Assembly (NCBI GenBank): GCA_028386065.3 | Contig: JAKUCV010002199.1 | Span: 62,001-126,000 of the forward strand | DNA: 64,000 bases | Direction of reading: 5' to 3' | DNA from: Turnera subulata | Taxonomy: Eukaryota > Streptophyta > Magnoliopsida > Malpighiales > Passifloraceae | Part shown: positions 1-64,000 of the stretch, piece after piece | Layout of the letters: every line of letters begins with the position of its first letter | Position numbering within the stretch: position 1 is the stretch's first letter | Notes under the pieces: generated by a model | Database searches by the model: none | Told to the model about the DNA's origin: nothing | What the model saw: only the letters and a program-made list of their open reading frames with translations | Program-made: the position numbers and the translations under genes

Positions 1-2025
1 TCTTCCTAACTAACCGAGCCTCGGTTTTCACTTCCGAGAGTTGGTCGATGCTCAGGAGGATTAATCGGATTTTCCGAGCCCAAGTTGTATTTTTAGACTC
101 GGGACGGAAAAATTACGATTATGCTCTGTCCTTCCCTTTTCTTCTTTTCTTTCCTTCTTTTCCCTTCTTCTTTTTCTCTTTTTTTTTCTTTCTTTTCTCT
201 CCTTCTTTTCTTTCAGTCGCCGGCCTCCTCTCCTTTATTTTTTTTTCTTTCTCGTGAATTGCCGGCCCTCCCTTTCTTTTCATCTCTTTCCCGTGACTTT
301 CCTTACCTTGTCTTCATCCTCTCTTCTCCTCTTTAATTTCTTTTTCTTTCTCCTCTCCCTCTGCACCCTCTCTCTTTCTTCTTCCTCTCCCCTCACCAGA
401 AACCCCCTCTCTTCCTCTCCTCTCTCCCTCACGTTCCCTTTCCCCTGCCATCATCATCTTCATCACTCTTCTTCTCCAACAACCAGAGCCATCCACACTC
501 CCCTGCACCATTTCTTTTTCTTCTTCTCCTCTGCACATGACCCACCGCCGTCAGCCGCTCGCCACCGCCTCCCCTGAGATCGCCGTCGATGGCCGTGGCC
601 GATCCTTCTTTTCTCCTCCCCGTCTCCGGCGAGCCACTCGCAAGTGGGCAGCAGAGTAGTGGCCTTTCCTCCTCCCCTCGCCTTGTTCTTCTCGATCTGC
701 CGCCGCGGCGACCGTCGCCTTCTCTTCTTCTCTGCCACCAGACGCCCCCACCAGCAGCCACCACGCCTGACGCCTTCTATCTCACTCCTCGCCGTCCTCC
801 ATCGCTCCTTGTCGCCCGTCGCCGCTGCAAGACAACCGCCTCGCTGCTCGGACGAAGTTGGCCGTTGCAGATCCGGAAGCGCCTTGCCGACCCGCCTTCT
901 TTCTCCGCCTGCAGCCGCGCCTTGCCTCACTTCCTCGCCACCCACGATGACTGACCGTGCCCTGCTGCTCGCCTGCTCGCCGCCTGCCGCGTCTCGTCAC
1001 CTGCCACCCCGTTCTTCCGCGCCGCCGCCTGCATGCAAAGGTAAGGGTGACGACCCGTTTGTGAAGGGACGGGTCGGGTCGACCCGCGAGACTGTCTGGT
1101 TGGGTTGTATTTGATAGTGGGCTGTTGTTATTGGGCTTGGGCTGTGTGGTGTTGGGCCGGGCTGGGCTGCAGCCTTAGTCTGGGCTACACTATTCATGGC
1201 CCAGTCCGTTAATAAAAAAAACAAATTATATATATGTATTATTTATATTCTGGTAAATAATTTTGAGGAAAAAAAATTATATAGTTATTTTGATAAAATT
1301 ATTGCCAATTTGAGTATGGTATTTTCGAAAAAATATAAATATATTTACTTGGGTAAATAATTAAGTTTTGTTTTGGAAAAACTATTATTAATTGGAAAAT
1401 ATATATGTACCTTGAAATAAATTCTGGAAAATTAATATGCATATTATTTTCGTCTGGAAATTATGGTTATGGAAATTATATATATATATGTGTACTTTGT
1501 AAATTAAAGTTAATTATATTTTGTGTTGGAAAATATTATTATATATATTTAGAAAAAGATAAATACTAGATAAATATTTTCTGAAAATTATAAATAGCTT
1601 ATTAATTTTTTTTGGAAAAATTATGGAGATTATTATTTTGGAAATTATAGTTATTTTATGGAAGTATTTTGAAAAAGAATTTTAATTAAAGTATAGTACC
1701 GAAATTATATTCGGAAATACGTTCGGTAAATTATTTTCGATAAAAGATAATAAATAAAAGACATGTAATCGGGATGGGTTATTACGCATTTTGGGCATCG
1801 TAGTATACCGATTATGTGCATTTATGTGAGTATACATTGTCTTGTGTATAGGTTCGGATATCGGGCAGTTTCCCGAGGAGCCGGCGTCGGACCGGTCATT
1901 ATTTTCCGGAGTTGAGTAATCGGCCAAGGTGAGGATGGATTTCCTTCAATATTTGCCTTATTACTCGGTTATCATGTTTTGATGATTGTGCATTGTTGAT
2001 TGTTGCTTTTGCTGTGTTTTGGTTC

Positions 2026-2348
2026 GGGATGTTTATCCCGGTGTCTTGTTTGGTATTTTTCGGATGTTTATCCCCGTGTTGATTTTCTGTGTCTTTTGGA
2101 ATAAGTATAATGGTATAATTAATGAATTGTGACGAGGATGTCAATCCTCGGTATTTTGGTTAGGGATGTCGATCCCTGAGTTTGGTTTCCAATGACGGTA
2201 TTATAATTGTCACGTGGTAAGTAGAGGTACGACCGGATGGTTTGAGACTGTTTTGTGGTGCCATGATCTGGGTTACTTGTGATGGGCATGTTGATGCCGG
2301 TTTGATTGGGATGTTGATCCCTGAGTTTGTTATTGGGATGTTGATCCC
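2026..2348 (+). repeat. Cluster of seven short palindromes in the LTR
   Basis: Seven hairpin-capable 14-16-bp units occur at 2026-2039, 2061-2076, 2134-2149, 2162-2177, 2285-2298, 2308-2321 and 2335-2348. The general form is stem-GTYN-stem, for example GGGATGTTTATCCC, GAGGATGTCAATCCTC and GGCATGTTGATGCC. Stem bases change in compensating pairs while the four-base loop stays close to GTYN. The same cluster, reverse complemented, is in the LTRs of A and B (for example 40690-41070, 54415-54795 and 59705-60090). Their function is unknown; protein-binding dyads or RNA hairpins are both possible. Confidence 0.8.
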
Positions 2349-2578
2349 GGGTTCTTTTTGATCTGGCACCAGGAACAGGTTGATAACCTGGTACGACCCT
2401 AGCTTATCCGTGACGGGGCCCGGAAAGATAAAATTGGATAATTGGATTTTATTGGAGTCTTTTCGGTCTTGGACCGGGCTTTGGGTCCAGTCTTTCGGTT
2501 TGGTATGTATTTGGCGGTTTTTTCCTGTTTTTGGACCTTGAGTTTTATAGTGTTCATATTGATTGTCTTTCCTTCGTC

Positions 2579-2634
2579 GGTGAGCACTTCGGACTCACCC
2601 CTCACCTGCGGGCTTTCATCCCGTAGGATGAGTT
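2579..2634 (+). other. Two consecutive conserved hairpins near the LTR 3' end
   Basis: The first hairpin has the stem GGTGAG (2579-2584) and CTCACC (2594-2599) with a 9-base loop. The second has the stem CCTGCGGG (2605-2612) and CCCGTAGG (2620-2627), including one G-U pair, with a 7-base loop. Outer CTCA/TGAG bases extend the second stem. Both are kept in four of the five LTR copies in the window (reverse complemented near 40420-40470, 54135-54180 and 59425-59470). The fifth, the left LTR of A, has lost them in an internal deletion. Their role is unknown. Confidence 0.7.
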
Positions 2635-2935
2635 GTTCATTGTACAGGTTGGGTGCATTCCAGACAGGCTGCAGCGTTATCCCTTGGACAGGCTCGGATC
2701 CATAGCTTGCATCTATGCATACAGTGTTTATGTGAGTTGTTAAGTCTTCCGCTGTGCATTGTTTTACTATTATTGGGCAATTGGGCCGGTTTTGTTATTT
2801 ATTGTTGTTTTTATTATGGGCTGTTGAGCCCGGTTATCTGTTGTATACACTATATGCTGGTCTTATTTTGGGTTGGGTTGTCACAGTTCCGGCACGTGTT
2901 TACTGTGTACGGTAAATACGGGTCGGGGCGTTTCA

Positions 2936-3438
2936 TTTTTAATATTATTTCCTTTTTTATTCTCCTATTTTCTTTTTGATCCGATTTAAAAATCCAACAA
3001 AATAGAATACTTATTTGAAAAAAAATTGAATTTTTTTAATCATTTTTCTTTTCTCAAATAAATATTGTTTTTATTTTTTTTAATAAGCGTAATAAAAAGA
3101 AACCAAGTTATTTTAATTTTTAAAAACTCCCTTATCACTCCAAAAACAAGCATTAATATTCTTTAAAATTTTCAAAATATTTTCATTTAAAAAAATACGA
3201 AATATAACAAACTAATTTTAAGATCTCCCACATATTTTTTTTTTCATTTTAGAAGATTTTCTTTGTTTGTTGAGACAAATAAATTAACTGATATAATAAT
3301 TATTTGATTTGTTCTCCAAAAAATTAATCTTTTTTTCTAGATTTATCTTTTAAAGTAATGATATTTTTTTGAAGTGATGCATTTTTAAATCGGATAAAAA
3401 AAGAAAATAGGAGAAAAAAGGGAATAATATTAAAAAAA
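2936..3438. mobile_element. AT-rich MITE/foldback element with about 57-bp terminal inverted repeats
   Basis: The left arm (2936-2992) and right arm (about 3382-3438) are near-perfect inverse complements, sharing the core AAATCGGAT and AGAAAATAGGAGA. The roughly 390-bp interior is AT-rich and non-coding. The left arm begins exactly at the end of the LTR at 2935, so the LTR element landed at the edge of this element, or the arm was cut there. No target-site duplication can be read on the left because of that junction. The superfamily is unknown. Confidence 0.65.
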
Positions 3439-3459
3439 TATGAAATTATGGGTGTAGGG

Positions 3460-3603
3460 GGTTAAATCTTAGAAAAATAAAGTTTGAGGTACCTTTATTC
3501 TAATTTTTTTTTTAGTTCAGGTGATTAAATCTTTAGTTCAGATGATTAAATCTTACAAAAATAAAATTCAAGGTATTTCTATCTCGTTTTTTAGTTCAGG
3601 TGG
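3460..3603. repeat. Short degenerate tandem repeat, about 82-bp period
   Basis: Two copies of a unit start GRTTAAATCTTA and end in TTTTTTAGTTCAGGTG (about 3460-3524 and 3542-3603). A partial third copy lies between them. The block lies about 0.7 kb upstream of the asparagine synthetase TATA box and has no coding potential. Confidence 0.55.
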
Positions 3604-4332
3604 TTAACCCTATTAAAGTTAAAACCTTCTTTCTTTAACCCATAACAAAGAGATGAGGATGATATGTGTGTGATTGAAGTTCTCTTCTTTTGTTTTTTTT
3701 TTTTAAAAAAACAAAAATAAAAATAAAAAGGAGCAGAAACATGGAGCTCAATGGACGTTATCCTCAAAAAGAGTCTTGCTGTGTTATAAGCAAAGAAAAA
3801 CAATTTTTAATGTGGCAAAAGCAAAAAGGGAATATGAACACGTTTTCTCAAAAAAAAAAAAAAGAATATGAACACGTCAGGAATTTTTAGCTATTATATT
3901 ACGGCTCTGTTTGGTTTTTTTGCAGTAAAATGCTACGGGCATAGACGTGCCACTTGTGCTTGTGCAGTGTGCGGGGTGGGACCCAAGACCGGGAATTTGG
4001 GGAGAAAAAATTATAAACAAAAGAGTATTGATGTGCAGACTTAAAATGAAATCTGTGTCCGCATTTTATTTTTATTATATTTCTTTAAAAGCATTGCCAA
4101 TTGACATCTAAGAATTTAAAAAAGAAAAAATTCCATGATTATGATTAATTCATTTTAACTCGGGTCTGTTTAGTAAAAAACCATGTGAACTGAAGTAGGT
4201 AGGTAGGAAAGGGAAGGGGGAATAAAAGAGGGAGCAGGGGGAAGGAATCTTTTGAAAAGAAAGAAAAGGTAAGAATCTGTGGGGGGATCAAGGGTGGAGA
4301 TTGAATTGAAGTGGAGCAGTTGCCTGCAGCAA
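3604..4332. other. Intergenic sequence upstream of asparagine synthetase
   Basis: This is AT-rich non-coding DNA with poly(A)/poly(T) runs and one small poly(A) insertion (3830-3877). Upstream regulatory sites of the asparagine synthetase gene are expected here, but I recognise none beyond the TATA box. No coding region is supported. Confidence 0.5.
3830..3877 (+). repeat. Micro-insertion: 14-bp direct repeat flanking a poly(A) tract
   Basis: GAATATGAACACGT occurs at 3830-3843 and again at 3864-3877. The only sequence between them is TTTCTC followed by 14 A residues. The layout matches a target-site duplication around a tail-only insertion. Confidence 0.6.
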
Positions 4333-4340
4333 TATAAAAG
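4333..4340 (+). promoter_or_regulatory. Probable TATA box of the asparagine synthetase gene
   Basis: AATATAAAAG lies about 175 bp upstream of the ATG at 4513. Transcription would begin near 4365 and give a 5' leader of about 150 bases that includes the (AC)n tract at 4439-4459. The start site is inferred from spacing only. Confidence 0.55.
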
Positions 4341-4438
4341 CCATCGCATACTATACTTTACTACTGTGGTGGTGGCGCTTCTGTGCTTTGAGCAAAACAC
4401 CAAAAGACAAAAGAAGCTGTAACTCAGCCCCCAGCAAA

Positions 4439-4459
4439 ACACACACACACACACACACA
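4439..4459 (+). repeat. (AC)n microsatellite in the presumed 5' leader
   Basis: A run of about ten AC dinucleotides lies 54 bp upstream of the asparagine synthetase start codon, followed by an A/C-rich stretch. Confidence 0.85.
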
Positions 4460-4512
4460 GAGACAGAAGCAAAAAACCAAACCAAACCAAACCAGCGCAG
4501 CGCAACGCAGCC

Positions 4513-5140
4513 ATGTGTGGTATACTGGCAGTGTTTGGGTGCATAGACTCCTCCCAGGCCAAACGCTCCCGTATCATCGAACTCTCCCGCAGGTCCATTC
4601 CCCCCATTCCTTCTTCTTCTTCCTCTTCTTCTTCTTGACATAGTCTCTGCTATTTCCCGAGAGTAATTAGTTAGCTAATTTATGAAGAGAAATGTTTTTG
4701 TTTTTGCTTGTTTGGTTGTTTGGTTTGGGATTGGGATTGGGGGAGTTACAGGCTACGGCATAGAGGACCTGATTGGAGTGGGCTGCATTGTTACCACGAT
4801 TGTTACCTTGCTCACCAACGATTAGCCATCGTAGACCCCACCTCTGGAGACCAGCCCCTTTACAACGAAGACAAGTCCGTCGTCGTCACGGTATCCTCTC
4901 TTTTTATCATCATCATTTTCTTTTCTTTTCCTTCTTCTTTTGGGTTTCTCATGTTAAAACTATATGATTTTTGTTCCTTAACTAATTAAATGTTCCCTTC
5001 TAATTAATTCCAGGTTAATGGAGAGATATATAACCATAAGCAGTTGCGGCAAAAGCTCAACTCCCATCAGTTCCGAACCGGTAGTGACTGCGAAGTCATT
5101 GCTCACCTTGTGAGTATCCTTCAATCTCTTTTACTCTTTA

Positions 5141-5172
<32 letters not shown>

Positions 5173-8100
5173 TATAGCATTGCCATTGGCTTAGTCAATC
5201 AATCAGTTCTTAATATTAGTCATGTAAGCATCACAAATCTACGTAATATCCATATCAAAGCATTTCTTTTCTAATCCAAATCATCCTGCTTTGTTTTTTT
5301 GTCTTTTTCATCATCTCAAATGTAGCTGCACACTTAGTTCCTGCATTCAAACAAGTAGCAGGCAATGTGCCTCTTTGTTCGTAGTAAACATTCTCTTTTT
5401 TTTTTTTTTTTTTTCTACTATCGTTTCTACTTATGGCTTGAAATTATCTTTTCCAGTATGAAGAATACGGTGAAAATTTTGTGGACATGTTGGATGGCAT
5501 GTTCTCTTTTGTGCTCCTCGACACTCGCGACAAAAGTTTCATCGCAGCACGTGATGCTATTGGTATTACCCCGCTTTATATGGGCTGGGGTCTTGATGGT
5601 ATGCTTTCAAATTTCCTCAATATAGTTGCTTTCCCTCTACTTTGGGAATACTCTACTACAACTGTTTGAATTTTCCAAAGCCACTCTTATTCCTCACTGC
5701 ATTCAAATTGCGAAATCCTCCTGGAATAGGAACTCTAGGATGTAGCACCATTGGCAGTCAGTTAGTCAATTTTATGCTTCACTCGCCTTCCTTTAGGAAC
5801 TGCATGCATTATGCTCATCGAGTATTGATATCCTTTCAGGATCAGTGTGGTTTGCTTCAGAAATGAAAGCATTAAGTGAAGATTGCGAAAGATTCATCTC
5901 TTTTCCACCTGGACATATATATTCAAGCAAAGAAGGTTGGCTTTTGTTGTTCTGACTCCTAAGAATGTTGAGCATGTATTTTGCTTATTTTCAGGCCTTG
6001 AGCTCTTTCTTCTTTGGTTGAACTGAATATTTTGACTTGGTTTCATGGTTCTGTTACATGATGGTGTTAACCCGAATTTCCTTTGTAATTTTCCAACATA
6101 TGAATGGCACTTCCATGCATCCCCTTTTCTTTCTTTTGTTGTACATGTTAGTTTTCTGAAAGACAAAGTACGCACACTGTTGGTTTTGATTTTTTTTTTT
6201 TTGCAAATATCAGGTAATATTATTCTTCACTAATTTTTTTCATCTGTCCTCATTTTCCTTCTGATTCTTAGTTTTCAAATTTATGCATTAAATTATGTTT
6301 CCCTATGTTTGTAGGAAGTCCAAGAAGGTGGTACAACCCACCTTGGTATTCAGAGGCAATACCTTCAACACCATATGATCCCTTAGTCCTTCGGGGGGCT
6401 TTTGAGAAGGCATGTTTTCAACTCCCCTGCATTTTCTAATGCTCTTTTTTCCCTCTGGTTCTGGTTAGGTAAAGATATTTTTAGACAGGGTTGTGCATGC
6501 TTTTTCTGTGCTTTTTTGCTCGATGCCACAATTTGTGTTTTATGCTCAGTCTTGATATGTTGAATATGACTATGTTGGTGGGCTATTTGTAGAACAGAAA
6601 TTGGCTTTTCATCTTTTTCCTTTTATCTTATGAATTTCTCTGTGCAGTGTGCAGAGACATTGAAAACAACTATTCTTTTAATCCATGGCCTAATTTGATG
6701 GGATGTAATCGGGTTATGCTATTTATTTGGGTTAAAGGTACTTTCGGGGCCTAGAGTTTTGGTCGAAACTGGGATGAATTATAACTACGCCAAAGCAATT
6801 ACAAAACAGTTACAAAAGAATTAGCCTTTTAGCGTGTGTTGCCACTGTCCTCCAACAAAAGAGATCTAATTACATTTGGAGGAGAGTGAATCAAAGATAG
6901 CCCTTGACAAAAATTAGGGGCCAAACATACAATGCTAGTTGCTACCCTGTTAGCCTCCCTAAATACAAAAGATAAAGACCAAAAGTTATGAGAACTTAAG
7001 AGTGTCTTAGAGTTTTGCATTTGTATCGATTATATACCTCCATAATATTTTGTCCCGATTATGTACCTAGAGTTATACACATTATCCCGATCTTGTGCCT
7101 CAACTGATGTGGTATCATACATCAAGTACATGCTTGCAGGCTGCCTAAGTGCCACATTAGCAGCTCTACTGCCCGAGGCACATGATCGGAACAACTTGTA
7201 TAACTCCAGGTACTTAATTGGGACAAAAAATTGTCAAGGTATACAATCGTTGTAAATGCAAAAACCCAGACCCCAAAGGTATCATTAACCCCTATTTATT
7301 TCATTTGGCTTGTATCCTGAAGATATCGCAATGGAGAAAATGGTCCATGCCACTGGTTTCTGGTCATCACTATCTATTTACTCACATGTGCAATGTGTAT
7401 TCCTTAATTTGATGCTCTGTATTAGCATGATTTTAAATTAAATAATGATGTTCTTTCTATTATTATGTCTATAACCCATTTATCTTGCACCAGTGTGCAT
7501 TTATTTACAATTCTGAGAAGGTATGCAGTGAGAATGTTGGCTGGTATAGAATGTGTGTTCATATTACTATTTTTCTTGGACTAGTAGACTACGGCGGTCT
7601 TGGTTATTCTGATTAACAATTTACTGTATGATTACAATTCATATAGATGTGCCATTTTTTAATTTTGATTTTCTTCTGTTGCTTTCTCTGCGACAGATGC
7701 ACTTTCTTTCTCGGTTAACTGTAAACTTGAGTTGAAATTTAGATGTGGGGGCTTTATTTAGGATCACTTTTCTTGTGTCTCATAAAGATAATAGTGCTCT
7801 GTTAAAAAATCTCTGGTAATCTCATATTCACATTGAGAATGGCTTCTTTGCTTTAAGTTTTTATCAAGCCTCTGATGTTGTCTCCGTTGTGCCAATTTGT
7901 TCAGGCTGTGATGAAGAGACTTATGACCGATGTGCCATTTGGCGTACTTCTCTCTGGAGGACTTGACTCATCACTAGTGGCTGCTGTGGCAGCACGCCAT
8001 TTAGCTGCATCTGAAGCTGCTTGCCAGTGGGGATCGCAATTACACACCTTCTGCATTGGTTTGAAGGTGTTGATACTTGATTATTTAAAATGTCCTTTTG

Positions 8101-10700
8101 TTGTATCCATGTTTTCCTCGTTCCAAAGTAGATTATCTACTCCTTGGTAGTGCTATTATAATTTCCTCTACCTTTTACAATTACCACTCTAAGAACCCTG
8201 CATATCACTCCTTGACTGTTATACTCTCCCTTAAAAGCATATAGGATGTTGGATGAGGAATTTGTGGTTTTAGTGATTGGAAGTGTGTAATCTTCATGAT
8301 CATTTACCTCTTACTGCATTACTCTGAACTCTTCTTGTTGTTACCTGGCTGAACCTTGATGCATTCAAGTATTTTTTTGGAACCTGATACACTACAAACT
8401 GTTGAAGAAATTGACATGGTTGCATATGTCTGACCTTTGCATGAGGTGCCTTCAGTTTAATGTCTAAAGAAATAGAATTGGCAGAATCATTGATTGGATG
8501 TTGTACATTCTTTATCAAAAAGAACTCGGGTCTATGGCTTTCCATGGACACGTGTCCTATGGAAATATTTATTTGGTTAAAGTTTTAAGAACCTAAATTT
8601 TTTTTTTGAAAAAAAAAAGAACCTGAAAATTTTGTGGTCCTTTGTTCACTTTCTTCAATATTTCGGAAGGCATGCATTTCTAGGTTTCCTTCCCTGCTGA
8701 TTCACACCCTCTGACATCTAGGGTTCTCCTGATCTGAAAGCTGCAAGGGAGGTAGCAGATTATCTCCAAACTCGCCACCATGAGTTTCACTTCACAGTGC
8801 AGGTAATGTCATTCATGAGGAAACAAAGCCCACTATATTATATGCACTTACTGTTATTGTTTGTGTTTTTGCTTTTTATTGCTTTCAGGAGGGGATAGAT
8901 GCACTTGAGGAAGTCATTTACCATATTGAGACATATGACGTGACTACTATTAGAGCCAGTACTCCAATGTTTCTCATGTCACGAAAAATCAAGTCTTTAG
9001 GGGTAAAAATGGTCATTTCTGGGGAAGGTTCTGATGAAATATTTGGTGGTTACTTGTATTTCCACAAGGCACCTAACAAGAAAGAGTTTCATGAAGAAAC
9101 CTGCCGAAAGGTAGAATTTTGATTATGAGTTACGGGCTGTTGTCTTGAGATCACTTCCATTGAATTGTTATTCTACCTGCAGTTGTGGTTTATTGTTCTG
9201 ATGGTTGTTTTGCTAACTAAGCAGATTAAAGCTCTTCATCTTTATGACTGTTTGAGGGCCAATAAATCAACTTCCGCATGGGGTGTGGAGGCCCGTGTGC
9301 CTTTTCTGGATAAAGAATTTATCAACGTTGCTATGAGCATAGATCCTGAGTGGAAAATGGTAGGATACTTGTTGACTTTAGCTTTACCTTTTATACTTTA
9401 TAATTCTTCTTGTTGCACTATAATGCTATGAGATGAGACTCTGGCTGTTTCTGTAAAATAGTGCAAGTTCTAGTCATTATGCATGTACCAAAATAAAGTA
9501 TGGAAGCTATTATCCATTTTCATAGTAACACATGAATCAACCTGCACTTAACATGTTGCACATCCTTTGTTCGAAACTTGCTAGTTAACATGAGTTCGTA
9601 TCCTTTGTGCTTCTTCAATGTTGTCAACTCCTGGAAATAGGTTGGATTAGTTTTCTTTGGACACCTTTTACTGGTAATCAGTATTGATCCTATTAGTAGG
9701 TGACCTGAGAAGCCATTATTTTATGATGGCTGATTACAAGTTCTCAAAATCAGAAATTTAAGCTTCTTTTTATTCTAGAGTTCTAACTTGCATTTAGTCT
9801 TGCAGATAAGGCCTGACCTTGGAAGAATCGAGAAGTGGGTCTTACGCAATGCATTCGATGATGAGAGGAGCCCATATCTGCCAAAGGTTTTAACTTACTG
9901 CTTGTCACATTCTACCATCACTTGTTATGGCCCTTCATTGAAGAACCTCTAAACTGCTTCTTTCTATGGTTCTAGCACATTTTATATAGGCAGAAGGAAC
10001 AATTCAGTGATGGAGTTGGGTACAGCTGGATTGATGGTTTGAAGGATCACACAAACAAACTGGTAAATGTACTGGTGACTCTGGATGTGCCATCTTGGAT
10101 GCTCTTACAGTCATATTCCAGTGGTTTTATGATTTATTTGACCGTAATTTTGCACTTTAGAATTTATGTTCATTCATTTCTCTTCCTCTGACACATAGTA
10201 ATAGTTTCTAGCTTCTGCTTTAAATGGCAGGTGACTGATGCAATGTTGATGAATGCAAGCTTTGTTTACCCGGACAACACGCCTACCACAAAAGAAGCAT
10301 ATTATTACAGAACCATCTTTGAGAAATTCTTTCCTAAGGTGCAATATTTTCTTTTTAATTTCTTAGTTTTTGTTCTTTAATATTTCTCTGCAATTTTTGA
10401 TGGAGAAGTATTTTACTTGTTTGTTGTCAGTTGTGTATGTTTATTATTTGCCCTCTTTTCTGTTAGTTCAATTCTCAAGATGTTCTTCATTAATTTCACA
10501 CTTATGAGCAGGATGCTGCAAGGCGGACCGTCCCTGGAGGTCCATCTGTGGCATGCAGCACTGCAAAAGCAGTGGAATGGGATGCTGCATGGCTGAAAAA
10601 TCTTGATCCGTCTGGTCGTGCGGCACTTGGTGTTCATGCAGCTGCATATGAGGAAACGGTGGATGCTGCAACTGCCAATGTAAACGGTGGTCATCTGTAA
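4513..10700 (+). CDS. ASN: Asparagine synthetase [glutamine-hydrolysing], 14 coding exons, 570 aa
   Basis: The enzyme makes asparagine from aspartate using glutamine amide nitrogen and ATP, in the cytosol. Coding exons are 4513-4592, 4752-4890, 5014-5109, 5457-5598, 5840-5935, 6315-6409, 7905-8066, 8722-8802, 8889-9110, 9225-9359, 9806-9886, 9976-10062, 10231-10338 and 10512-10700. They sum to 1713 nt with all phases consistent. The product starts [10 protein letters not shown], so Cys2, the class II glutamine amidotransferase nucleophile, is exposed after Met removal. [18 protein letters not shown] and RTGSDCEV mark the glutaminase domain. SGGLDSS at residues 233-239 is the ATP-pyrophosphatase loop, and [12 protein letters not shown] follows. 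Length is normal for plant synthetases. No stop or frameshift was found. Twelve introns are GT-AG; intron 6 starts with GC. I do not assign it to a specific paralogue class. Its 3' end faces that of the TLDc gene. Confidence 0.96.
5140..5168 (+). repeat. (CT)n microsatellite in asparagine synthetase intron 3
   Basis: An uninterrupted CT run of about 14 units lies shortly after the donor of intron 3. Confidence 0.85.
6829..7020 (-). pseudogene. Possible LINE RNase H-like fragment in asparagine synthetase intron 6
   Basis: The minus-strand reading contains VFREANRVA followed by [13 protein letters not shown]. This resembles the C-terminal end of plant non-LTR retrotransposon RNase H domains, where a REAN.VA motif is followed by a PP....L..D segment. 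Only about 60 residues are readable, with no start codon context and no upstream reverse transcriptase in the intron. It would be a 5'-truncated remnant. The similarity is by pattern only and short, so a chance ORF is possible. Confidence 0.35.
7013..7264. mobile_element. Foldback MITE (about 250 bp) in asparagine synthetase intron 6
   Basis: The left arm (about 7013-7108) and right arm (about 7175-7264) are inverse complements. They share TTTGCATTT at the ends, then GATT(A/G)TATACCT, TTTTGTCCC, AGAGTTATACA and TGTGCCTC-like blocks. Long arms around a short spacer suggest a MULE-derived or foldback MITE. No clear target-site duplication was identified. Confidence 0.65.
8587..8636. repeat. Possible A/T micro-insertion with imperfect flanking repeat
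   Basis: AAGAACCTAAATTTT at about 8587 recurs as AAGAACCTGAAAATTTT at about 8617. Only a T run, one G and an A run lie between them. It lies in intron 7 of the asparagine synthetase gene. The repeat is imperfect, so this is the weakest of the five cases in the window. Confidence 0.35.
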
Positions 10701-12589
10701 ATCATGGTGTGAGTTGAGGATTTTAGATTAAATCTGCTTCTAAAGGCTCTTTAACATGCTTCTTTCTTTCTTTCTTTTTTTTTTTTTTTGATTCAACATA
10801 CTTATTTAGTCACACAGATACCGTGTCAAAGCTGCTAAAGGGCTGTTTCTCCGTTTTCTTATTTAGCTTGTTGCTTTCCCTTCATTCAGTTTCTTTTTTC
10901 TTTCCTTTTATTTAGTTTCTTTCTCTTTTAAACTTCTTGTTACGTTAGCAGTGCCTTGGTCTTCTAATGTTGAATGCATTTTGTTTAGACGAATGGATCT
11001 ATTTTTTTCGTATATTCTATTCCGTTTGTGTTACAGAAGCACAGGCACTCTACTGTCCATTATCATTCCAAAATAGATCTTTTTGTTCTTTTTTTCGAAA
11101 GAATAACTTTAGTGAGGAATTATTAAGCGAATTGCAAGAATAGATCCTCTGAAGATAAACGGCATCTTCACCTAATTTGCCGTGGGTTTCATCAGACGAT
11201 TGTAAAATAAGAGCCACAACAAATAAGATTGGTGATTTAGCATAAAAAAAAAAAAAACAAATAAGATTGGTGATTTAGCAGTAAGAGGCACATCGAACAA
11301 GATTTCAATCTTTAGGTCTATGATATCTTTTTGTGCAATTGGGAGAAGAGGATTTCAGTCTACACAAGATTACACTTCACATATAAAGGCATCTTGAGGT
11401 CTATGGTAGACCTCAGAGAAAGCGCTTATCCATCCCAAAATTATGCTTGATACATTAAGAAATGAGCCCATACTTTGGCATAGTATTTTCTGGAGGTTTC
11501 TGAGCCCAAGAATTATGTTCAAAACCAAGAACATAACATCATAGAATTACATCCATATAATGCAGCAGTCCGCTAGCACCATCAAACATAAAAACAAATG
11601 AAAAGACAATATGAAAGCTAACACACAGAAGTGCAAGGACATTAGACTGGCACTTGGAGGAAGATCCAATGCAGCTCCCCGCTGCAGCCAGAAGCAGATG
11701 TTTTGGAGGCATTAGCTTGGTTAATAATCTTGTTTAATACCAATGGAGCCTTCACAATGCCACAACACTTATGTCATTTGTCATGGACATGGTCAAGCCG
11801 GGGAGCATTGAGTTTGATCTTCCTTCCTGGGTTCATAACTAATCAAACTTAGTGGCTCCTTACCATAAAAATTTTCCCCAAACGAGAGCATCAAAAGCCT
11901 AACAGTACCATAGAATTCCTCTAACATCAGCATTTATATTTAGGCCTATTTTAATTTTCAAACATATTTCCCTCTCTCTCTCTCTCTCTCCCCCTCCCCC
12001 TCCAACTTCCTGTCACTCTCGCTCTCACCCTTCGCCCCCTTCTCCACGCTTTGATCACCAAAATCCGAGTCTGATATCACTACTTTCTTGCCTGGCAATA
12101 AGCCACAACACCTTTATTTCCTCGTTTTCTTTGTTGTTTTTTTTTTTTGGGTAATTTGCAACTTGGCTGGCTTTGGAGAATAAACATGCCATTGGTAATC
12201 CCGTTTTCATTCAGAATTCAAGGCGGAAGTTACAGGAAACAGACAACATAAAATTAGAAACATCCTGCGAAACAAACACAGAAGTTTTGAAAACTATACA
12301 TAAGCTATATTATTGAGAATATGCTGTTTATTGGTGCTGCAACCTTCGTTGTTCAGCTTACACAGTTAACCTCTTTACAACTTGTACAGAAAATCCAGGA
12401 GTACATTGCATAACTCTGTATGTACAAAATTCAGACATTTTATGTACACAGGTGCATAGTGAAAAAGGGCCCACCGTTACGTGAACAGTTTCTTCCACCT
12501 TATGTGTCACTCAGTTGTCTCAAGCAGAAACCTCCCGGTGCCATTGGTGATCATTCTGAAATAAGAGACTTGCTCCATTGCTAGAATGT
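10701..12589. other. Intergenic region between two convergent 3' ends
   Basis: This span holds the 3' untranslated regions of asparagine synthetase (+) and of the TLDc gene (-). It contains T-rich tracts, a (CT)n run at 11971-11992 and a poly(A) micro-insertion at 11219-11279. No further gene is supported. Confidence 0.6.
11219..11279 (+). repeat. Micro-insertion: 23-bp perfect direct repeat flanking only T(A)13
   Basis: A 23-base sequence at 11220-11242 starts CAAATAAGATTGG and ends TTAGCA. It is repeated exactly at 11257-11279, separated only by one T and 13 A residues. This looks like target-primed insertion of a bare poly(A) tail. Confidence 0.75.
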
Positions 12590-15500
12590 TTACCAACGGC
12601 AAATGCCAGGTGCCTCTGTTCTGCTTAAAGTAAGCACTTCTTCGTATTTTGAGCCATAAACAAAGCCCCATAGCTGTAGTGTAAAAAAAGAATTCTTTCA
12701 TTACATCTCAAAAAACATCACGCATCAGAGCATGTGAGCATCCGGAGAAACTCTAGGTCTGTAAATCTGTCAAGAGCAGTTCTGTACATACCTCAACCTC
12801 CTTAACTTCAAAGTCTTCAGAGTCTGCAAGACAAGGGTTCCCGTAGGTTTCTGAGACCGAACTTGATCCACTTAATCTTTGCATGCAAACACAAAGATCA
12901 GAAATTATGTCAACTATGCTAGTGTCGCAGCACATGTGATTAGTAACCAAATACAAAAAGGACGGGGAAATTTGAAGGACTCACAGATCACCATCCAAGT
13001 AAAGTGCAAAGTGGCCTCCTCCACCAATTGCAAGAAAGTCGGTGGAACACAAAGTGAAATACCGATTCACACCTGCTTCAAACTTGTTGTTAGTGCAACA
13101 CTAACTGTTGGTTTTGAAATAGATTTTGAAACCAGTATGCATCAACTTATTCTCAATTTGTACCGTCTATGCTAACCCACGGGCATACTTGAGATAATTT
13201 TGGTGGCAGAATTTAGTAAATCTATGACCTGATGCTTGGTTGGTGGTAGGGCATTTCGATGCATATCATTTCTGTTGATGAATGACTGGGATGGTTTCTT
13301 AGAGTAAAAGGTCTGTTGGAAACTTCTAGCTTTTTGATGATTGTCAATTAATTGAACTAGCTACCGTGGGGCGAAACACCCATAGCTATGGTACCCCCAT
13401 CTAGGTATAGCATTATGAAATTAGGACTGATTAATCAAAGTCCAAGTAGCACTGGCCTATGTTTAGATTGAGTCACAGACTACTTTCAATAGAATTGACA
13501 TAGGGAGTTCATATTGTGGAGAGAAACCTCTAAAATCTCAGCCAGCATGATGGCTTATTTTGTCTAAACAATTGGAACAGTGGGGTTCATCCTAGAACCA
13601 GCATTTATAGCTCGAGAAGTTGCACGACAGAAGTCAGATCTTATCCTATGAAAGTTTTAACTATTTTGAACAAATCCTATCATAGTTTAAGGTCTAAAAA
13701 TTGGATGGCAAATCTTGGAGATACCATAAAAACTACCAGCCTCACACAAGTACAAGAAATTGCTCTTATAAGGAAAACTACATTAGCAAATAGACAGAAG
13801 CCACCAAGTTTATCTCTTATAAGGAAAACTACATTAGCAAATAGACAGAAGCCACCAAGTTTATGATAAAAAATTTTGGTTCTGAAATGAGGGAAATTGG
13901 AGCTTCTTGTTGAGTGAGACACTCTTGGTTCTCACCTAAAATTATCAATTACCAATCTGGTATCACAGTTTCAACAAATTGGACTATGACATGTCATCTA
14001 GATGGGAATTTTCAAGTCGTGAATTGTTAAACCTTTGTCGCACAACCACGTTGCCTCGACTCAGATGTAATTCCATGTAACAAAGATAGAGTAACTTTGT
14101 TCTTATTCAAGAGCAGTAACCACAATGACATATCAGGCTGATAAGAAACCGATGGCTAGTGTAGTGATTTTGAAAGATAGATGAGATTGGTTATTTATTT
14201 GGACATGCTACTTGAATTTGGGCTGCCAAATTCATTAATCAATTTGACAATAAATTTCATCTCTTTCTTTGACTAAGAGAGTTGTATGGGATGAGTTCTT
14301 TCAGACGAGCCCAACAACGGGATCCCTTATCCCCCTATTCCATTTGTTTCATGCATGGAAAGATTTAAATCATTTGAATAATCATGCAGTCACTAAGAGT
14401 CAACGGGTCAATCCAACTTGGCAAAAGAGGCCCATCGCATCTAATTCTACCTGTTGCTGTGGCAGTCTTTGTGGAAACCGAGGAAGATCAAACTGAGATC
14501 ATCAAAGTTCACCCTGATGCTTCCTATTCTTTATGTTGAACAGGAGTAAGAGTCCAGAGTTTGTGTGTGCAAACAAGAATGAAATTTATCAAGCAAGAAC
14601 AGAGATGGCCTAAGTTTTCAGCTTGCTGATAAACTCGGGATCTTGGTGAAAAATAAAGGAAACATGCCTCCATCTTCTAGAGACAATTTTAAAACTGTCT
14701 TCTTGGAAGCCTTAAAGAGGGAATCAAACCTATAAACAGTGGGGTTGTAGTAGTAATAGGCCATTTAGATTGTAAAGCCCAGCTCCCATAACTTGTGTAT
14801 CTGCAGCAAGCCATATTAAGATGTAACAATGAAAATGAAGATTGAATCTGGGGAATTTCAATCTTGTTTGCAAAACAAGAAGCACTGAAGCATGGAAGAA
14901 GTTGGTAGACACATGTCTTATGATGAGACCCTATCTACAAAACTCGGATAGAACTTCTTCAATGAATGGTGTGTATTTACGGGTACTGGCTCTATGGCAA
15001 ACATATGTGAAGCAACAGGCTTATACCAAAGTTGATGCATTACAGCGTGGTATATGTTTGTAGTTAATTGATGCATTAAAAAGTTTTAGATGATCAATCG
15101 AATATGCAAGGACAGCAAGACCTGTAGTCTTTTTTTTTTTTTTATGGAAGGTGTTGGCCCACTACATGAGCAGGTGAGTGGTCAGGTGTCTGAGGAATAG
15201 CTAGAACTTTTTGTGGCCCACTACACCAGTGAATCAACTTGGATATGGGCAGATTCCAAGAACTTCTCCCTCCTACAATTTGTATTCTGAGGAGAGGGGT
15301 CAAATCTCCTAGTGCAAATGCTGTAATTGTGATATTGCTTATTACTTTCTTTCCTCTAGCGATGACTTATCCACAGCATAAGCAACGGGGTATTTGCTAT
15401 GTTTTTGGCCCAGGCATAGTCCTTGGTGGGTTGGCATTTTTGGCACTTACCCACAAAAAAGCTTTAACGAACAAAAGAGTATTGTTAAGCATGCAATCTC

Positions 15501-18500
15501 GAACAATACTTGTCCCATTGTGTTCAGTGGTCTGAAATAAAACTGAACATGGCAGGGCACTGTCCTCTTCCTACATACATATTATTTTGCCTCCCGGCTG
15601 TAGTAATCGGGGTCTTCTTCTCGTCTCCTATTCAGTCAATTACTGGGTGTTAAGAAGCTTATGAAAAGCTTCCACTTGAAGAAAATGGCAACAATCCTTT
15701 GAGAAGACATGCTGGAACCTCAACAATTAGTATGACAATTGTGTTTGAACATCATTTCAAGACTGCTTTCGGTCCAACTTTGAGCATTCTGCCCACAGTG
15801 AAAGAACTTACACAAAGCTAAGGTTCATATTTCTAAGCCCCATATTGGAAGAACTATCTCAAATTAACTTCAAGCCGAATAAAATGATGTACATGCCTAG
15901 GAGGTTACCAAAATCTGGAGTAGTGATTCATAACCGCAATGGCTAGTAGAATGAATGTTTCAGCTACAACATTGGATCTCCTCTGTAGCTAAACAGAAGA
16001 ATCACTGACTGTTTTGGAGAGGACTAGTACTGGTTTGCGATATTGGACCTTAGTTCACATATTTGCAGGTTGACATCTCTAGAGTAGTGGAAAGCTTAGC
16101 CTAAAAGACAATCCAGGTTGCAACTCTATTATGAGGATACGGGAGCTGCAAGATAGGGATTGGTGTCAGTTTTAAGTGAATAAAATCACACTCATTTTTC
16201 TGTATATTGCTTTGATGCTAAAGATTTACACTATATACATAAACTCTGCTACCTAGAATCAAATGACAATAAATGCAGGGTCAACTGTTACAATTAGTGA
16301 TGATAAAGAAGACTGAATAAAATCCTAGAATATCTGTGACCCTTTATTGGTAATCCTTGAATTATCTCTCAATCATACTTAATTACCTCTTGTCAACACT
16401 CCCCCTCAAGTTGGTGCATGGATGTCTCTAATGCCCAACTTGTCAAGAAAAACACAAAAAACCTTGCTTGAAACTGTCTTAGTGAGTATGTCTGCCAATT
16501 CTTCATCTGACTTCACAAATGGAAAACATATCATTTTCGCTTCAAGTTTCTCCTTGATAAAGTGGCAGCCCACTTCAACATGTTTTGCTCAGTCATGCTG
16601 AACTGGATTCTGAGCAATGGCTATTGCTGATTTATTGACACAAAACGATTTCATCTCTCTATTAGAGGAATGTCCAATCTCTGCCAATAAATCTTTCAGC
16701 CAAAGCATCTCACAAAATCCTTTTTCCATGCCTCGAACCTCTGCCTCTGCACTTGATAAAGCTACCACCTTTTGCTTCTTGCTTCTCCAAGTGACTAAAA
16801 TTTCCCCCAACAAATGTGAAATATCCTGATGTTGATTCTCTATCAGTAATTCTTCCAGCCCAATCTGCATTCGTGTAACCTTCTATATTCAAGTGACTAA
16901 ATGTCCTAAACATGAGTCCTTATCCTGGGGCAGACTTCAAGTATCGTAGTATTCGCATTACTGCATTCATATGATCTTCGCTTGGATTATGCATGAATTG
17001 ACTAATTAGACTTACATAATATGCAATACGAGGTCTTGTATGAGACAAGTAAATTAGCTTTCCAACAAGCCGTTGATACCTCTCTTTGTTTGCTGAAATT
17101 TGATCTGGATGCTCTCTTAGTCCATGATTTTGGACAATTGGGGTGTCAATTGGCCTTGAATCAAGCATCCTTATTTCAGCTAATAAGTCAAGAACATATT
17201 TCCTTTGTGACAGAAAAATTCCTTGGTTAGAGCATGCTACTTAAATTCCAAAAGAATATTTGAGTCCTCCAAGATTCTTCATCTCGAATTCAACTGCTAA
17301 ATATTCTTGCAAGTTTTGGCTCTCCAATTCATCATTTCCTATAATTATCATGTCATCAACATAAATTATCAAGGCAGTCACTATACCTTCCCTATGCTTT
17401 AAGAACAATGCATCATCAGCATTGCTTTGTTTGAAGCCATGCTTCTTCATGGCTAAACTGAAGCGGCCAAACCATGCTCTTGGTGATTGTTTCAAGCTGC
17501 ATAATGCTCTATGTAGCTTGCATACCATTCCATTATGGGAGGCAATAAATCCTGGTAGAATATCCATGTACACCTCCTCATCAAGATCACCATGCAGGAA
17601 GGCTTTCTTGACATCAAATTGATGCAGTGGCCAATCCAAATTTGCTGCACGAGACAACAATACTCATTGTGTTCAATTTTGCAATTGGAGAGAGCTTTCT
17701 TGTAGTCTATGCCATAGGATTAAGTATATCCCTTTGCCACAAGCTTCGCCTTGTATCGATCAATTGATCCATCTGCCTTGTACTAATGGAAAACACCCAT
17801 TTGCACCCTACAACCTATTTCCTGAGTGGTAATTGCAGTAACCTCCGTGTATTCATATTCTCCAATGCTCTCATTTCTTCGTTTATAAGTTGAATCCACT
17901 TTTCTTGTTTCAAGGCTTCTTGAATTGAATCTGGAATTGTTTTAGAGGATACTTTGTGTACAAAGTCTTCGAAAAGTTCAAATAGCCTCTGTGTACAAAT
18001 ATAGTTAGCAATCGGATACCTTGTTTCCTTTCCTCCAAATTCATCAATATATCGATTTGGTGGTTTTCCCCGATTGTGCCTGAAAGGTAATCTATGGATA
18101 GCAAAATCACTTGAAGTAGAAAGACAGGAGCTTGGAGATTGTACCTCAGGATTATTGTCAGGAGAATGGCTGTTGCTTGGTACTAAAAGTGGGGCAGGGG
18201 GGTCTTTGTTCTTGCTGCTGCTCTTCTTGTTCTAATCTTTGTTCTTGTTGCTGCTCTTCCTGTTCTTGTTGCTGTCCTGGTTCAAATGGAGATAATTGTT
18301 CTTCATGAGCAAATGATATTGATGGTTGAGCTTCATTTGTCAACCTATCCATATTCACTTCATTTTATCCTAAATCTGTCTCTTCAAAACCTGGATAACT
18401 TTCCCAACTATTATTATTCTGCTTATCACAAAGTAGCTCCCTGAAAAGAAGAATTAATACCATCTTTCGGAAAGTAATTTCTGATTCCAGGAAAGGAACA

Positions 18501-21500
18501 TCCATGGTGACATAGAGCTTTCTCCATTTAGGGTCATAACAACAATACCCTTTTTTATGGCCTGCATATCCTAGAAACAAACAACGAATTGCACAGGGAT
18601 GTAGTTTGGTTCGTTGGCTTTTGTGGAGATGAACATAAGCAATACAACCAAAGACCTTTGGTTGAAGCAATAGGATTCAAGGTAGAGAAAAAAAAAAAAA
18701 GAGCAAGAGCTTGTAATGGTGTTTTATATTGCAAGGTTCGTGATAGCATCCAATTGATCAACTAAATTGCTGTAACTGCAGCATTTGTCCAGAACTGTTT
18801 TGGTGCATTTGCCCCTGTCAAGAGAGCTCTAGTTGTTTCAAAGATGTGCCTATTTTTGCACTTAGCAATACCATTTTATTGTGGTGTTTGCGAGCAGCTA
18901 CTTTCATGATGCATACCATTTTTGTCAAAAAATTCCTTCATCTCTCTATTACTTTATTCCCCACCATTATTGCATCATAGTCTTTGGATATTGGCTGAAA
19001 ATTGAGTCTTCATCATGGTATGAAATGATTGAAATATTTCAACCACTTCATCCTTGTTTTTCATCAAATAAAGCCATGTCATCCGTGTGCAATCATCAAC
19101 AAAAATTGCAAACCATCTAAAACCTAACGAGACAACAACAAGGGGCCGGTCCCCAAACATCTGAATGAATTGTCACAAATGGCTGGTCACATTTATGCAT
19201 GTTTTTTGGATAAGGAGCACGATGACTCTTAGCAAGAATGCAAGCTTCACACTTGAAATTTGCCTCAATTAAGTTTGAAAACAAACTTGAAAAATAAACG
19301 CCTTAAATAAGAGAATGATGGATGTCCCAACCGATAATGCCACAACCAAATCTGCTTATGACAACATTTGTCTTACCAGTGCTTAAGTTATCCATGTAGT
19401 ACAACTCCCCACGTTTTAGTACCGCGACCAATGATCTCCTTGAGAATATCCTAAAACAAACAAAACCTAGGATGTATCAATACACGATAATTCAATTCTT
19501 TGGTAGCCTGTCCCACAGATAACAATTTGTTTAAAAGGGATGGAACTAATAGAGTATTTGGCAAAGAAAAAGTTGATGAAAATGCTACTTTCCCAGCCCC
19601 TATGATAGGATATGTAACACCATTGGCATTGGCAATACATGTTCGTCTTGGTTTGGAGATTTCTACAGGATCTTGTGGATCAAAGGTCATATGATTAGTA
19701 GCACTAGAATCAGCAGTGCATTCATGGTTACCTGGACCAATATGAGACATTAAGTTGTTTGCTATAGCTGGTGAAGTTTCTTATTGTTGTGGTATGAGTG
19801 AGAGTTTCACCTCATTATCTGCAGGAGAAAATTCTCCAATATTTGTTATTGCTGCCTATTCTGATTCTTGTTTCTTCTTTTTTTTGAGCTCAAACCACCA
19901 ATCTGGATATCCATGTAGTTTAACAGAAGTATCTCTTGTGTGCTTTGTGTCTTTACAGTGGGTACACCTTCCCTCTTGAGTTTGTTGTTTCAACCTAGTT
20001 GGGATACTTGATTTTCCATTTGAAACTAGCTGGAGAATAGGTTTGTGTCCTCCCTTGGAAACCATTACCACACCATGAATACCATCATTTTTTGTTAACA
20101 TCACCAATTGCATCAGATGCTCTCGAGGCACAATAGCATATGCTTGCTCAATCGTAGGAAAAGGTTTGAGCTACAATACATCTCGAACTTTGTCTAGTCG
20201 ATCATCCAACCCATCTAGAAAGGTATAAACTCTATCTTCATGTCATATAGAGTTATACTTCTCTATGTCAGACTCACACTTCATTGGATTAGGTCGGCGG
20301 AAATCGATCTCTCTCCATAAACCTTGAAGGTTGTCGTAATGCCTCAATCGATCCACCTCCTTCTTTCTACGTTGTCACCTTCTTTTTGAGATCATACACT
20401 TGCGAGGTATCTCCTCCATCAAATTAAGTTGCAGCAACAGCATCCCAGACTGCTTTTGCAGTTGGAAATCGAATGTAGTCGCAGATCAAATTTGGATCCA
20501 TAAAGTTGATTAGCCAGCCTGTTACCACTGAATTCTCTATCCTACATTGTCTGAATGCAGGATCTATCTCTTCCGACTGTGGAAGATCTACATTTATATA
20601 TCCCAATTTGTCTCTGCTTGAGATTCACATCAACAATCTGGGACCAAAATCCATAGTTGGTATCATCTAGTTTGATATCAATAGGTGCAACAAGAGTTTC
20701 ATGTTGTTGATATTAGTGTATGGTTCATGACCTGAGAAAGTTTAGCAGAAAGATCTGCAAGTAAAGAGCTTTCTGCTCCAAATTCGGAGGTATTGGTTGA
20801 TGGAATTTTCTCTCTCGTTCTCACAATCAATCTTGTTTCCCTTTCCCCCTAACTCTCCTTTTTTTTTCGATAGTTTGTAAATCACTCACCCAAGGTTCAA
20901 TGGACCTGCTTCGCTACCATGTCAGTTTTGAGTGAATAGAATCACACTCCTTTTGTTTTGTATATTGCTTTGATGCTAAAGCTTTACACTATATACAGAA
21001 ACCTTGCTACCTAAAAAATTAAATGACAATAAAAGCAGGGTCAATTAGTACAATTAGTGATAATAAAAACTGAATAAAATGCTAAATATCTATGACCCTT
21101 TATTGCTAATCCTTGAATTATCTCTCAATCAACAGTTGGTTGATCAAAGTACATCAGATACTCAGAAAGGCTCGTAAACATATGAGCGGTTAGCATCTTA
21201 TGCACATCAAGTCCTTGTGGAGTTTTTTTTTTTCTGTTCAGCCAGATATTCAATGTCTGAGCTGAGTTCTACAGGATTTCTATGATATGGATACAACATG
21301 CAACAGTAATCCTCCTTGAAGTTGAATAAACGTAGAATACTTCTAACGAAGATGAAAACAATCAAATAATGATAAAGATGAGCACGTTTGACTTTACTTA
21401 TTGAGATTTGCTATGACCCTTCAATTCTAGAGACATATATCTACAGAATGTAAGAGCCAGTTTAGGAGAGGGGAGGGAGTGGAAAGGGGTCGCAGGAAAC

Positions 21501-24500
21501 TGGAGGAACTTTTGCTTGTGAACTCATACTTAAGAGTGGATATAATTGTAATTTAACATTAACAATTTTGTCCACCAGGGAAAAGAATACAAAAAGATCG
21601 ATAGGCCATTCATTCCCTTGTTTGCTTTCCATTTTTCATTTTAATTTTCTAAAACAGAACATAATACTATCCTCGTATCCATTCCTCTCATTTCATTCCA
21701 TCTGAAAAACATAAGAGAACTGGATTTGGATTTTAAGCAAATAGCATTAGGGTCCAATGCAAAGTGGTGGTAGTTAACGAAAAGTACCAAGGACCTACTT
21801 CTTGAGATTGGATTGTTTCTACTAGGGATATTTCTAAAAGCCAGCCACAACGCAGATTGAAAAGATAATAATGCTTCGCAACTCCATCATTGAGTCTCTT
21901 TCTTTAATTAAGCATCAATGATCGCCTATACCTTGTACTGGAACTGTCATACAATGTACCCATACTACGAACAAGCTAATATTGGTTTTTGCTAGTGACG
22001 TGCTAATATTGGCTTATAACCAGTTTCTTTAATATATTTTTATCAAAAAAAGAAAAAAAAACAGTTCTTTAATATAGAATGAGATATATAAGACCGTCAT
22101 ATGGATTGTTGTTTTCTTGATCTCATGGACAGTCAAATGCATGAAGAAGCTAATATATGAGGCAAAGACCAAGATACCTGTGGGCCGGAATATAACAGGA
22201 TGACCTGGTTTATTTGTGAAAACGAATGTACTATTTGTACCCTGTTCAAAATTCACCATCAGCACAACAAGTGAAAGTGTATATCTACAAAATGCATGCA
22301 AATAAATGATGTATTCAGGACCACCTGATATTTTCTCTTACTGGTTGGCCTTAGGGGAGCCTCGACCAATCCACCAAATACAGCACCTTTCCGATCTCCA
22401 ACAACCTGCAACAAAGCAAACGGAATAAGGTGAGGGGAATGTTTATCACTTCACAATGAGTGACCAAAAAGATCCAAAAATTCTGCAACCAAAAGTCCTT
22501 GTAAACTACTCATGATATTGGGTTGCTATAATCTGCTTCCTCAAACATAATGATTACGATATATATAAGTATACATATATACAGTCTTCAAATAGATACA
22601 ATTCTTTTTTTTTATCTCCCTGAAACCACATTACACCCCATATAAGATGGATTAAGCCCAGTTATCATAGACATGCTAAGAAACTCAAGTAACATCACAT
22701 GTGAAGGTTGGGATAGAAATTTTTGTGCTCCAATGGTGCAGTTTACCATCTTTTGATGGAAAAAAAGAGAATAAAATATAACCACTAAATGTAGTAGTAG
22801 GCAAAAACGGAGAACCAGTTGAGTAGAACAAATGGAAACAAGGGCAAACATTTTTTGATAAGTAATACAAAAGTTCACCACAGAAGACGGATTAGTTTAG
22901 TGAATTCGAAAAGGACGAAAAAAAATGCCCAAGACAAATGGTTGAATGCCAATAGATAGACAACAGTTGAATGCATGGTAAGGGAGAAAACTCAAAAATC
23001 ATTTCCAAAATGTCAATAACTAGTCTCATTAGTTCATGACTGTTTATTAAAGATACATAATAGTGTTTGGGAAGGAGCCCAAAACACAAGCTTTACCATA
23101 CGGGAAACTGCAAGTCCTAACATATACAAGAGAGGATAATAGTGATTCATATAATGATGGAAAATGTACTAGTTCATAATCAAATTAAGAAAACATTTCT
23201 TTCTCCCTGTTTATAGTCATTTGATTGCAGCTTATATTGTAGTATAATACAATAGCTCAAATTGAGCAGTTACTTATGTAGTACAAGACAATAGCTCCAC
23301 CTGAGCAGAATAGGAAATAAAAGCATAAAGGAACCCAAATAAGGAAAATATATATTCATACAAGAACTATTTGCCAAAAAATTGAGGAATAGTTGCATAA
23401 CTTCTAGATTGAATGATATAGACATCAAGGTCTCTATGCAATGAAGCGCCACTTTATCAACATATCACCAAAAGAATAGTGTATCATCTTGAAGCATCGT
23501 GTTTGTCTATTCTCGGTGAACAATAAACAAATTTCTTAATGGACAGAAAATTAGTGAGAACTGTAATAAAACTAAGCCAAACACTTAATCTATTAAACGA
23601 TTCTTTTCTTAGAAAAAAGGAGCTAAACCAAATAAAGTGTGTTCTTATAAAGGCTGTTGGCACAGTTCTAGTCATTCATACAGGTGTTGTGGATGAATTA
23701 ATCAAGCATTACCAGCAAACTTAGTCCAGGCCAAAGCATGCTTCTTCTATATAAGGTTGCAAGTGAGATCCCATGCCTCCATGTACTGCAAACAGCAACG
23801 GGCCGAGAAAAGAGTGCAATTATGTTAACGACAAGCAACTAGCAGCAAGAGTACAAATGACTGAAAAGACAAAAGTTGATTTTCGAGAGTGGTTATTTTT
23901 TTATAAACCTGTAGAGCAATAACCAGGTCCTCCCTTGAACAAGAGCCGGAAGAGAAGCATAAAGGGAACCTCGTGCTTTCTCCGAAAGTAGGAAAGAAGG
24001 TTCCGAAATGGGTGGAAGAATTCCAAGAGCATCATCAGGTTCTTTGGAATCATGCATATACTTCATTTCGAGACCATCAAAACTATCGCTGCCGTCACTA
24101 GAAAATTTCATGTCACAATCACCCTTGCGCTCCTGATTTCGATACCCACCAATTCTAGCAGCTTGGTAGATGGCTCTGAGAGACTGTTTACCCCGAGAAA
24201 GTAAGCCTCTCTTTGGGCCACCACCACTAGCCTCCTTGACAAGCTGCTCGGACGTCTGGTGGCCGGCGTCTGCTGCGGCATTATCACCGACTTGTTCATC
24301 CGAAGATTCAGAAGAAGACAGTAAGGAAAAGAGGAAAGCGGTAAAGGAAGAAGTGTCCGGGCCCTCCACAATCTCCCCATTATCCTCTCCCTCCCTCGAT
24401 TTTAGCTGATTACTACTACTACCCGACTCACCCACATCCTCCTGTAGAAACAACAAATCGAATATACTTATTACATAACAACTCACAAACCCTGGTATTA

Positions 24501-24793
24501 ACCAGATAGATAGGCAAACTATTAAACAAAGGAAAGAAGCCAGAAAAAGTAAGTTCCTACCCAGAAATAAGAAAAACAGAATACAAGTGGGTCTTCAACC
24601 AATTTTGTGTTAAATTACATAAAAGTATAGGAGGAATGGAATAGAGAGAGAGGGGAGGACTTACGTGATGAAGAGGATGAGGATGAGGAGGAGGAGGAGG
24701 AAGGGATTTATCAGAGATGGGGTTGAGGAAAACAGTGGTGAGATCAGACACAAAGTTCACTGCTTTCCTCCTCAATGACTTCTGCTTTGTCAT
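12590..24793 (-). CDS. TLDc-domain protein (OXR-like), 8 coding exons, 378 aa
   Basis: TLDc proteins are linked to oxidative-stress resistance, and in animals the domain binds the V-ATPase; the plant role is inferred. Exons in transcript order are 24793-24665, 24441-23909, 23785-23713, 22405-22325, 22241-22178, 13072-12985, 12876-12792 and 12673-12590. They sum to 1137 nt in consistent phase, with GT-AG introns. The N-terminus is MTKQKSLRRKAVNFVSDLTT. A Ser/Asp/Glu-rich linker follows (EGPDTSSFTAFLFSLLSS). The TLDc domain runs from about residue 200 (LYASLPALVQGRTWLLLYST) through WRHGISLATLYRRS, VVGDRKGAVFGGLVEAPL, FVFTNKPGHPVIFRPTG, RYFTLCSTDFLAIGGGGHFA and LWGFVYGSKYEEVL to a terminal GICRW. 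Intron 5 is about 9.1 kb and contains a copia element. A 27-kb transposon nest begins about 275 bp upstream. The reading frame itself is undamaged. Confidence 0.93.
13073..16158. other. 3' part of TLDc intron 5, unassigned sequence
   Basis: This is non-coding intron sequence. The only structure I can support is a 51-bp exact tandem duplication at 13763-13864. Short ORFs at 14269-14496 and 15239-15535 have no convincing homology. Confidence 0.5.
13763..13864. repeat. 51-bp exact tandem duplication in TLDc intron 5
   Basis: The unit at 13763-13813 starts CTCTTATAAGG and ends CACCAAGTTTAT. It is repeated without change at 13814-13864. The identity implies a recent duplication or slippage event. 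Confidence 0.85.
16164..16398 (-). repeat. 3' LTR of the intronic copia element
   Basis: The sequence runs TGTCAG to CAACA on + and is the inverse of a TGTTG...CTGACA LTR. It carries about 20 bp near 16375-16395 that the 5' LTR lacks. Substitutions between the two LTRs are frequent, so the insertion is not recent. Confidence 0.85.
16589..20606 (-). pseudogene. Copia gag-pol remnants (gag, protease, integrase, RT, RNase H)
   Basis: Readable blocks on - are a UBN2-type gag segment (20606-20424) and a gag zinc-knuckle-like segment (20131-19856). A protease region follows at 19750-19451 with CTADSSATNHMT, where the copia family usually has D-S-G/D-T-G. An integrase segment at 19160-18975 has FAIFVDDCTRMTWLYLMK. 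The integrase C-terminus (18670-18365) has a FGCIAYVH motif. The reverse transcriptase (17660-17241) has DVKKAFLHGDL and YVDDM. The RT end (17168-16920) is followed by RNase H (16913-16589), with GYTNADWAG and SSAEAEVRGM. Frameshifts and stops separate these blocks, so no full-length polyprotein can be made. Confidence 0.88.
20902..20919 (-). other. Primer-binding site of the intronic copia element
   Basis: On - the sequence directly after the 5' LTR is TGGTAGCGAAGCAGGTCC. It begins like the common plant initiator-Met primer site TGGTATCAGAGC, but is diverged. Confidence 0.6.
20920..21134 (-). repeat. 5' LTR of the intronic copia element
   Basis: It is the partner of 16164-16398 and shares the TGTCAG and CAACA ends as seen on +. 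It lacks about 20 bp next to the outer end relative to the 3' LTR. Confidence 0.85.
21140..22177. other. 5' part of TLDc intron 5, unassigned sequence
   Basis: This is non-coding intron sequence between the copia element and exon 5. Nothing is recognised except an A-rich micro-insertion at 22021-22076. Confidence 0.5.
22021..22076 (+). repeat. Micro-insertion: direct repeat flanking an A-rich 25-mer
   Basis: CAGTTTCTTTAATATA (22021-22036) recurs as CAGTTCTTTAATATA (22062-22076), differing by one T. Between them are TTTTTATC and an A tract broken by one G. Confidence 0.55.
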
Positions 24794-25069
24794 TTTTTGA
24801 GGTCTTCTTCTTCTTATTCTTCTTCTTCTTCTTCTTCAATCAATCTCAAAACTCTCCTTCCGACAACTTTTTGGTTCTTTGTTTCTTTATTTCTTTTTAG
24901 TTGCCCTTTTTGTTATCCCTTTTGCATAACCAGCAGTTGTTCGTCAGTCTACGAGTTTTGCGGTTTTATACATTTTCATTTTTTGGGTAGTGGTAACTCT
25001 GGAGAACGATATTATTCTATTAATTATTATCATCATCAATATTTGTCCAAGAGTGTCACGGATATACGT
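24794..25069 (-). promoter_or_regulatory. 5' leader/promoter of the TLDc gene with a (GAA)n tract
   Basis: On the coding (-) strand a GAA-rich microsatellite (24803-24837) lies immediately upstream of the start codon, a common feature of plant 5' leaders. About 275 bp of apparently native upstream sequence remain before the outer copia LTR. I cannot point to a clear TATA box. Confidence 0.5.
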
Positions 25070-25459
25070 GCGAATATGTGTGTGAATACCATATTCAAAT
25101 TTATTTGCAGTAAAATATATTTTGCGATACACTTCCCACATATATGGATTGTTCTATCTACTTTATTGGCAAATATCTATGTGATTTTATTTTTATAATA
25201 TAATTTAAACTTATTTATTTTCATATCTCATTTTCACCTATAAATACCACATTTATTCATTCGCATTCCTATCTTTGATCTTCCAAAACATAAACTTTTC
25301 TCTTCATATTCCTACATATTTTTCTCCATACCTTTTTTTCTATTAGTTTAACTATTACCAATTGTCCACATTATTATCTATTATTAAATTTACAATCAAG
25401 GTTGTATTACCACTATCAAAGGTTGTATTATTACCATCAAACATTCATTTTATAATACG
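25070..25459 (+). repeat. 5' LTR (approximate) of the outer copia element
   Basis: It aligns with 51998-52457 from about 25110 onward. It carries a CCTATAAATACC TATA-like motif near 25238. It is followed by GTTATCAATACGAGTCTCTAG, where copia elements carry a primer-binding site. The left edge is uncertain. Confidence 0.65.
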
Positions 25460-25608
25460 TTATCAATACGAGTCTCTAGCCAAATAAGATATTTATTTCT
25501 ATTATTGTTATTTTCATCATTTCTATATATATTACATGTTTTCCATTATTATCCTACTACTCTTATTATCTTTCTTTTTATATCTTTTATTATTTCAATA
25601 TTACTATC

Positions 25609-26990
25609 ATGACTAATATTACAAAATTTGAATTTGAGACCCTTGATATTTTTTGAAGAAATTATTTGTCATAGGTACTAGATGCTAAAATGTATTTAGA
25701 TGTTGATGATCTAGGAGACACCATAAAAGAAGGAAATAAAGGATCTAGTTCAAATAAGGTGAAGACTATAATGTTCCTTCGCCATCTTATTCATAATACC
25801 CTGAAGACTGAATATCTTATTGTCAAAGATCCTGCAGATCTTTAAAAAAAGCTGGAAGAACGGTTTGACCATTTGAAAACGATCATTCTTCCAAAAACTC
25901 GATATGATTGAATGCATTTGAGAATGCAAGATTTTAAATCTATTCATGATTACAATTCTGCAATGTTTCGGATTACTTCTTACTTAAAATTATATGGAGA
26001 AAAAGTCATTGATGTAGAAATATTAGAAAAGATATTCTCTGCATTTCATACATCTAATATGATCCTACAACAAAAATATCAGGAAAAAGGCTTTAAGAAA
26101 TATTCTAAATTGATTTCAGGCTGAACAAATAATGAACTTTTAATAATCATGAGTCTGGACGTACTACTTCTGCTCCATTCCCTAAAGCGGATGCGACATT
26201 ACATGATAATTGTAGTCGTAGCAGTGGACAAGGCAGTAGCAGCAGATGTGGAAGAAACCGTTTCTAATTACCATAATCGTAATGCTTACAAAAATGGCAA
26301 GGCTAAAGGAAAATGTGTGAATCACGTGAATGAAATGAAAAATCTTGATAAGAAAAATCTCGAGTCAGCCTGCTATCGATATGGCATGATAGGTCATTGG
26401 TCATGAACATATCATACAATAAAGCATCTAGTAGAGCATTATCAAGCATCTATGAAGAACAAGAATAAGGTTGTTGAAACCAATTTTGTTCGACATGATG
26501 TCTAGGATGCTAACCTCAAGACTGATTCATATCTGGATATTGATGATTACCTTGTTTATCCTGGAGAAGTAAGTAATAAGATGAAAAAAGAATAAATCTA
26601 CTATCTGTTTCTTTGGTTTCCCTCGTTAATGTTCTTCTTGTAATCTGTTGTTAATTCTTTTATTTTTACTACTGTTCTTGCTTTATTCTAATGTGCTTAT
26701 TTTTTTAAATATATTGGAATAAATTTCAAATTAGTATTACTTTCTTACACATATTTTATTTTTTATGAAGATGTGGACATTCAACTGGAAGGTTCCAAGA
26801 ACAATGACTCAAGAAATCTATCTGTCTAGCAGACAATGCAACTACTCATTCTGTATTTAATAAACATAAATATTATTTTTCTTTAGAATTTGAAAAATGC
26901 ATGTGTTAGTACAACCTCTAGTAGTACAGAAATAATTGAAGGCTCCAGATGAGCTCAAATTTTACTACCGAAAGGAACAAAGATAATTAT
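25609..26990 (+). pseudogene. Copia gag and protease remnant
   Basis: The reading from ATG 25609 shows a UBN2-type gag: ITKFEFETLDIF, LDAKMYLDVDDLGDTIKEG, MFLRHLIHNTLKTEYL, LKKLEERFDHLKT and FSAFHTSNMILQQKYQEKGF. A degraded zinc knuckle follows (CYRYGMIGHWS, 26374-26406), then a protease region with NATTHSVF and ILLPKGTKI-like segments near 26830-26990. Several in-frame stops and frame changes make it non-functional. The coding sequence then breaks at about 26993, where unrelated DNA is inserted. Confidence 0.75.
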
Positions 26991-26992
26991 CT

Positions 26993-28950
26993 GTGACATC
27001 CGGAGCTGATGAGGGCGGGAAGCTTACGCCGGTGTCGGGTTGAGCATGGACAAGGAGCGGCTTCTAGCAGGCTTCTAGATAGATGAGAACATGAATGAAC
27101 CAAATCCACACTGGAATAGAAGAGATCCTAGGACTGTGTAGTGATGGGGTTGCACAGTTGGGCCATTTCGTAATTATATAGGTGTAGGACTGTATAGTTG
27201 AGAATAGCTTTAAAAGTGATTTCGAGGTTGTACAGGTATGAGACTATATAATTGAGAATAGGTTAAATGAATTGATGGGTACTAACTATATCAACAAGGT
27301 GCACCTATCGGCGCTCGTTCCAAAAAAACTTGATGTGTCAAATCTGCAAGCGCACAGATCGTAGTAGCACACAAGGTCGTGTCCATAGGGACTAGGCAAA
27401 ATAACTAATCAACAGTCTCACTCCGTTAGGCTGAAAACAGTAAAGGAATAATGATTGTGATTTGAGATTGCGATCAATAATAAAATAAACGATAGTAAAC
27501 TGTAAATAATACGAAAAGATCAGATTAATGAAGATCTAGATCAACCAGGGTTCACTACTCTATCCTTTTATGTCTTAATTATCCTCCCAGATTTGTCAAC
27601 TGGGTGACTCTGTTCCATGTCTGCGAACAGGGTGACACTATCCACTAAAACCTACAGATTCCTTACTTGATTTCTTGATGGGTAACACCTAGGATGAGAT
27701 TATCGGCTTTTGGAAGAATAATCTCGTCTCAGAGGTCAATTTTGCCACTGTCGTGGATCAAACCTATTCCTAAGAGCAATGATGTTCATTATTGTTACTT
27801 ATTCCACAATAATCTACCACCTTTCAGCACCTAGATTAAGGTTGGTTTATGTCTTTCTAGAATTAAACGTCTCCTGTCGGTATTTAGTTTAAATCCTAAG
27901 ACAAGAAATAAGATGGCTAGTCTCTAACTTTGGATTAAGCACACATAAATCAATCAAGAAACCAAATAAAACAAACTGTTGAGGAGTAATTAATCCATAA
28001 AAGTATTCAAGTAGCTACATCCCTTATGATCTAGAAAAGAGAGTTTAGTTCATAGATAAATAGAAAGCAAACGTGGAGGAATTGTTCATAATAAACCGAA
28101 GACAAAAACTAGCAAAGCTCCACAAAGAGTCTTCAACCTTCAAGTCCTGGTGATGTGAATGGAGCATGCGTAGTTGGTAGGGTGTCCACCTTAACAGGTG
28201 CCAATCGAAGTCCGGGAGAGATTAGTCTCGTATCGATGGGAATACTCTTCTAATATAAAAAAAAAGTCTTCAACCTTCAAGTCCAGCTGCAGCTGTCCAA
28301 AGTAGCCCCTTATGCTGTTGCCGACTTGCCTTCTTATCCTCAAGGAAAATCCTAGTTTTTATTCCTAATATTTAGCTTATGTGCCTAAAATCTTGGAAAT
28401 TAAAGTTTTTAAGACTCTCCCTTTTAGCAGCCGACTTGCTTTACTTAATATAACTCCAATTAAATAATCAGGAAGCTTGTCGTAGAATACTCCTCAAGTT
28501 CTATTCTGCAGGATGCAACAGAGTCACCCTGTCGCAGAAATGTAACAGTGCCACTCCGTTGAGAACTCTTCGATAGGAAATCTTCATCAAATCAGCTCTA
28601 ATCCCTCAAAAAATCCACAAAGAGCTTGAATTCCATGAAAAATAGGTTGTTTGCATCAAAAGGCACCTGAAAGCAAGAATCAATTAGTAAAGGCAATGCT
28701 AGTGAAAATTAAGCTAAAACAGTAAATAAAATGCATGATTCCTAACTAAATGCTAAGCCATAAGGGTATTTTTATGCTCTAAATAATACGTGTTATGCAC
28801 ACTTATCAAAATTCCAAAGTTAAATGTGCTTGATGTTTTTCCCGAAAACATGCGACTGAGGACAAAGCATTATGGAAAGGTCCCATGTTGGTTCGTCATG
28901 ATAGTCGTCAAGCCAACACGTTACATTATTGGACATTTTATTCTCTTCAA
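26993..28950. mobile_element. Unclassified insertion(s) into the outer copia element
   Basis: Copia protease coding is interrupted near 26993 and resumes near 28950-29040 (YHIETMSERDAEYLY). The first 300 bp begin CTGTGACATCCGGAG and look LTR-like. From about 27330 a second sequence starts TGATGTGTCAAATCTGCAAG and runs to a TGTTATGCACACTTATCA end near 28807. Both borders are approximate, no coding capacity was found, and more than one event is likely. A SINE lies inside. Confidence 0.5.
28148..28264 (+). mobile_element. tRNA-derived SINE with 20-bp target-site duplication
   Basis: The 117-bp body has a box A-like segment (ATGCGTAGTTGGTAGG, from 28166), a box B-like segment (AATCGAAGTCC, about 28203-28213) and an A-rich 3' tail. 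An exact 20-bp direct repeat, AGTCTTCAACCTTCAAGTCC, flanks it at 28128-28147 and 28265-28284. This is the expected structure of a LINE-mobilised SINE. The family is not named. Confidence 0.8.
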
Positions 28951-30579
28951 AATCTCAAAGAAATTTGTTGAGCTTTAAGGATATCCGTTGAATAGATACC
29001 ATATTGAGACAATGAGTGAAAGAGATGCCGAATATCTCTACATTTAAAAAGGATATAAACTCAAATTTCATCCTTGTTTTATACACCTTGGTTCAATTTT
29101 GCCCCCTGAATTGTAGTTTGGGTCGATTGGATACCTGTTTTTGTAAACTTGGGTCAATTTACCCCCTTGAGTTTCAATTTAGGTCAATTAAATATCTATG
29201 CTCGCAAAATTTGGTAAATTTACCCCTTGACCCAAATTGTAATCAAAACTAAAGTCTAATTAATATGGATTTAGTCGATTTTTGTCATGTCAAAGTTTGT
29301 CAAAAATTAGGATTGTTCACGGAAATGAATTAAGTGACATGGGTAAATAAGAAATTGCACATATCTACTCCGAATTGATCTAATTTTACAAACTCAGTGG
29401 GCAAATTGACCCAATTTTACAGATTCAAACATTCAATCGAACCAAATTGAAACTCAAGGGGCAAATTGATCCAATTTTATAATCATAGATATTCAATCGA
29501 TCTAAAATAAAACTTAGGGAGTAAATTGACCTAACGTGTATAACACATGGGTGAAATTGAGGTTTTTGCCTAAAAAAAGTTGCCGCTGCAAGAAACAAAC
29601 AAGTTATGAAAAAATTGCATGTGTTATCTTCTCGATTGTACTAAATATATATTCGATTAATTGAAAGTTATTATATCCACCTAAAAGTTGGGACCAGCCT
29701 GAAGCTAGCTAATAATTTGAAAAATTGGCATGATTGATTAGGCCATTCCGGGCAATAACGATGAGCTAAATTATTGAAAATTGATTTGGTCATTGAAAAA
29801 CTAGAAGTTTTTCCAGTCTAGTGATTTCCCACATGTTGCTTGTTCACAAGGAAAATTAATTATTCGACCTTCACATGATAAGGTTGGTTTGGAAAAACTG
29901 ACATTTTTGAAAATAACTCAAGGAGATATTTGTCGACTTATACATCTACCATCTAGACCATTTAGATATTTTATGGTTTTAGTCAATACATCGACTAGAT
30001 GGTCCAATGTGTGCTTATTATCCTTGCGCAATTTGACATTTGCATGCTTATTGTCACACTTAATCAAATTACAAAAACACTTTCCTGATCATGCAATTAA
30101 GACTAATACATCTTGATAATTATGTTGAATTCACCTCTAAGGCGCTTACTGTCAATTGGAATTGTTGTCGAATATCCTATAGCTCATGCTTATACCTAAA
30201 ACGGTCTAGTAGAATCGTTCATTAACGCCTCCAGTTAATTGCTAGACCATTATTGGTGAAATGTAAGCTCCTCGTTACTACTTGAGGACATACTATTTTG
30301 CTTGCAGTAGCACTTGTGCGCATCAGGTCAACAAGTTACCATAAGCTCTCTCCCATTCAAATTGGTTCACAGTTACGAACCTAATATTTTCCATCTTCGG
30401 ACCTTTGGTTGTACAGTGGATGTTTCAATTGCTTCACCACAACGAACTAAAATGGGTCCTCAAAGAAGAATTGTTGGATATGAATCTCCATCAATTATAA
30501 ACTATTTGAAACCATCAACTGGAGAATTATTTACAACAAAATTTGTTGATTGTCAATTTGATGAAAATATCTATCCAAC
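28950..30579 (+). pseudogene. Copia pre-integrase and integrase remnant
   Basis: After the insert the copia frame returns with YHIETMSERDAEYLYI (about 28990-29044). It is then broken by a MITE (29045-29578). It continues with a GAG-pre-integrase-like stretch and with GDICRLIHLPSRPFRYFMVLVNTSTRWSN-type integrase sequence (29930-30010), written here in part only. The segment 30314-30579 has PNIFHLRTFGCTVDV, PQRTKMGPQRRIVGYE and FVDCQFDENIYPT, the integrase C-terminal part. The reading stops exactly at the Tat insertion and resumes at 49612 with the downstream part of the same motif region. Stops and frameshifts are present throughout. Confidence 0.75.
29045..29578. mobile_element. Foldback/MITE element with long inverted arms inside copia
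   Basis: The left arm (about 29045-29270) and right arm (about 29370-29578) are inverse complements. They carry repeated GGTCAATTT(A/G)CCCCTTGAG-like blocks and matching TTATACAC and TTTCA(T/C)CC ends. The copia frame is broken exactly across this span. The edges are approximate and no target duplication is assigned. Confidence 0.65.
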
Positions 30580-32012
30580 TGTGAACACCCAAATTTAGCC
30601 ATCTATTTGTTCCATTGCTTGTTATTGTGTTTTAGAGCCCAAGGTTAATTTTATTGACTTTTGGTCTTTAATTTGCTTTAAGAACCCAATGAATAAATCA
30701 GTGGATTATTCTTATAACTAAGCCCAGGCTTAGCACGAATTTTCTGGCTTATTTGTCTCTAATTTTAATTGAATTAGAGGCCCAATTAAGTTAGTTTATT
30801 ATTTTGCCTATTTTATGGAATAAAAGAGGAATAATTCTTAATTCTTGGAGTAGAGATTAAGTAATTGAGTTTACATGGAAAGAGTATGGAGTTTTCCTCA
30901 AGAATAGGGAGTTTTTATGGTTTAAGAATCCGTACTTTGTGCGCAAGAATCGATTTGAAGTCAAAATAAGGAAAACCGGGTCAAAATAGGAAAAGCCGTG
31001 AACAGTAACCGACAGGCCGGCGGTCATGGGGCCATGACCGCCACCTGCTGGTGGACATGTGTGCATGACCACCACCTGCCGGTTGTCATCACGACAGGAC
31101 CGCCCCCAGATGGCGGTCGTGTGTTCCAGTTTCGGCAATTTTTTAGTTTTTCCTTTTTTTCGATCTCTACCCTCAACCATTGGATTTAAGGATTTAATCT
31201 CGACCTTAGGATCAAAACCACGCCCCCTGCGACCCTGAACACTATAAATAGAGCCCTCATAACACGTTTTAGGGGGGTTCGCCATTAAGCTTCTTGCTTG
31301 GGAAAACTCTACTACTTTCTTTTCTCAATTCAATTTCTTTGCTTTCTCTCTTCTAGATTTCACGTGGTGTGTTGTTTAGTTTTGTCTCTGCAGTAGTTCC
31401 AGAGCCAATCAAGGTAGAACTAAGGAACGGAAAGAGGGTAGAAGCAATCTACAATCCTCAAACGCGAAGAACGACGATGAACACGCCCCTTGTGGTAACT
31501 CGGTCTCTTCCTCTTTGATTTATCTCTGCTGCTGCAATTTTGTCTCTGGTTGTACGCTGATACTGACATGTTTTCCTGAGTGTTGATTCTAATCTAAGAA
31601 CTACGTGTGCTTTGAACCCGGTTGCCGGGGTACGTAGGATGTCTCTAGTGATGGAGACGCAAGCTAAATTATTTCTTTTCTTTTTTTTTTCCTTGTCTCT
31701 TTAATTTCGATTTTTATATATATTATTGCTATTGTTTGTTGCTGGAAATCTTGGTTTACACACATACACACACGCACTAAAGCACAAGTATTCGCTTAAA
31801 TTGCATATTATTTCGCCCAAGCATGGATGGGGTGCCTCATACCTTCCTATCCATGACGAACCCCCGAGTCCAGCACCTTTGGTTCGCTAATCTGGTTGCT
31901 TTGCGGGTATAAGGAGTTACTCTTTGGTTTTTCCTGAGTTTTTCCACGGTAATAAAACTTGGGTAGCGACTCCATCGATTGTCACGAGGTGAGAAAGTTC
32001 CAGGTTCTCACA
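30580..32012 (+). repeat. 5' LTR of the Tat element
   Basis: It starts TGTGAACACCC and ends GGTTCTCACA. A TATA box, ACTATAAATAG (31241-31251), is a plausible promoter. A GC-rich set of CATGACCGCCACC-type repeats lies at about 31000-31125. About ten differences from the 3' LTR were counted in the first 210 bases, so insertion is not recent. Confidence 0.92.
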
Positions 32013-32014
32013 GC

Positions 32015-32032
32015 TGGCGACTCCGCTGGGGA
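32015..32032 (+). other. Primer-binding site of the Tat element
   Basis: TGGCGACTCCGCTGGGGA starts 2 bp after the 5' LTR. This form is typical of Tat/Ogre elements primed by tRNA-Arg. Confidence 0.75.
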
Positions 32033-32728
32033 TTTGTGGGTTTAAGAAATAATGTGCAATTTTCGCTTGAGTTTTGTGCTTTGTTACTTGTCACTTGCAT
32101 GCTTGCATTATAATTGTGTGTTAACCTCTACCTTAAGGGGGCGCAACGAGTCCTTGCCCATACATACCATCATTCGTGGTGATATGGCATGCGATTTGTC
32201 CGTTACCCGCAGCGCGCGATGATTGGGAACCTTGGCCTTCGACCTCACGCGGCATCCTTGTGTCACATGTGAGTAGGCTGAACCTCCCATAGCAGCGGTT
32301 CTTTGGCCCCCAACCAGCTGCATACCCTTGCATGTAGTCGAACAAAACCCTAGGGGTACTTGCCTTATGTGGAAACATGTTGTATGCTTGCTTTTCGTGG
32401 ATCCAAATTAATTGCGCACTCATATTTTCCTTATCAAAACAAAACCCTAGTCGAGTCTCTTTTTCAAAATTCTTCTTCAAAATTGTTTTTCTTCTAGGGA
32501 GCCGATTTATATTTTTCTTAAAATTAATTATTTTTTTTAAATCAAAACAAAAATTGGAAATTCCAAAAAAAAACCTGCTTTTTTGTGCCTAAAACCTCAT
32601 GTTTTCAAATAAAAACTTGGACTCCAATTCTTTTCTTTTTTCCAAATAAAGCATCCCTTCTCTGTGCATTTGAGTGGTGTTGCAATCAATGAATAGTCTC
32701 TTATACGCGCGTTTACCCTTAGGACACC

Positions 32729-35413
32729 ATGAGTGACGACATTATCCAAGTGAATGATCCAGCCGTTGTGGGTGAGTTGCTGGAGAAGTTGAAGGGTGTT
32801 AGCATGGCTCAATTTCTCGAGGCACTGAATGTAGCCAAGGGTGATGATGGTACCGTTGCCCAATCTTCAAAGAAGAATACTAGCAAAGTCAATGGTAAGC
32901 GGCCAATCGTGATTGATGAAGAAATGGACGCTCCGGCACCCCGTCTAGAGGATAAGGTTGACAAGATTGAAGGAATTCTCTAGGATCTCAAGCGGAAGGA
33001 GGACGACTATAACCTTGATCGATTAGCTCTCTTCCTTGAGGCTCAGTTTCCCAACAAATTCAAGATGTCTGAATTTGACAAATTTGATGGAACGGGATGT
33101 CCACATACGCACTTGAAGATCTATGTCCGCACTCTCTTTCCTATGGGGATTGGTCCCCAATTGATGGCACAACTATTCCAACGCTCTTTATGAGGAGCGA
33201 CTTTATCTTGGTTCATGTCATTAGACGACGACCGTGTTTCCAAATGGGAGGACATTTGCAAGGAGTTCGTTGAGCACTACAAGTGTAACACTACCGTTGA
33301 TGTCATCAAGAGAGATCTCGAAACTACCAAGCAACAAGCTCAAGAGACCTTTTCTGAGTTCATCACTAGGTGGCGCAACAAGGCATCCCGAATGGTGAAG
33401 CGTCCATCCGAGGAAGATCAAGTCCAAATGGTAATCAAGAACTTGCAACCAATCTACTATGATCGCATGGTGAGCAATTTCAAGGCCCTAATTGGCGCGG
33501 GAACTCAATTGGAAGATGCCATTGAATCCGGTAAGATCAAGACTCCTCAAGATAATTCTTTTCAAAGAAAGAATTTTGGGACAAGCAACAACAAGAGATC
33601 GGCGGATGTGAATAACGTGGCGGTGAATGCGCCAATTCAACTCGGTGAGACAAAAAGGCAATTCACTCGATTGTCTATGCCACTTAGCACTGTTCTAAAG
33701 ATATGCATGGCACAAAATGGCATCACACCGTTAGCACCGCCAACCGATCCAAGTCCCAATCTTGATCAAAGTAAGCATTGCGAGTTCCACCAATTCTATG
33801 GGCACAAGACCGATGATTGCATTCGACTACGCCATGTGGTGCAAGACTTGATTGACCAGGGGAAGCTCATTCCTCTAACAAAGCCGAACACCAAGACGAA
33901 TCCTTTGCCTCCACACAATACCATTAGTGCCATCTTTGATGAAGGACTCTTGGATGCTTCTAAACTTATCCATCTTATGGTGGAATTAGAGTGCATGATG
34001 CTCATAGACTTGAATGACTACGTGAACCTCAAAGAAGAGGATGTGGACGCCATCACTAGGTCCGGGCATATTGCCAAGCCAATTGACCTTGAAGCTGACA
34101 ATCCCATTATGCCACCCAAAGTCCCTAATGAACCCGAGGAGGATCCACTCTTGAAGAAATTGAAGAAGAATCAAGCAAACATCACCATATGGGGATTGCT
34201 CATGACTTCACGACCATATAGGGAGAAAATGCTACAACTTTTGGGAAACACACAAGTACCCATTGACACCACACCGAATGATTTGGGAGAAATCATGGCC
34301 ATCACAAGCAATGAAAATGCTGTCACTTTTTCCGATAAAGACCTAATATCAAGCAAAGGCAAGCACACGGATGCACTCTATATCACGGTGCATGTCAAAG
34401 GAAATCAAGTCCCTATGGTCCTAGTCGATAATGGATCGGCCCTCAATGTGTGTCCCTTAAAAGTTGCAAGTGTCCTTGGGTTAGGATTGGATGACTTCAC
34501 TCCTTCAAGATAAACCGTCCGCGCTTATGACAATGCAAATAGAGAAGTCCTTGGTACCATTACCCTTGAAGTCAATTTGGGCCCGGTAGCCTTCCCTATC
34601 GAGTTTCAAGTCCTTGATATCGCATCGAGCTTCAATCTACTACTTGGAAGACCTTGGTTGCATCAAGCTAAAGCCGTACCATCTACCTTGCATTAAATGC
34701 TCAAATTCCCACACAATGGTGGTATTGTGACTATCCGAGGAGGGGCATTGGACCTACCTGCCAAGCAAGTGCATGAACTAGACGAGGATAAAGTGATCTC
34801 CCTTTCTAGCTTTGTATTAGAAGAGGTCAACACTCTAACTTGGGGATTGGAGCATCAAGAGAACTTTCCTCTATACTATGACCCGTTTAGCAACACAAGG
34901 ATCATGGGCATCATGAAGAAGATGGACTTCTTACCTTTCATGGGGCTTGGATGTCACCAACAAGGGATTCTTGAGCCTCCACTGACTCCAACCATCATCC
35001 CACCCTTTGGCTTGGGATACAAACCTACACCCGAGGGCATGAAGAGAATGGAAGCTAGAAATAGGGAACAAGCCCGTGCCAAGAAGGAGAATCGAACTTT
35101 GGACTTCGAAATGGATCCCTACTTCAAGACTCTGAATGGACAATTTGTGAAGGAAGGTGATGATTTCCCCTATTGTGGCTTTCCCGAACCTTGGTACTCA
35201 CCCACCATTAGGTCTCTACTACCTAGTTTTGAGATATTCTTTGATTGTAGGCTTGATGAGGTCATACATACTCAAGATGACGAATGCGAAGATTTTGGCC
35301 TCGAAGGTTTATTTGGAGATATGCAGTTGGAGCATGGTTTCACGCATGAGAGGAGCATGATTGCCCCTATCCTAGGACCATTGAAGCAATGGGAATGCAG
35401 CAAGCCATCTAGT
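32729..35413 (+). pseudogene. Tat gag-protease region, one frame with four premature stops
   Basis: One reading frame from ATG 32729 runs to the insertion of element A. It is broken by stops at 32981-32983, 33191-33193, 34511-34513 and 34694-34696, with no frameshift. A retrotransposon gag domain is visible (WEDICKEFVEHYK, RDLETTKQQAQETFSEFITRWR). A gag zinc-binding-like segment follows (CEFHQFYGHKTDDCIRLRH). The retropepsin is MVLVDNGSALNV at about 34416-34452, with DNG in place of the usual D-T/S-G, a variant seen in this lineage. After the protease comes a long linker (34697-35413). The frame continues across the target site into 42127 with an acidic segment. All four stop codons can be reached from Gln or Arg codons by one C-to-T change. 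Confidence 0.88.
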
Positions 35414-35418
35414 GGTGT

Positions 35419-37655
35419 TGAAACGCCCCGACCCGTATTTACCGTATATAGTAAACACGTGCCGGAACTGTAACGACTCAACCAATCAAAGCCCAGCATA
35501 CCGGGATAGACATCCCATGACAATTATATCATCATTATCCAAAACCATCGAGTCGTACCACTGCTTATCACGTGACAGTTATATCATCATTATCCAAAAC
35601 CAAATCACAGGGATCAACATCCCTAACCAAAATACCGGGATAGACATCCCATCCAAAACCGAGGATCGACATCCTTATCACAATTTATTATTTATTCCAT
35701 TTTATTTAATGCCAAAAAGACACAAGGATAAACATCCAAAAACTCGACGTACGGGAATAAACATCCCAAAACCAATCAAGACACTGGGATAAACATCCCG
35801 AAACATACCACAGCAAATGCATCAACCAACAGTACAACAATCATGAAACACAATAACCGAGTAATACAGGCACATATTGAAGGAAATCCATCCTCACCTT
35901 GGCCGATTACTCAACTCCGGAGACAATGACCGGTCCCAAGCCGGCTCCTCGGGAAACTGCCCGATATCAAACCTATACAACAAAACAATTTTCTCACATA
36001 AATGCACATAATCGGTATACTATGATGCCAAAACTGCGAAATAAACCCATCCCGGTTCATATCTTTTATTATCATCTTTTACCGAAAATATTATACCGTA
36101 TATCCGAATATAATTTTGGTACCATACTTAATTAAAACTCTTTTCAAAATATTTCCATAAATTAATTATACTTTTTTTTCCAAATTAATAATCAACATAA
36201 TTTTTATTTCTGGAAATTACATCATATATATGTATTTTTCCAAAACTACTTCCATAATATATATTACTTGCCAATAATAATTACCAAATATTATTATATT
36301 AGAAAACCATATTTCCAGTAAATATAATTAAATAAAATTATTTTCCTGAAAATAAATACGAATTATAAATATACATATATATATATATATATTCTAAAGA
36401 CAAAATTACATTTCCAAACCATTATATATCAACATAATAATTTATTTTTTAGAAATATTATTTATGTATACTATATATATATTTTTCCAAATTATTCCCA
36501 TATGCATAAGTATTAATTATTTTCTTTCCCAAATTCCATAATAATCATATGTATTTTCCAAGAGTACTTTTATAAATTATTTTCCAAAAATATACCTTAA
36601 TATATTTTCCAGATTATATTATTTTTTTAAAAAAACGGGCTGGGCCCGTGAACAGTACAAGGCCCAGATGAACAGTACCGGGCCGTGTACAGTGCGGGGC
36701 CGTGAACAGTATAGGTCTTGGGCCAGGCCGAGGACCCGCCGGGTCAACCCGACCCGACCCACAGCCCGACTGCTGAACGGGTCGTGTCTTCAACCTTGGG
36801 CTTACCTGCAACGAACGACGCGGCGGCACACGGGGAACGGCTGGCGAGCGGTGCAACGGGACGAAGGACGTCTGGTGACGCTGCTGTGGGTGGTTGCTGT
36901 CGGTGGCGTGGGTGGAAGCGGCTGAAGAGAAGGCGCGGTTGAGGGCCGGTGACGGTGTCGCGACTTGGCTGCTGGGCGCGGTTGTGGACGGCGACGGCAG
37001 CTCTGCCTCCTGCAGCGACGGCGAGGAGAAGACGCGTCGTCCGGCTGCGACAGTGGCAAGGCGGCGCGACACGAGGAGGAGAAGGCGTCGATGCAGCGGT
37101 GGCGTGTTGTGTGTGGGGGCGGCCGGCGATAATTCCTTCTCCGCCTCTTGTTTTTTTTTCTCTTCTTTTCTTTTTCCTTTCCGATTTCTATTTTTTTCCT
37201 TTTTTTCCTTTTCCCTTATTTTTCTTCTTCTCCTGATTTTCCTCTCCTCTTGTTTTTCTTCTTTCCTTTTTTTTTTCTCTTCCTCTCCTCTTCCTTCCCC
37301 CTTCTACTGCCTGATTTTCTTTTAAAAAGCTGTGAATGAACTGTTCAACCTGTGAATGTTCAATAATGCAGCTTGTCTGCATTATAGAGCGAGTCCGGTC
37401 TGGACCAGAAAATAACTGATACCCCCTTAGTTATTTTCCGGTGTGATTTTTCAAAGGATTCCGGGACCTGAAAAATACCAACTTTGGTCCGTAAAATCCA
37501 CGGAAAAATCTCGAGCGCGGGAAAACCCTCGGTTACGAAAAACGACGCCCGATTTACTTTGAATTAATTACCCAAAATTAATTCTTTCAGTAAATCATTG
37601 TAAAAAGACTTTTACAGTCCCGGTAAAAATCTAAATTTTTACCCGGGCTGTTACA
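35419..37655 (-). repeat. Element A, 3' LTR (left on the map)
   Basis: It starts TGAAACGCCCCGACCCG and ends GGGCTGTTACA as read on +. It has lost an internal block of roughly 0.6 kb near 35506, including the twin hairpins. It retains an AT-rich and GC-rich section (about 36066-36890) that the other LTR of this element has lost. Confidence 0.88.
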
Positions 37656-37680
37656 GTCTACCCACCTTAAAAAGAATTTC
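37656..37680 (-). other. Polypurine-like tract of element A
   Basis: On - the bases leading into the LTR read CTTTTTAAGGTGGGTAGAC. The same sequence is present, nearly unchanged, in element B at 56769-56793. Confidence 0.55.
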
Positions 37681-37795
37681 GTCCCCAAAATTCCGTCTTA
37701 TTCGTGGGTCCTACCATGATAAGCTTCTGGCACACTCTGCCAGGTGTCCAAACTCAACGCGAGATACTGCTTATACCCTTAAGCGACTTCTCATC

Positions 37796-37806
37796 CTCTA
37801 TAAAAA
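37796..37806 (+). promoter_or_regulatory. TATA box of antisense ORF1 in element A
   Basis: CCTCTATAAAAACC lies about 40 bp upstream of the ORF1 ATG at 37841. Element B has CTCTATAAGAACC at the same distance (56908-56920). The spacing suits a very short leader. Confidence 0.55.
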
Positions 37807-37840
37807 CCGAACCTCATGACTGGCAAACTCACACACAGTC

Positions 37841-38218
37841 ATGGACTCTCCACTGAGAACAAGAACGACCTCAGACTCCGAGGACAACAGCTATATCGGT
37901 GGTACTGCTTTCCCGACAAGCTCCAATGAAGAACCTCCAAAGAAATGCTTCAAGACGAACATCATCGGTCTGAAAGAACACATGGTCGTCTCCAGCAGAC
38001 GGCGAAAGAAGCGTGCTGGCAAGAAAGCTGAGGATAGGAAGGGCAAAGCAACGGCTGAAAGCAGCACTCCACAACAGACACTATCGCAGCTGAACGTCTC
38101 ACTGAAGAAGGTCAACGCGGCGGTGATGCAGATAGAACTGGCGTGCACGGAACTCTTTCCCCAAGTCAAAAACATCCAAAAGCTTGTAAAAGACTTAGAG
38201 AAGCAAGTAGCTCCATAG
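37841..38218 (+). CDS. Antisense ORF1 of element A, 125-aa basic protein of unknown function
   Basis: I do not recognise this protein. It starts MDSPLRTRTTSDSEDNSY and has a Ser/acidic N-terminus. Two basic clusters follow, PPKKCFK (residues 32-38) and RRRKKRAGKK (about 52-61), that could act as nuclear signals. The C-terminal third is helical-looking (LNVSLKKVNAAVMQIELACTE), with hydrophobic residues spaced as in a coiled coil. An ORF of exactly the same length is in element B (56954-57331), with about 18 substitutions and no indel. It lies antisense to the LTR orientation and has its own TATA box. Expression is not shown by sequence alone. Confidence 0.6.
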   Translation: MDSPLRTRTTSDSEDNSYIGGTAFPTSSNEEPPKKCFKTNIIGLKEHMVVSSRRRKKRAGKKAEDRKGKATAESSTPQQTLSQLNVSLKKVNAAVMQIELACTELFPQVKNIQKLVKDLEKQVAP

Positions 38219-39050
38219 AGTACTTCTTCTCCGTTGTAAAACTATTACGAATTAAATGAAATTAGTTTTCTTTTAAAATCAAAATTCTTATGTTACGAAG
38301 TCTTATGTTAAACAGAAAATCAAAACATCCCAAAGCAAAACAAAAATCAACAATAAGAATATAAAATCAAACATAAAGAGATTAAAAACAAAATTCGTTT
38401 AACAAAACCAAAACATACAGAAGTTAAAACAAAACACGTTTTCATGATCGGTGCTCGTATCGGACATAAACACCCTCGAACCCAAGAAACGTAACACGTG
38501 CAACTAACGGTGACGTCGGTTTCCCTCGTTGAAAAGACGTCCGTTAACTTGCAAGGCGGTGATCACGAGAGCGTCTTGTGTCCCTCGAAAGAAACGGTAT
38601 CCACTTGTTCACAAATTCCGCATGAGCCAAAAACATCTGTCAAGTCTCGTATCCCTCCATGGTGTCCGAACAGGTGTGAGCTTGTCGCACATGAGCTCTA
38701 CTCGAGGTATGGTCCCATTAGTCTAGCCTCAACGGTCACGGATGCATGTGATAAAAGATGTAGAAAAATAATGAAAAACCATAAAAAGAAACGCCAAGGT
38801 AGCCAGGGCGTTAGAAAATCGCGAGATGGAAAAGAGCTGAAAAACACTGGAAATTGTAGCCCGAAAAACGTATAAAGTAACGAAGCAATAAATGAAACTA
38901 TGGCAAAATTTTCAAAACAACACCTTGAAGAATGAAAACGATTGGAACTTTGTGAAGGGAATCTGCTTTTCCCATCACCGAAAAATCCTTTAGACCTTCC
39001 TGGGGATAGGTGGGGTCTAAACTTGGAAAAACAAAACGGTAAACATTTTT

Positions 39051-39060
39051 CTATAAAAGG
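39051..39060 (+). promoter_or_regulatory. TATA box of antisense ORF2 in element A
   Basis: CTATAAAAGG lies 109 bp upstream of the ATG at 39169. Element B has GAGTATAAAAGAC at 58051-58063, about 106 bp upstream of its ORF2. Confidence 0.55.
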
Positions 39061-39168
39061 CAAAACAACGGAAAGCAAAAACCACAAAGCATCTAAAAGC
39101 AAACAACGCTCAGGCAAACAAAACCACAACGCTAAAAAAAAACAAAATACCAACGCGTCCAAAACACG

Positions 39169-39850
39169 ATGCCTGCTCCATCATCCGTCTTCTTCGTCGA
39201 AGGTGCCAACCTAGGCAGAAGAAACCGGCTGGCCTACAGCATGATCAACGAGCATCCAGAGGAACCACCGAACGAGCTCGGCAGAATGCCACATCTGGTC
39301 TTCGTCGACGAACTCTACTCCTCCAGGTTCTTCGTCACTCCCATGGAAGAGACGTTCTTCCTAGAGGACCAAGGCACCTTGAGGACCTCCTTCTACGGCT
39401 CGGCCAACTCCGTCATGTTTTCATTCTGAAAGACTTCAGGAGTTCAACCTAGAGTCCACTTGCCATTTTCTGGAGCAAGGTACCTACTACCAGCTCTCGA
39501 TGACGGCCCAAAGCATGCCCAGAGTCACTCGGCTACCTCCAACTTGGCCAAAGGCCCGACTATTGGTGTGGAACTGCAGAGGAGTCGCTAGGCGTTCCCA
39601 GGAGTTCTCGCGTACCCTGAGGGTCCTGAGGAACCAGTAGAAGCCAAACATGGTTCTTCTCACGGAGACCCAACGACAGCCTGAAGACGATCACAGTCTC
39701 ATCCTTTTTCGGTTCCCCCAAGCAAACCGGTTCGAGCTTCCAGGCCAGAACAACACAAGTGGCATGTGGTTCTCGTGGAGCGGCAGCATCACGGTCAACA
39801 TCAACAATGACCCCAACAGCTTCAGGGTCAACGTCGTACCGAGAAGATGA
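39169..39850 (+). pseudogene. Antisense ORF2 of element A, broken copy
   Basis: It is homologous to the intact 227-aa ORF at 58169-58852. It reads MPAPSSVFFVEGANLGRRNR through about residue 84. A small deletion near 39418-39425 then shifts the frame, and an in-frame TAG lies near 39640. The C-terminal end (39650-39850) again matches (FRVNVVPRR). The central part includes the WNCRG motif of endonuclease/exonuclease/phosphatase domains. Its product would be truncated. Confidence 0.7.
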
Positions 39851-40096
39851 ATGTATTTTTTTTTAAAAAAATATCAATGTAATATTTATGTTTGTAATGA
39901 TAATATTAGTATTATTAATAATATTTATGTTTCTGCATATTTATGGCATCATTACCTCTTATGTGAATGTTCTGCGACAGCTGGCATCCCTTGACTGGAT
40001 CCATAATGCACTAACTAAATGATATAAATAATAAACAAATGGAGCGAACTATGCAAACAAGGACAACAAACACATAAGGACTTCCCAACAAGACCT

Positions 40097-40116
40097 AACG
40101 CCCGCTCCGCTACCAA
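40097..40116 (-). other. Primer-binding-site-like sequence of element A
   Basis: On - TGGTAGCGGAGCGGGCGTTA starts 3 bases after the LTR. Its first bases match the TGGTA start of tRNA-Met-type primer sites. Element B has the same sequence at 59057-59076. Confidence 0.55.
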
Positions 40117-40118
40117 AA

Positions 40119-42121
40119 TGAAACGCCCCGACCCGTATTTACCGTACATAGTAAACACGTGCCGGAACTGTAACGACCCAACCAATCAGAGCCCAACATA
40201 CAGTGTATATAATAGGAAACCGGCTTAACAACCCAAAATATAAACATTAGAAAACTGGCCCATCGGCCCAACAATAGCAATATAATGCCCTGCGGAAGAC
40301 TTAATAACTCACAAAGACACTGTATGCGACAATGATGCAAACTATGGATTCGAGTCTTGTCCAAGGGATAACACCGCAGCCTGTCTGGAATGCACCAAAC
40401 CTGTACCACAAATAACTCATCCTACGGGATGAAAGCCCGCAGGTGAGGGGTGAGTCCGAAGTGCTCACCGACGAAGGATAGACAATCAATATGCAACTCT
40501 ATAAATTACTGAAGTCGAACACAGGCTAAACAGCCAAACACACCAAAACAAAGACTCGTCCCAAAACCGGTCCAAGACCAAAAAGACTTAAATAAAATCC
40601 AATTTCCAATTTTATCTTTCCGGGCCCCGTCACAGATAAGCTAGGGGTCAGACCTAGTTCTCAACATATTTCAGGTGCCAGACCAAATCCAAGAGAGCCC
40701 AGGGATCGACATCCCAAAAATAATCACGGGATAGACATCCCAAGCATAGACATGCTTATCACAAGTAACCCAGGTCATGGCCATTACAAAACAGTCTTAA
40801 ACCATCGAGTCGTACCACTACTTATCACGTGACAATTATATCATCATTATCCAAAACCAAATCACAGGGATCAACATCCTTAACCAAAATACAGGGATAG
40901 ACATCCCATCTAAAACCGAGGATCGACATCCTTATCATAATTTATTATTTATTCCATTTTATTTAATGCCAAAAAGACACAAGGATAAACATCCAAAAAC
41001 TCGACGTACGGGAATAAACATCCCAAAACCAATCAAGACACTGGGATAAACATCCCGAAACATACCACAGCAAATGCATCAACCAACAATGCAACAATTA
41101 TGAAACACAATAACCGAGTAATACAGGCACATATTGAAGGAAATCCATCCTCACCTTGGCCGATTACTCAACTCCGGAGACAATGACCGGTCCTAAGCCG
41201 GCTCCTCGGGAAACTGCCCGATATCAAACCTATACAACAAAACAATTTCCTCACATAAATTCACATAATCGGTATACTATGATACCAAAACTGCGAAATA
41301 AACCCATCCCGATTCATATCTTTTATTATCATCTTTTACCATCCCGGTTGCTGTCGGTGGCGTGGGTGGAAGCGGCTGAAGGGAAGGCGCAGTTGAGGGC
41401 CGGTGACGGTGTCGCGACTTGGCTGCTGGGCGCGGTTGTGGACGGCGACGACAGCTCTGCCTCCTGCAACGACGGCGAGGAGAAGACGCGTCGTCCGGCT
41501 GCGATAGTGGCAAGGCGGCGCGACACGAGGAGGAGGAGGCGTCGGTGCAGCGGTGGCGTGTTGTGTGTGGGGGCGGCCGGCGGTAATTCCTTCTCCCCCT
41601 CTTGTTTTCTTTTTTTTTTCTCTTCTTTTCATTTTCCTTTCCGATTTCCATTTTTTTCCTTTTTTTTCCTTTTCCCTTATTTTTCTTCTTCTCCTGATTT
41701 TCCTCTTCTCTTTTTTTTCTTCTTTCCTTTTTTTTTTTTTTTCTCTTCCTCTCCTTTTCCTTCCCCCTTCTACTGCCTGATTTTCTTTTTAAAAGCTGTG
41801 AATGAACTGTTCAACCTGTGAACGTTCAATAATGCAGCTTGTCTGCATTATGGAGCGAGTCCAGTCTGGACCAGAAAATAACTGATACCCCCATAGTTAT
41901 TTTCCGGTGTGATTTTTCTGAGGATTCCGGGACCCGAAAAATACCAACTTTGGTATGTAAAATCCACGGAAAAATCTCGAGCGCGGGAAAACCGTCGGTT
42001 ACAAAAAACGACGCCCGATTTACCTTGAATTAATTACCCAAGATTAATTCTTTCGGTAAATCACTGTAAAAAGACTTTTACAGTCCCGGTAAAAATCCAA
42101 ATTTTTACCCGGGCTGTTACA
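40119..42121 (-). repeat. Element A, 5' LTR (right on the map)
   Basis: It has the same ends as the left LTR. It retains the twin hairpins and the whole palindrome cluster (40690-41070). It lacks about 0.83 kb that the left LTR has: the sequence jumps at 41340 from the TCTTTTACC block straight to the GC-rich block. Confidence 0.88.
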
Positions 42122-42126
42122 GGTGT

Positions 42127-44240
42127 AGACGAGTTCGAGTCTGAGTCTGAGTCTGCATTTTCTTTCGGTAATAAAGAGGAGCAACCATGTCACCCTCCCG
42201 ATTTTCAATTCAAGTCATCTAACACTTTCGAGGATAATGATGTTTTGCGTTTTTCAAAGAATAATATAAAGCTTACATTCCCTTACATTGGTGTTTGTGA
42301 TGATAATGTTGTTTGCATGGATGTTGTGCATAATGATGATGAACTAAATAAATTCCATGAAACACCCACTCTATCTGAATCTAATGAGGGTGAATCAATT
42401 GAGATTAACTTGGAAACCAAAACTGAACCTAAAGTCACCAAAATGAGCGCTACATTACTCGATAGTATTAAGGAAGAACTCCCCGCCTTGATCCGAGAAT
42501 ACGTGGTCCTATAAAGATATGCCCGATATCGATCCAGAGATCGCCCAACACCATATCCCGACCTTTCCGAGTGCCAAACCTGTCAAGCAAAAGGCGCGCC
42601 GCCTCCAACCACAATGGGCACTCATGGTAAAAGAGGAAGTGGAAAAGCAACTCCAAGTCGGATTCTTGGAAGTAATAGACTACCCTGAATGGTTAGCCAA
42701 TATCGTCCCTGTGCCAAAGAAGGATGGTAAGGTCCGCATGTGTGTCGATTATCGAGATTTGAACAAAGCATGTCCTAAGGATGAGTTTCCATTGCCACAT
42801 ATCGATCTACTAGTTGACGCTACTGTTGGTCAAGCACTCTTATCATTCATGGATGGATTCTCTGGGTACAACCAAGTACTAATGGCACCCGTGGATAAGC
42901 ATAAGACGGCTTTCTGCACAGAATGTGGTACTTTCTACTACAAGGTAATGCCGTTTGGACTCATTAATGCTGGCGCCAATTACCAACGAATTGCCACTAC
43001 TCTTACTCACGACATGATGCATGACATAGTGGAAGTATACGTCGATGACATTATCGTTGTCGCAAACCAATGAGTCACATATGCCCAATCTACGGCAATT
43101 CTTTGAGAGATGTAGGAAATTTAGCATGAAGATTAACCCGCAAAAATGTGTCTTCGGTGTAAAAGCAGGAAAGCTACTCGGTTTCATGGTTAGTGAAAGA
43201 GGAATCGAGGTCGACCCCAGCAAGATCAAGGCAATTCAAGAGATGCCAATTCCAAGGACCGAGAAGGAGATTAGAAGTTTCCTCGGCCGTGTACAATACA
43301 TTAGTAGATTTATCGCACAATTATCCAGTATTTGCACGCCTATTCATCGACTCCTGAAGAAAGGGGTATCAACCGAATGGAATGATGACTGCCAACATGC
43401 CTTTGATCGAATAAAAGAGTACCTATCCACTCTACCAATCTTACAACCGCCCAGATCGGGTCAACCACTTCTTCTATATCTCACTGTGACTGACAATGCC
43501 ATGGGTGCAATGCTCGCGCAATATTTGCCTGACTCTCGCAACGAGAATGCTATCTACTACTTGAGCAAGAAGTTGACTGATTATAAAGCCAAGTACAACA
43601 TGATTGAGAAGACATGCCTCGCATTGACATGGGCTTGCCAAAAATTAAGACATTACTTTGTGACACATGAGGTGCTTCTCATCTCCCGAATGGATCCTAT
43701 CAAATACCTCCTAGAGAAACCGGTGCCAAGTAGCAAAACGGCTCGCTGGGTCTTAATTTTATCTCAATTCGACATCCAATTTGTGTCCTAAAAGGCTGTT
43801 AAAAGAAGCGCCATATCTGATTTCTTGGCCTTTCAACCGGTGACCCATGACGAAAGATTCGAGCCTCAATTTCCCCATGAAGGTATCTTGACAATCACCA
43901 TCCCAACATGGGAGATGTACTTCGATGGTGCACAAACGAAAGCGGTTTCGGCACTGGTATTATCCTCATTTCACCCGACAAAGTCACTTATCCTCTGTCT
44001 TGCAAGCTAGAGTTTGAAGCCACGAATAATATAGCCAAATATAAAGCATGTACTATTGGGCTCGAAACTGCCCTTAACCTTGGTATACGGCAAATTCGGG
44101 TATATGGTGACTTTGCTCTAGTAATTTCACAAGTCATGGGTGAATGGAAGATCAAAGAAGACAAACTTATGCCTTATCACGAATATCTACAAAATGATAG
44201 CCGCTATGTTCGAGGAAATAGCTTTCTACTATGTCCCTAG
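42127..44240 (+). pseudogene. Tat pol: reverse transcriptase, RNase H and second RNase H
   Basis: Downstream of element A the polyprotein resumes. The reverse transcriptase (42519-43073) has VPKKDGKVRMCVDYRDLNKA, KVMPFGLINAGA and the catalytic YVDD (residues 174-177). A frameshift near 43065 leads to the rest of RT and the first RNase H (43045-43791), with LLGFMVSERGIEVDPSK and YNMIEKTCLALTWACQKLRH. A TAA at 43789-43791 and a frameshift near 43940 follow. The second, archaeal-type RNase H (43900-44240) has WEMYFDGA, EATNNIAKYKA, VYGDFALVISQVMGEWK and KEDKLMPYHEYL. Two RNase H domains in series fit the Tat group. Stops and shifts make the polyprotein non-functional. Confidence 0.9.
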
Positions 44241-44252
44241 GAAAATAACCAA

Positions 44253-45743
44253 TTGGCTAATGCACTTGCCTTCTTAGCCTCCATGATCGGCATACCTAAG
44301 AATGCCATCATCCTGCCTATTGGAATTCAAAAGAACGCCGAGCCGTCTTTCCATCGAGAATCTACAATGCCAAAGCCATTGTTCAAGAATCCCATTCATG
44401 CCATTTACACCGACCAAGAGGCAATTATGGATATCACTGTGGCCGAAACGAATCGACCCTCCTACACCTTGAGTAATCTAAATGCCGAGGGGCAAAATTG
44501 GTACACCGATATATACAATCTCTTATATGGTGGATCCTATCCTGAGCATGCAACTAGTAAAGAAAAAAAAATTCTAAAACAACTCGCCACCGGATACATT
44601 CTATGCGCTGGCAAGTTGTATAAAAGACATGCCAGTGGGGGTCATTTACTCTGTGTCGATACCAATGAAGCTCAGAGAATCATAAAAAAGGTGCATGGAG
44701 AAGACAAAGGCCCACACATGGGTGGAAACATGCTAGCTCAAAAAATCCTACGATTGGGATACTTTTGGTCTACCATGGATGCCAATTGTGCCAAACATGT
44801 TAGATCTTGCCACACATGTCAAGTGCACGCCAAGTTGCAACTTCTGCCACCGTCTCCTCTTACGCCTCTATCGTCGCCTTGGCCATTCTCTACATGGGGT
44901 ATTGATATCATCGGAAAGGTCTCTCCTAAGTCATCTAACGGGCACGAATACATCCTAGTGGCTATCGACTATTTCACCAAATGGGTTGAAGCCGAGTCCT
45001 TCACCGTCCTTAATGCCAAGAAAATTGCCAAATTCATTCACAACAACCTCATCTGCCGATATGGTGTTCCTTTTGAGCTAATATCTGACAATGGTGTTCA
45101 CTTGAAAGCCAATGTGGAAAGGTTATGCGCCCGCTACGCCATGAAACATCACAAGTCTTCACCTTATCGACCTCAAACTAATGGAGCTGTGGAAGCTGCT
45201 AACAAGAACCTCAAGACAATCATAAAAAAGATGCTTATTACACACCGAGAGTGGTCGGAAAAGCTACCATTAGCACTATGGGGATATCGCACCACTATCC
45301 GTTCATCCACTGGTGCTACACCGTACTCTCTTGTATATGGCATGGAGGCTGTGCTCCCCGTTGAACTTGAGGTCCAATCTTTGAGGGTGGCCCGCGAAAG
45401 TATGATTCCTAAGACACAATGGGTTCAAGAACGCCTAGATCAACTCACACTACTCGATGAAAAGCGTTTGCAAGCTCTATACTATGTCCAAGGTTATCAA
45501 AGGCGTATGGCGCATGCATTCAATAAAAAGGTTAAGTCTCGAGGGCTGAAAGAAGGCGACTTAGTGCTCAAAGAGATACGGCAACCGGTGCATGATCCTA
45601 TGGGCAAATTCAAGACTAATTGGTGCGGACCGTACATTATCAAGGAAATGCTTCCTGGAGGGGCAACAAGAATTCAAGATCTAGATGGCAACGAGTTCAA
45701 GGACCCAGTCAACATGGATCAGCTCAAGAAATACTATGTGTAG
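44253..45743 (+). CDS. Tat integrase region, 496-codon open segment of pol
   Basis: It is the longest uninterrupted reading in the window and the C-terminal part of the Tat polyprotein. It begins just after a TAG (44238-44240). The zinc-binding H-H-C-C set is H148, H155, C186 and C189. The catalytic triad is present: D218 in WGIDIIG, D279 in ISDNG and E314 in NGAVEAANK. The C-terminal part has YRTTIRSSTGATPYSLVYGMEAVLP and GPYIIKEMLPGG, usual for gypsy integrases. The first 60 residues follow the second RNase H. It has no start context of its own and would be made only as part of the polyprotein. Confidence 0.88.
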   Translation: MANALAFLASMIGIPKNAIILPIGIQKNAEPSFHRESTMPKPLFKNPIHAIYTDQEAIMDITVAETNRPSYTLSNLNAEGQNWYTDIYNLLYGGSYPEHATSKEKKILKQLATGYILCAGKLYKRHASGGHLLCVDTNEAQRIIKKVHGEDKGPHMGGNMLAQKILRLGYFWSTMDANCAKHVRSCHTCQVHAKLQLLPPSPLTPLSSPWPFSTWGIDIIGKVSPKSSNGHEYILVAIDYFTKWVEAESFTVLNAKKIAKFIHNNLICRYGVPFELISDNGVHLKANVERLCARYAMKHHKSSPYRPQTNGAVEAANKNLKTIIKKMLITHREWSEKLPLALWGYRTTIRSSTGATPYSLVYGMEAVLPVELEVQSLRVARESMIPKTQWVQERLDQLTLLDEKRLQALYYVQGYQRRMAHAFNKKVKSRGLKEGDLVLKEIRQPVHDPMGKFKTNWCGPYIIKEMLPGGATRIQDLDGNEFKDPVNMDQLKKYYV

Positions 45744-45972
45744 CGCTCAAAACATTGTTCAAAGAACTACGTAGACCTGATTCTGTGCAAACACAATCAT
45801 AATAACACAATAAATAGTCACGAAGCGCAGATACGTAGGAAGCCTGCAAAGGTCCGGTCTCTTATTATTACGTCAATAAAAGTTTCCAAGTTGACTAAAA
45901 ACTGGAATTTATTTGGTCTCGTTGTTATTTTGCATACTCATAAATGAAAATAACATTCTTTGTCATAAGTCT

Positions 45973-47259
45973 CTAATGCCTAGGGCGTTTATACCTCAAA
46001 TTCTTGTCATTATCTTCTTCCTCTGACTCAGTATGTCCCACAGACTCAGCTCTAGTTGGCTTAGGACTGTCCATTATCTTCTTTCGTCTCGCACGCAGCA
46101 ATTTCTCCAATGGCTTAGTTGCGTCCCTTAGCCACTCCTTATACCACAGAATAGGAGGCTCCAACGCACGCGTTCCTACGCCAATCCAAGTCAAGAGAGT
46201 CCAATTACTACAAATAATCCCAATGAGTTTACCATCCATAGTCCCTTGGATAGGAGGGGTGATCATACAAGGAACAGGTTGAGCTTGACCAATTTGTCTC
46301 ATAAACCGCGTCGTGTTGTAATAGGTAGACTGCTTGATACCGGGTAGCAACACTACTTCATTGCCGAATGTGTCTCTCGCCATGCGTATAACCTTCAGCC
46401 AATCACAATGCCACATTATATCAATGGAAGTCAGATGATGCAGATAGGTGACCTACTCTCTCATAGTCGCAAAGTTCTGGAGTCGACGCCTTGTTGAATA
46501 GCCCGCTGACGTGTACTTCAATGATACCGGACGTTCAATGATCTTGAGATGTTCACACAGCCACATTTGCAATAGCAATGGAGAACCGCCAATTGGTCCA
46601 TTCAAGTCATCCTCAAGGGCGTCTAGCGCATTAAGGGTTACGCCAACTACTAGTGGTACAATGCTATTTCCTTTGTAGAGCTGTTCGACGTATTCTCCAA
46701 GAATAACGTGACCCATGCCATGACGCGTCTTTAGCAAGAACTCATTCATCATGACAAATGATAGGACCTGCTTCCTTTTCTCTCTCCAACTGCTTCTGAG
46801 TGTCTCGTCTCCATCTACATGATACAAAGAGATCAATGGTCTCAAGTCGATATAATCTTCGTCTATCAAGAGAGCGTCCCACCAATCCTTGGATATTGAT
46901 AAGTAGGCGCACACAATCCTTGCATATGGGGCATTGTACGATGCAACAACAATTTTTCTGTTCCTTATCTCCCCGGTGAGCTGATCTTCGGTGTCACTTG
47001 TCGTTAATCCAAGGAGAGCGTCGAACTCTTCCACTGTCGGGCAGAGCTCCATCATATCGCTTCCAAAGCGGAACACATGATTCTCTCTATCCCAAAACGT
47101 CGCTGCGGCCCTTATCAACTCTGGTTGGACTTGCACAAACCTCAAATTGAATAGCCTCTTCAGATCCAGGAAATCATATTGAATGGCTTTGGAGATACTC
47201 TTCATCCAAGCTTGCACTCTAGCATGAAAATTGTCACCCATGGTGTTTAAAGTACTCAA
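45973..47259 (-). pseudogene. Antisense plant-mobile-domain (PMD) ORF of the Tat element, one premature stop
   Basis: On - a 429-codon frame runs from ATG 47259 to a stop at 45973, broken only by TAG at 46453-46455. After that stop the frame continues as VTYLHHLTSIDIMWHCDW. The N-terminal 268 residues match the plant mobile domain/aminotransferase-like family: FWDRENHVFRFGSDMMELCPTVEEFDALLGL, given here only as landmark residues, then WW-containing and DGDETLRSSWREK segments. The C-terminus is basic/acidic (SEEEDNDK). Antisense ORFs between integrase and 3' LTR are known in Tat elements. A TATA box lies about 47 bp upstream. It is probably inactive in this copy. Confidence 0.8.
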
Positions 47260-47305
47260 TCCTCTACTCTTAGACGTTTATGCACCTCCCTAAAGGTCTC
47301 TGGTT

Positions 47306-47317
47306 CCTTTTATAGAG
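47306..47317 (-). promoter_or_regulatory. TATA box of the antisense PMD ORF
   Basis: On - CTCTATAAAAGG lies about 47 bp upstream of the ATG at 47259. The match and spacing are good for a plant TATA box. Its use is not shown. Confidence 0.55.
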
Positions 47318-47379
47318 GTTAAAAGTCGGCTAAACCCGTCTTCCATCAAGAATTGGACTCCAAAACCGAGTAGGAATCG

Positions 47380-47505
47380 GAACTGAGAGCCATGACCACC
47401 ACCAGCCGGCGGACAAGTTGCCATGACCGCCACCAGCTGACGGCCAAGCCTCTAAGACCGCCGGCAAGCATCACATGACCGCCAGCACCACCATCCGAAC
47501 TGTTC
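47380..47505 (+). repeat. GC-rich CATGACCGCCACC repeats upstream of the PMD ORF, shared with the LTR
   Basis: Three or four copies of a CATGACC(G/A)CCACC-AGC(C/T)GGCGG-like unit occur here. The same motif on the same strand is repeated in both Tat LTRs (about 31000-31125 and 48615-48745). It lies just upstream of the antisense TATA box. Confidence 0.6.
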
Positions 47506-47614
47506 GTTGTCTTGTCTCACCACTCAATCCACTCAGTAAATGTTTTTCTTTTCGAAAATTATGACTCGACTAAGGTCTCAAATTTGTTTTCTTTTCATGC
47601 ATAAGGGTTTGGCA

Positions 47615-47752
47615 CAACCCTTTAGTCCCAACCTTTAGTCTCAATCTTTTAGTCTCAACCCTTAGTCCCAACCTTTAGTCCCAACCTTTAGTCTCAACCT
47701 TTTAGTCTCAACCCTTTAGACTCAATCCTTTAGTTTCAAGCTTTTTTGTCTC
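47615..47752 (+). repeat. Tandem array, about 14-bp unit, in the Tat 3' region
   Basis: About nine degenerate copies of CCTTTAGTCTCAAC/CCTTTAGTCCCAAC lie head to tail. They sit between the antisense ORF and the 3' LTR. Confidence 0.8.
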
Positions 47753-47766
47753 AATCGTCTCTTAAA

Positions 47767-48046
47767 GTAAACTAATGGTTAGGGTTTCACCCTTTCATAA
47801 CGTTGAAATCGTCTCTTTAAGTAAACTAATGGTTAGGGTTTCACCCTTTCATAACGTTGAAATCGTCTCTTTAAGTAAACTAATGGTTAGGGTTTCACCC
47901 TCTCATAGCGTTGAAATTGTCTCCTTTTGAAAGTAAGCTAATGGTTAGGGATTCTCCCTTTCATAACATTGAAATCGTCCCCTTAGAAAGTAGGTTAATA
48001 GTTTCCAAGCGTCCTCTCTTAACACTGAAATCTTTCATTATCCCCA
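47767..48046 (+). repeat. Tandem array, 54-58-bp unit, in the Tat 3' region
   Basis: Copies start at 47767, 47821, 47875 and 47933, with a partial copy at 47990. Each begins GTAA(A/G)CTAATGGTTAGGG. The first three are nearly identical. The units contain TTAGGGTTT, the permuted plant telomere heptamer. The 3' untranslated region of Tat/Ogre elements is known as a source of satellite arrays. Confidence 0.85.
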
Positions 48047-48167
48047 GTGGAACAACCTCAGGTAAGCATTGTCATTGTCAGCAGCATACCCGCGTGTGTT
48101 GTTTTTTTTTTTAAATTTGTGTGTTCTCTTGCGTTGTTTCGTGCCTAAATTCTCAGACCCTCACCAG

Positions 48168-48178
48168 CGAGGGGCATC
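48168..48178 (+). other. Polypurine tract of the Tat element
   Basis: GCGAGGGGCATC lies directly before the 3' LTR start (TGTGAACACCC at 48179). Confidence 0.6.
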
Positions 48179-49611
48179 TGTGAACACCCAAATTTAGCCA
48201 TCTATTTGTTCCATTGCTTGTTATTGTGTTTTAGAGCCCAAGGTTAATTTTATTGACTTTTGGTCTTTAATTTGCTTGAAGAACCCAATAAATAAATCAG
48301 TGGATTATTCTTATAATTAGGCCCAGGCTTAGCACGAATTTTTTAGCTTATTTGTCTCTAATTTTCGCTGAATTAGAGGCCCAATTAAGTTAGTTTATTA
48401 TTTTGCCTATTTTATGGAATAAAAGAGGAATAATTCCTAATTCTTGGAGTAGAGGTTAAGTAATTGAGTTTACATGGAAAGAGTATGGAGTTTTCCTCAA
48501 GAATAGGGAGTTTTTCTGGTTTAAGAATCCGTACTTTGTGCGCAAGAATCGATTTGGAGTCAAAATAAGGGAAACCGGGTCAAAATAGGAAAAGCCGTGA
48601 ACAGTAACCGCAGGCCGGCGGTCATAGGGCCATGACCGCCGCCTGCCGGCGGACATGTGTGCATGACCGCCACCTGCCGGCGAACATGTGTGCATGACCG
48701 CCACCTGCCGACGGTCATCACGACATGACCGCCCCCAGATGGCGGTCATGTGTTCCAGTTTCGGTAATTTTTTAGTTTTTCCTTTTTTTCGATCTCTACC
48801 CTCAGCCATTAGATTTAGGGATTTAATCTCGACCTTAGGATCAAAACCACGCCCCCTGAGACCCTGAACACTACAAATAGAGCTCTCATAACATGTTTTA
48901 GGGGGGGTTGGCCATTAAGCTTCTTGCTTGGGAAAACTCTACTACTTTCTTTTCTTAATTCGATTTCTTTGCTTTTTCTCTGCTAGATTTCACGTGCTGT
49001 GTTGTTTAATTTTGTCTCTGCATTAGTTCTAGAGCCAATCAAGGTGGAACTAAGGAACAGAAAGAGGGTAGAAGCAATCTACAACCCTCAAACGCGAAGA
49101 ACGACGAAGAACACGCCCCTTGTGGTAACTCGGTCTCTTCCCCTTTGATTTATCTCTGCTGCTGCAATTTTGTCTCTGGTTGTACATACTGATATGTTTG
49201 CTGAGTGTTGATTCTAATATAAGAACTACGTGAGCTTTGAATGTCTCTAGTGGTAGAGACGCAAGCTAAATTGTTTCTTTTCTTTTTTTCCTTGTCTCTT
49301 TAATTTCGATTTTTATATATATTATTGTTACTGTTTGTTGCTGGAAATCTTGGTTTACACACATACACACACGCAGCAAAGCACAAGTATTCGCTTAAAT
49401 TGCATATTATTTCGCGCAAGCATGGATAGGGTGCCTCATACCTTCCTATCCATGACGAACCCCCGAGTCCAGCACCTTTGGTTCACTAATCTGGTTGCTT
49501 TGCGGGTATAAGGAGTTATTCTTTGGTTTTTCCTGAGTTTTTCCACGGTAATAAAACTTGGGTGGCGACTCCATTGATTGTCACGAGGTGAGAAAGTTCC
49601 GGGTTCTCACA
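48179..49611 (+). repeat. 3' LTR of the Tat element
   Basis: It is the same length as the 5' LTR (1433 bp), although indels are visible. It has an extra GC-rich repeat unit near 48690 and a loss of about 30 bp near 49240. Confidence 0.92.
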
Positions 49612-49616
49612 CCAAC

Positions 49617-51990
49617 ATTAGGGGGAGAAAATAAGCAACTAGATAAAGAGATTAAATGGAATACTATATCATTATCAAGCCTTGATCTTTGAACAAATCA
49701 GTGTAAACTCGAAGTTCAAAAGATGATTCATTTGTAGAATATAGCAAATTGATTGCCAGACGCATTTACTGATGTCAATAGAGTGACCAAATCTCATATA
49801 TTAGTTGTAAATGCTCATGTTAAAATTGATGTTACTGAAGAACAACCAAAAATGCCAATGAATTCAAAGTATGCCAAAAGCATGACAGACCATTCGGTTC
49901 CAATGATAAAAATCCTTGACAAAGAAAAGGAGTAAAGATACAAGATGACCTCAATAAGGTAATAAAACCTCCTATAGAGGTTCAAATTGAAAATCCTCCA
50001 GAAGAAGAAAATCCTTCTGAAGAGGTTTCTAACATAAACTGTAATGTTCTAGAAGTAACTCAGGTACCTGAAAAAAGTCAGAATGATGAGATCTTAATCA
50101 ACTGCATTATGTCAGGAACAAGATGAAACTGACGTGAAACAACCGTCAACAAAATTTTTGCATATAATGTGACATTAAACATTATGAAAGAAAATAAGGA
50201 TCACGAATCTAATTCCATTGATGAATATAGGCATAGAAATGATTGACCAAAGTGGACAAACTCAATTAAGGCTAATTTAGACTCATTCATGAAGCGAGAA
50301 GTTTTTGGACCTGTAGCCCCGTACACCTGATGAAGTAAAATTGGTCGGTTACAAATGAGTATTTGTGTAGAAAAAAAATTAAAAAAATGAAATGGTGAGA
50401 TATAAAAGAACGGCTTGTAGCACAGAGTTTTACTCAACGACCTAGTATTAATTTTGAGGAGACATACTCCCCTTGTGGTGAATGCCAACTACTTGATTAG
50501 TCTGACAGTACATGAAAAATTAGAAATGCATCTAATGGATAATTTTACAGCCTATGGACCTATAAGTCATGATGTATACATGAGAGTCTTTGAAGGATTC
50601 AAGTTGCCAGAAGCAACTAAGTCTCGAGATATATATTCAATTAAATTGAAAAGGTCTTTATATGGCTTGAAGCAATCTGGACGTATATGGTGTAATCGAC
50701 TTAGCGAATATCAGTTGAAAGAAGGCTACATGAATGATTCCATGTCTTTGCGTTTTAATTTGAAGGTCCATGTGCAAAAAATCCTAAAGAATTCTCCAAA
50801 ACTGTGCATTACTTGAAGAAAGAATTTGAGATGAAAGACTTTGGAAAGAGAAAACTTTGTCTAAGTCCTCAAATTAAACATTTAAAGAATGAGATCTTTG
50901 TCCATCTGACACGTTATACAAAAAAGGTACTGGAAGAATTTTACATGGACAAAGCACATGGTTGTAAGCTCACTTGATCAAGAGAAAGATATCTTCAGAC
51001 CTCCATACACATTTAAATAATGGGATCTTTGTCCATCTAACACGTTATACTGAAAAGGTACTGAAAAAAATTTTTATAGACAAAGCGCATGGTTGTGAGG
51101 TCACTTGATCAAAAAAAAGATATCTACAGTCCTCGATAATGAAGAAATTCTTAGTCCGAAAGTGCCATATCTCAGAGCAATTGGTGCTTTGATGTATCTT
51201 GCTAGTAATATAAGACCTGATATATCTTTTGCTACCAGTTTATTAGCAAGATATAGTTCTACTCTAACTTGCAGACATTAAAATGGGAGAAAATATATTT
51301 TTCGATATCTTCGGAGGTACAATGGATATGGATTTCATTCATATGTATCCAAACCCGATTTAATTGGTTATGCAGATGCATGTTATTTATCTGATCTAAA
51401 TAAGGCTTGATCACAAATGGGTTACTTATTTACTTATGGAGGAACTGCCATATCGTGACGATCCACAAGCAAAGTATTGTTGTCACCTCTTCAAACAATG
51501 TAGAAATTATGGTCATACATGAAGCTAGTCGAGAATGTGTTTGTCTGAGGTCGATGACTCAATATATTCGAGATTCATGTGGATTAGATAGTGGGGGAGA
51601 CATATTCTAACAATGATTTATGAAGTTAATGCAACGTGCATTGCCCAATTGAAGGAAAGATATATTAAAGGCGATTGAACAAAGCATATATCACCAAAAT
51701 TCTTTTTCACTCACGATCTTAAAAAAAATTGGTGATATTTAGGTCAACAGATTCATTCAAGTGATAACCTTGTAAACTTTTTGCTGAAATCACTCCCACT
51801 TCAACTTTTGAAAAGTTGATAAAGAGGATTGGCACGCGATGACTTCGAGACACTATGGGAATCCAAAATGAAGGGGAGTAGAATACACACTACACTCTTT
51901 TTTCCTTTACCTAAGTTTTTATCCCAGTGAGTTTTTCTTGGTAAGGTTCTTAACGAAGCAATTTTTTGAGCATATTCTATCCAAACTACA
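49617..51990 (+). pseudogene. Copia RT/RNase H remnant, downstream half of the outer element
   Basis: The frame resumes after the Tat element with an integrase-RT linker. A reverse transcriptase part (50454-50816) has VNANYLISLTVHEKLEMHL, MRVFEGFKLPEA and SIKLKRSLYGLKQSGRIWCNRLSEY-type landmarks. It continues with FEMKDFGKRKLCLSPQI. RNase H-like sequence (51360-51610) has GYADACYLSDL and MGYLFTYGGTAIS. Numerous stops and shifts break it. A 130-bp segment is duplicated (50879-51137). A purine tract, GAAGGGGGAGCA (51997-52008), precedes the 3' LTR. Confidence 0.75.
50879..51137 (+). repeat. About 130-bp diverged tandem duplication in copia pol
   Basis: ATTTAAAGAATGAGATCTTTG at 50879 recurs as ATTTAAATAATGGGATCTTTG near 51010. 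The following 110 bp repeat as well, including CACATGGTTGTAAGCTCACTTG and CGCATGGTTGTGAGGTCACTTG. The divergence shows it is old. Confidence 0.75.
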
Positions 51991-51997
51991 ATGGCAT

Positions 51998-52457
51998 TGA
52001 AGGGGGAGCATTATGAATATATGAGTGAATGTCATTTTTACCGTAAAAATAATTTTTATCAGACAGTAAAAATGATTTTTACCATACTAAAATTTATCCC
52101 TGTAAAATATTTTATCATACACCTAACTTTCACATGGATTGTTCTATCTATGTATCTACCTATCTACCTTCCATTATCTTCATCTTTATTATCTAATAAC
52201 TATATGATTTTATTCTTATAATATAACGTCAGTTATTTGTTTTTATCCTCTGAGTTTTACCTATAAATACCTCCTTCATTCATACACATTTCTAACTTTG
52301 ATCTTCCAACATAAACTTACCTCTTCTTATTTCTATATACATTTCTCCTCAACCTCTTTTCCTAGTTTAATTATTACCATGTATTCATATTATTATTTAT
52401 TATCAAATTTACATCAAAGTTATATTATTAATTGTATTTCATCTTATTTTATAATTT
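51998..52457 (+). repeat. 3' LTR (approximate) of the outer copia element
   Basis: It is the partner of 25070-25459. It shares the TATA-like CCTATAAATACC (near 52258) and TTTGATCTTCCAA. It contains a partly repeated GTAAAAATGATTTTTACC stretch absent from the 5' copy. Confidence 0.7.
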
Positions 52458-53589
52458 GGAGGTTGTTATAGTCGATGCGTCACTTTTACGTCCTTGGATG
52501 AGTAATCTTCAAGATAAATTACGTTCTACCACCCTTAACTAACTTATTTTTAATATACTTTTAAGAAATCGTATTTTTAATATGTTGGGGTTGTTACACA
52601 GTCGTTTTTATCACATTATTTATCCTACCTAATGTCCTAATCCAGTGCTATGCAGGTTTTTTCCTACTATTTATCAGGGACAAGCGACTCCTTTTTAAGT
52701 TTTAACAATAAAAGCTGTGGTATAACCAAAAAAAAAAAAGAAGTGGCAGTCAGTAGCTTATTTTTGGGTCCAAACATATCATTCATTCATCATAAAATTT
52801 TAAAACCAAACATTCAGTTCCCTTGGATGACACAGATCCTGTTATGTCTTTTTTTTTTTCTTTTTTCTTTTAGAGAAAATAGATCCTGTTATGTTTAGTT
52901 ATGTGTAGATTAGACTGAATTTTATATAAAACTAGACATGGTTCAAAGTTCCAACATAGCCTATCTGCGCTTAAGTCTTCATATTAACTAGTCTCATATC
53001 CGCATATCCACGCCTGTTATATTATGCATAAATTTTTAATATATTAAAAAAATAAATAAATAAAAGAGTAAATATAATAATATATTTGTATATGTACTTC
53101 ATAGAGATAGGAAATAGGTAAATGGATATTCTATTTACAAATATCTATGATATCTATAAAAATGAACATATGAAGAGAACATCTTTTTTTTTAAGAAAGT
53201 AAAATTAAATGACATGAAAATAATAAATTTATAGTTTTGTCTTAAATTCTTGAAATAGAGAAAGGACATTTTTGTGGGGAAATATTGTTGAGTTAGGTGA
53301 TTTTAGTTAAAAGGCAAGATTTTTCTTTTTTTTTGCTTTCGCACTGGTGTCCTGGGCCAACCCGCCTTTAAGGAATAATAACGGACCCATGCTAATCCAG
53401 CTCGTGGCATGATTGGAACCATAAAGGTTGGCAGCACTATTTCAGTGTAAGATTCTTTTTCACTATTTGGAAATGTAAAAAGTGAATAATTCAATAAATA
53501 AAATTACTCTTGTGTACTATAAGTTTTCCTGATGTGCCAGCAAAAAAATACTGATCGCTAGCTCACCATGTCTACTCATGGCAAAAATT
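52458..53589. other. AT-rich non-coding sequence right of the outer copia element
   Basis: No gene is recognised. It contains a poly(T) micro-insertion (52834-52894) and a GC-richer block (53330-53450) that I cannot assign. Confidence 0.5.
52834..52894 (-). repeat. Micro-insertion: 14-bp direct repeat flanking a T-rich 33-mer
   Basis: AGATCCTGTTATGT occurs at 52834-52847 and again at 52881-52894. Between them lies a T tract broken by C residues and ending TAGAGAAAAT. Read on - it is an A-rich tail between target repeats. Confidence 0.65.
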
Positions 53590-53823
53590 AAGGATTTTTG
53601 GTATAGTTGGTACCCAACTTTCTTACGTTGGGTCAATCGTGTACCTACAACTTTTCTCGAGACATTTATGTACCTGAGGTTTTAGCGGGCAGGCCAGTCA
53701 TGGGTCTCGGGTGGGGCATGTGCTGACGTGGTTTCTGCCTGATTTTGGGCTGCTGCCCGTGGCTCAAAGTGACCTAGAATCACCACGATACGACGTCGTT
53801 TTGCGTCCATGTGTCATAAGTGG
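53590..53823. mobile_element. MULE-arm-like sequence, interrupted by element B
   Basis: Blocks in the order GTACC...GCAGGCC...TGCTGACGTGG...ACGACGTCGTTTTG...CATGTGTC match, in the same order, the left arm of the Pack-MULE at 61074-61290, though strongly diverged. Element B is inserted at its inner side. The continuation after B (60761-61035) is not clearly MULE. Confidence 0.5.
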
Positions 53824-56768
53824 TGAAACGCCCCGACCCGTATTTACCGTACACAGTAAACACGTGCCGGAACTGTGACAACCCAACCAGACAAAGCCCA
53901 GCATACAGTGTATACAACAGGAACACGGGCTCAACAACCCAAAATAGTAAACATCAATAACAACATAACCGGCCCAATGGCCCAACAATAGTAAAAATAA
54001 TGCACAGTGGAACACTTAATAACTCACAAAACACTGTATGCGACATAGATGCAAACTATGGATCCGAGCCTTGTCCAAGGGATAACGCCGCAGCCTGTCT
54101 GGAATGCACCAATCCTGTACCACAAATAATCCATCCTACGGGATGAAAGCCCGCAGGTGAGGGGTGAGTCCGAAGTGCTCACTGACGAAGGATAGACAAT
54201 CAATATGCAACTATAATAACTCAAGGTCCAAAAACAGGTAAAAACCACCAAATACATACCAAACCGAAAACTCGACCCAAAACTGGTCCAAGACCAAAAA
54301 GACTAAAATAAAAAACCCAATTTTCAATTTTATCTTTTCCGGGCCCGTCACGGATAAGCTAGAGGTCAGACCTGGTTATCAACATATTCCGGATGCCAGA
54401 CCAAATCCAGAGAACCCAGGGATCGACATCCCAAAAATACGAACCCAGGGATAGACATCCCAAAAATAATCACGGGATAGACATCCCAAGCATAGACATG
54501 CTTATCACAAGTAACCCAGGTCACGGCCACCACGAAATAGTCTTAAACCATCGAGTCGTACCACTACTTATCACGTGACAATTATATTATCGTTCAAAAC
54601 CAAATCTCAGGGATCGACATCCCTAACCAGAATACCGGGATAGACATCCCATCCAAGATCAAGGATCGACATCCTTTTCACATTTTATTGTTTATCCATT
54701 ATACTTAAGGCCAAGACACGAAAATAAATATCCGAAACCTGACGCACGGGGATAAACATCCCAAAAATCAAATCAACATACTGGGATAAACATCCCGACA
54801 ACAATCACAACAAATGCATCAACTAACAGTGCAACAATCATCAAACACAACAACCGAGTAACATAGGCACATATAGAAGGAAATCCATCCTCACCTTGGC
54901 CGATTACTCAACTTCGGAGACAATGACCGGTCCGACGCCGGCTCCTCGGGAAACTGCCCGATATCCAAACCTATCCAACAAAACAACATATACACATAAA
55001 TGCACATAATCGGTATACTATGATGCCAAAACTGCGAAATACCCCATCCCGGTTCATATCCGTTATTATTATCTTTTACCGAAAATATTATACCGTACGT
55101 ATATCCGGATATAATTTCGGCACCATACTTTAATTAAAACTCTTTTAAAAGTATTTTCATAAAATAATTATAATTTTTTTCCAAAATTATATTCTCCTTA
55201 ATTTTCCAGAAAAATAATAACGTATTTATAATTTCCAGAAATATATATAGTATTTATCTTTTTCTAAACACAAATAATATTTTCCAACCCAGAATATAAT
55301 TATCTTTAATTTACCCAATTAATATGTCTAAGTATTTTTTTTCCAAAAAACATAACCATATACTAGGTATACCAAAATAATTATATCTGGTCAAATTAAT
55401 TATTTGGTCTATTTTCAGAAATTATGTAATTTATTAGTCATATATATATATATTATTTTTATTATTATTTTTTAAACCGGACTGGGCCAAATAGTGCAAG
55501 CCCAGCCCAATGCTTAGCCCCATAACCCAAGTGCATCCATGACAGAACCCAAGCCCACTACTCTAAGCCCGTTAGCCACAGCCCATTCAGATAACCAAAC
55601 AATCCCATGAACCCATCAACCCATATACTAAATACCCAAGCCCAAAAATAATTCAACCCAAACCCACACAACCCTAGAGAATTCGGGCCAACCCGTCACA
55701 AACGGGTCGACCCACACGCTTATAACACCCTGCCACTGCTCACCTTTGTGGCCTAACGGCAAACGGTGCAACGGAAAGAGGCGGGCGGCGGCGTCGAGGC
55801 CGGCGACGGGGCGGCTGAACTTGCGGGCGGTGGCGCAGCTGAATGGGAAGCGTCGATGGTGGCCTCCTGTTCGTGGCCGGCGGCTGCACCACGTAGGGCG
55901 ACGGCGAGAGCGAGCGGCGCGGGGCAGCGATGCGAGGAACGGTCCACGCCGGTCGTGTCGAGCCATGGTTGGTACGGGGGAACGCAGGCTGGAGACGGCG
56001 TTGCTGGTGGTGTGGGTCGCTGCAGGTGGGGAGGCGAGGTGTCCTGCTGGTGACGGTCGGTGATGGACTCGGGTCATCGGGCGGCTGCGAGCGAGGGAAG
56101 GAAGAAGGGATGGTGGCAACGCCGGGTGGTCGTGGTTGTGATGGTGTCTTGTGTGAGGGTGAAGATGGTTCATGGGTCTCGGGAACAGAAGAAAGAAGAG
56201 GAAGGAGAGGAAGGTGGTCTCGGTGTTCACGGTGGCAGTGGATTGTAGGTGATGGGTAAAGGAGAAGGGTAAGGAAAAAGATAGGTGATGGCTACCCCAA
56301 AACGACGGTGTTGGGGGCTGGTGTTGTGTGGTTTTTGGTGTTTCTGAATGAGGAGTTGCAGGCAGGAAAGGAAGGAGAAGACTGATTTTTGTTTTGGGCA
56401 GGTAGCAAGCAGGAAAAAGCAGGGTGCAAGGGCGACACAGAAGAAAGGTAAGGCACGAGCATCACAGGGATAGGCGGCGCAGACTCAATCATGCAGGTAA
56501 GCCGTGTCCAGACCGGACCAGAAAATAACTAATACCCTCTTGGTTATTTTCCGGTGTGATTTTTCCGAAAATTCCGGGACCCGAAAAATACCAACTTAGG
56601 CTCGAAAAATACAAGGAAAAATCACGAGCGCGGGAAAACTCTCGGTTTCGAAAAACAACACCCGATTTACCTTGAATTAATTACCCAAGATTAATTCTTT
56701 CGGTAAATCGCTGTAAAAAGACTTTTACAGTCCGGTAAAAATCCAAAATTTTTACCCGGGCTGTTACA
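53824..56768 (-). repeat. Element B, 3' LTR (left on the map), longest LTR copy
   Basis: At 2945 bp it is the most complete LTR. It has the twin hairpins (54135-54180), the palindrome cluster (54415-54795), an AT-rich part (55080-55470), a GC-rich part (55690-56250) and the conserved GGGCTGTTACA end. Confidence 0.88.
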
Positions 56769-56907
56769 GTCTACCCACCTTGAAAAGAATTTCGTCCCCA
56801 AAATTCCGTCTTATCCGTGGGTCCTACCATGATAAGCTTCTGGCATACTCTGCAAGGTGTCCAAACCCAACCCGAGATACCGCTTATACCCTTAAGCGAC
56901 ATCTCAG

Positions 56908-56920
56908 CCTCTATAAGAAC
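56908..56920 (+). promoter_or_regulatory. TATA box of antisense ORF1 in element B
   Basis: CCTCTATAAGAACC lies about 40 bp upstream of ATG 56954, at the position of the TATA box in element A. One base of the core differs (TATAAG). Confidence 0.5.
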
Positions 56921-56953
56921 CAAACCTCATGACTGGCATACTCACACACAGTC

Positions 56954-57331
56954 ATGGACTCTCCACTGAGATCAAGAACTACCTCAGACTCCGAGAACAA
57001 CAGCTACATCGGTGGCACTGCCTTCTCGACAAGCTCCGATGAAGAACCTCCCAAGAAACGGTTCAAGACGAACATCATCGGCCTGAAGGAACACATGGTC
57101 GTCTCCCCTAAACGGCGAAAGAAGCGTGCCGGCAAGAAAGCTGAGGATCGAAAGGGCAAGGCGACGGCTGAAAGCAGCACTCCGCAGCAGACACTGACGC
57201 AACTGAACATCTCACTGAAGAAGATCTGCTCGGCGGTGTTGCAAATCGAACTGGCGTGCGCGGAACTCTTCCCTCACGTCAAAAACATCCAACAACTTGT
57301 AAAAGATCTTGAGAAGCAAGAATCTCCATAG
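56954..57331 (+). CDS. Antisense ORF1 of element B, 125-aa basic protein of unknown function
   Basis: It is the homologue of 37841-38218: same length, same start and stop context, about 18 of 125 residues different. Changes include several conservative ones (K/R, I/V, S/T). The basic motifs PPKKRFK (32-38) and KRRKKRAGKK are kept. So is the C-terminal amphipathic segment ending LVKDLEKQ. I know no family for it. DNA-binding or nuclear localisation would fit the basic clusters, but that is inference. It is antisense to the element. Confidence 0.6.
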   Translation: MDSPLRSRTTSDSENNSYIGGTAFSTSSDEEPPKKRFKTNIIGLKEHMVVSPKRRKKRAGKKAEDRKGKATAESSTPQQTLTQLNISLKKICSAVLQIELACAELFPHVKNIQQLVKDLEKQESP

Positions 57332-58050
57332 AGTACTTCTTCTCCTGTTGTAAAACTATTATAAAATAAACAAAATAAGTTTCCTTTCTAAATCAAAAAC
57401 TCTTGTTAAATTGTGAAAACTCTCAAAGCAGAACAAAAATCAATAATAAGAGTATAAAATCAAATATAAAGAAATTAAAAACAAAACTCGTTTAACAAAA
57501 CCAAAATATAAAGAAGTTTAAACAAAATATGTTTTCATACTCGGCGCTCTGGATCGATCGTAACCATCCTCGAACCAAGAAACGTAACTCGCACAGCTAT
57601 CGGTGACGTCTGTTCCCTCGTGAAAAAAGACGACCGTTATCTCGCAAGGTGACGGTCACGAGAGCGTCCTGTGTCCCTGGAAAGAAACGTACCCACTTGT
57701 CCACAATTTCCGCATGAGCCAAAAACGTCCGTCAAGTCTCGTATCTCTCCACGATGTTCGAACGGTGTAAGCTTGTCGCACATGCGCTCTACTCGAGGTA
57801 TGGTCCCATCAGTCCAGCCTCAACGGTCACGAATGCATGTGATAAAAGATGCAGGAAAATATAGAAAAACCATAGAAAGAAGGGACAAGATAGCCAGGGT
57901 GAAAGAAAATCATGAGATGGGAAAAGGCTGAAAAACTCTGGCTTTGTAGCCCGAAAAACGTATAAAGTAACAAAGCAATAAGTGAAGGAACGACAAAATT
58001 TTCAAAAAGCAAATCTTGAAAATCGAAAACAGTAATCACGCTCCCCATAT

Positions 58051-58063
58051 GAGTATAAAAGAC
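58051..58063 (+). promoter_or_regulatory. TATA box of antisense ORF2 in element B
   Basis: GAGTATAAAAGACGG lies about 106 bp upstream of ATG 58169. The corresponding site in A is at 39051, in otherwise diverged sequence (the A copy has extra bases between). Confidence 0.55.
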
Positions 58064-58168
58064 GGAGCGTGAGGTGTAAATCATCAAAAGCATTTAAAAG
58101 CAAACACCGCTCAAAAAAACAAAACCACAGCGCTCAGAAAAACAAAATACCCACATTTCCAAAACACG

Positions 58169-58852
58169 ATGCCTGCTCTTTCATCCGTCTTCTTCGTCGA
58201 AGGTGCCATTCTAGGCAGAAGGAACCGATTGGCCTACAGCATGGTCAACGAGCGTCCAGAAGAAATATCGAACGAGCTCGGCAGGATGCCGCATCTGGTC
58301 TTCGTCGACGAACTCTACTCGTCCAGATTCTTCATCACTCCCATGGAAGAGACGATCTTCCTGGAGGATCAAGGTACTCTGATGACCTCCTACTACGGCT
58401 TGGCAAACTCCATCATGTTCTTCATCTCGAAAAGACTTCAGGAGTTCAACCTAGAGTCCACTTGCCATTTCCTGGAGCAAGGCACCTACTACCAACTCTC
58501 GCTGACGGCCCAAAGCATGCCCAAAGTCACTCGTCTGCCCGTAACTTGGCCAAAGGCCCGACTACTGGTGTGGAACTGCAGAGGAGTCGCTAGGCGTTCC
58601 CAGGAGTTCTCGCGTACTCTGAGGGACCTGAAGAACCAATACAAACCCAATATGGTTCTTCTCACGGAGACCCAGTGGCAGCCTCAAGACAATCACGGTC
58701 TCATCCCACTCCGGTTCCCTCAAGCAAACCGGTTTGAGCTTCCCGGTCAGAACAACGCGGGTGGAATGTGGTTCTCGTGGAGTGACAGCATCACGGTCAA
58801 CATCAACAACGACCCCAACAGCTTCAGGGTCAACGTCGTTCCGAGAAGATAA
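58169..58852 (+). CDS. Antisense ORF2 of element B, 227 aa with a truncated endonuclease/phosphatase-type (EEP) segment
   Basis: Residues 1-130 (start MPALSSVFFVEGAILGRRNR) match nothing I know. Residues about 131-222 resemble the first half of an EEP domain as in plant LINE endonucleases: LLVWNCRG (132-139), a KPNMVLLTETQ segment with the metal-binding-type Glu (167), and GGMWFSW (198-204) before a short strand. The later catalytic D/H motifs are missing and the protein ends VNVVPRR. Nuclease activity is therefore unlikely. It may be a chimera of an unknown gene and a LINE fragment, or a host-gene-derived protein. The frame is intact here and broken in element A. It has its own TATA box. Confidence 0.6.
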   Translation: MPALSSVFFVEGAILGRRNRLAYSMVNERPEEISNELGRMPHLVFVDELYSSRFFITPMEETIFLEDQGTLMTSYYGLANSIMFFISKRLQEFNLESTCHFLEQGTYYQLSLTAQSMPKVTRLPVTWPKARLLVWNCRGVARRSQEFSRTLRDLKNQYKPNMVLLTETQWQPQDNHGLIPLRFPQANRFELPGQNNAGGMWFSWSDSITVNINNDPNSFRVNVVPRR

Positions 58853-59056
58853 ATGTATTTTTATTTTTATAAAATATCAATGTAATATTTCTGCTTATCT
58901 ATGGCATCATTACCTCTTATGTGTACGTTCTGCGACAGCTGGCGTCCCTTGACTGAATCCATAATGCACTAACTAAAATGATATAAAATAATAAACAAAT
59001 GGAGCGAACTATGTAAATAAGGACATCAAACACACAAAGACTTCCCAACAAGACCT

Positions 59057-59076
59057 AACGCCCGCTCCGCTACCAA
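59057..59076 (-). other. Primer-binding-site-like sequence of element B
   Basis: TGGTAGCGGAGCGGGCGTTA on -, identical to element A. Confidence 0.55.
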
Positions 59077-59078
59077 AA

Positions 59079-60755
59079 TGAAACGCCCCGACCCGTATTT
59101 ACCGTACACAGTAAACACGTGCCGGAACTGTGACAACCCAACCAGACAAAGCCCAGCATACAGTGTATACAATAGGAACACGGGCTCAACAGCCCAAAAT
59201 AGTAAACATCAATAACAACATAACCGGCCCCCGCCGTTTCTAGGACCGACCGACGCCCCACCTGCAATGGCCCAACAATAGTAAAAATAATGCACAACGG
59301 AAGACTTAATAACTCACAAAACACTGTATGCGACATAGATGCAAACTATGGATCCGAGCCCTGTCCAAGGGATAACGCCGTAGCCTGTCTGGAATGCACC
59401 AACCTTGTACCACAAGTAATCCATCCTACGGGATGAAAGCCCACAGGTGAGGGGTGAGTCCGAAGTGCTCACTGACGAAGGATAGACAATCAATATGCAA
59501 CTATAATAACTCAAGGTCCAAAAACAGGTAAAAACCACCAAATACATACCAAACCGAAGACTCAACCCAAAACTGGTCCAAGACCAAAAAGACTAAAATA
59601 AAAACCCAATTTCCAATTTTATCTTTTCCGGGCCCCGTCACGGATAAGCTAGAGGTCAGACCTGGTTATCAACATATTCCGGATACCAGACCAAATCCAG
59701 AGAACCCAGGGATCGACATCCCAAAAATACGAACCCAGGGATAGACATCCCAAAAATAATCACGGGATAGACATCCCAAGCATAGACATGCTTATCACAA
59801 GTAACCCAGGTCACGGCCACCACGAAACAGTCTTAAACCATCGAGTCGTACCACTACTTATCACGTGACAATTATATTATCGTTCAAAACCAAATCTCAG
59901 GGATCGACATCGCTAACCAAAATACCGGGATAGACATCCCATCCAAGATCAAGGATCGACAACCTTTTCACATTTTATTATTTGTCCATTATACTTAAGG
60001 CCAAGACACGAAAATAAATATCCGAAACCCGACGCACGGGGATAAACATCCCAAAAATCAAATCAACATACTGGGATAAATATCCCGACAACAATCACAA
60101 CAAATGCATCAACTAACAGTGCAACAATCATTAAACACAACAACCGAGAAGATGGTTCATGGGTCATGGGAAAAGAAGAAAGAAGAGGAAGGAGAGGAAG
60201 GTGGTCTCAGCGTTCACGGTGGCGGTGGATTGTAGGTGATGGGTAAAGGAGAATGGTAAGGAAAAAGATAGGTGATGGGTACCCCAAAACGACGGTGTTG
60301 GGGGCTGGTGTTGTGTGGTTTTTGGTGTTTCTGAATGAGGAGTTGCAGGCAGGAAAGGAACGAGAAGACTGATTTTTGTTTTGGGCAGGTAGCAAGCAGG
60401 AAAAAGCAGGGTGCACGGGCGACATAGAAGAAAGGTAAGGCACGAGGGTCACAGGGATAGGCGGCGCAGACTCAATCATGCAGGTAAGCAGTGTCCAGAC
60501 CGGACCAAAAAATAACTAATACCCTCTTGGTTATTTTCCTGTGTGATTTTTCCGAAAATCCCGGGACCCAAAAAATACCAACTTAGGCCGAAAAAATCCA
60601 CGGAAAAATCACGAGCGCGGGAAAACTCTCGGTTTCGAAAAACGACGCCCGATTTACCTTGAATTAATTACCCAAGATTAATTCTTTTGGTAAATCGCTG
60701 TAGAAAGACTTTTACAGTCCGGTAAAAATCCAAAATTTTTACCCGGGCTGTTACA
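59079..60755 (-). repeat. Element B, 5' LTR (right on the map), internally deleted
   Basis: It matches the left LTR but jumps at about 60147 from the palindrome cluster directly to the GC-rich segment equivalent to 56165, losing about 1.3 kb. It also carries a 39-bp insertion near 59227-59265 absent from all other copies. Confidence 0.88.
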
Positions 60756-60760
60756 AGTGG

Positions 60761-61035
60761 ATCCATGGCCTGGTCACATTATCTGGGCTGGGTTGGGCCG
60801 GCTCACTCCTGGGCTGGCACTGTTCGGCCCAGCCCCAAAAAAAAAAAGGGCCTATATTGTTGACGGCCCAGTACTAAAAAAAAAAAACCTAAAAAACAAT
60901 AAAAATCAGAAAGGAAGAAAAAAAAAAGAGAAAAAAAGGGGGGGGGGGGAGAATTTATACTGCCGAAAGATTTATCGAGTAAGCGTATATACCCTCTATT
61001 CGAGTCTCTACCCTATTATGGTCATCATTTCTAAA
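60761..61035. other. Low-complexity spacer between element B and the Pack-MULE
   Basis: It holds several GGCCCA/TGGGCC motifs, A runs and a G(10) run near 60941-60950. No gene is seen. Confidence 0.5.
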
Positions 61036-61720
61036 TTTTTCAATGGGTTTTTGGGTTTTTTGGGTCCCAATGTTTAGTGGTTTTGCCAATTTGGTACCCC
61101 GACATTTTTTTTGGTCGGGCAGGTACCCCGACTTTGCATGGGCAGGCCAAACGTGATTCCCCGGTCAGGCACCTGCTGACGTGGAGGGCTGCCCGGATTT
61201 GAGGTCTGGAAGGTGCTCCAAAATGACGTCGTCTTGTGCCAAAACGACGTCGTTTTAGCTAGTTGGATGGACACGTCAGATCCATGTGTCTCTGTGGGCT
61301 CCGTGTGTTACCAACCCCAAATTCTTTACCCAACCGACCCGAAACCTGATGGATACCGACCCAAAACCTGATGGATACCGAAATGAAAATTAACAAAAAA
61401 AATAAATTTCAAATTTTGAAATTAACAATTTATAAATGATCATTAGTGATAATTAATGAAAATTATTATCATAATTAAGATTAAATTAATCTAATAAAAT
61501 AAAATACACCCACAAATTCATCCCCTCTCTCACCCACTTACACCCAACACCACTTCCCCTCCGCCGCCCACCAACGCCACTGCTCCCCCCACCTGCTACT
61601 CCCTCCGCCCCGCCACCTTCCTCTCCTTCACCCCCTCCGCCCACGGCCACCCCGTCAGCGCCTCCCCCTTCAACCCCTTCCCCAACTCCACGCATTCCCA
61701 CCATGACCCCGCCGCTGTCC

Positions 61721-62219
61721 TCATCACCACGTAAACGGAGCACAAGTGCGTCCTCGACTCCTGCAGCCACCTCCAGCAGGAAGGCTTCAAGGTCACCTAT
61801 CTCCCTGTCGGCCACGACGGAATCGTCGATTTGGAGCAGTTGCGGGCCGCTATTCGCCCGGACACTGGGCTCGTCTAACGAGATTGGGGTGATTCAGCCG
61901 CTGGAGGAAATCGGGAGGATATGTAAGGAGCTGAAAGTCCCGTTCCACACCGACGCGGCGCAGGCATTGGGGAAGATTCCGGTCGATGTGGAGAAGTGGA
62001 ACGTCAGTTTGATGTCCTTGTGCGGGCACAAGGTATACGGGCCCAAAGGCATTGGGGCTTTGTACATGCGGCGGCACTCACGGATTCGCATGGAGCCGCA
62101 GATGAACGGCGGCGGGCAGGAGAGGGGGATAAGGATGCGGCGGTGTCCAGTGGGAGTGCTTGTACTAGTGCTAGTTTGGAGCCCTCATATGTGTTGAGGG
62201 CATTGGGGGTTGATGAGGA
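61721..62219 (+). pseudogene. Captured, rearranged fragment of NFS1 cysteine desulfurase
   Basis: NFS1 takes sulfur from cysteine for Fe-S cluster assembly in mitochondria. Matching segments in order are [18 protein letters not shown] and [21 protein letters not shown] gap with a frame change follows. Then come [18 protein letters not shown] and [20 protein letters not shown], then [17 protein letters not shown] with the PLP-binding-type Lys. GGGQERGIR follows, and a second, larger deletion. Last is [20 protein letters not shown], which includes the active-site Cys loop, in another frame. An in-frame TAA precedes TEHKC. The fragment lacks the N-terminus and about 100 central residues, so it cannot encode an enzyme. 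Confidence 0.88.
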
Positions 62220-62442
62220 GGGGACGGAGGAGAGGAGGACGGCGGCAGGTCGTGGTGGGAATGGGTGGAGTTGGGGAAGGGGTTGAAGGGAGAGGCGCTG
62301 ACGGGGTGGCCGTGGGTGGCTTTGGTGGTGGGAAATGTATTTTTTTATTATTATTTTTTAAAGAAAATATTCAAAGAAGTTTAGAAGAAGTTGTGATTCT
62401 CATTATTTATTTTTCCTTAATTATTATGATTATGATGATGAT

Positions 62443-62443
62443 G

Positions 62444-62527
<84 letters not shown>
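62443..62527 (+). repeat. (ATT)n microsatellite inside the Pack-MULE right arm
   Basis: About 28 ATT units lie head to tail, preceded by GAT units. The left arm lacks it, which explains part of the size difference between the arms. Confidence 0.95.
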
Positions 62528-63075
62528 GTCATTATATTCATAAGAAAATATTAAAAGAAGATTAAGAGAAGTTGTGAGAGTTTAAATTGGGATTTTTAGA
62601 AATTAGTATTTTGAAAATAAAATATTAAAAATAAATAAATCACTAAGATTTTTAGAAAGTAAGATTTACTTATTTTAAAAGATTTTTTTTAAAAAATTTG
62701 ATTAAAGAAATTAAAAATAATCAAATAAATAATCAAATCGGATTAGTAGGTGGTATCCATTGGGTTTCGGTTCGATTAGGTAAAAGAACCCGGGTTGGTA
62801 GCATGCGGGAGCCCACAAGGAGACGTGGATCTGACGTGTCCATCCAACTAGCTAAAATGACATCGTTTTGGCACAAGACGACGTCATTTTGGAGCACCTT
62901 CCAGACCTCAAATCCGGGCAGCCCTCCACGTCAGCAGGTGCCTGACCCGGGGATCACGTTTGGCCTGCCCATGCAAAGTCGGGGTACCTGCCCGGCCAAA
63001 AAAAATGTCGGGGTACCAAATTGGCCAAACCACTAAACATTGGGACCTAAAAAACCCAAAAACCTTTTTTTCAAT

Positions 63076-63395
63076 CTGCATTTGTTTATTTGTTTAGTAT
63101 TCACTATTGGTCGACTAAGCCGCTTGGCCGGCAAAGCCGCCTTGTTTCATTTGATGGCCGACTAAGCCACCTTTTTATACGTTTTGGGCTCATACAAGGC
63201 CCATCGCATTTAATTTTCGGTCATTTATTGGGCTATGAAAAGGCCCATTATATTTATTTTCTTGCTTTAATTTACGTTTTGATTGGGCTCATACAAGGCC
63301 CATTGCATTTAATTTTTGTTTATTTAATTTTAATTGGGCTAATTAATAAAATGCCCATGTTTATTTATTTTATTTATAGTCTTTTATTTATTTAA
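63076..63395. other. Spacer with repeated GGGCTCATACAAGGCCCAT blocks
   Basis: Two near-copies of a GGGCTCATACAAGGCCCATYGCATTTAATTTT-type block (shown shortened; near 63187 and 63286) and two GCCG(A/G)C..AAGCC blocks lie here. No coding region is seen. Confidence 0.5.
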
Positions 63396-64000
63396 TTTTG
63401 GAATCATGTTACAAATATTGGAGGCCCTTAAAATTTCTGGAAGAAATTTGTTATGGGCATTGAATGCATTTAAATGCATATCGTCTGGAAGACGCAATAA
63501 AAGAGAAAATACAGCAAAGACTGGATGTCTTACTGCCAAAAGATCCTGTAGATCTTTAAGGAAAATTAAAGAAAGATATGACCACCAGAAGATGGACATT
63601 ATACGACCACCAGAAGATGGATATTGTTCTTGCTTACCCTGAAGGCACAAGTTATTTTTATTGAAAGCTTTTATTTTATGTTCTGTTTAATTATTATTTG
63701 TTATATTTTATTTTAATATGTTCCTTTACTGTTATTATAATCGTTTGTAAAATAATGGCTCAAGCATTTGTCCTGGAGACAATGTAAGTTGACATCCAAG
63801 GGGGAGAGTTATATGTGTGGATGTCAACTATGTGATAGTACAATCTCAAAATGAGAAAAAAGATTTATACGCTCCAGAAGAGCATAAATTTGAATATGTT
63901 CCTGAAGAACGCACGTTTTTTTTTATGATCTAGAAGATCATATATTTACGCTCTGGAAGAGCAAATACTCGTGAAGAGTACTGAAACCTCCATTTACAGT
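63396..64000 (+). pseudogene. Copia gag fragment, continues beyond the window
   Basis: The translation near 63406-63640 has LEALKISGRNLLWALNAFKC and KIKERYDHQKMDI, like the UBN2-type gag of copia elements. A frameshift lies between them. Downstream (63700-64000) there are AGAAGAGCATA-type repeats around clipped A/T-rich sequence and an AAGGGGGAGAG purine run (63800-63810). This suggests an internally deleted copia element whose remainder lies outside. Confidence 0.6.

Follow-up and report, generated by a model that had tools for sequence, protein, structure and literature searches.

The 64,000-nt window analysed here contains two LTR elements, A and B, whose interiors hold two ORFs on the plus strand, raising the question of whether these ORFs are genes of the element and by which enzymes such an element would be copied. 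Both A and B carry LTRs and perfect 5-bp target duplications (Table 1), as the first-pass annotation had stated, and in both the primer-site-like sequence TTTTGGTAGCGGAGC, which we take to resemble initiator-Met tRNA, and the polypurine-like sequence AAGGTGGGTAGAC adjoin the LTRs on the minus strand. The gag-pol-free interior was likewise confirmed, as neither the ORFs nor Pfam revealed gag-pol within A or B; next to the polypurine tract, the family retains sequence that is similar to the terminal part of pol. With LTRs, a 5-bp target duplication, a primer site, a tract and an interior free of gag-pol, A and B are non-autonomous LTR retrotransposons. Element A is nested inside another gypsy element, whose gag, RT and INT flank it on either side, and this host is presumably Retand/Tat-like. 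The related LTR at the window edge is a solo or truncated copy, since no primer site lies behind its end.

Table 1. Positions of elements A and B and associated features in the window (TSD, target-site duplication)
Feature	Position	Strand	Description
Related LTR	1-2935	+ (opposite orientation)	ends ...GGGGCGTTTCA at 2935; cut by window edge
Element A	35419-42121	-	non-autonomous LTR retrotransposon; TSD GGTGT at 35414-35418 / 42122-42126
Element A 3' LTR	35419-37655	- (sense = minus)	2237 bp
Element A polypurine tract side	37656-37680	-	ends in AAGGTGGGTAGAC; similar in partner element
Element A ORF1 TATA box	37799-37804	+	starts 42 bp before ORF1
Element A ORF1	37841-38218	+	125 aa, intact, antisense to element
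Element A ORF2 TATA box	39052-39057	+	starts 117 bp before ORF2
Element A ORF2	39169-39850	+	broken: 2-bp gap relative to B near 39428, and in-frame TAG
Element A primer-binding-site-like sequence	40099-40118	-	TTTTGGTAGCGGAGC
Element A 5' LTR	40119-42121	-	2003 bp
Element B	53824-60755	-	second copy; TSD AGTGG
Element B 3' LTR	53824-56768	-	2945 bp
Element B polypurine tract side	56769-56793	-	AAGGTGGGTAGAC; similar in partner element
Element B ORF1 TATA box	56912-56917	+	TATAAG; starts 42 bp before ORF1
Element B ORF1	56954-57331	+	125 aa, intact
Element B ORF2 TATA box	58054-58059	+	starts 115 bp before ORF2
Element B ORF2	58169-58852	+	227 aa, intact
Element B primer-binding-site-like sequence	59059-59078	-	TTTTGGTAGCGGAGC
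Element B 5' LTR	59079-60755	-	1677 bp

The junction between LTR and primer site occurs 4353 times in the 519-Mb genome (up to 3 mismatches), while the reversed control gave 0 occurrences. Twenty junction loci were read, taken from the first 30 exact matches listed (three were omitted as lying beside listed ORF2 hits, and seven without a stated reason), a sample of exact matches that favours well-kept copies. Antisense ORF2 was found behind 17 of these junctions and a sense-strand gag behind the other three. Conversely, ORF1 was present in 17 of 20 long loci fetched from the ORF2 list, all of which were listed as stop-free, so that the intactness of ORF2 in that set is biased. Other copies thus keep the ORFs in linkage with the same LTRs, contrary to the absence of further ORF-bearing copies that the first-pass annotation had named as refuting its reading. 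Among seven further elements for which both ends could be placed, six showed perfect 5-bp duplications. The A/B family is a high-copy non-autonomous retrotransposon.

The three gags behind the shared junction lie on the strand opposite to ORF1 and ORF2. Beyond two of them (L049 and L050), after approximately 500 bp of unread sequence, pol-like frames were detected on the same strand as gag, and these two partner copies also possess a junction of polypurine tract and LTR like that of B. Pfam analysis of L049, the only copy scored, identified RVT_1, RNase H, integrase and Chromo, all encoded on the other strand from ORF1 and ORF2, the chromodomain being barely above the cut-off (25.2 versus 25.1 bits). 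Partner and B are alike at their ends only, with approximately 80 columns at 85-90% on the primer-site side and 107-216 LTR columns at 78-83% on the tract side, and ORF1 and ORF2 are absent from the partner pieces read (L049 and L050). Interruptions affect the pol frames of both copies and two or more of the three gags, and no intact partner was seen among the partner copies read. The partner is likely a Tekay-type chromovirus, a lineage name that draws on the chromodomain score of one copy and on general features of that lineage. The sharing of LTR ends, primer site and tract with a chromodomain gag-pol element places the A/B family, as judged from sequence, in probable descent from the Tekay/Del chromovirus lineage; because the ends are shared with the partner, the family is presumably copied by chromovirus enzymes in trans.

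These relatives also settle the orientation. The first-pass annotation had placed the elements on the minus strand and the ORFs on the plus strand, and had named gag-pol coded on the plus strand between the same LTRs as the observation that would reverse this assignment. The gag-pol relatives found are coded on the strand opposite to ORF1 and ORF2, confirming, together with the positions of primer site and tract, that A and B lie on the minus strand. That the plus strand might be the sense strand, with ORF1 and ORF2 as ordinary sense genes, draws on TG...CA ends that can be read on either strand, but the sense gag behind the same junction, the pol on gag's strand and the positions of primer site and tract leave this reading a negligible probability, and it was rejected.

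Both A and B have an open ORF1 (125 aa), as had been noted, whereas the claim that ORF2 (227 aa) is present in both copies holds for B and fails for A, on account of the 2-bp gap and the in-frame stop. In the aligned sets, ORF1 is intact in 10 of 17 ungapped copies and ORF2 in 8 of the 17 copies of the junction sample. Decay is common, about half of the sampled copies being broken. TATA boxes are present upstream of both ORFs in both copies; the annotated distance of approximately 40 bp for ORF1 stands at 42 bp, but that of 106-109 bp for ORF2 is corrected to 117 bp in A and 115 bp in B. Across the family, the ORF1 TATA box was detected in all 19 copies, 39-47 bp before ORF1, and the ORF2 TATA box in 33 of 35 copies at a similar place upstream, a count that purposely omits L009 and L010 as well as two of the 17 junction loci without an aligned start. 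Among 8-mers upstream of ORF2, TATAAAAG is conserved best, while the region upstream of ORF1 is conserved throughout (median block 0.91) and the TATA box is not outstanding there. From these conserved TATA boxes, we infer that ORF1 and ORF2 may be self-promoted.

Selection was assessed at the codon level. In the comparison of A with B, which excluded codons close to element A's indel, the observed number of synonymous changes was reached in 1 of 5000 randomisations for ORF1 and in 0 of 5000 for ORF2. In the ORF1 frame, 25 of 46 changes are synonymous; one minus-strand frame is nearly equal (22 of 46), but has stops inside. The dN/dS ratio was 0.18 for ORF1 (17 ungapped copies, two of 19 being dropped as gapped) and 0.13 for ORF2, with a mean dS of 0.52 (12 ungapped copies from the junction loci, five of 17 being dropped as frameshifted or truncated). 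The long-locus set gave 0.12 for ORF2, a biased value since its loci were listed as stop-free, with ORF2 of element A dropped as gapped. Low dN/dS was observed in every divergence band, and a codon model with free omega fitted better than a run requested at omega 1 (as MG{1.0}; only the likelihood gap was relied on) by 125-247 log units. Since LTR pairs differ by 2.4-4.5% in nine single copies, and by 4.8% for A in a separate alignment, most of the divergence predates insertion. These results show that purifying selection acted on the ORF1 and ORF2 proteins as the lineage replicated, with dN/dS of approximately 0.13-0.18. ORFs arising as chance open frames were rejected on the basis of the synonymous excess, dN/dS and the codon model.

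What the two proteins might do was approached through similarity and structure. Neither ORF1 nor ORF2 gave a Pfam match above the cut-off, and no homologue of either was found among approximately 5.8 billion proteins, nor any match of ORF2 in viral and prokaryote contigs, although plants were not a selection criterion for these sets and such absence says little. In the aligned copies, ORF1 shows, by eye, basic clusters resembling nuclear signals, and its C-terminus is helical in appearance. The second half of ORF2 (residues 131-214) resembles the N-terminus of L1 endonuclease, with a match to Pfam Exo_endo_phos (profile positions 2-90 of 225, E 0.0036) that stays under the cut-off and an identity of 29-31% to two L1 copies across 76-87 columns, in a comparison with the longest stop-free piece of each of six L1 fragments. 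The complete catalytic domain of L1 endonuclease (Exo_endo_phos) is not present in ORF2, which has the N-terminal part only, and activity as an endonuclease was judged unlikely because the domain is truncated. Solved structures gave seven matches to ORF2, all with E 0.28 or worse, and its AlphaFold model was not confident (mean pLDDT 34.5), too poor for a fold search. ORF2 is also carried by mariner-like DNA transposons; being shared by two unrelated kinds of transposon, it may be a portable accessory gene.

Large retrotransposon derivatives (LARDs) have LTRs and a long non-coding interior without gag-pol, whereas the interior of A and B holds two genes under selection. ORF1 and ORF2 are gene23-like in so far as they are antisense protein-coding genes under purifying selection, and their conserved TATA boxes are candidates for internal promoters. 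According to the available text, gene23 of maize Grande is antisense, has a promoter upstream that drives its transcription and yields a nuclear product (PMC7264820), and Retand elements are characterized by antisense ORFs, some recently active clusters being non-autonomous, without Gag or other domains (PMC11963269). As with gene23 and aORF-3R of Retand/RIRE2, ORF1 and ORF2 are antisense to their element; in Grande and Retand, however, as far as these accounts go, pol and the 3' LTR flank the antisense ORF, and gag-pol is at least partly kept, whereas in A and B two antisense genes replace gag-pol. The A/B family further differs in being chromovirus-derived and in the L1-endonuclease-like part of ORF2. 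Classification of A and B as Retand/Tat elements with an antisense aORF was rejected, as pol is missing from A and B, a chromodomain is present in the scored partner, and neither ORF1 nor ORF2 occurs in the partner pieces read.

The wheat element RLG_Quinta, described with RLG_Cereba and also RLG_Sabrina, is a protein-coding non-autonomous Gypsy relative that shares its autonomous partner's LTR ends, primer site and tract (PMC11302176), and the A/B family resembles it in keeping these parts and coding for protein. In the main text of that source, RLG_Quinta encodes Gag and DUF1 in one ORF and the word antisense is absent, whereas A and B have no gag but two separate antisense genes with their own TATA boxes. 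VANC of Arabidopsis VANDAL, a DNA transposon, is a transposon-borne gene that acts on its own family through hypomethylation of related copies (PMC13317346); its likeness to ORF1 and ORF2 would be an unproven functional analogy. Self-promoted antisense genes in Tat/Retand elements, certain of which are partly defective, are known already from the available parts of these sources, as are non-autonomous chromoviruses of wheat that code for protein. We found no report in the literature of a chromovirus derivative in which gag-pol has given way to antisense genes.

Taken together, we consider it probable that A and B represent a high-copy chromovirus-derived non-autonomous element in which gag-pol was replaced by two selected antisense genes, probably for accessory proteins. 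A chromovirus ancestor of Tekay/Del type would have lost gag-pol, with two antisense genes and their upstream TATA boxes coming to stand in its place, while the retained LTR ends, primer site and tract would allow chromovirus enzymes to act in trans. ORF1 and ORF2 would most likely be accessory proteins made from antisense mRNAs and favouring the element's own spread, either by counteracting the silencing of its DNA or by assisting the particle or cDNA inside the nucleus. That their main role is in assembling the particle or importing cDNA into the nucleus, and not in countering silencing, is a possibility that we hold to be somewhat unlikely: a role of this kind has been proposed for accessory proteins in other elements, and it would fit the basic clusters of ORF1 and the nuclear location of the antisense protein of Grande as reported in PMC7264820 (available text), but Pfam gives no match to gag or a known import factor.

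The two genes are antisense to the LTR transcript, and dsRNA roles of antisense transcripts are discussed in the available text of PMC7264820, so that the antisense RNA itself could be functional, with internal promoters leading to dsRNA regulation of the element or its partner. The codon-level selection, however, with its low dN/dS and synonymous excess, is unexplained by a role of RNA only, and we regard this reading as improbable. Still less credence is given to passive cargo, in which a fragment was captured once and conservation reflects recent amplification only. Part of ORF2 does look captured, given its L1-like second half, and the broken state of roughly half of the sampled copies would agree, but the copies are mutually old, as seen from the mean dS of ORF2, and dN/dS is low in each divergence band; dN/dS and the codon model largely refute passive cargo for the sampled copies.

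Returning to the accessory-protein reading, a more far-reaching version is tentative and, as a whole, unlikely: a satellite without gag and pol would keep two self-promoted antisense genes as a dedicated means of spreading, such as a suppressor of silencing directed at the element's LTRs, and the gene with partial L1 endonuclease would have moved on to mariner-like DNA transposons and have remained open in copies there. Elements that lack gag-pol are commonly regarded as passive freeloaders; in the A/B family, an element of this kind has protein-coding genes that are under selection. ORF1 and ORF2 are untranslatable from an LTR-driven sense transcript. This family opens the question of what a retrotransposon satellite must itself encode when a relative supplies the enzymes.

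The first-pass annotation had described elements A and B as LTR elements with perfect 5-bp target duplications, each carrying ORF1 and ORF2, and this description was largely upheld. Both elements possess LTRs and perfect duplications, and their interiors (2463 bp in A and 2310 bp in B) each hold two ORFs on the + strand. The 125-aa ORF1 is an uninterrupted frame in both copies; the 227-aa ORF2 is uninterrupted in B only. In A, an in-frame TAG and a gap of 2 bp disrupt it, which corrects the earlier description. Neither gag nor pol could be recognized among the listed interior ORFs of A and B, and a Pfam run on ORF1 and ORF2 detected no gag or pol domain. Element A lies within a second gypsy element, presumably Retand/Tat-like, of which gag and pol flank A on either side. 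Antisense ORFs are present in this host, and one of them matches DUF7745 with a score under the cut-off.

Features of the window and ORF2-bearing mariner-like elements elsewhere in the T. subulata genome
Feature	Position	Remarks
Element A	35419-42121	Target duplication GGTGT, perfect 5-bp; ends TG...CA
Element B	53824-60755	Target duplication AGTGG, perfect 5-bp; ends TG...CA
Repeat pair of gypsy host of A	30576-32012 and 48175-49611	Probably LTRs; 92-96% alike
Further parts of gypsy host of A	33194-34513, 42519-45743, 45973-47241	
LTR sequence of the same wider group	1-2935	Opposite orientation; no primer site behind; solo or truncated
Exons	~4513-5940	Presumably a glutamine-dependent asparagine synthetase gene
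ORF	61703-62197	Resembles, in our reading, cysteine desulfurase
Inverted repeat pair	61640-61728/62229-62316	Overlapped by the start of the ORF at 61703-62197
Mariner-like element	L009 ~2530-6663	ORF2 and minus-strand coiled-coil-like ORF
Mariner-like element	L010 ~2339-5843	ORF2 and minus-strand coiled-coil-like ORF
Mariner-like element	L071/L073 (G000 C6660)	ORF2 and minus-strand coiled-coil-like ORF

The genome containing the window (518.7 Mb, 7125 contigs) was searched for family copies. Counting the LTR end/primer-site junction gave 4353 occurrences at ≤3 mismatches, against none for the reversed pattern. Twenty of the first 30 listed junctions were sampled, three being omitted as adjoining listed ORF2 matches, a bias against ORF2. 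Behind the junction, ORF2 was found on the opposite strand in 17 of the 20 loci, and a sense-strand gag with a zinc-knuckle-like motif in the other three (L036, L041 and L045). The Retrotrans_gag domain was scored on L045, and the gag frame is broken in L036 and L041. Two of these partner copies, L036 and L045, were followed further via stretches L049 and L050, with an unread gap of ~500 bp between. Both stretches showed pol-like frames on the gag strand, interrupted in each, then a PPT-LTR junction resembling that of B; ORF1 and ORF2 were absent from them (best tblastn E 0.30). Pfam detected RVT_1, RNase H, integrase and Chromo on L049, the sole copy run, the Chromo score being 25.2 bits against a cut-off of 25.1. 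At the primer-site junction, B and the three partner copies have 80-81 columns in common at 85-90% identity; on the tract side, the LTR of B aligned over 216 columns at 78% with L049 and over 107 columns at 83% with L050. Beside its tract, B also carries a stretch like the end of the partner pol region. Based on the strand of the partner gag and pol, the common primer-site and tract ends and this pol-like stretch, A and B are chromovirus derivatives in which gag-pol has been replaced and ORF1 and ORF2 lie antisense. The minus-strand sense proposed for the elements was thus confirmed, as gag-pol relatives behind the same junction code opposite to ORF1 and ORF2.

The proposed retention of the ORFs and of their LTR linkage in other genome copies was likewise observed. 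The genome search gave at least 150 scored matches for ORF2 (8214 candidates) and at least 150 for ORF1 (3869 candidates), and ORF1 was also present in 17 of 20 ORF2 loci, each examined over 10 kb. ORF1 was absent from L012, which retains LTR sequence, and from L009 and L010, which are also without LTR sequence. Seven further elements had both ends located, with a perfect 5-bp duplication in six and a one-base difference in the seventh. At one locus, a second, inverted ORF2 copy lies near the first (L017 9997-9329, oriented-locus coordinates), the copies being clustered or nested.

Between A and B, dN/dS was 0.22 for ORF1 and 0.19 for ORF2, and the observed synonymous excess was reached in 1/5000 and 0/5000 randomizations, respectively; for ORF1, synonymous changes numbered 25/46 in its own frame versus 22/46 in one stop-containing minus-strand frame. 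Mean pairwise dN/dS for ORF1 was 0.18 (17 ungapped copies, 10 intact). For ORF2 it was 0.12 among 21 copies from loci preselected from the ORF2 list as stop-free, and 0.13, with a mean dS of 0.52, among 12 ungapped copies of the junction sample, in which 8 of 17 were intact. Codon models with free omega outperformed those requested with omega 1, the gain being 227 log units (ORF2, junction sample), 247 (ORF2, 20 loci and B) and 125 (ORF1). The LTR pairs of nine single elements differed by 2.4-4.5%, and those of A by 4.8% in a separate alignment, far below the inter-copy dS, indicating that most divergence arose during lineage replication. The corresponding ages were 0.9-1.8 My at an assumed rate.

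A TATAWR box was found 39-47 bp upstream of ORF1 in 19/19 copies and 60-125 bp upstream of ORF2 in 33/35. The ORF1 box is not distinctive, because the entire upstream region is conserved (median 0.91); upstream of ORF2, TATAAAAG was the top-conserved 8-mer (0.95 versus a median of 0.73). In B, CACGCTCC...GGAGCGTG arms lie on both sides of the ORF2 TATA box (window 58037-58071), the CACGCTCC block having a conservation of 0.92 in the upstream alignment; A has, by eye, a seemingly different inverted repeat at the same place.

ORF2 was also detected within elements with CTCCCTCCGT-type ends (L009 and L010), which we take to be mariner-like; a DDE_3 match on L009 was below the cut-off (23.5 versus 28.6 bits). 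L009 also holds a second, partial and diverged ORF2 at 5552-6034. The coiled-coil-like ORF of L009 and L010 gave 148 matches in the genome from 221 candidates, some distant, and most close ones hold a stop. ORF2 lay near it in all 14 loci selected from this match list, four of which had a known ORF2 beforehand. Ten of these ORF2 copies were ungapped over full or nearly full length (nine stop-free), and each of the remaining four had a frameshift, a truncation or an end lost at the boundary of the sequence read. Both mariner-type ends were found in three copies (L009, L010 and the C6660 copy), and at C101 (L072) none turned up over 1.3 kb. In the C6660 copy, part of the LTR-element interior is present together with an LTR end whose last bases are TTACA; for this copy, the content points to transfer from LTR element to DNA transposon. 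The ORF2 tree placed the coiled-coil-ORF loci at three or more positions amid LTR copies.

Residues 134-217 of ORF2 gave a weak Exo_endo_phos match under the cut-off (E 0.0036), and residues 131-214 aligned with the N-terminal part of L1 endonucleases encoded in this genome (31% identity to L056 at E 7e-8 and 29% to L053 at E 4e-7). These E-values refer to a six-fragment set in which, as compared, only these two span the aligned part. The remainder of the endonuclease domain is missing from ORF2, and its AlphaFold model was unusable. ORF1 had no Pfam match above the cut-off; its aligned copies show basic clusters, which we read as nuclear-signal-like, and a helical-looking C-terminus.

Chromoviruses include Cereba. 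In literature covering few subscription journals, we recognized no report of an element derived from a chromovirus in which antisense genes with promoters of their own replace gag-pol. Published work describes antisense ORFs in Grande, RIRE2, Retand and others, that of Grande with a promoter upstream and a nuclear product (PMC7264820); Retand clusters with antisense ORFs, some without Gag or other domains (PMC11963269); a wheat centromeric Cereba/Quinta pair, the non-autonomous partner of which still encodes Gag (PMC11302176); and additional ORFs across Ty3/Gypsy lineages broadly (PMC9289625).

We infer that the chromovirus partner supplies enzymes to the A/B family and moves elements of this type, while antisense mRNAs would yield ORF1 and ORF2 proteins that favour their own family. 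As the ORFs are kept by selection in an element without gag-pol, the benefit should go to copies of that family, which fits an action on the family's own DNA or RNA. The leading options for ORF1 and ORF2 are silencing suppression like that of VANC (PMC13317346) and a role in particles or nuclear import.
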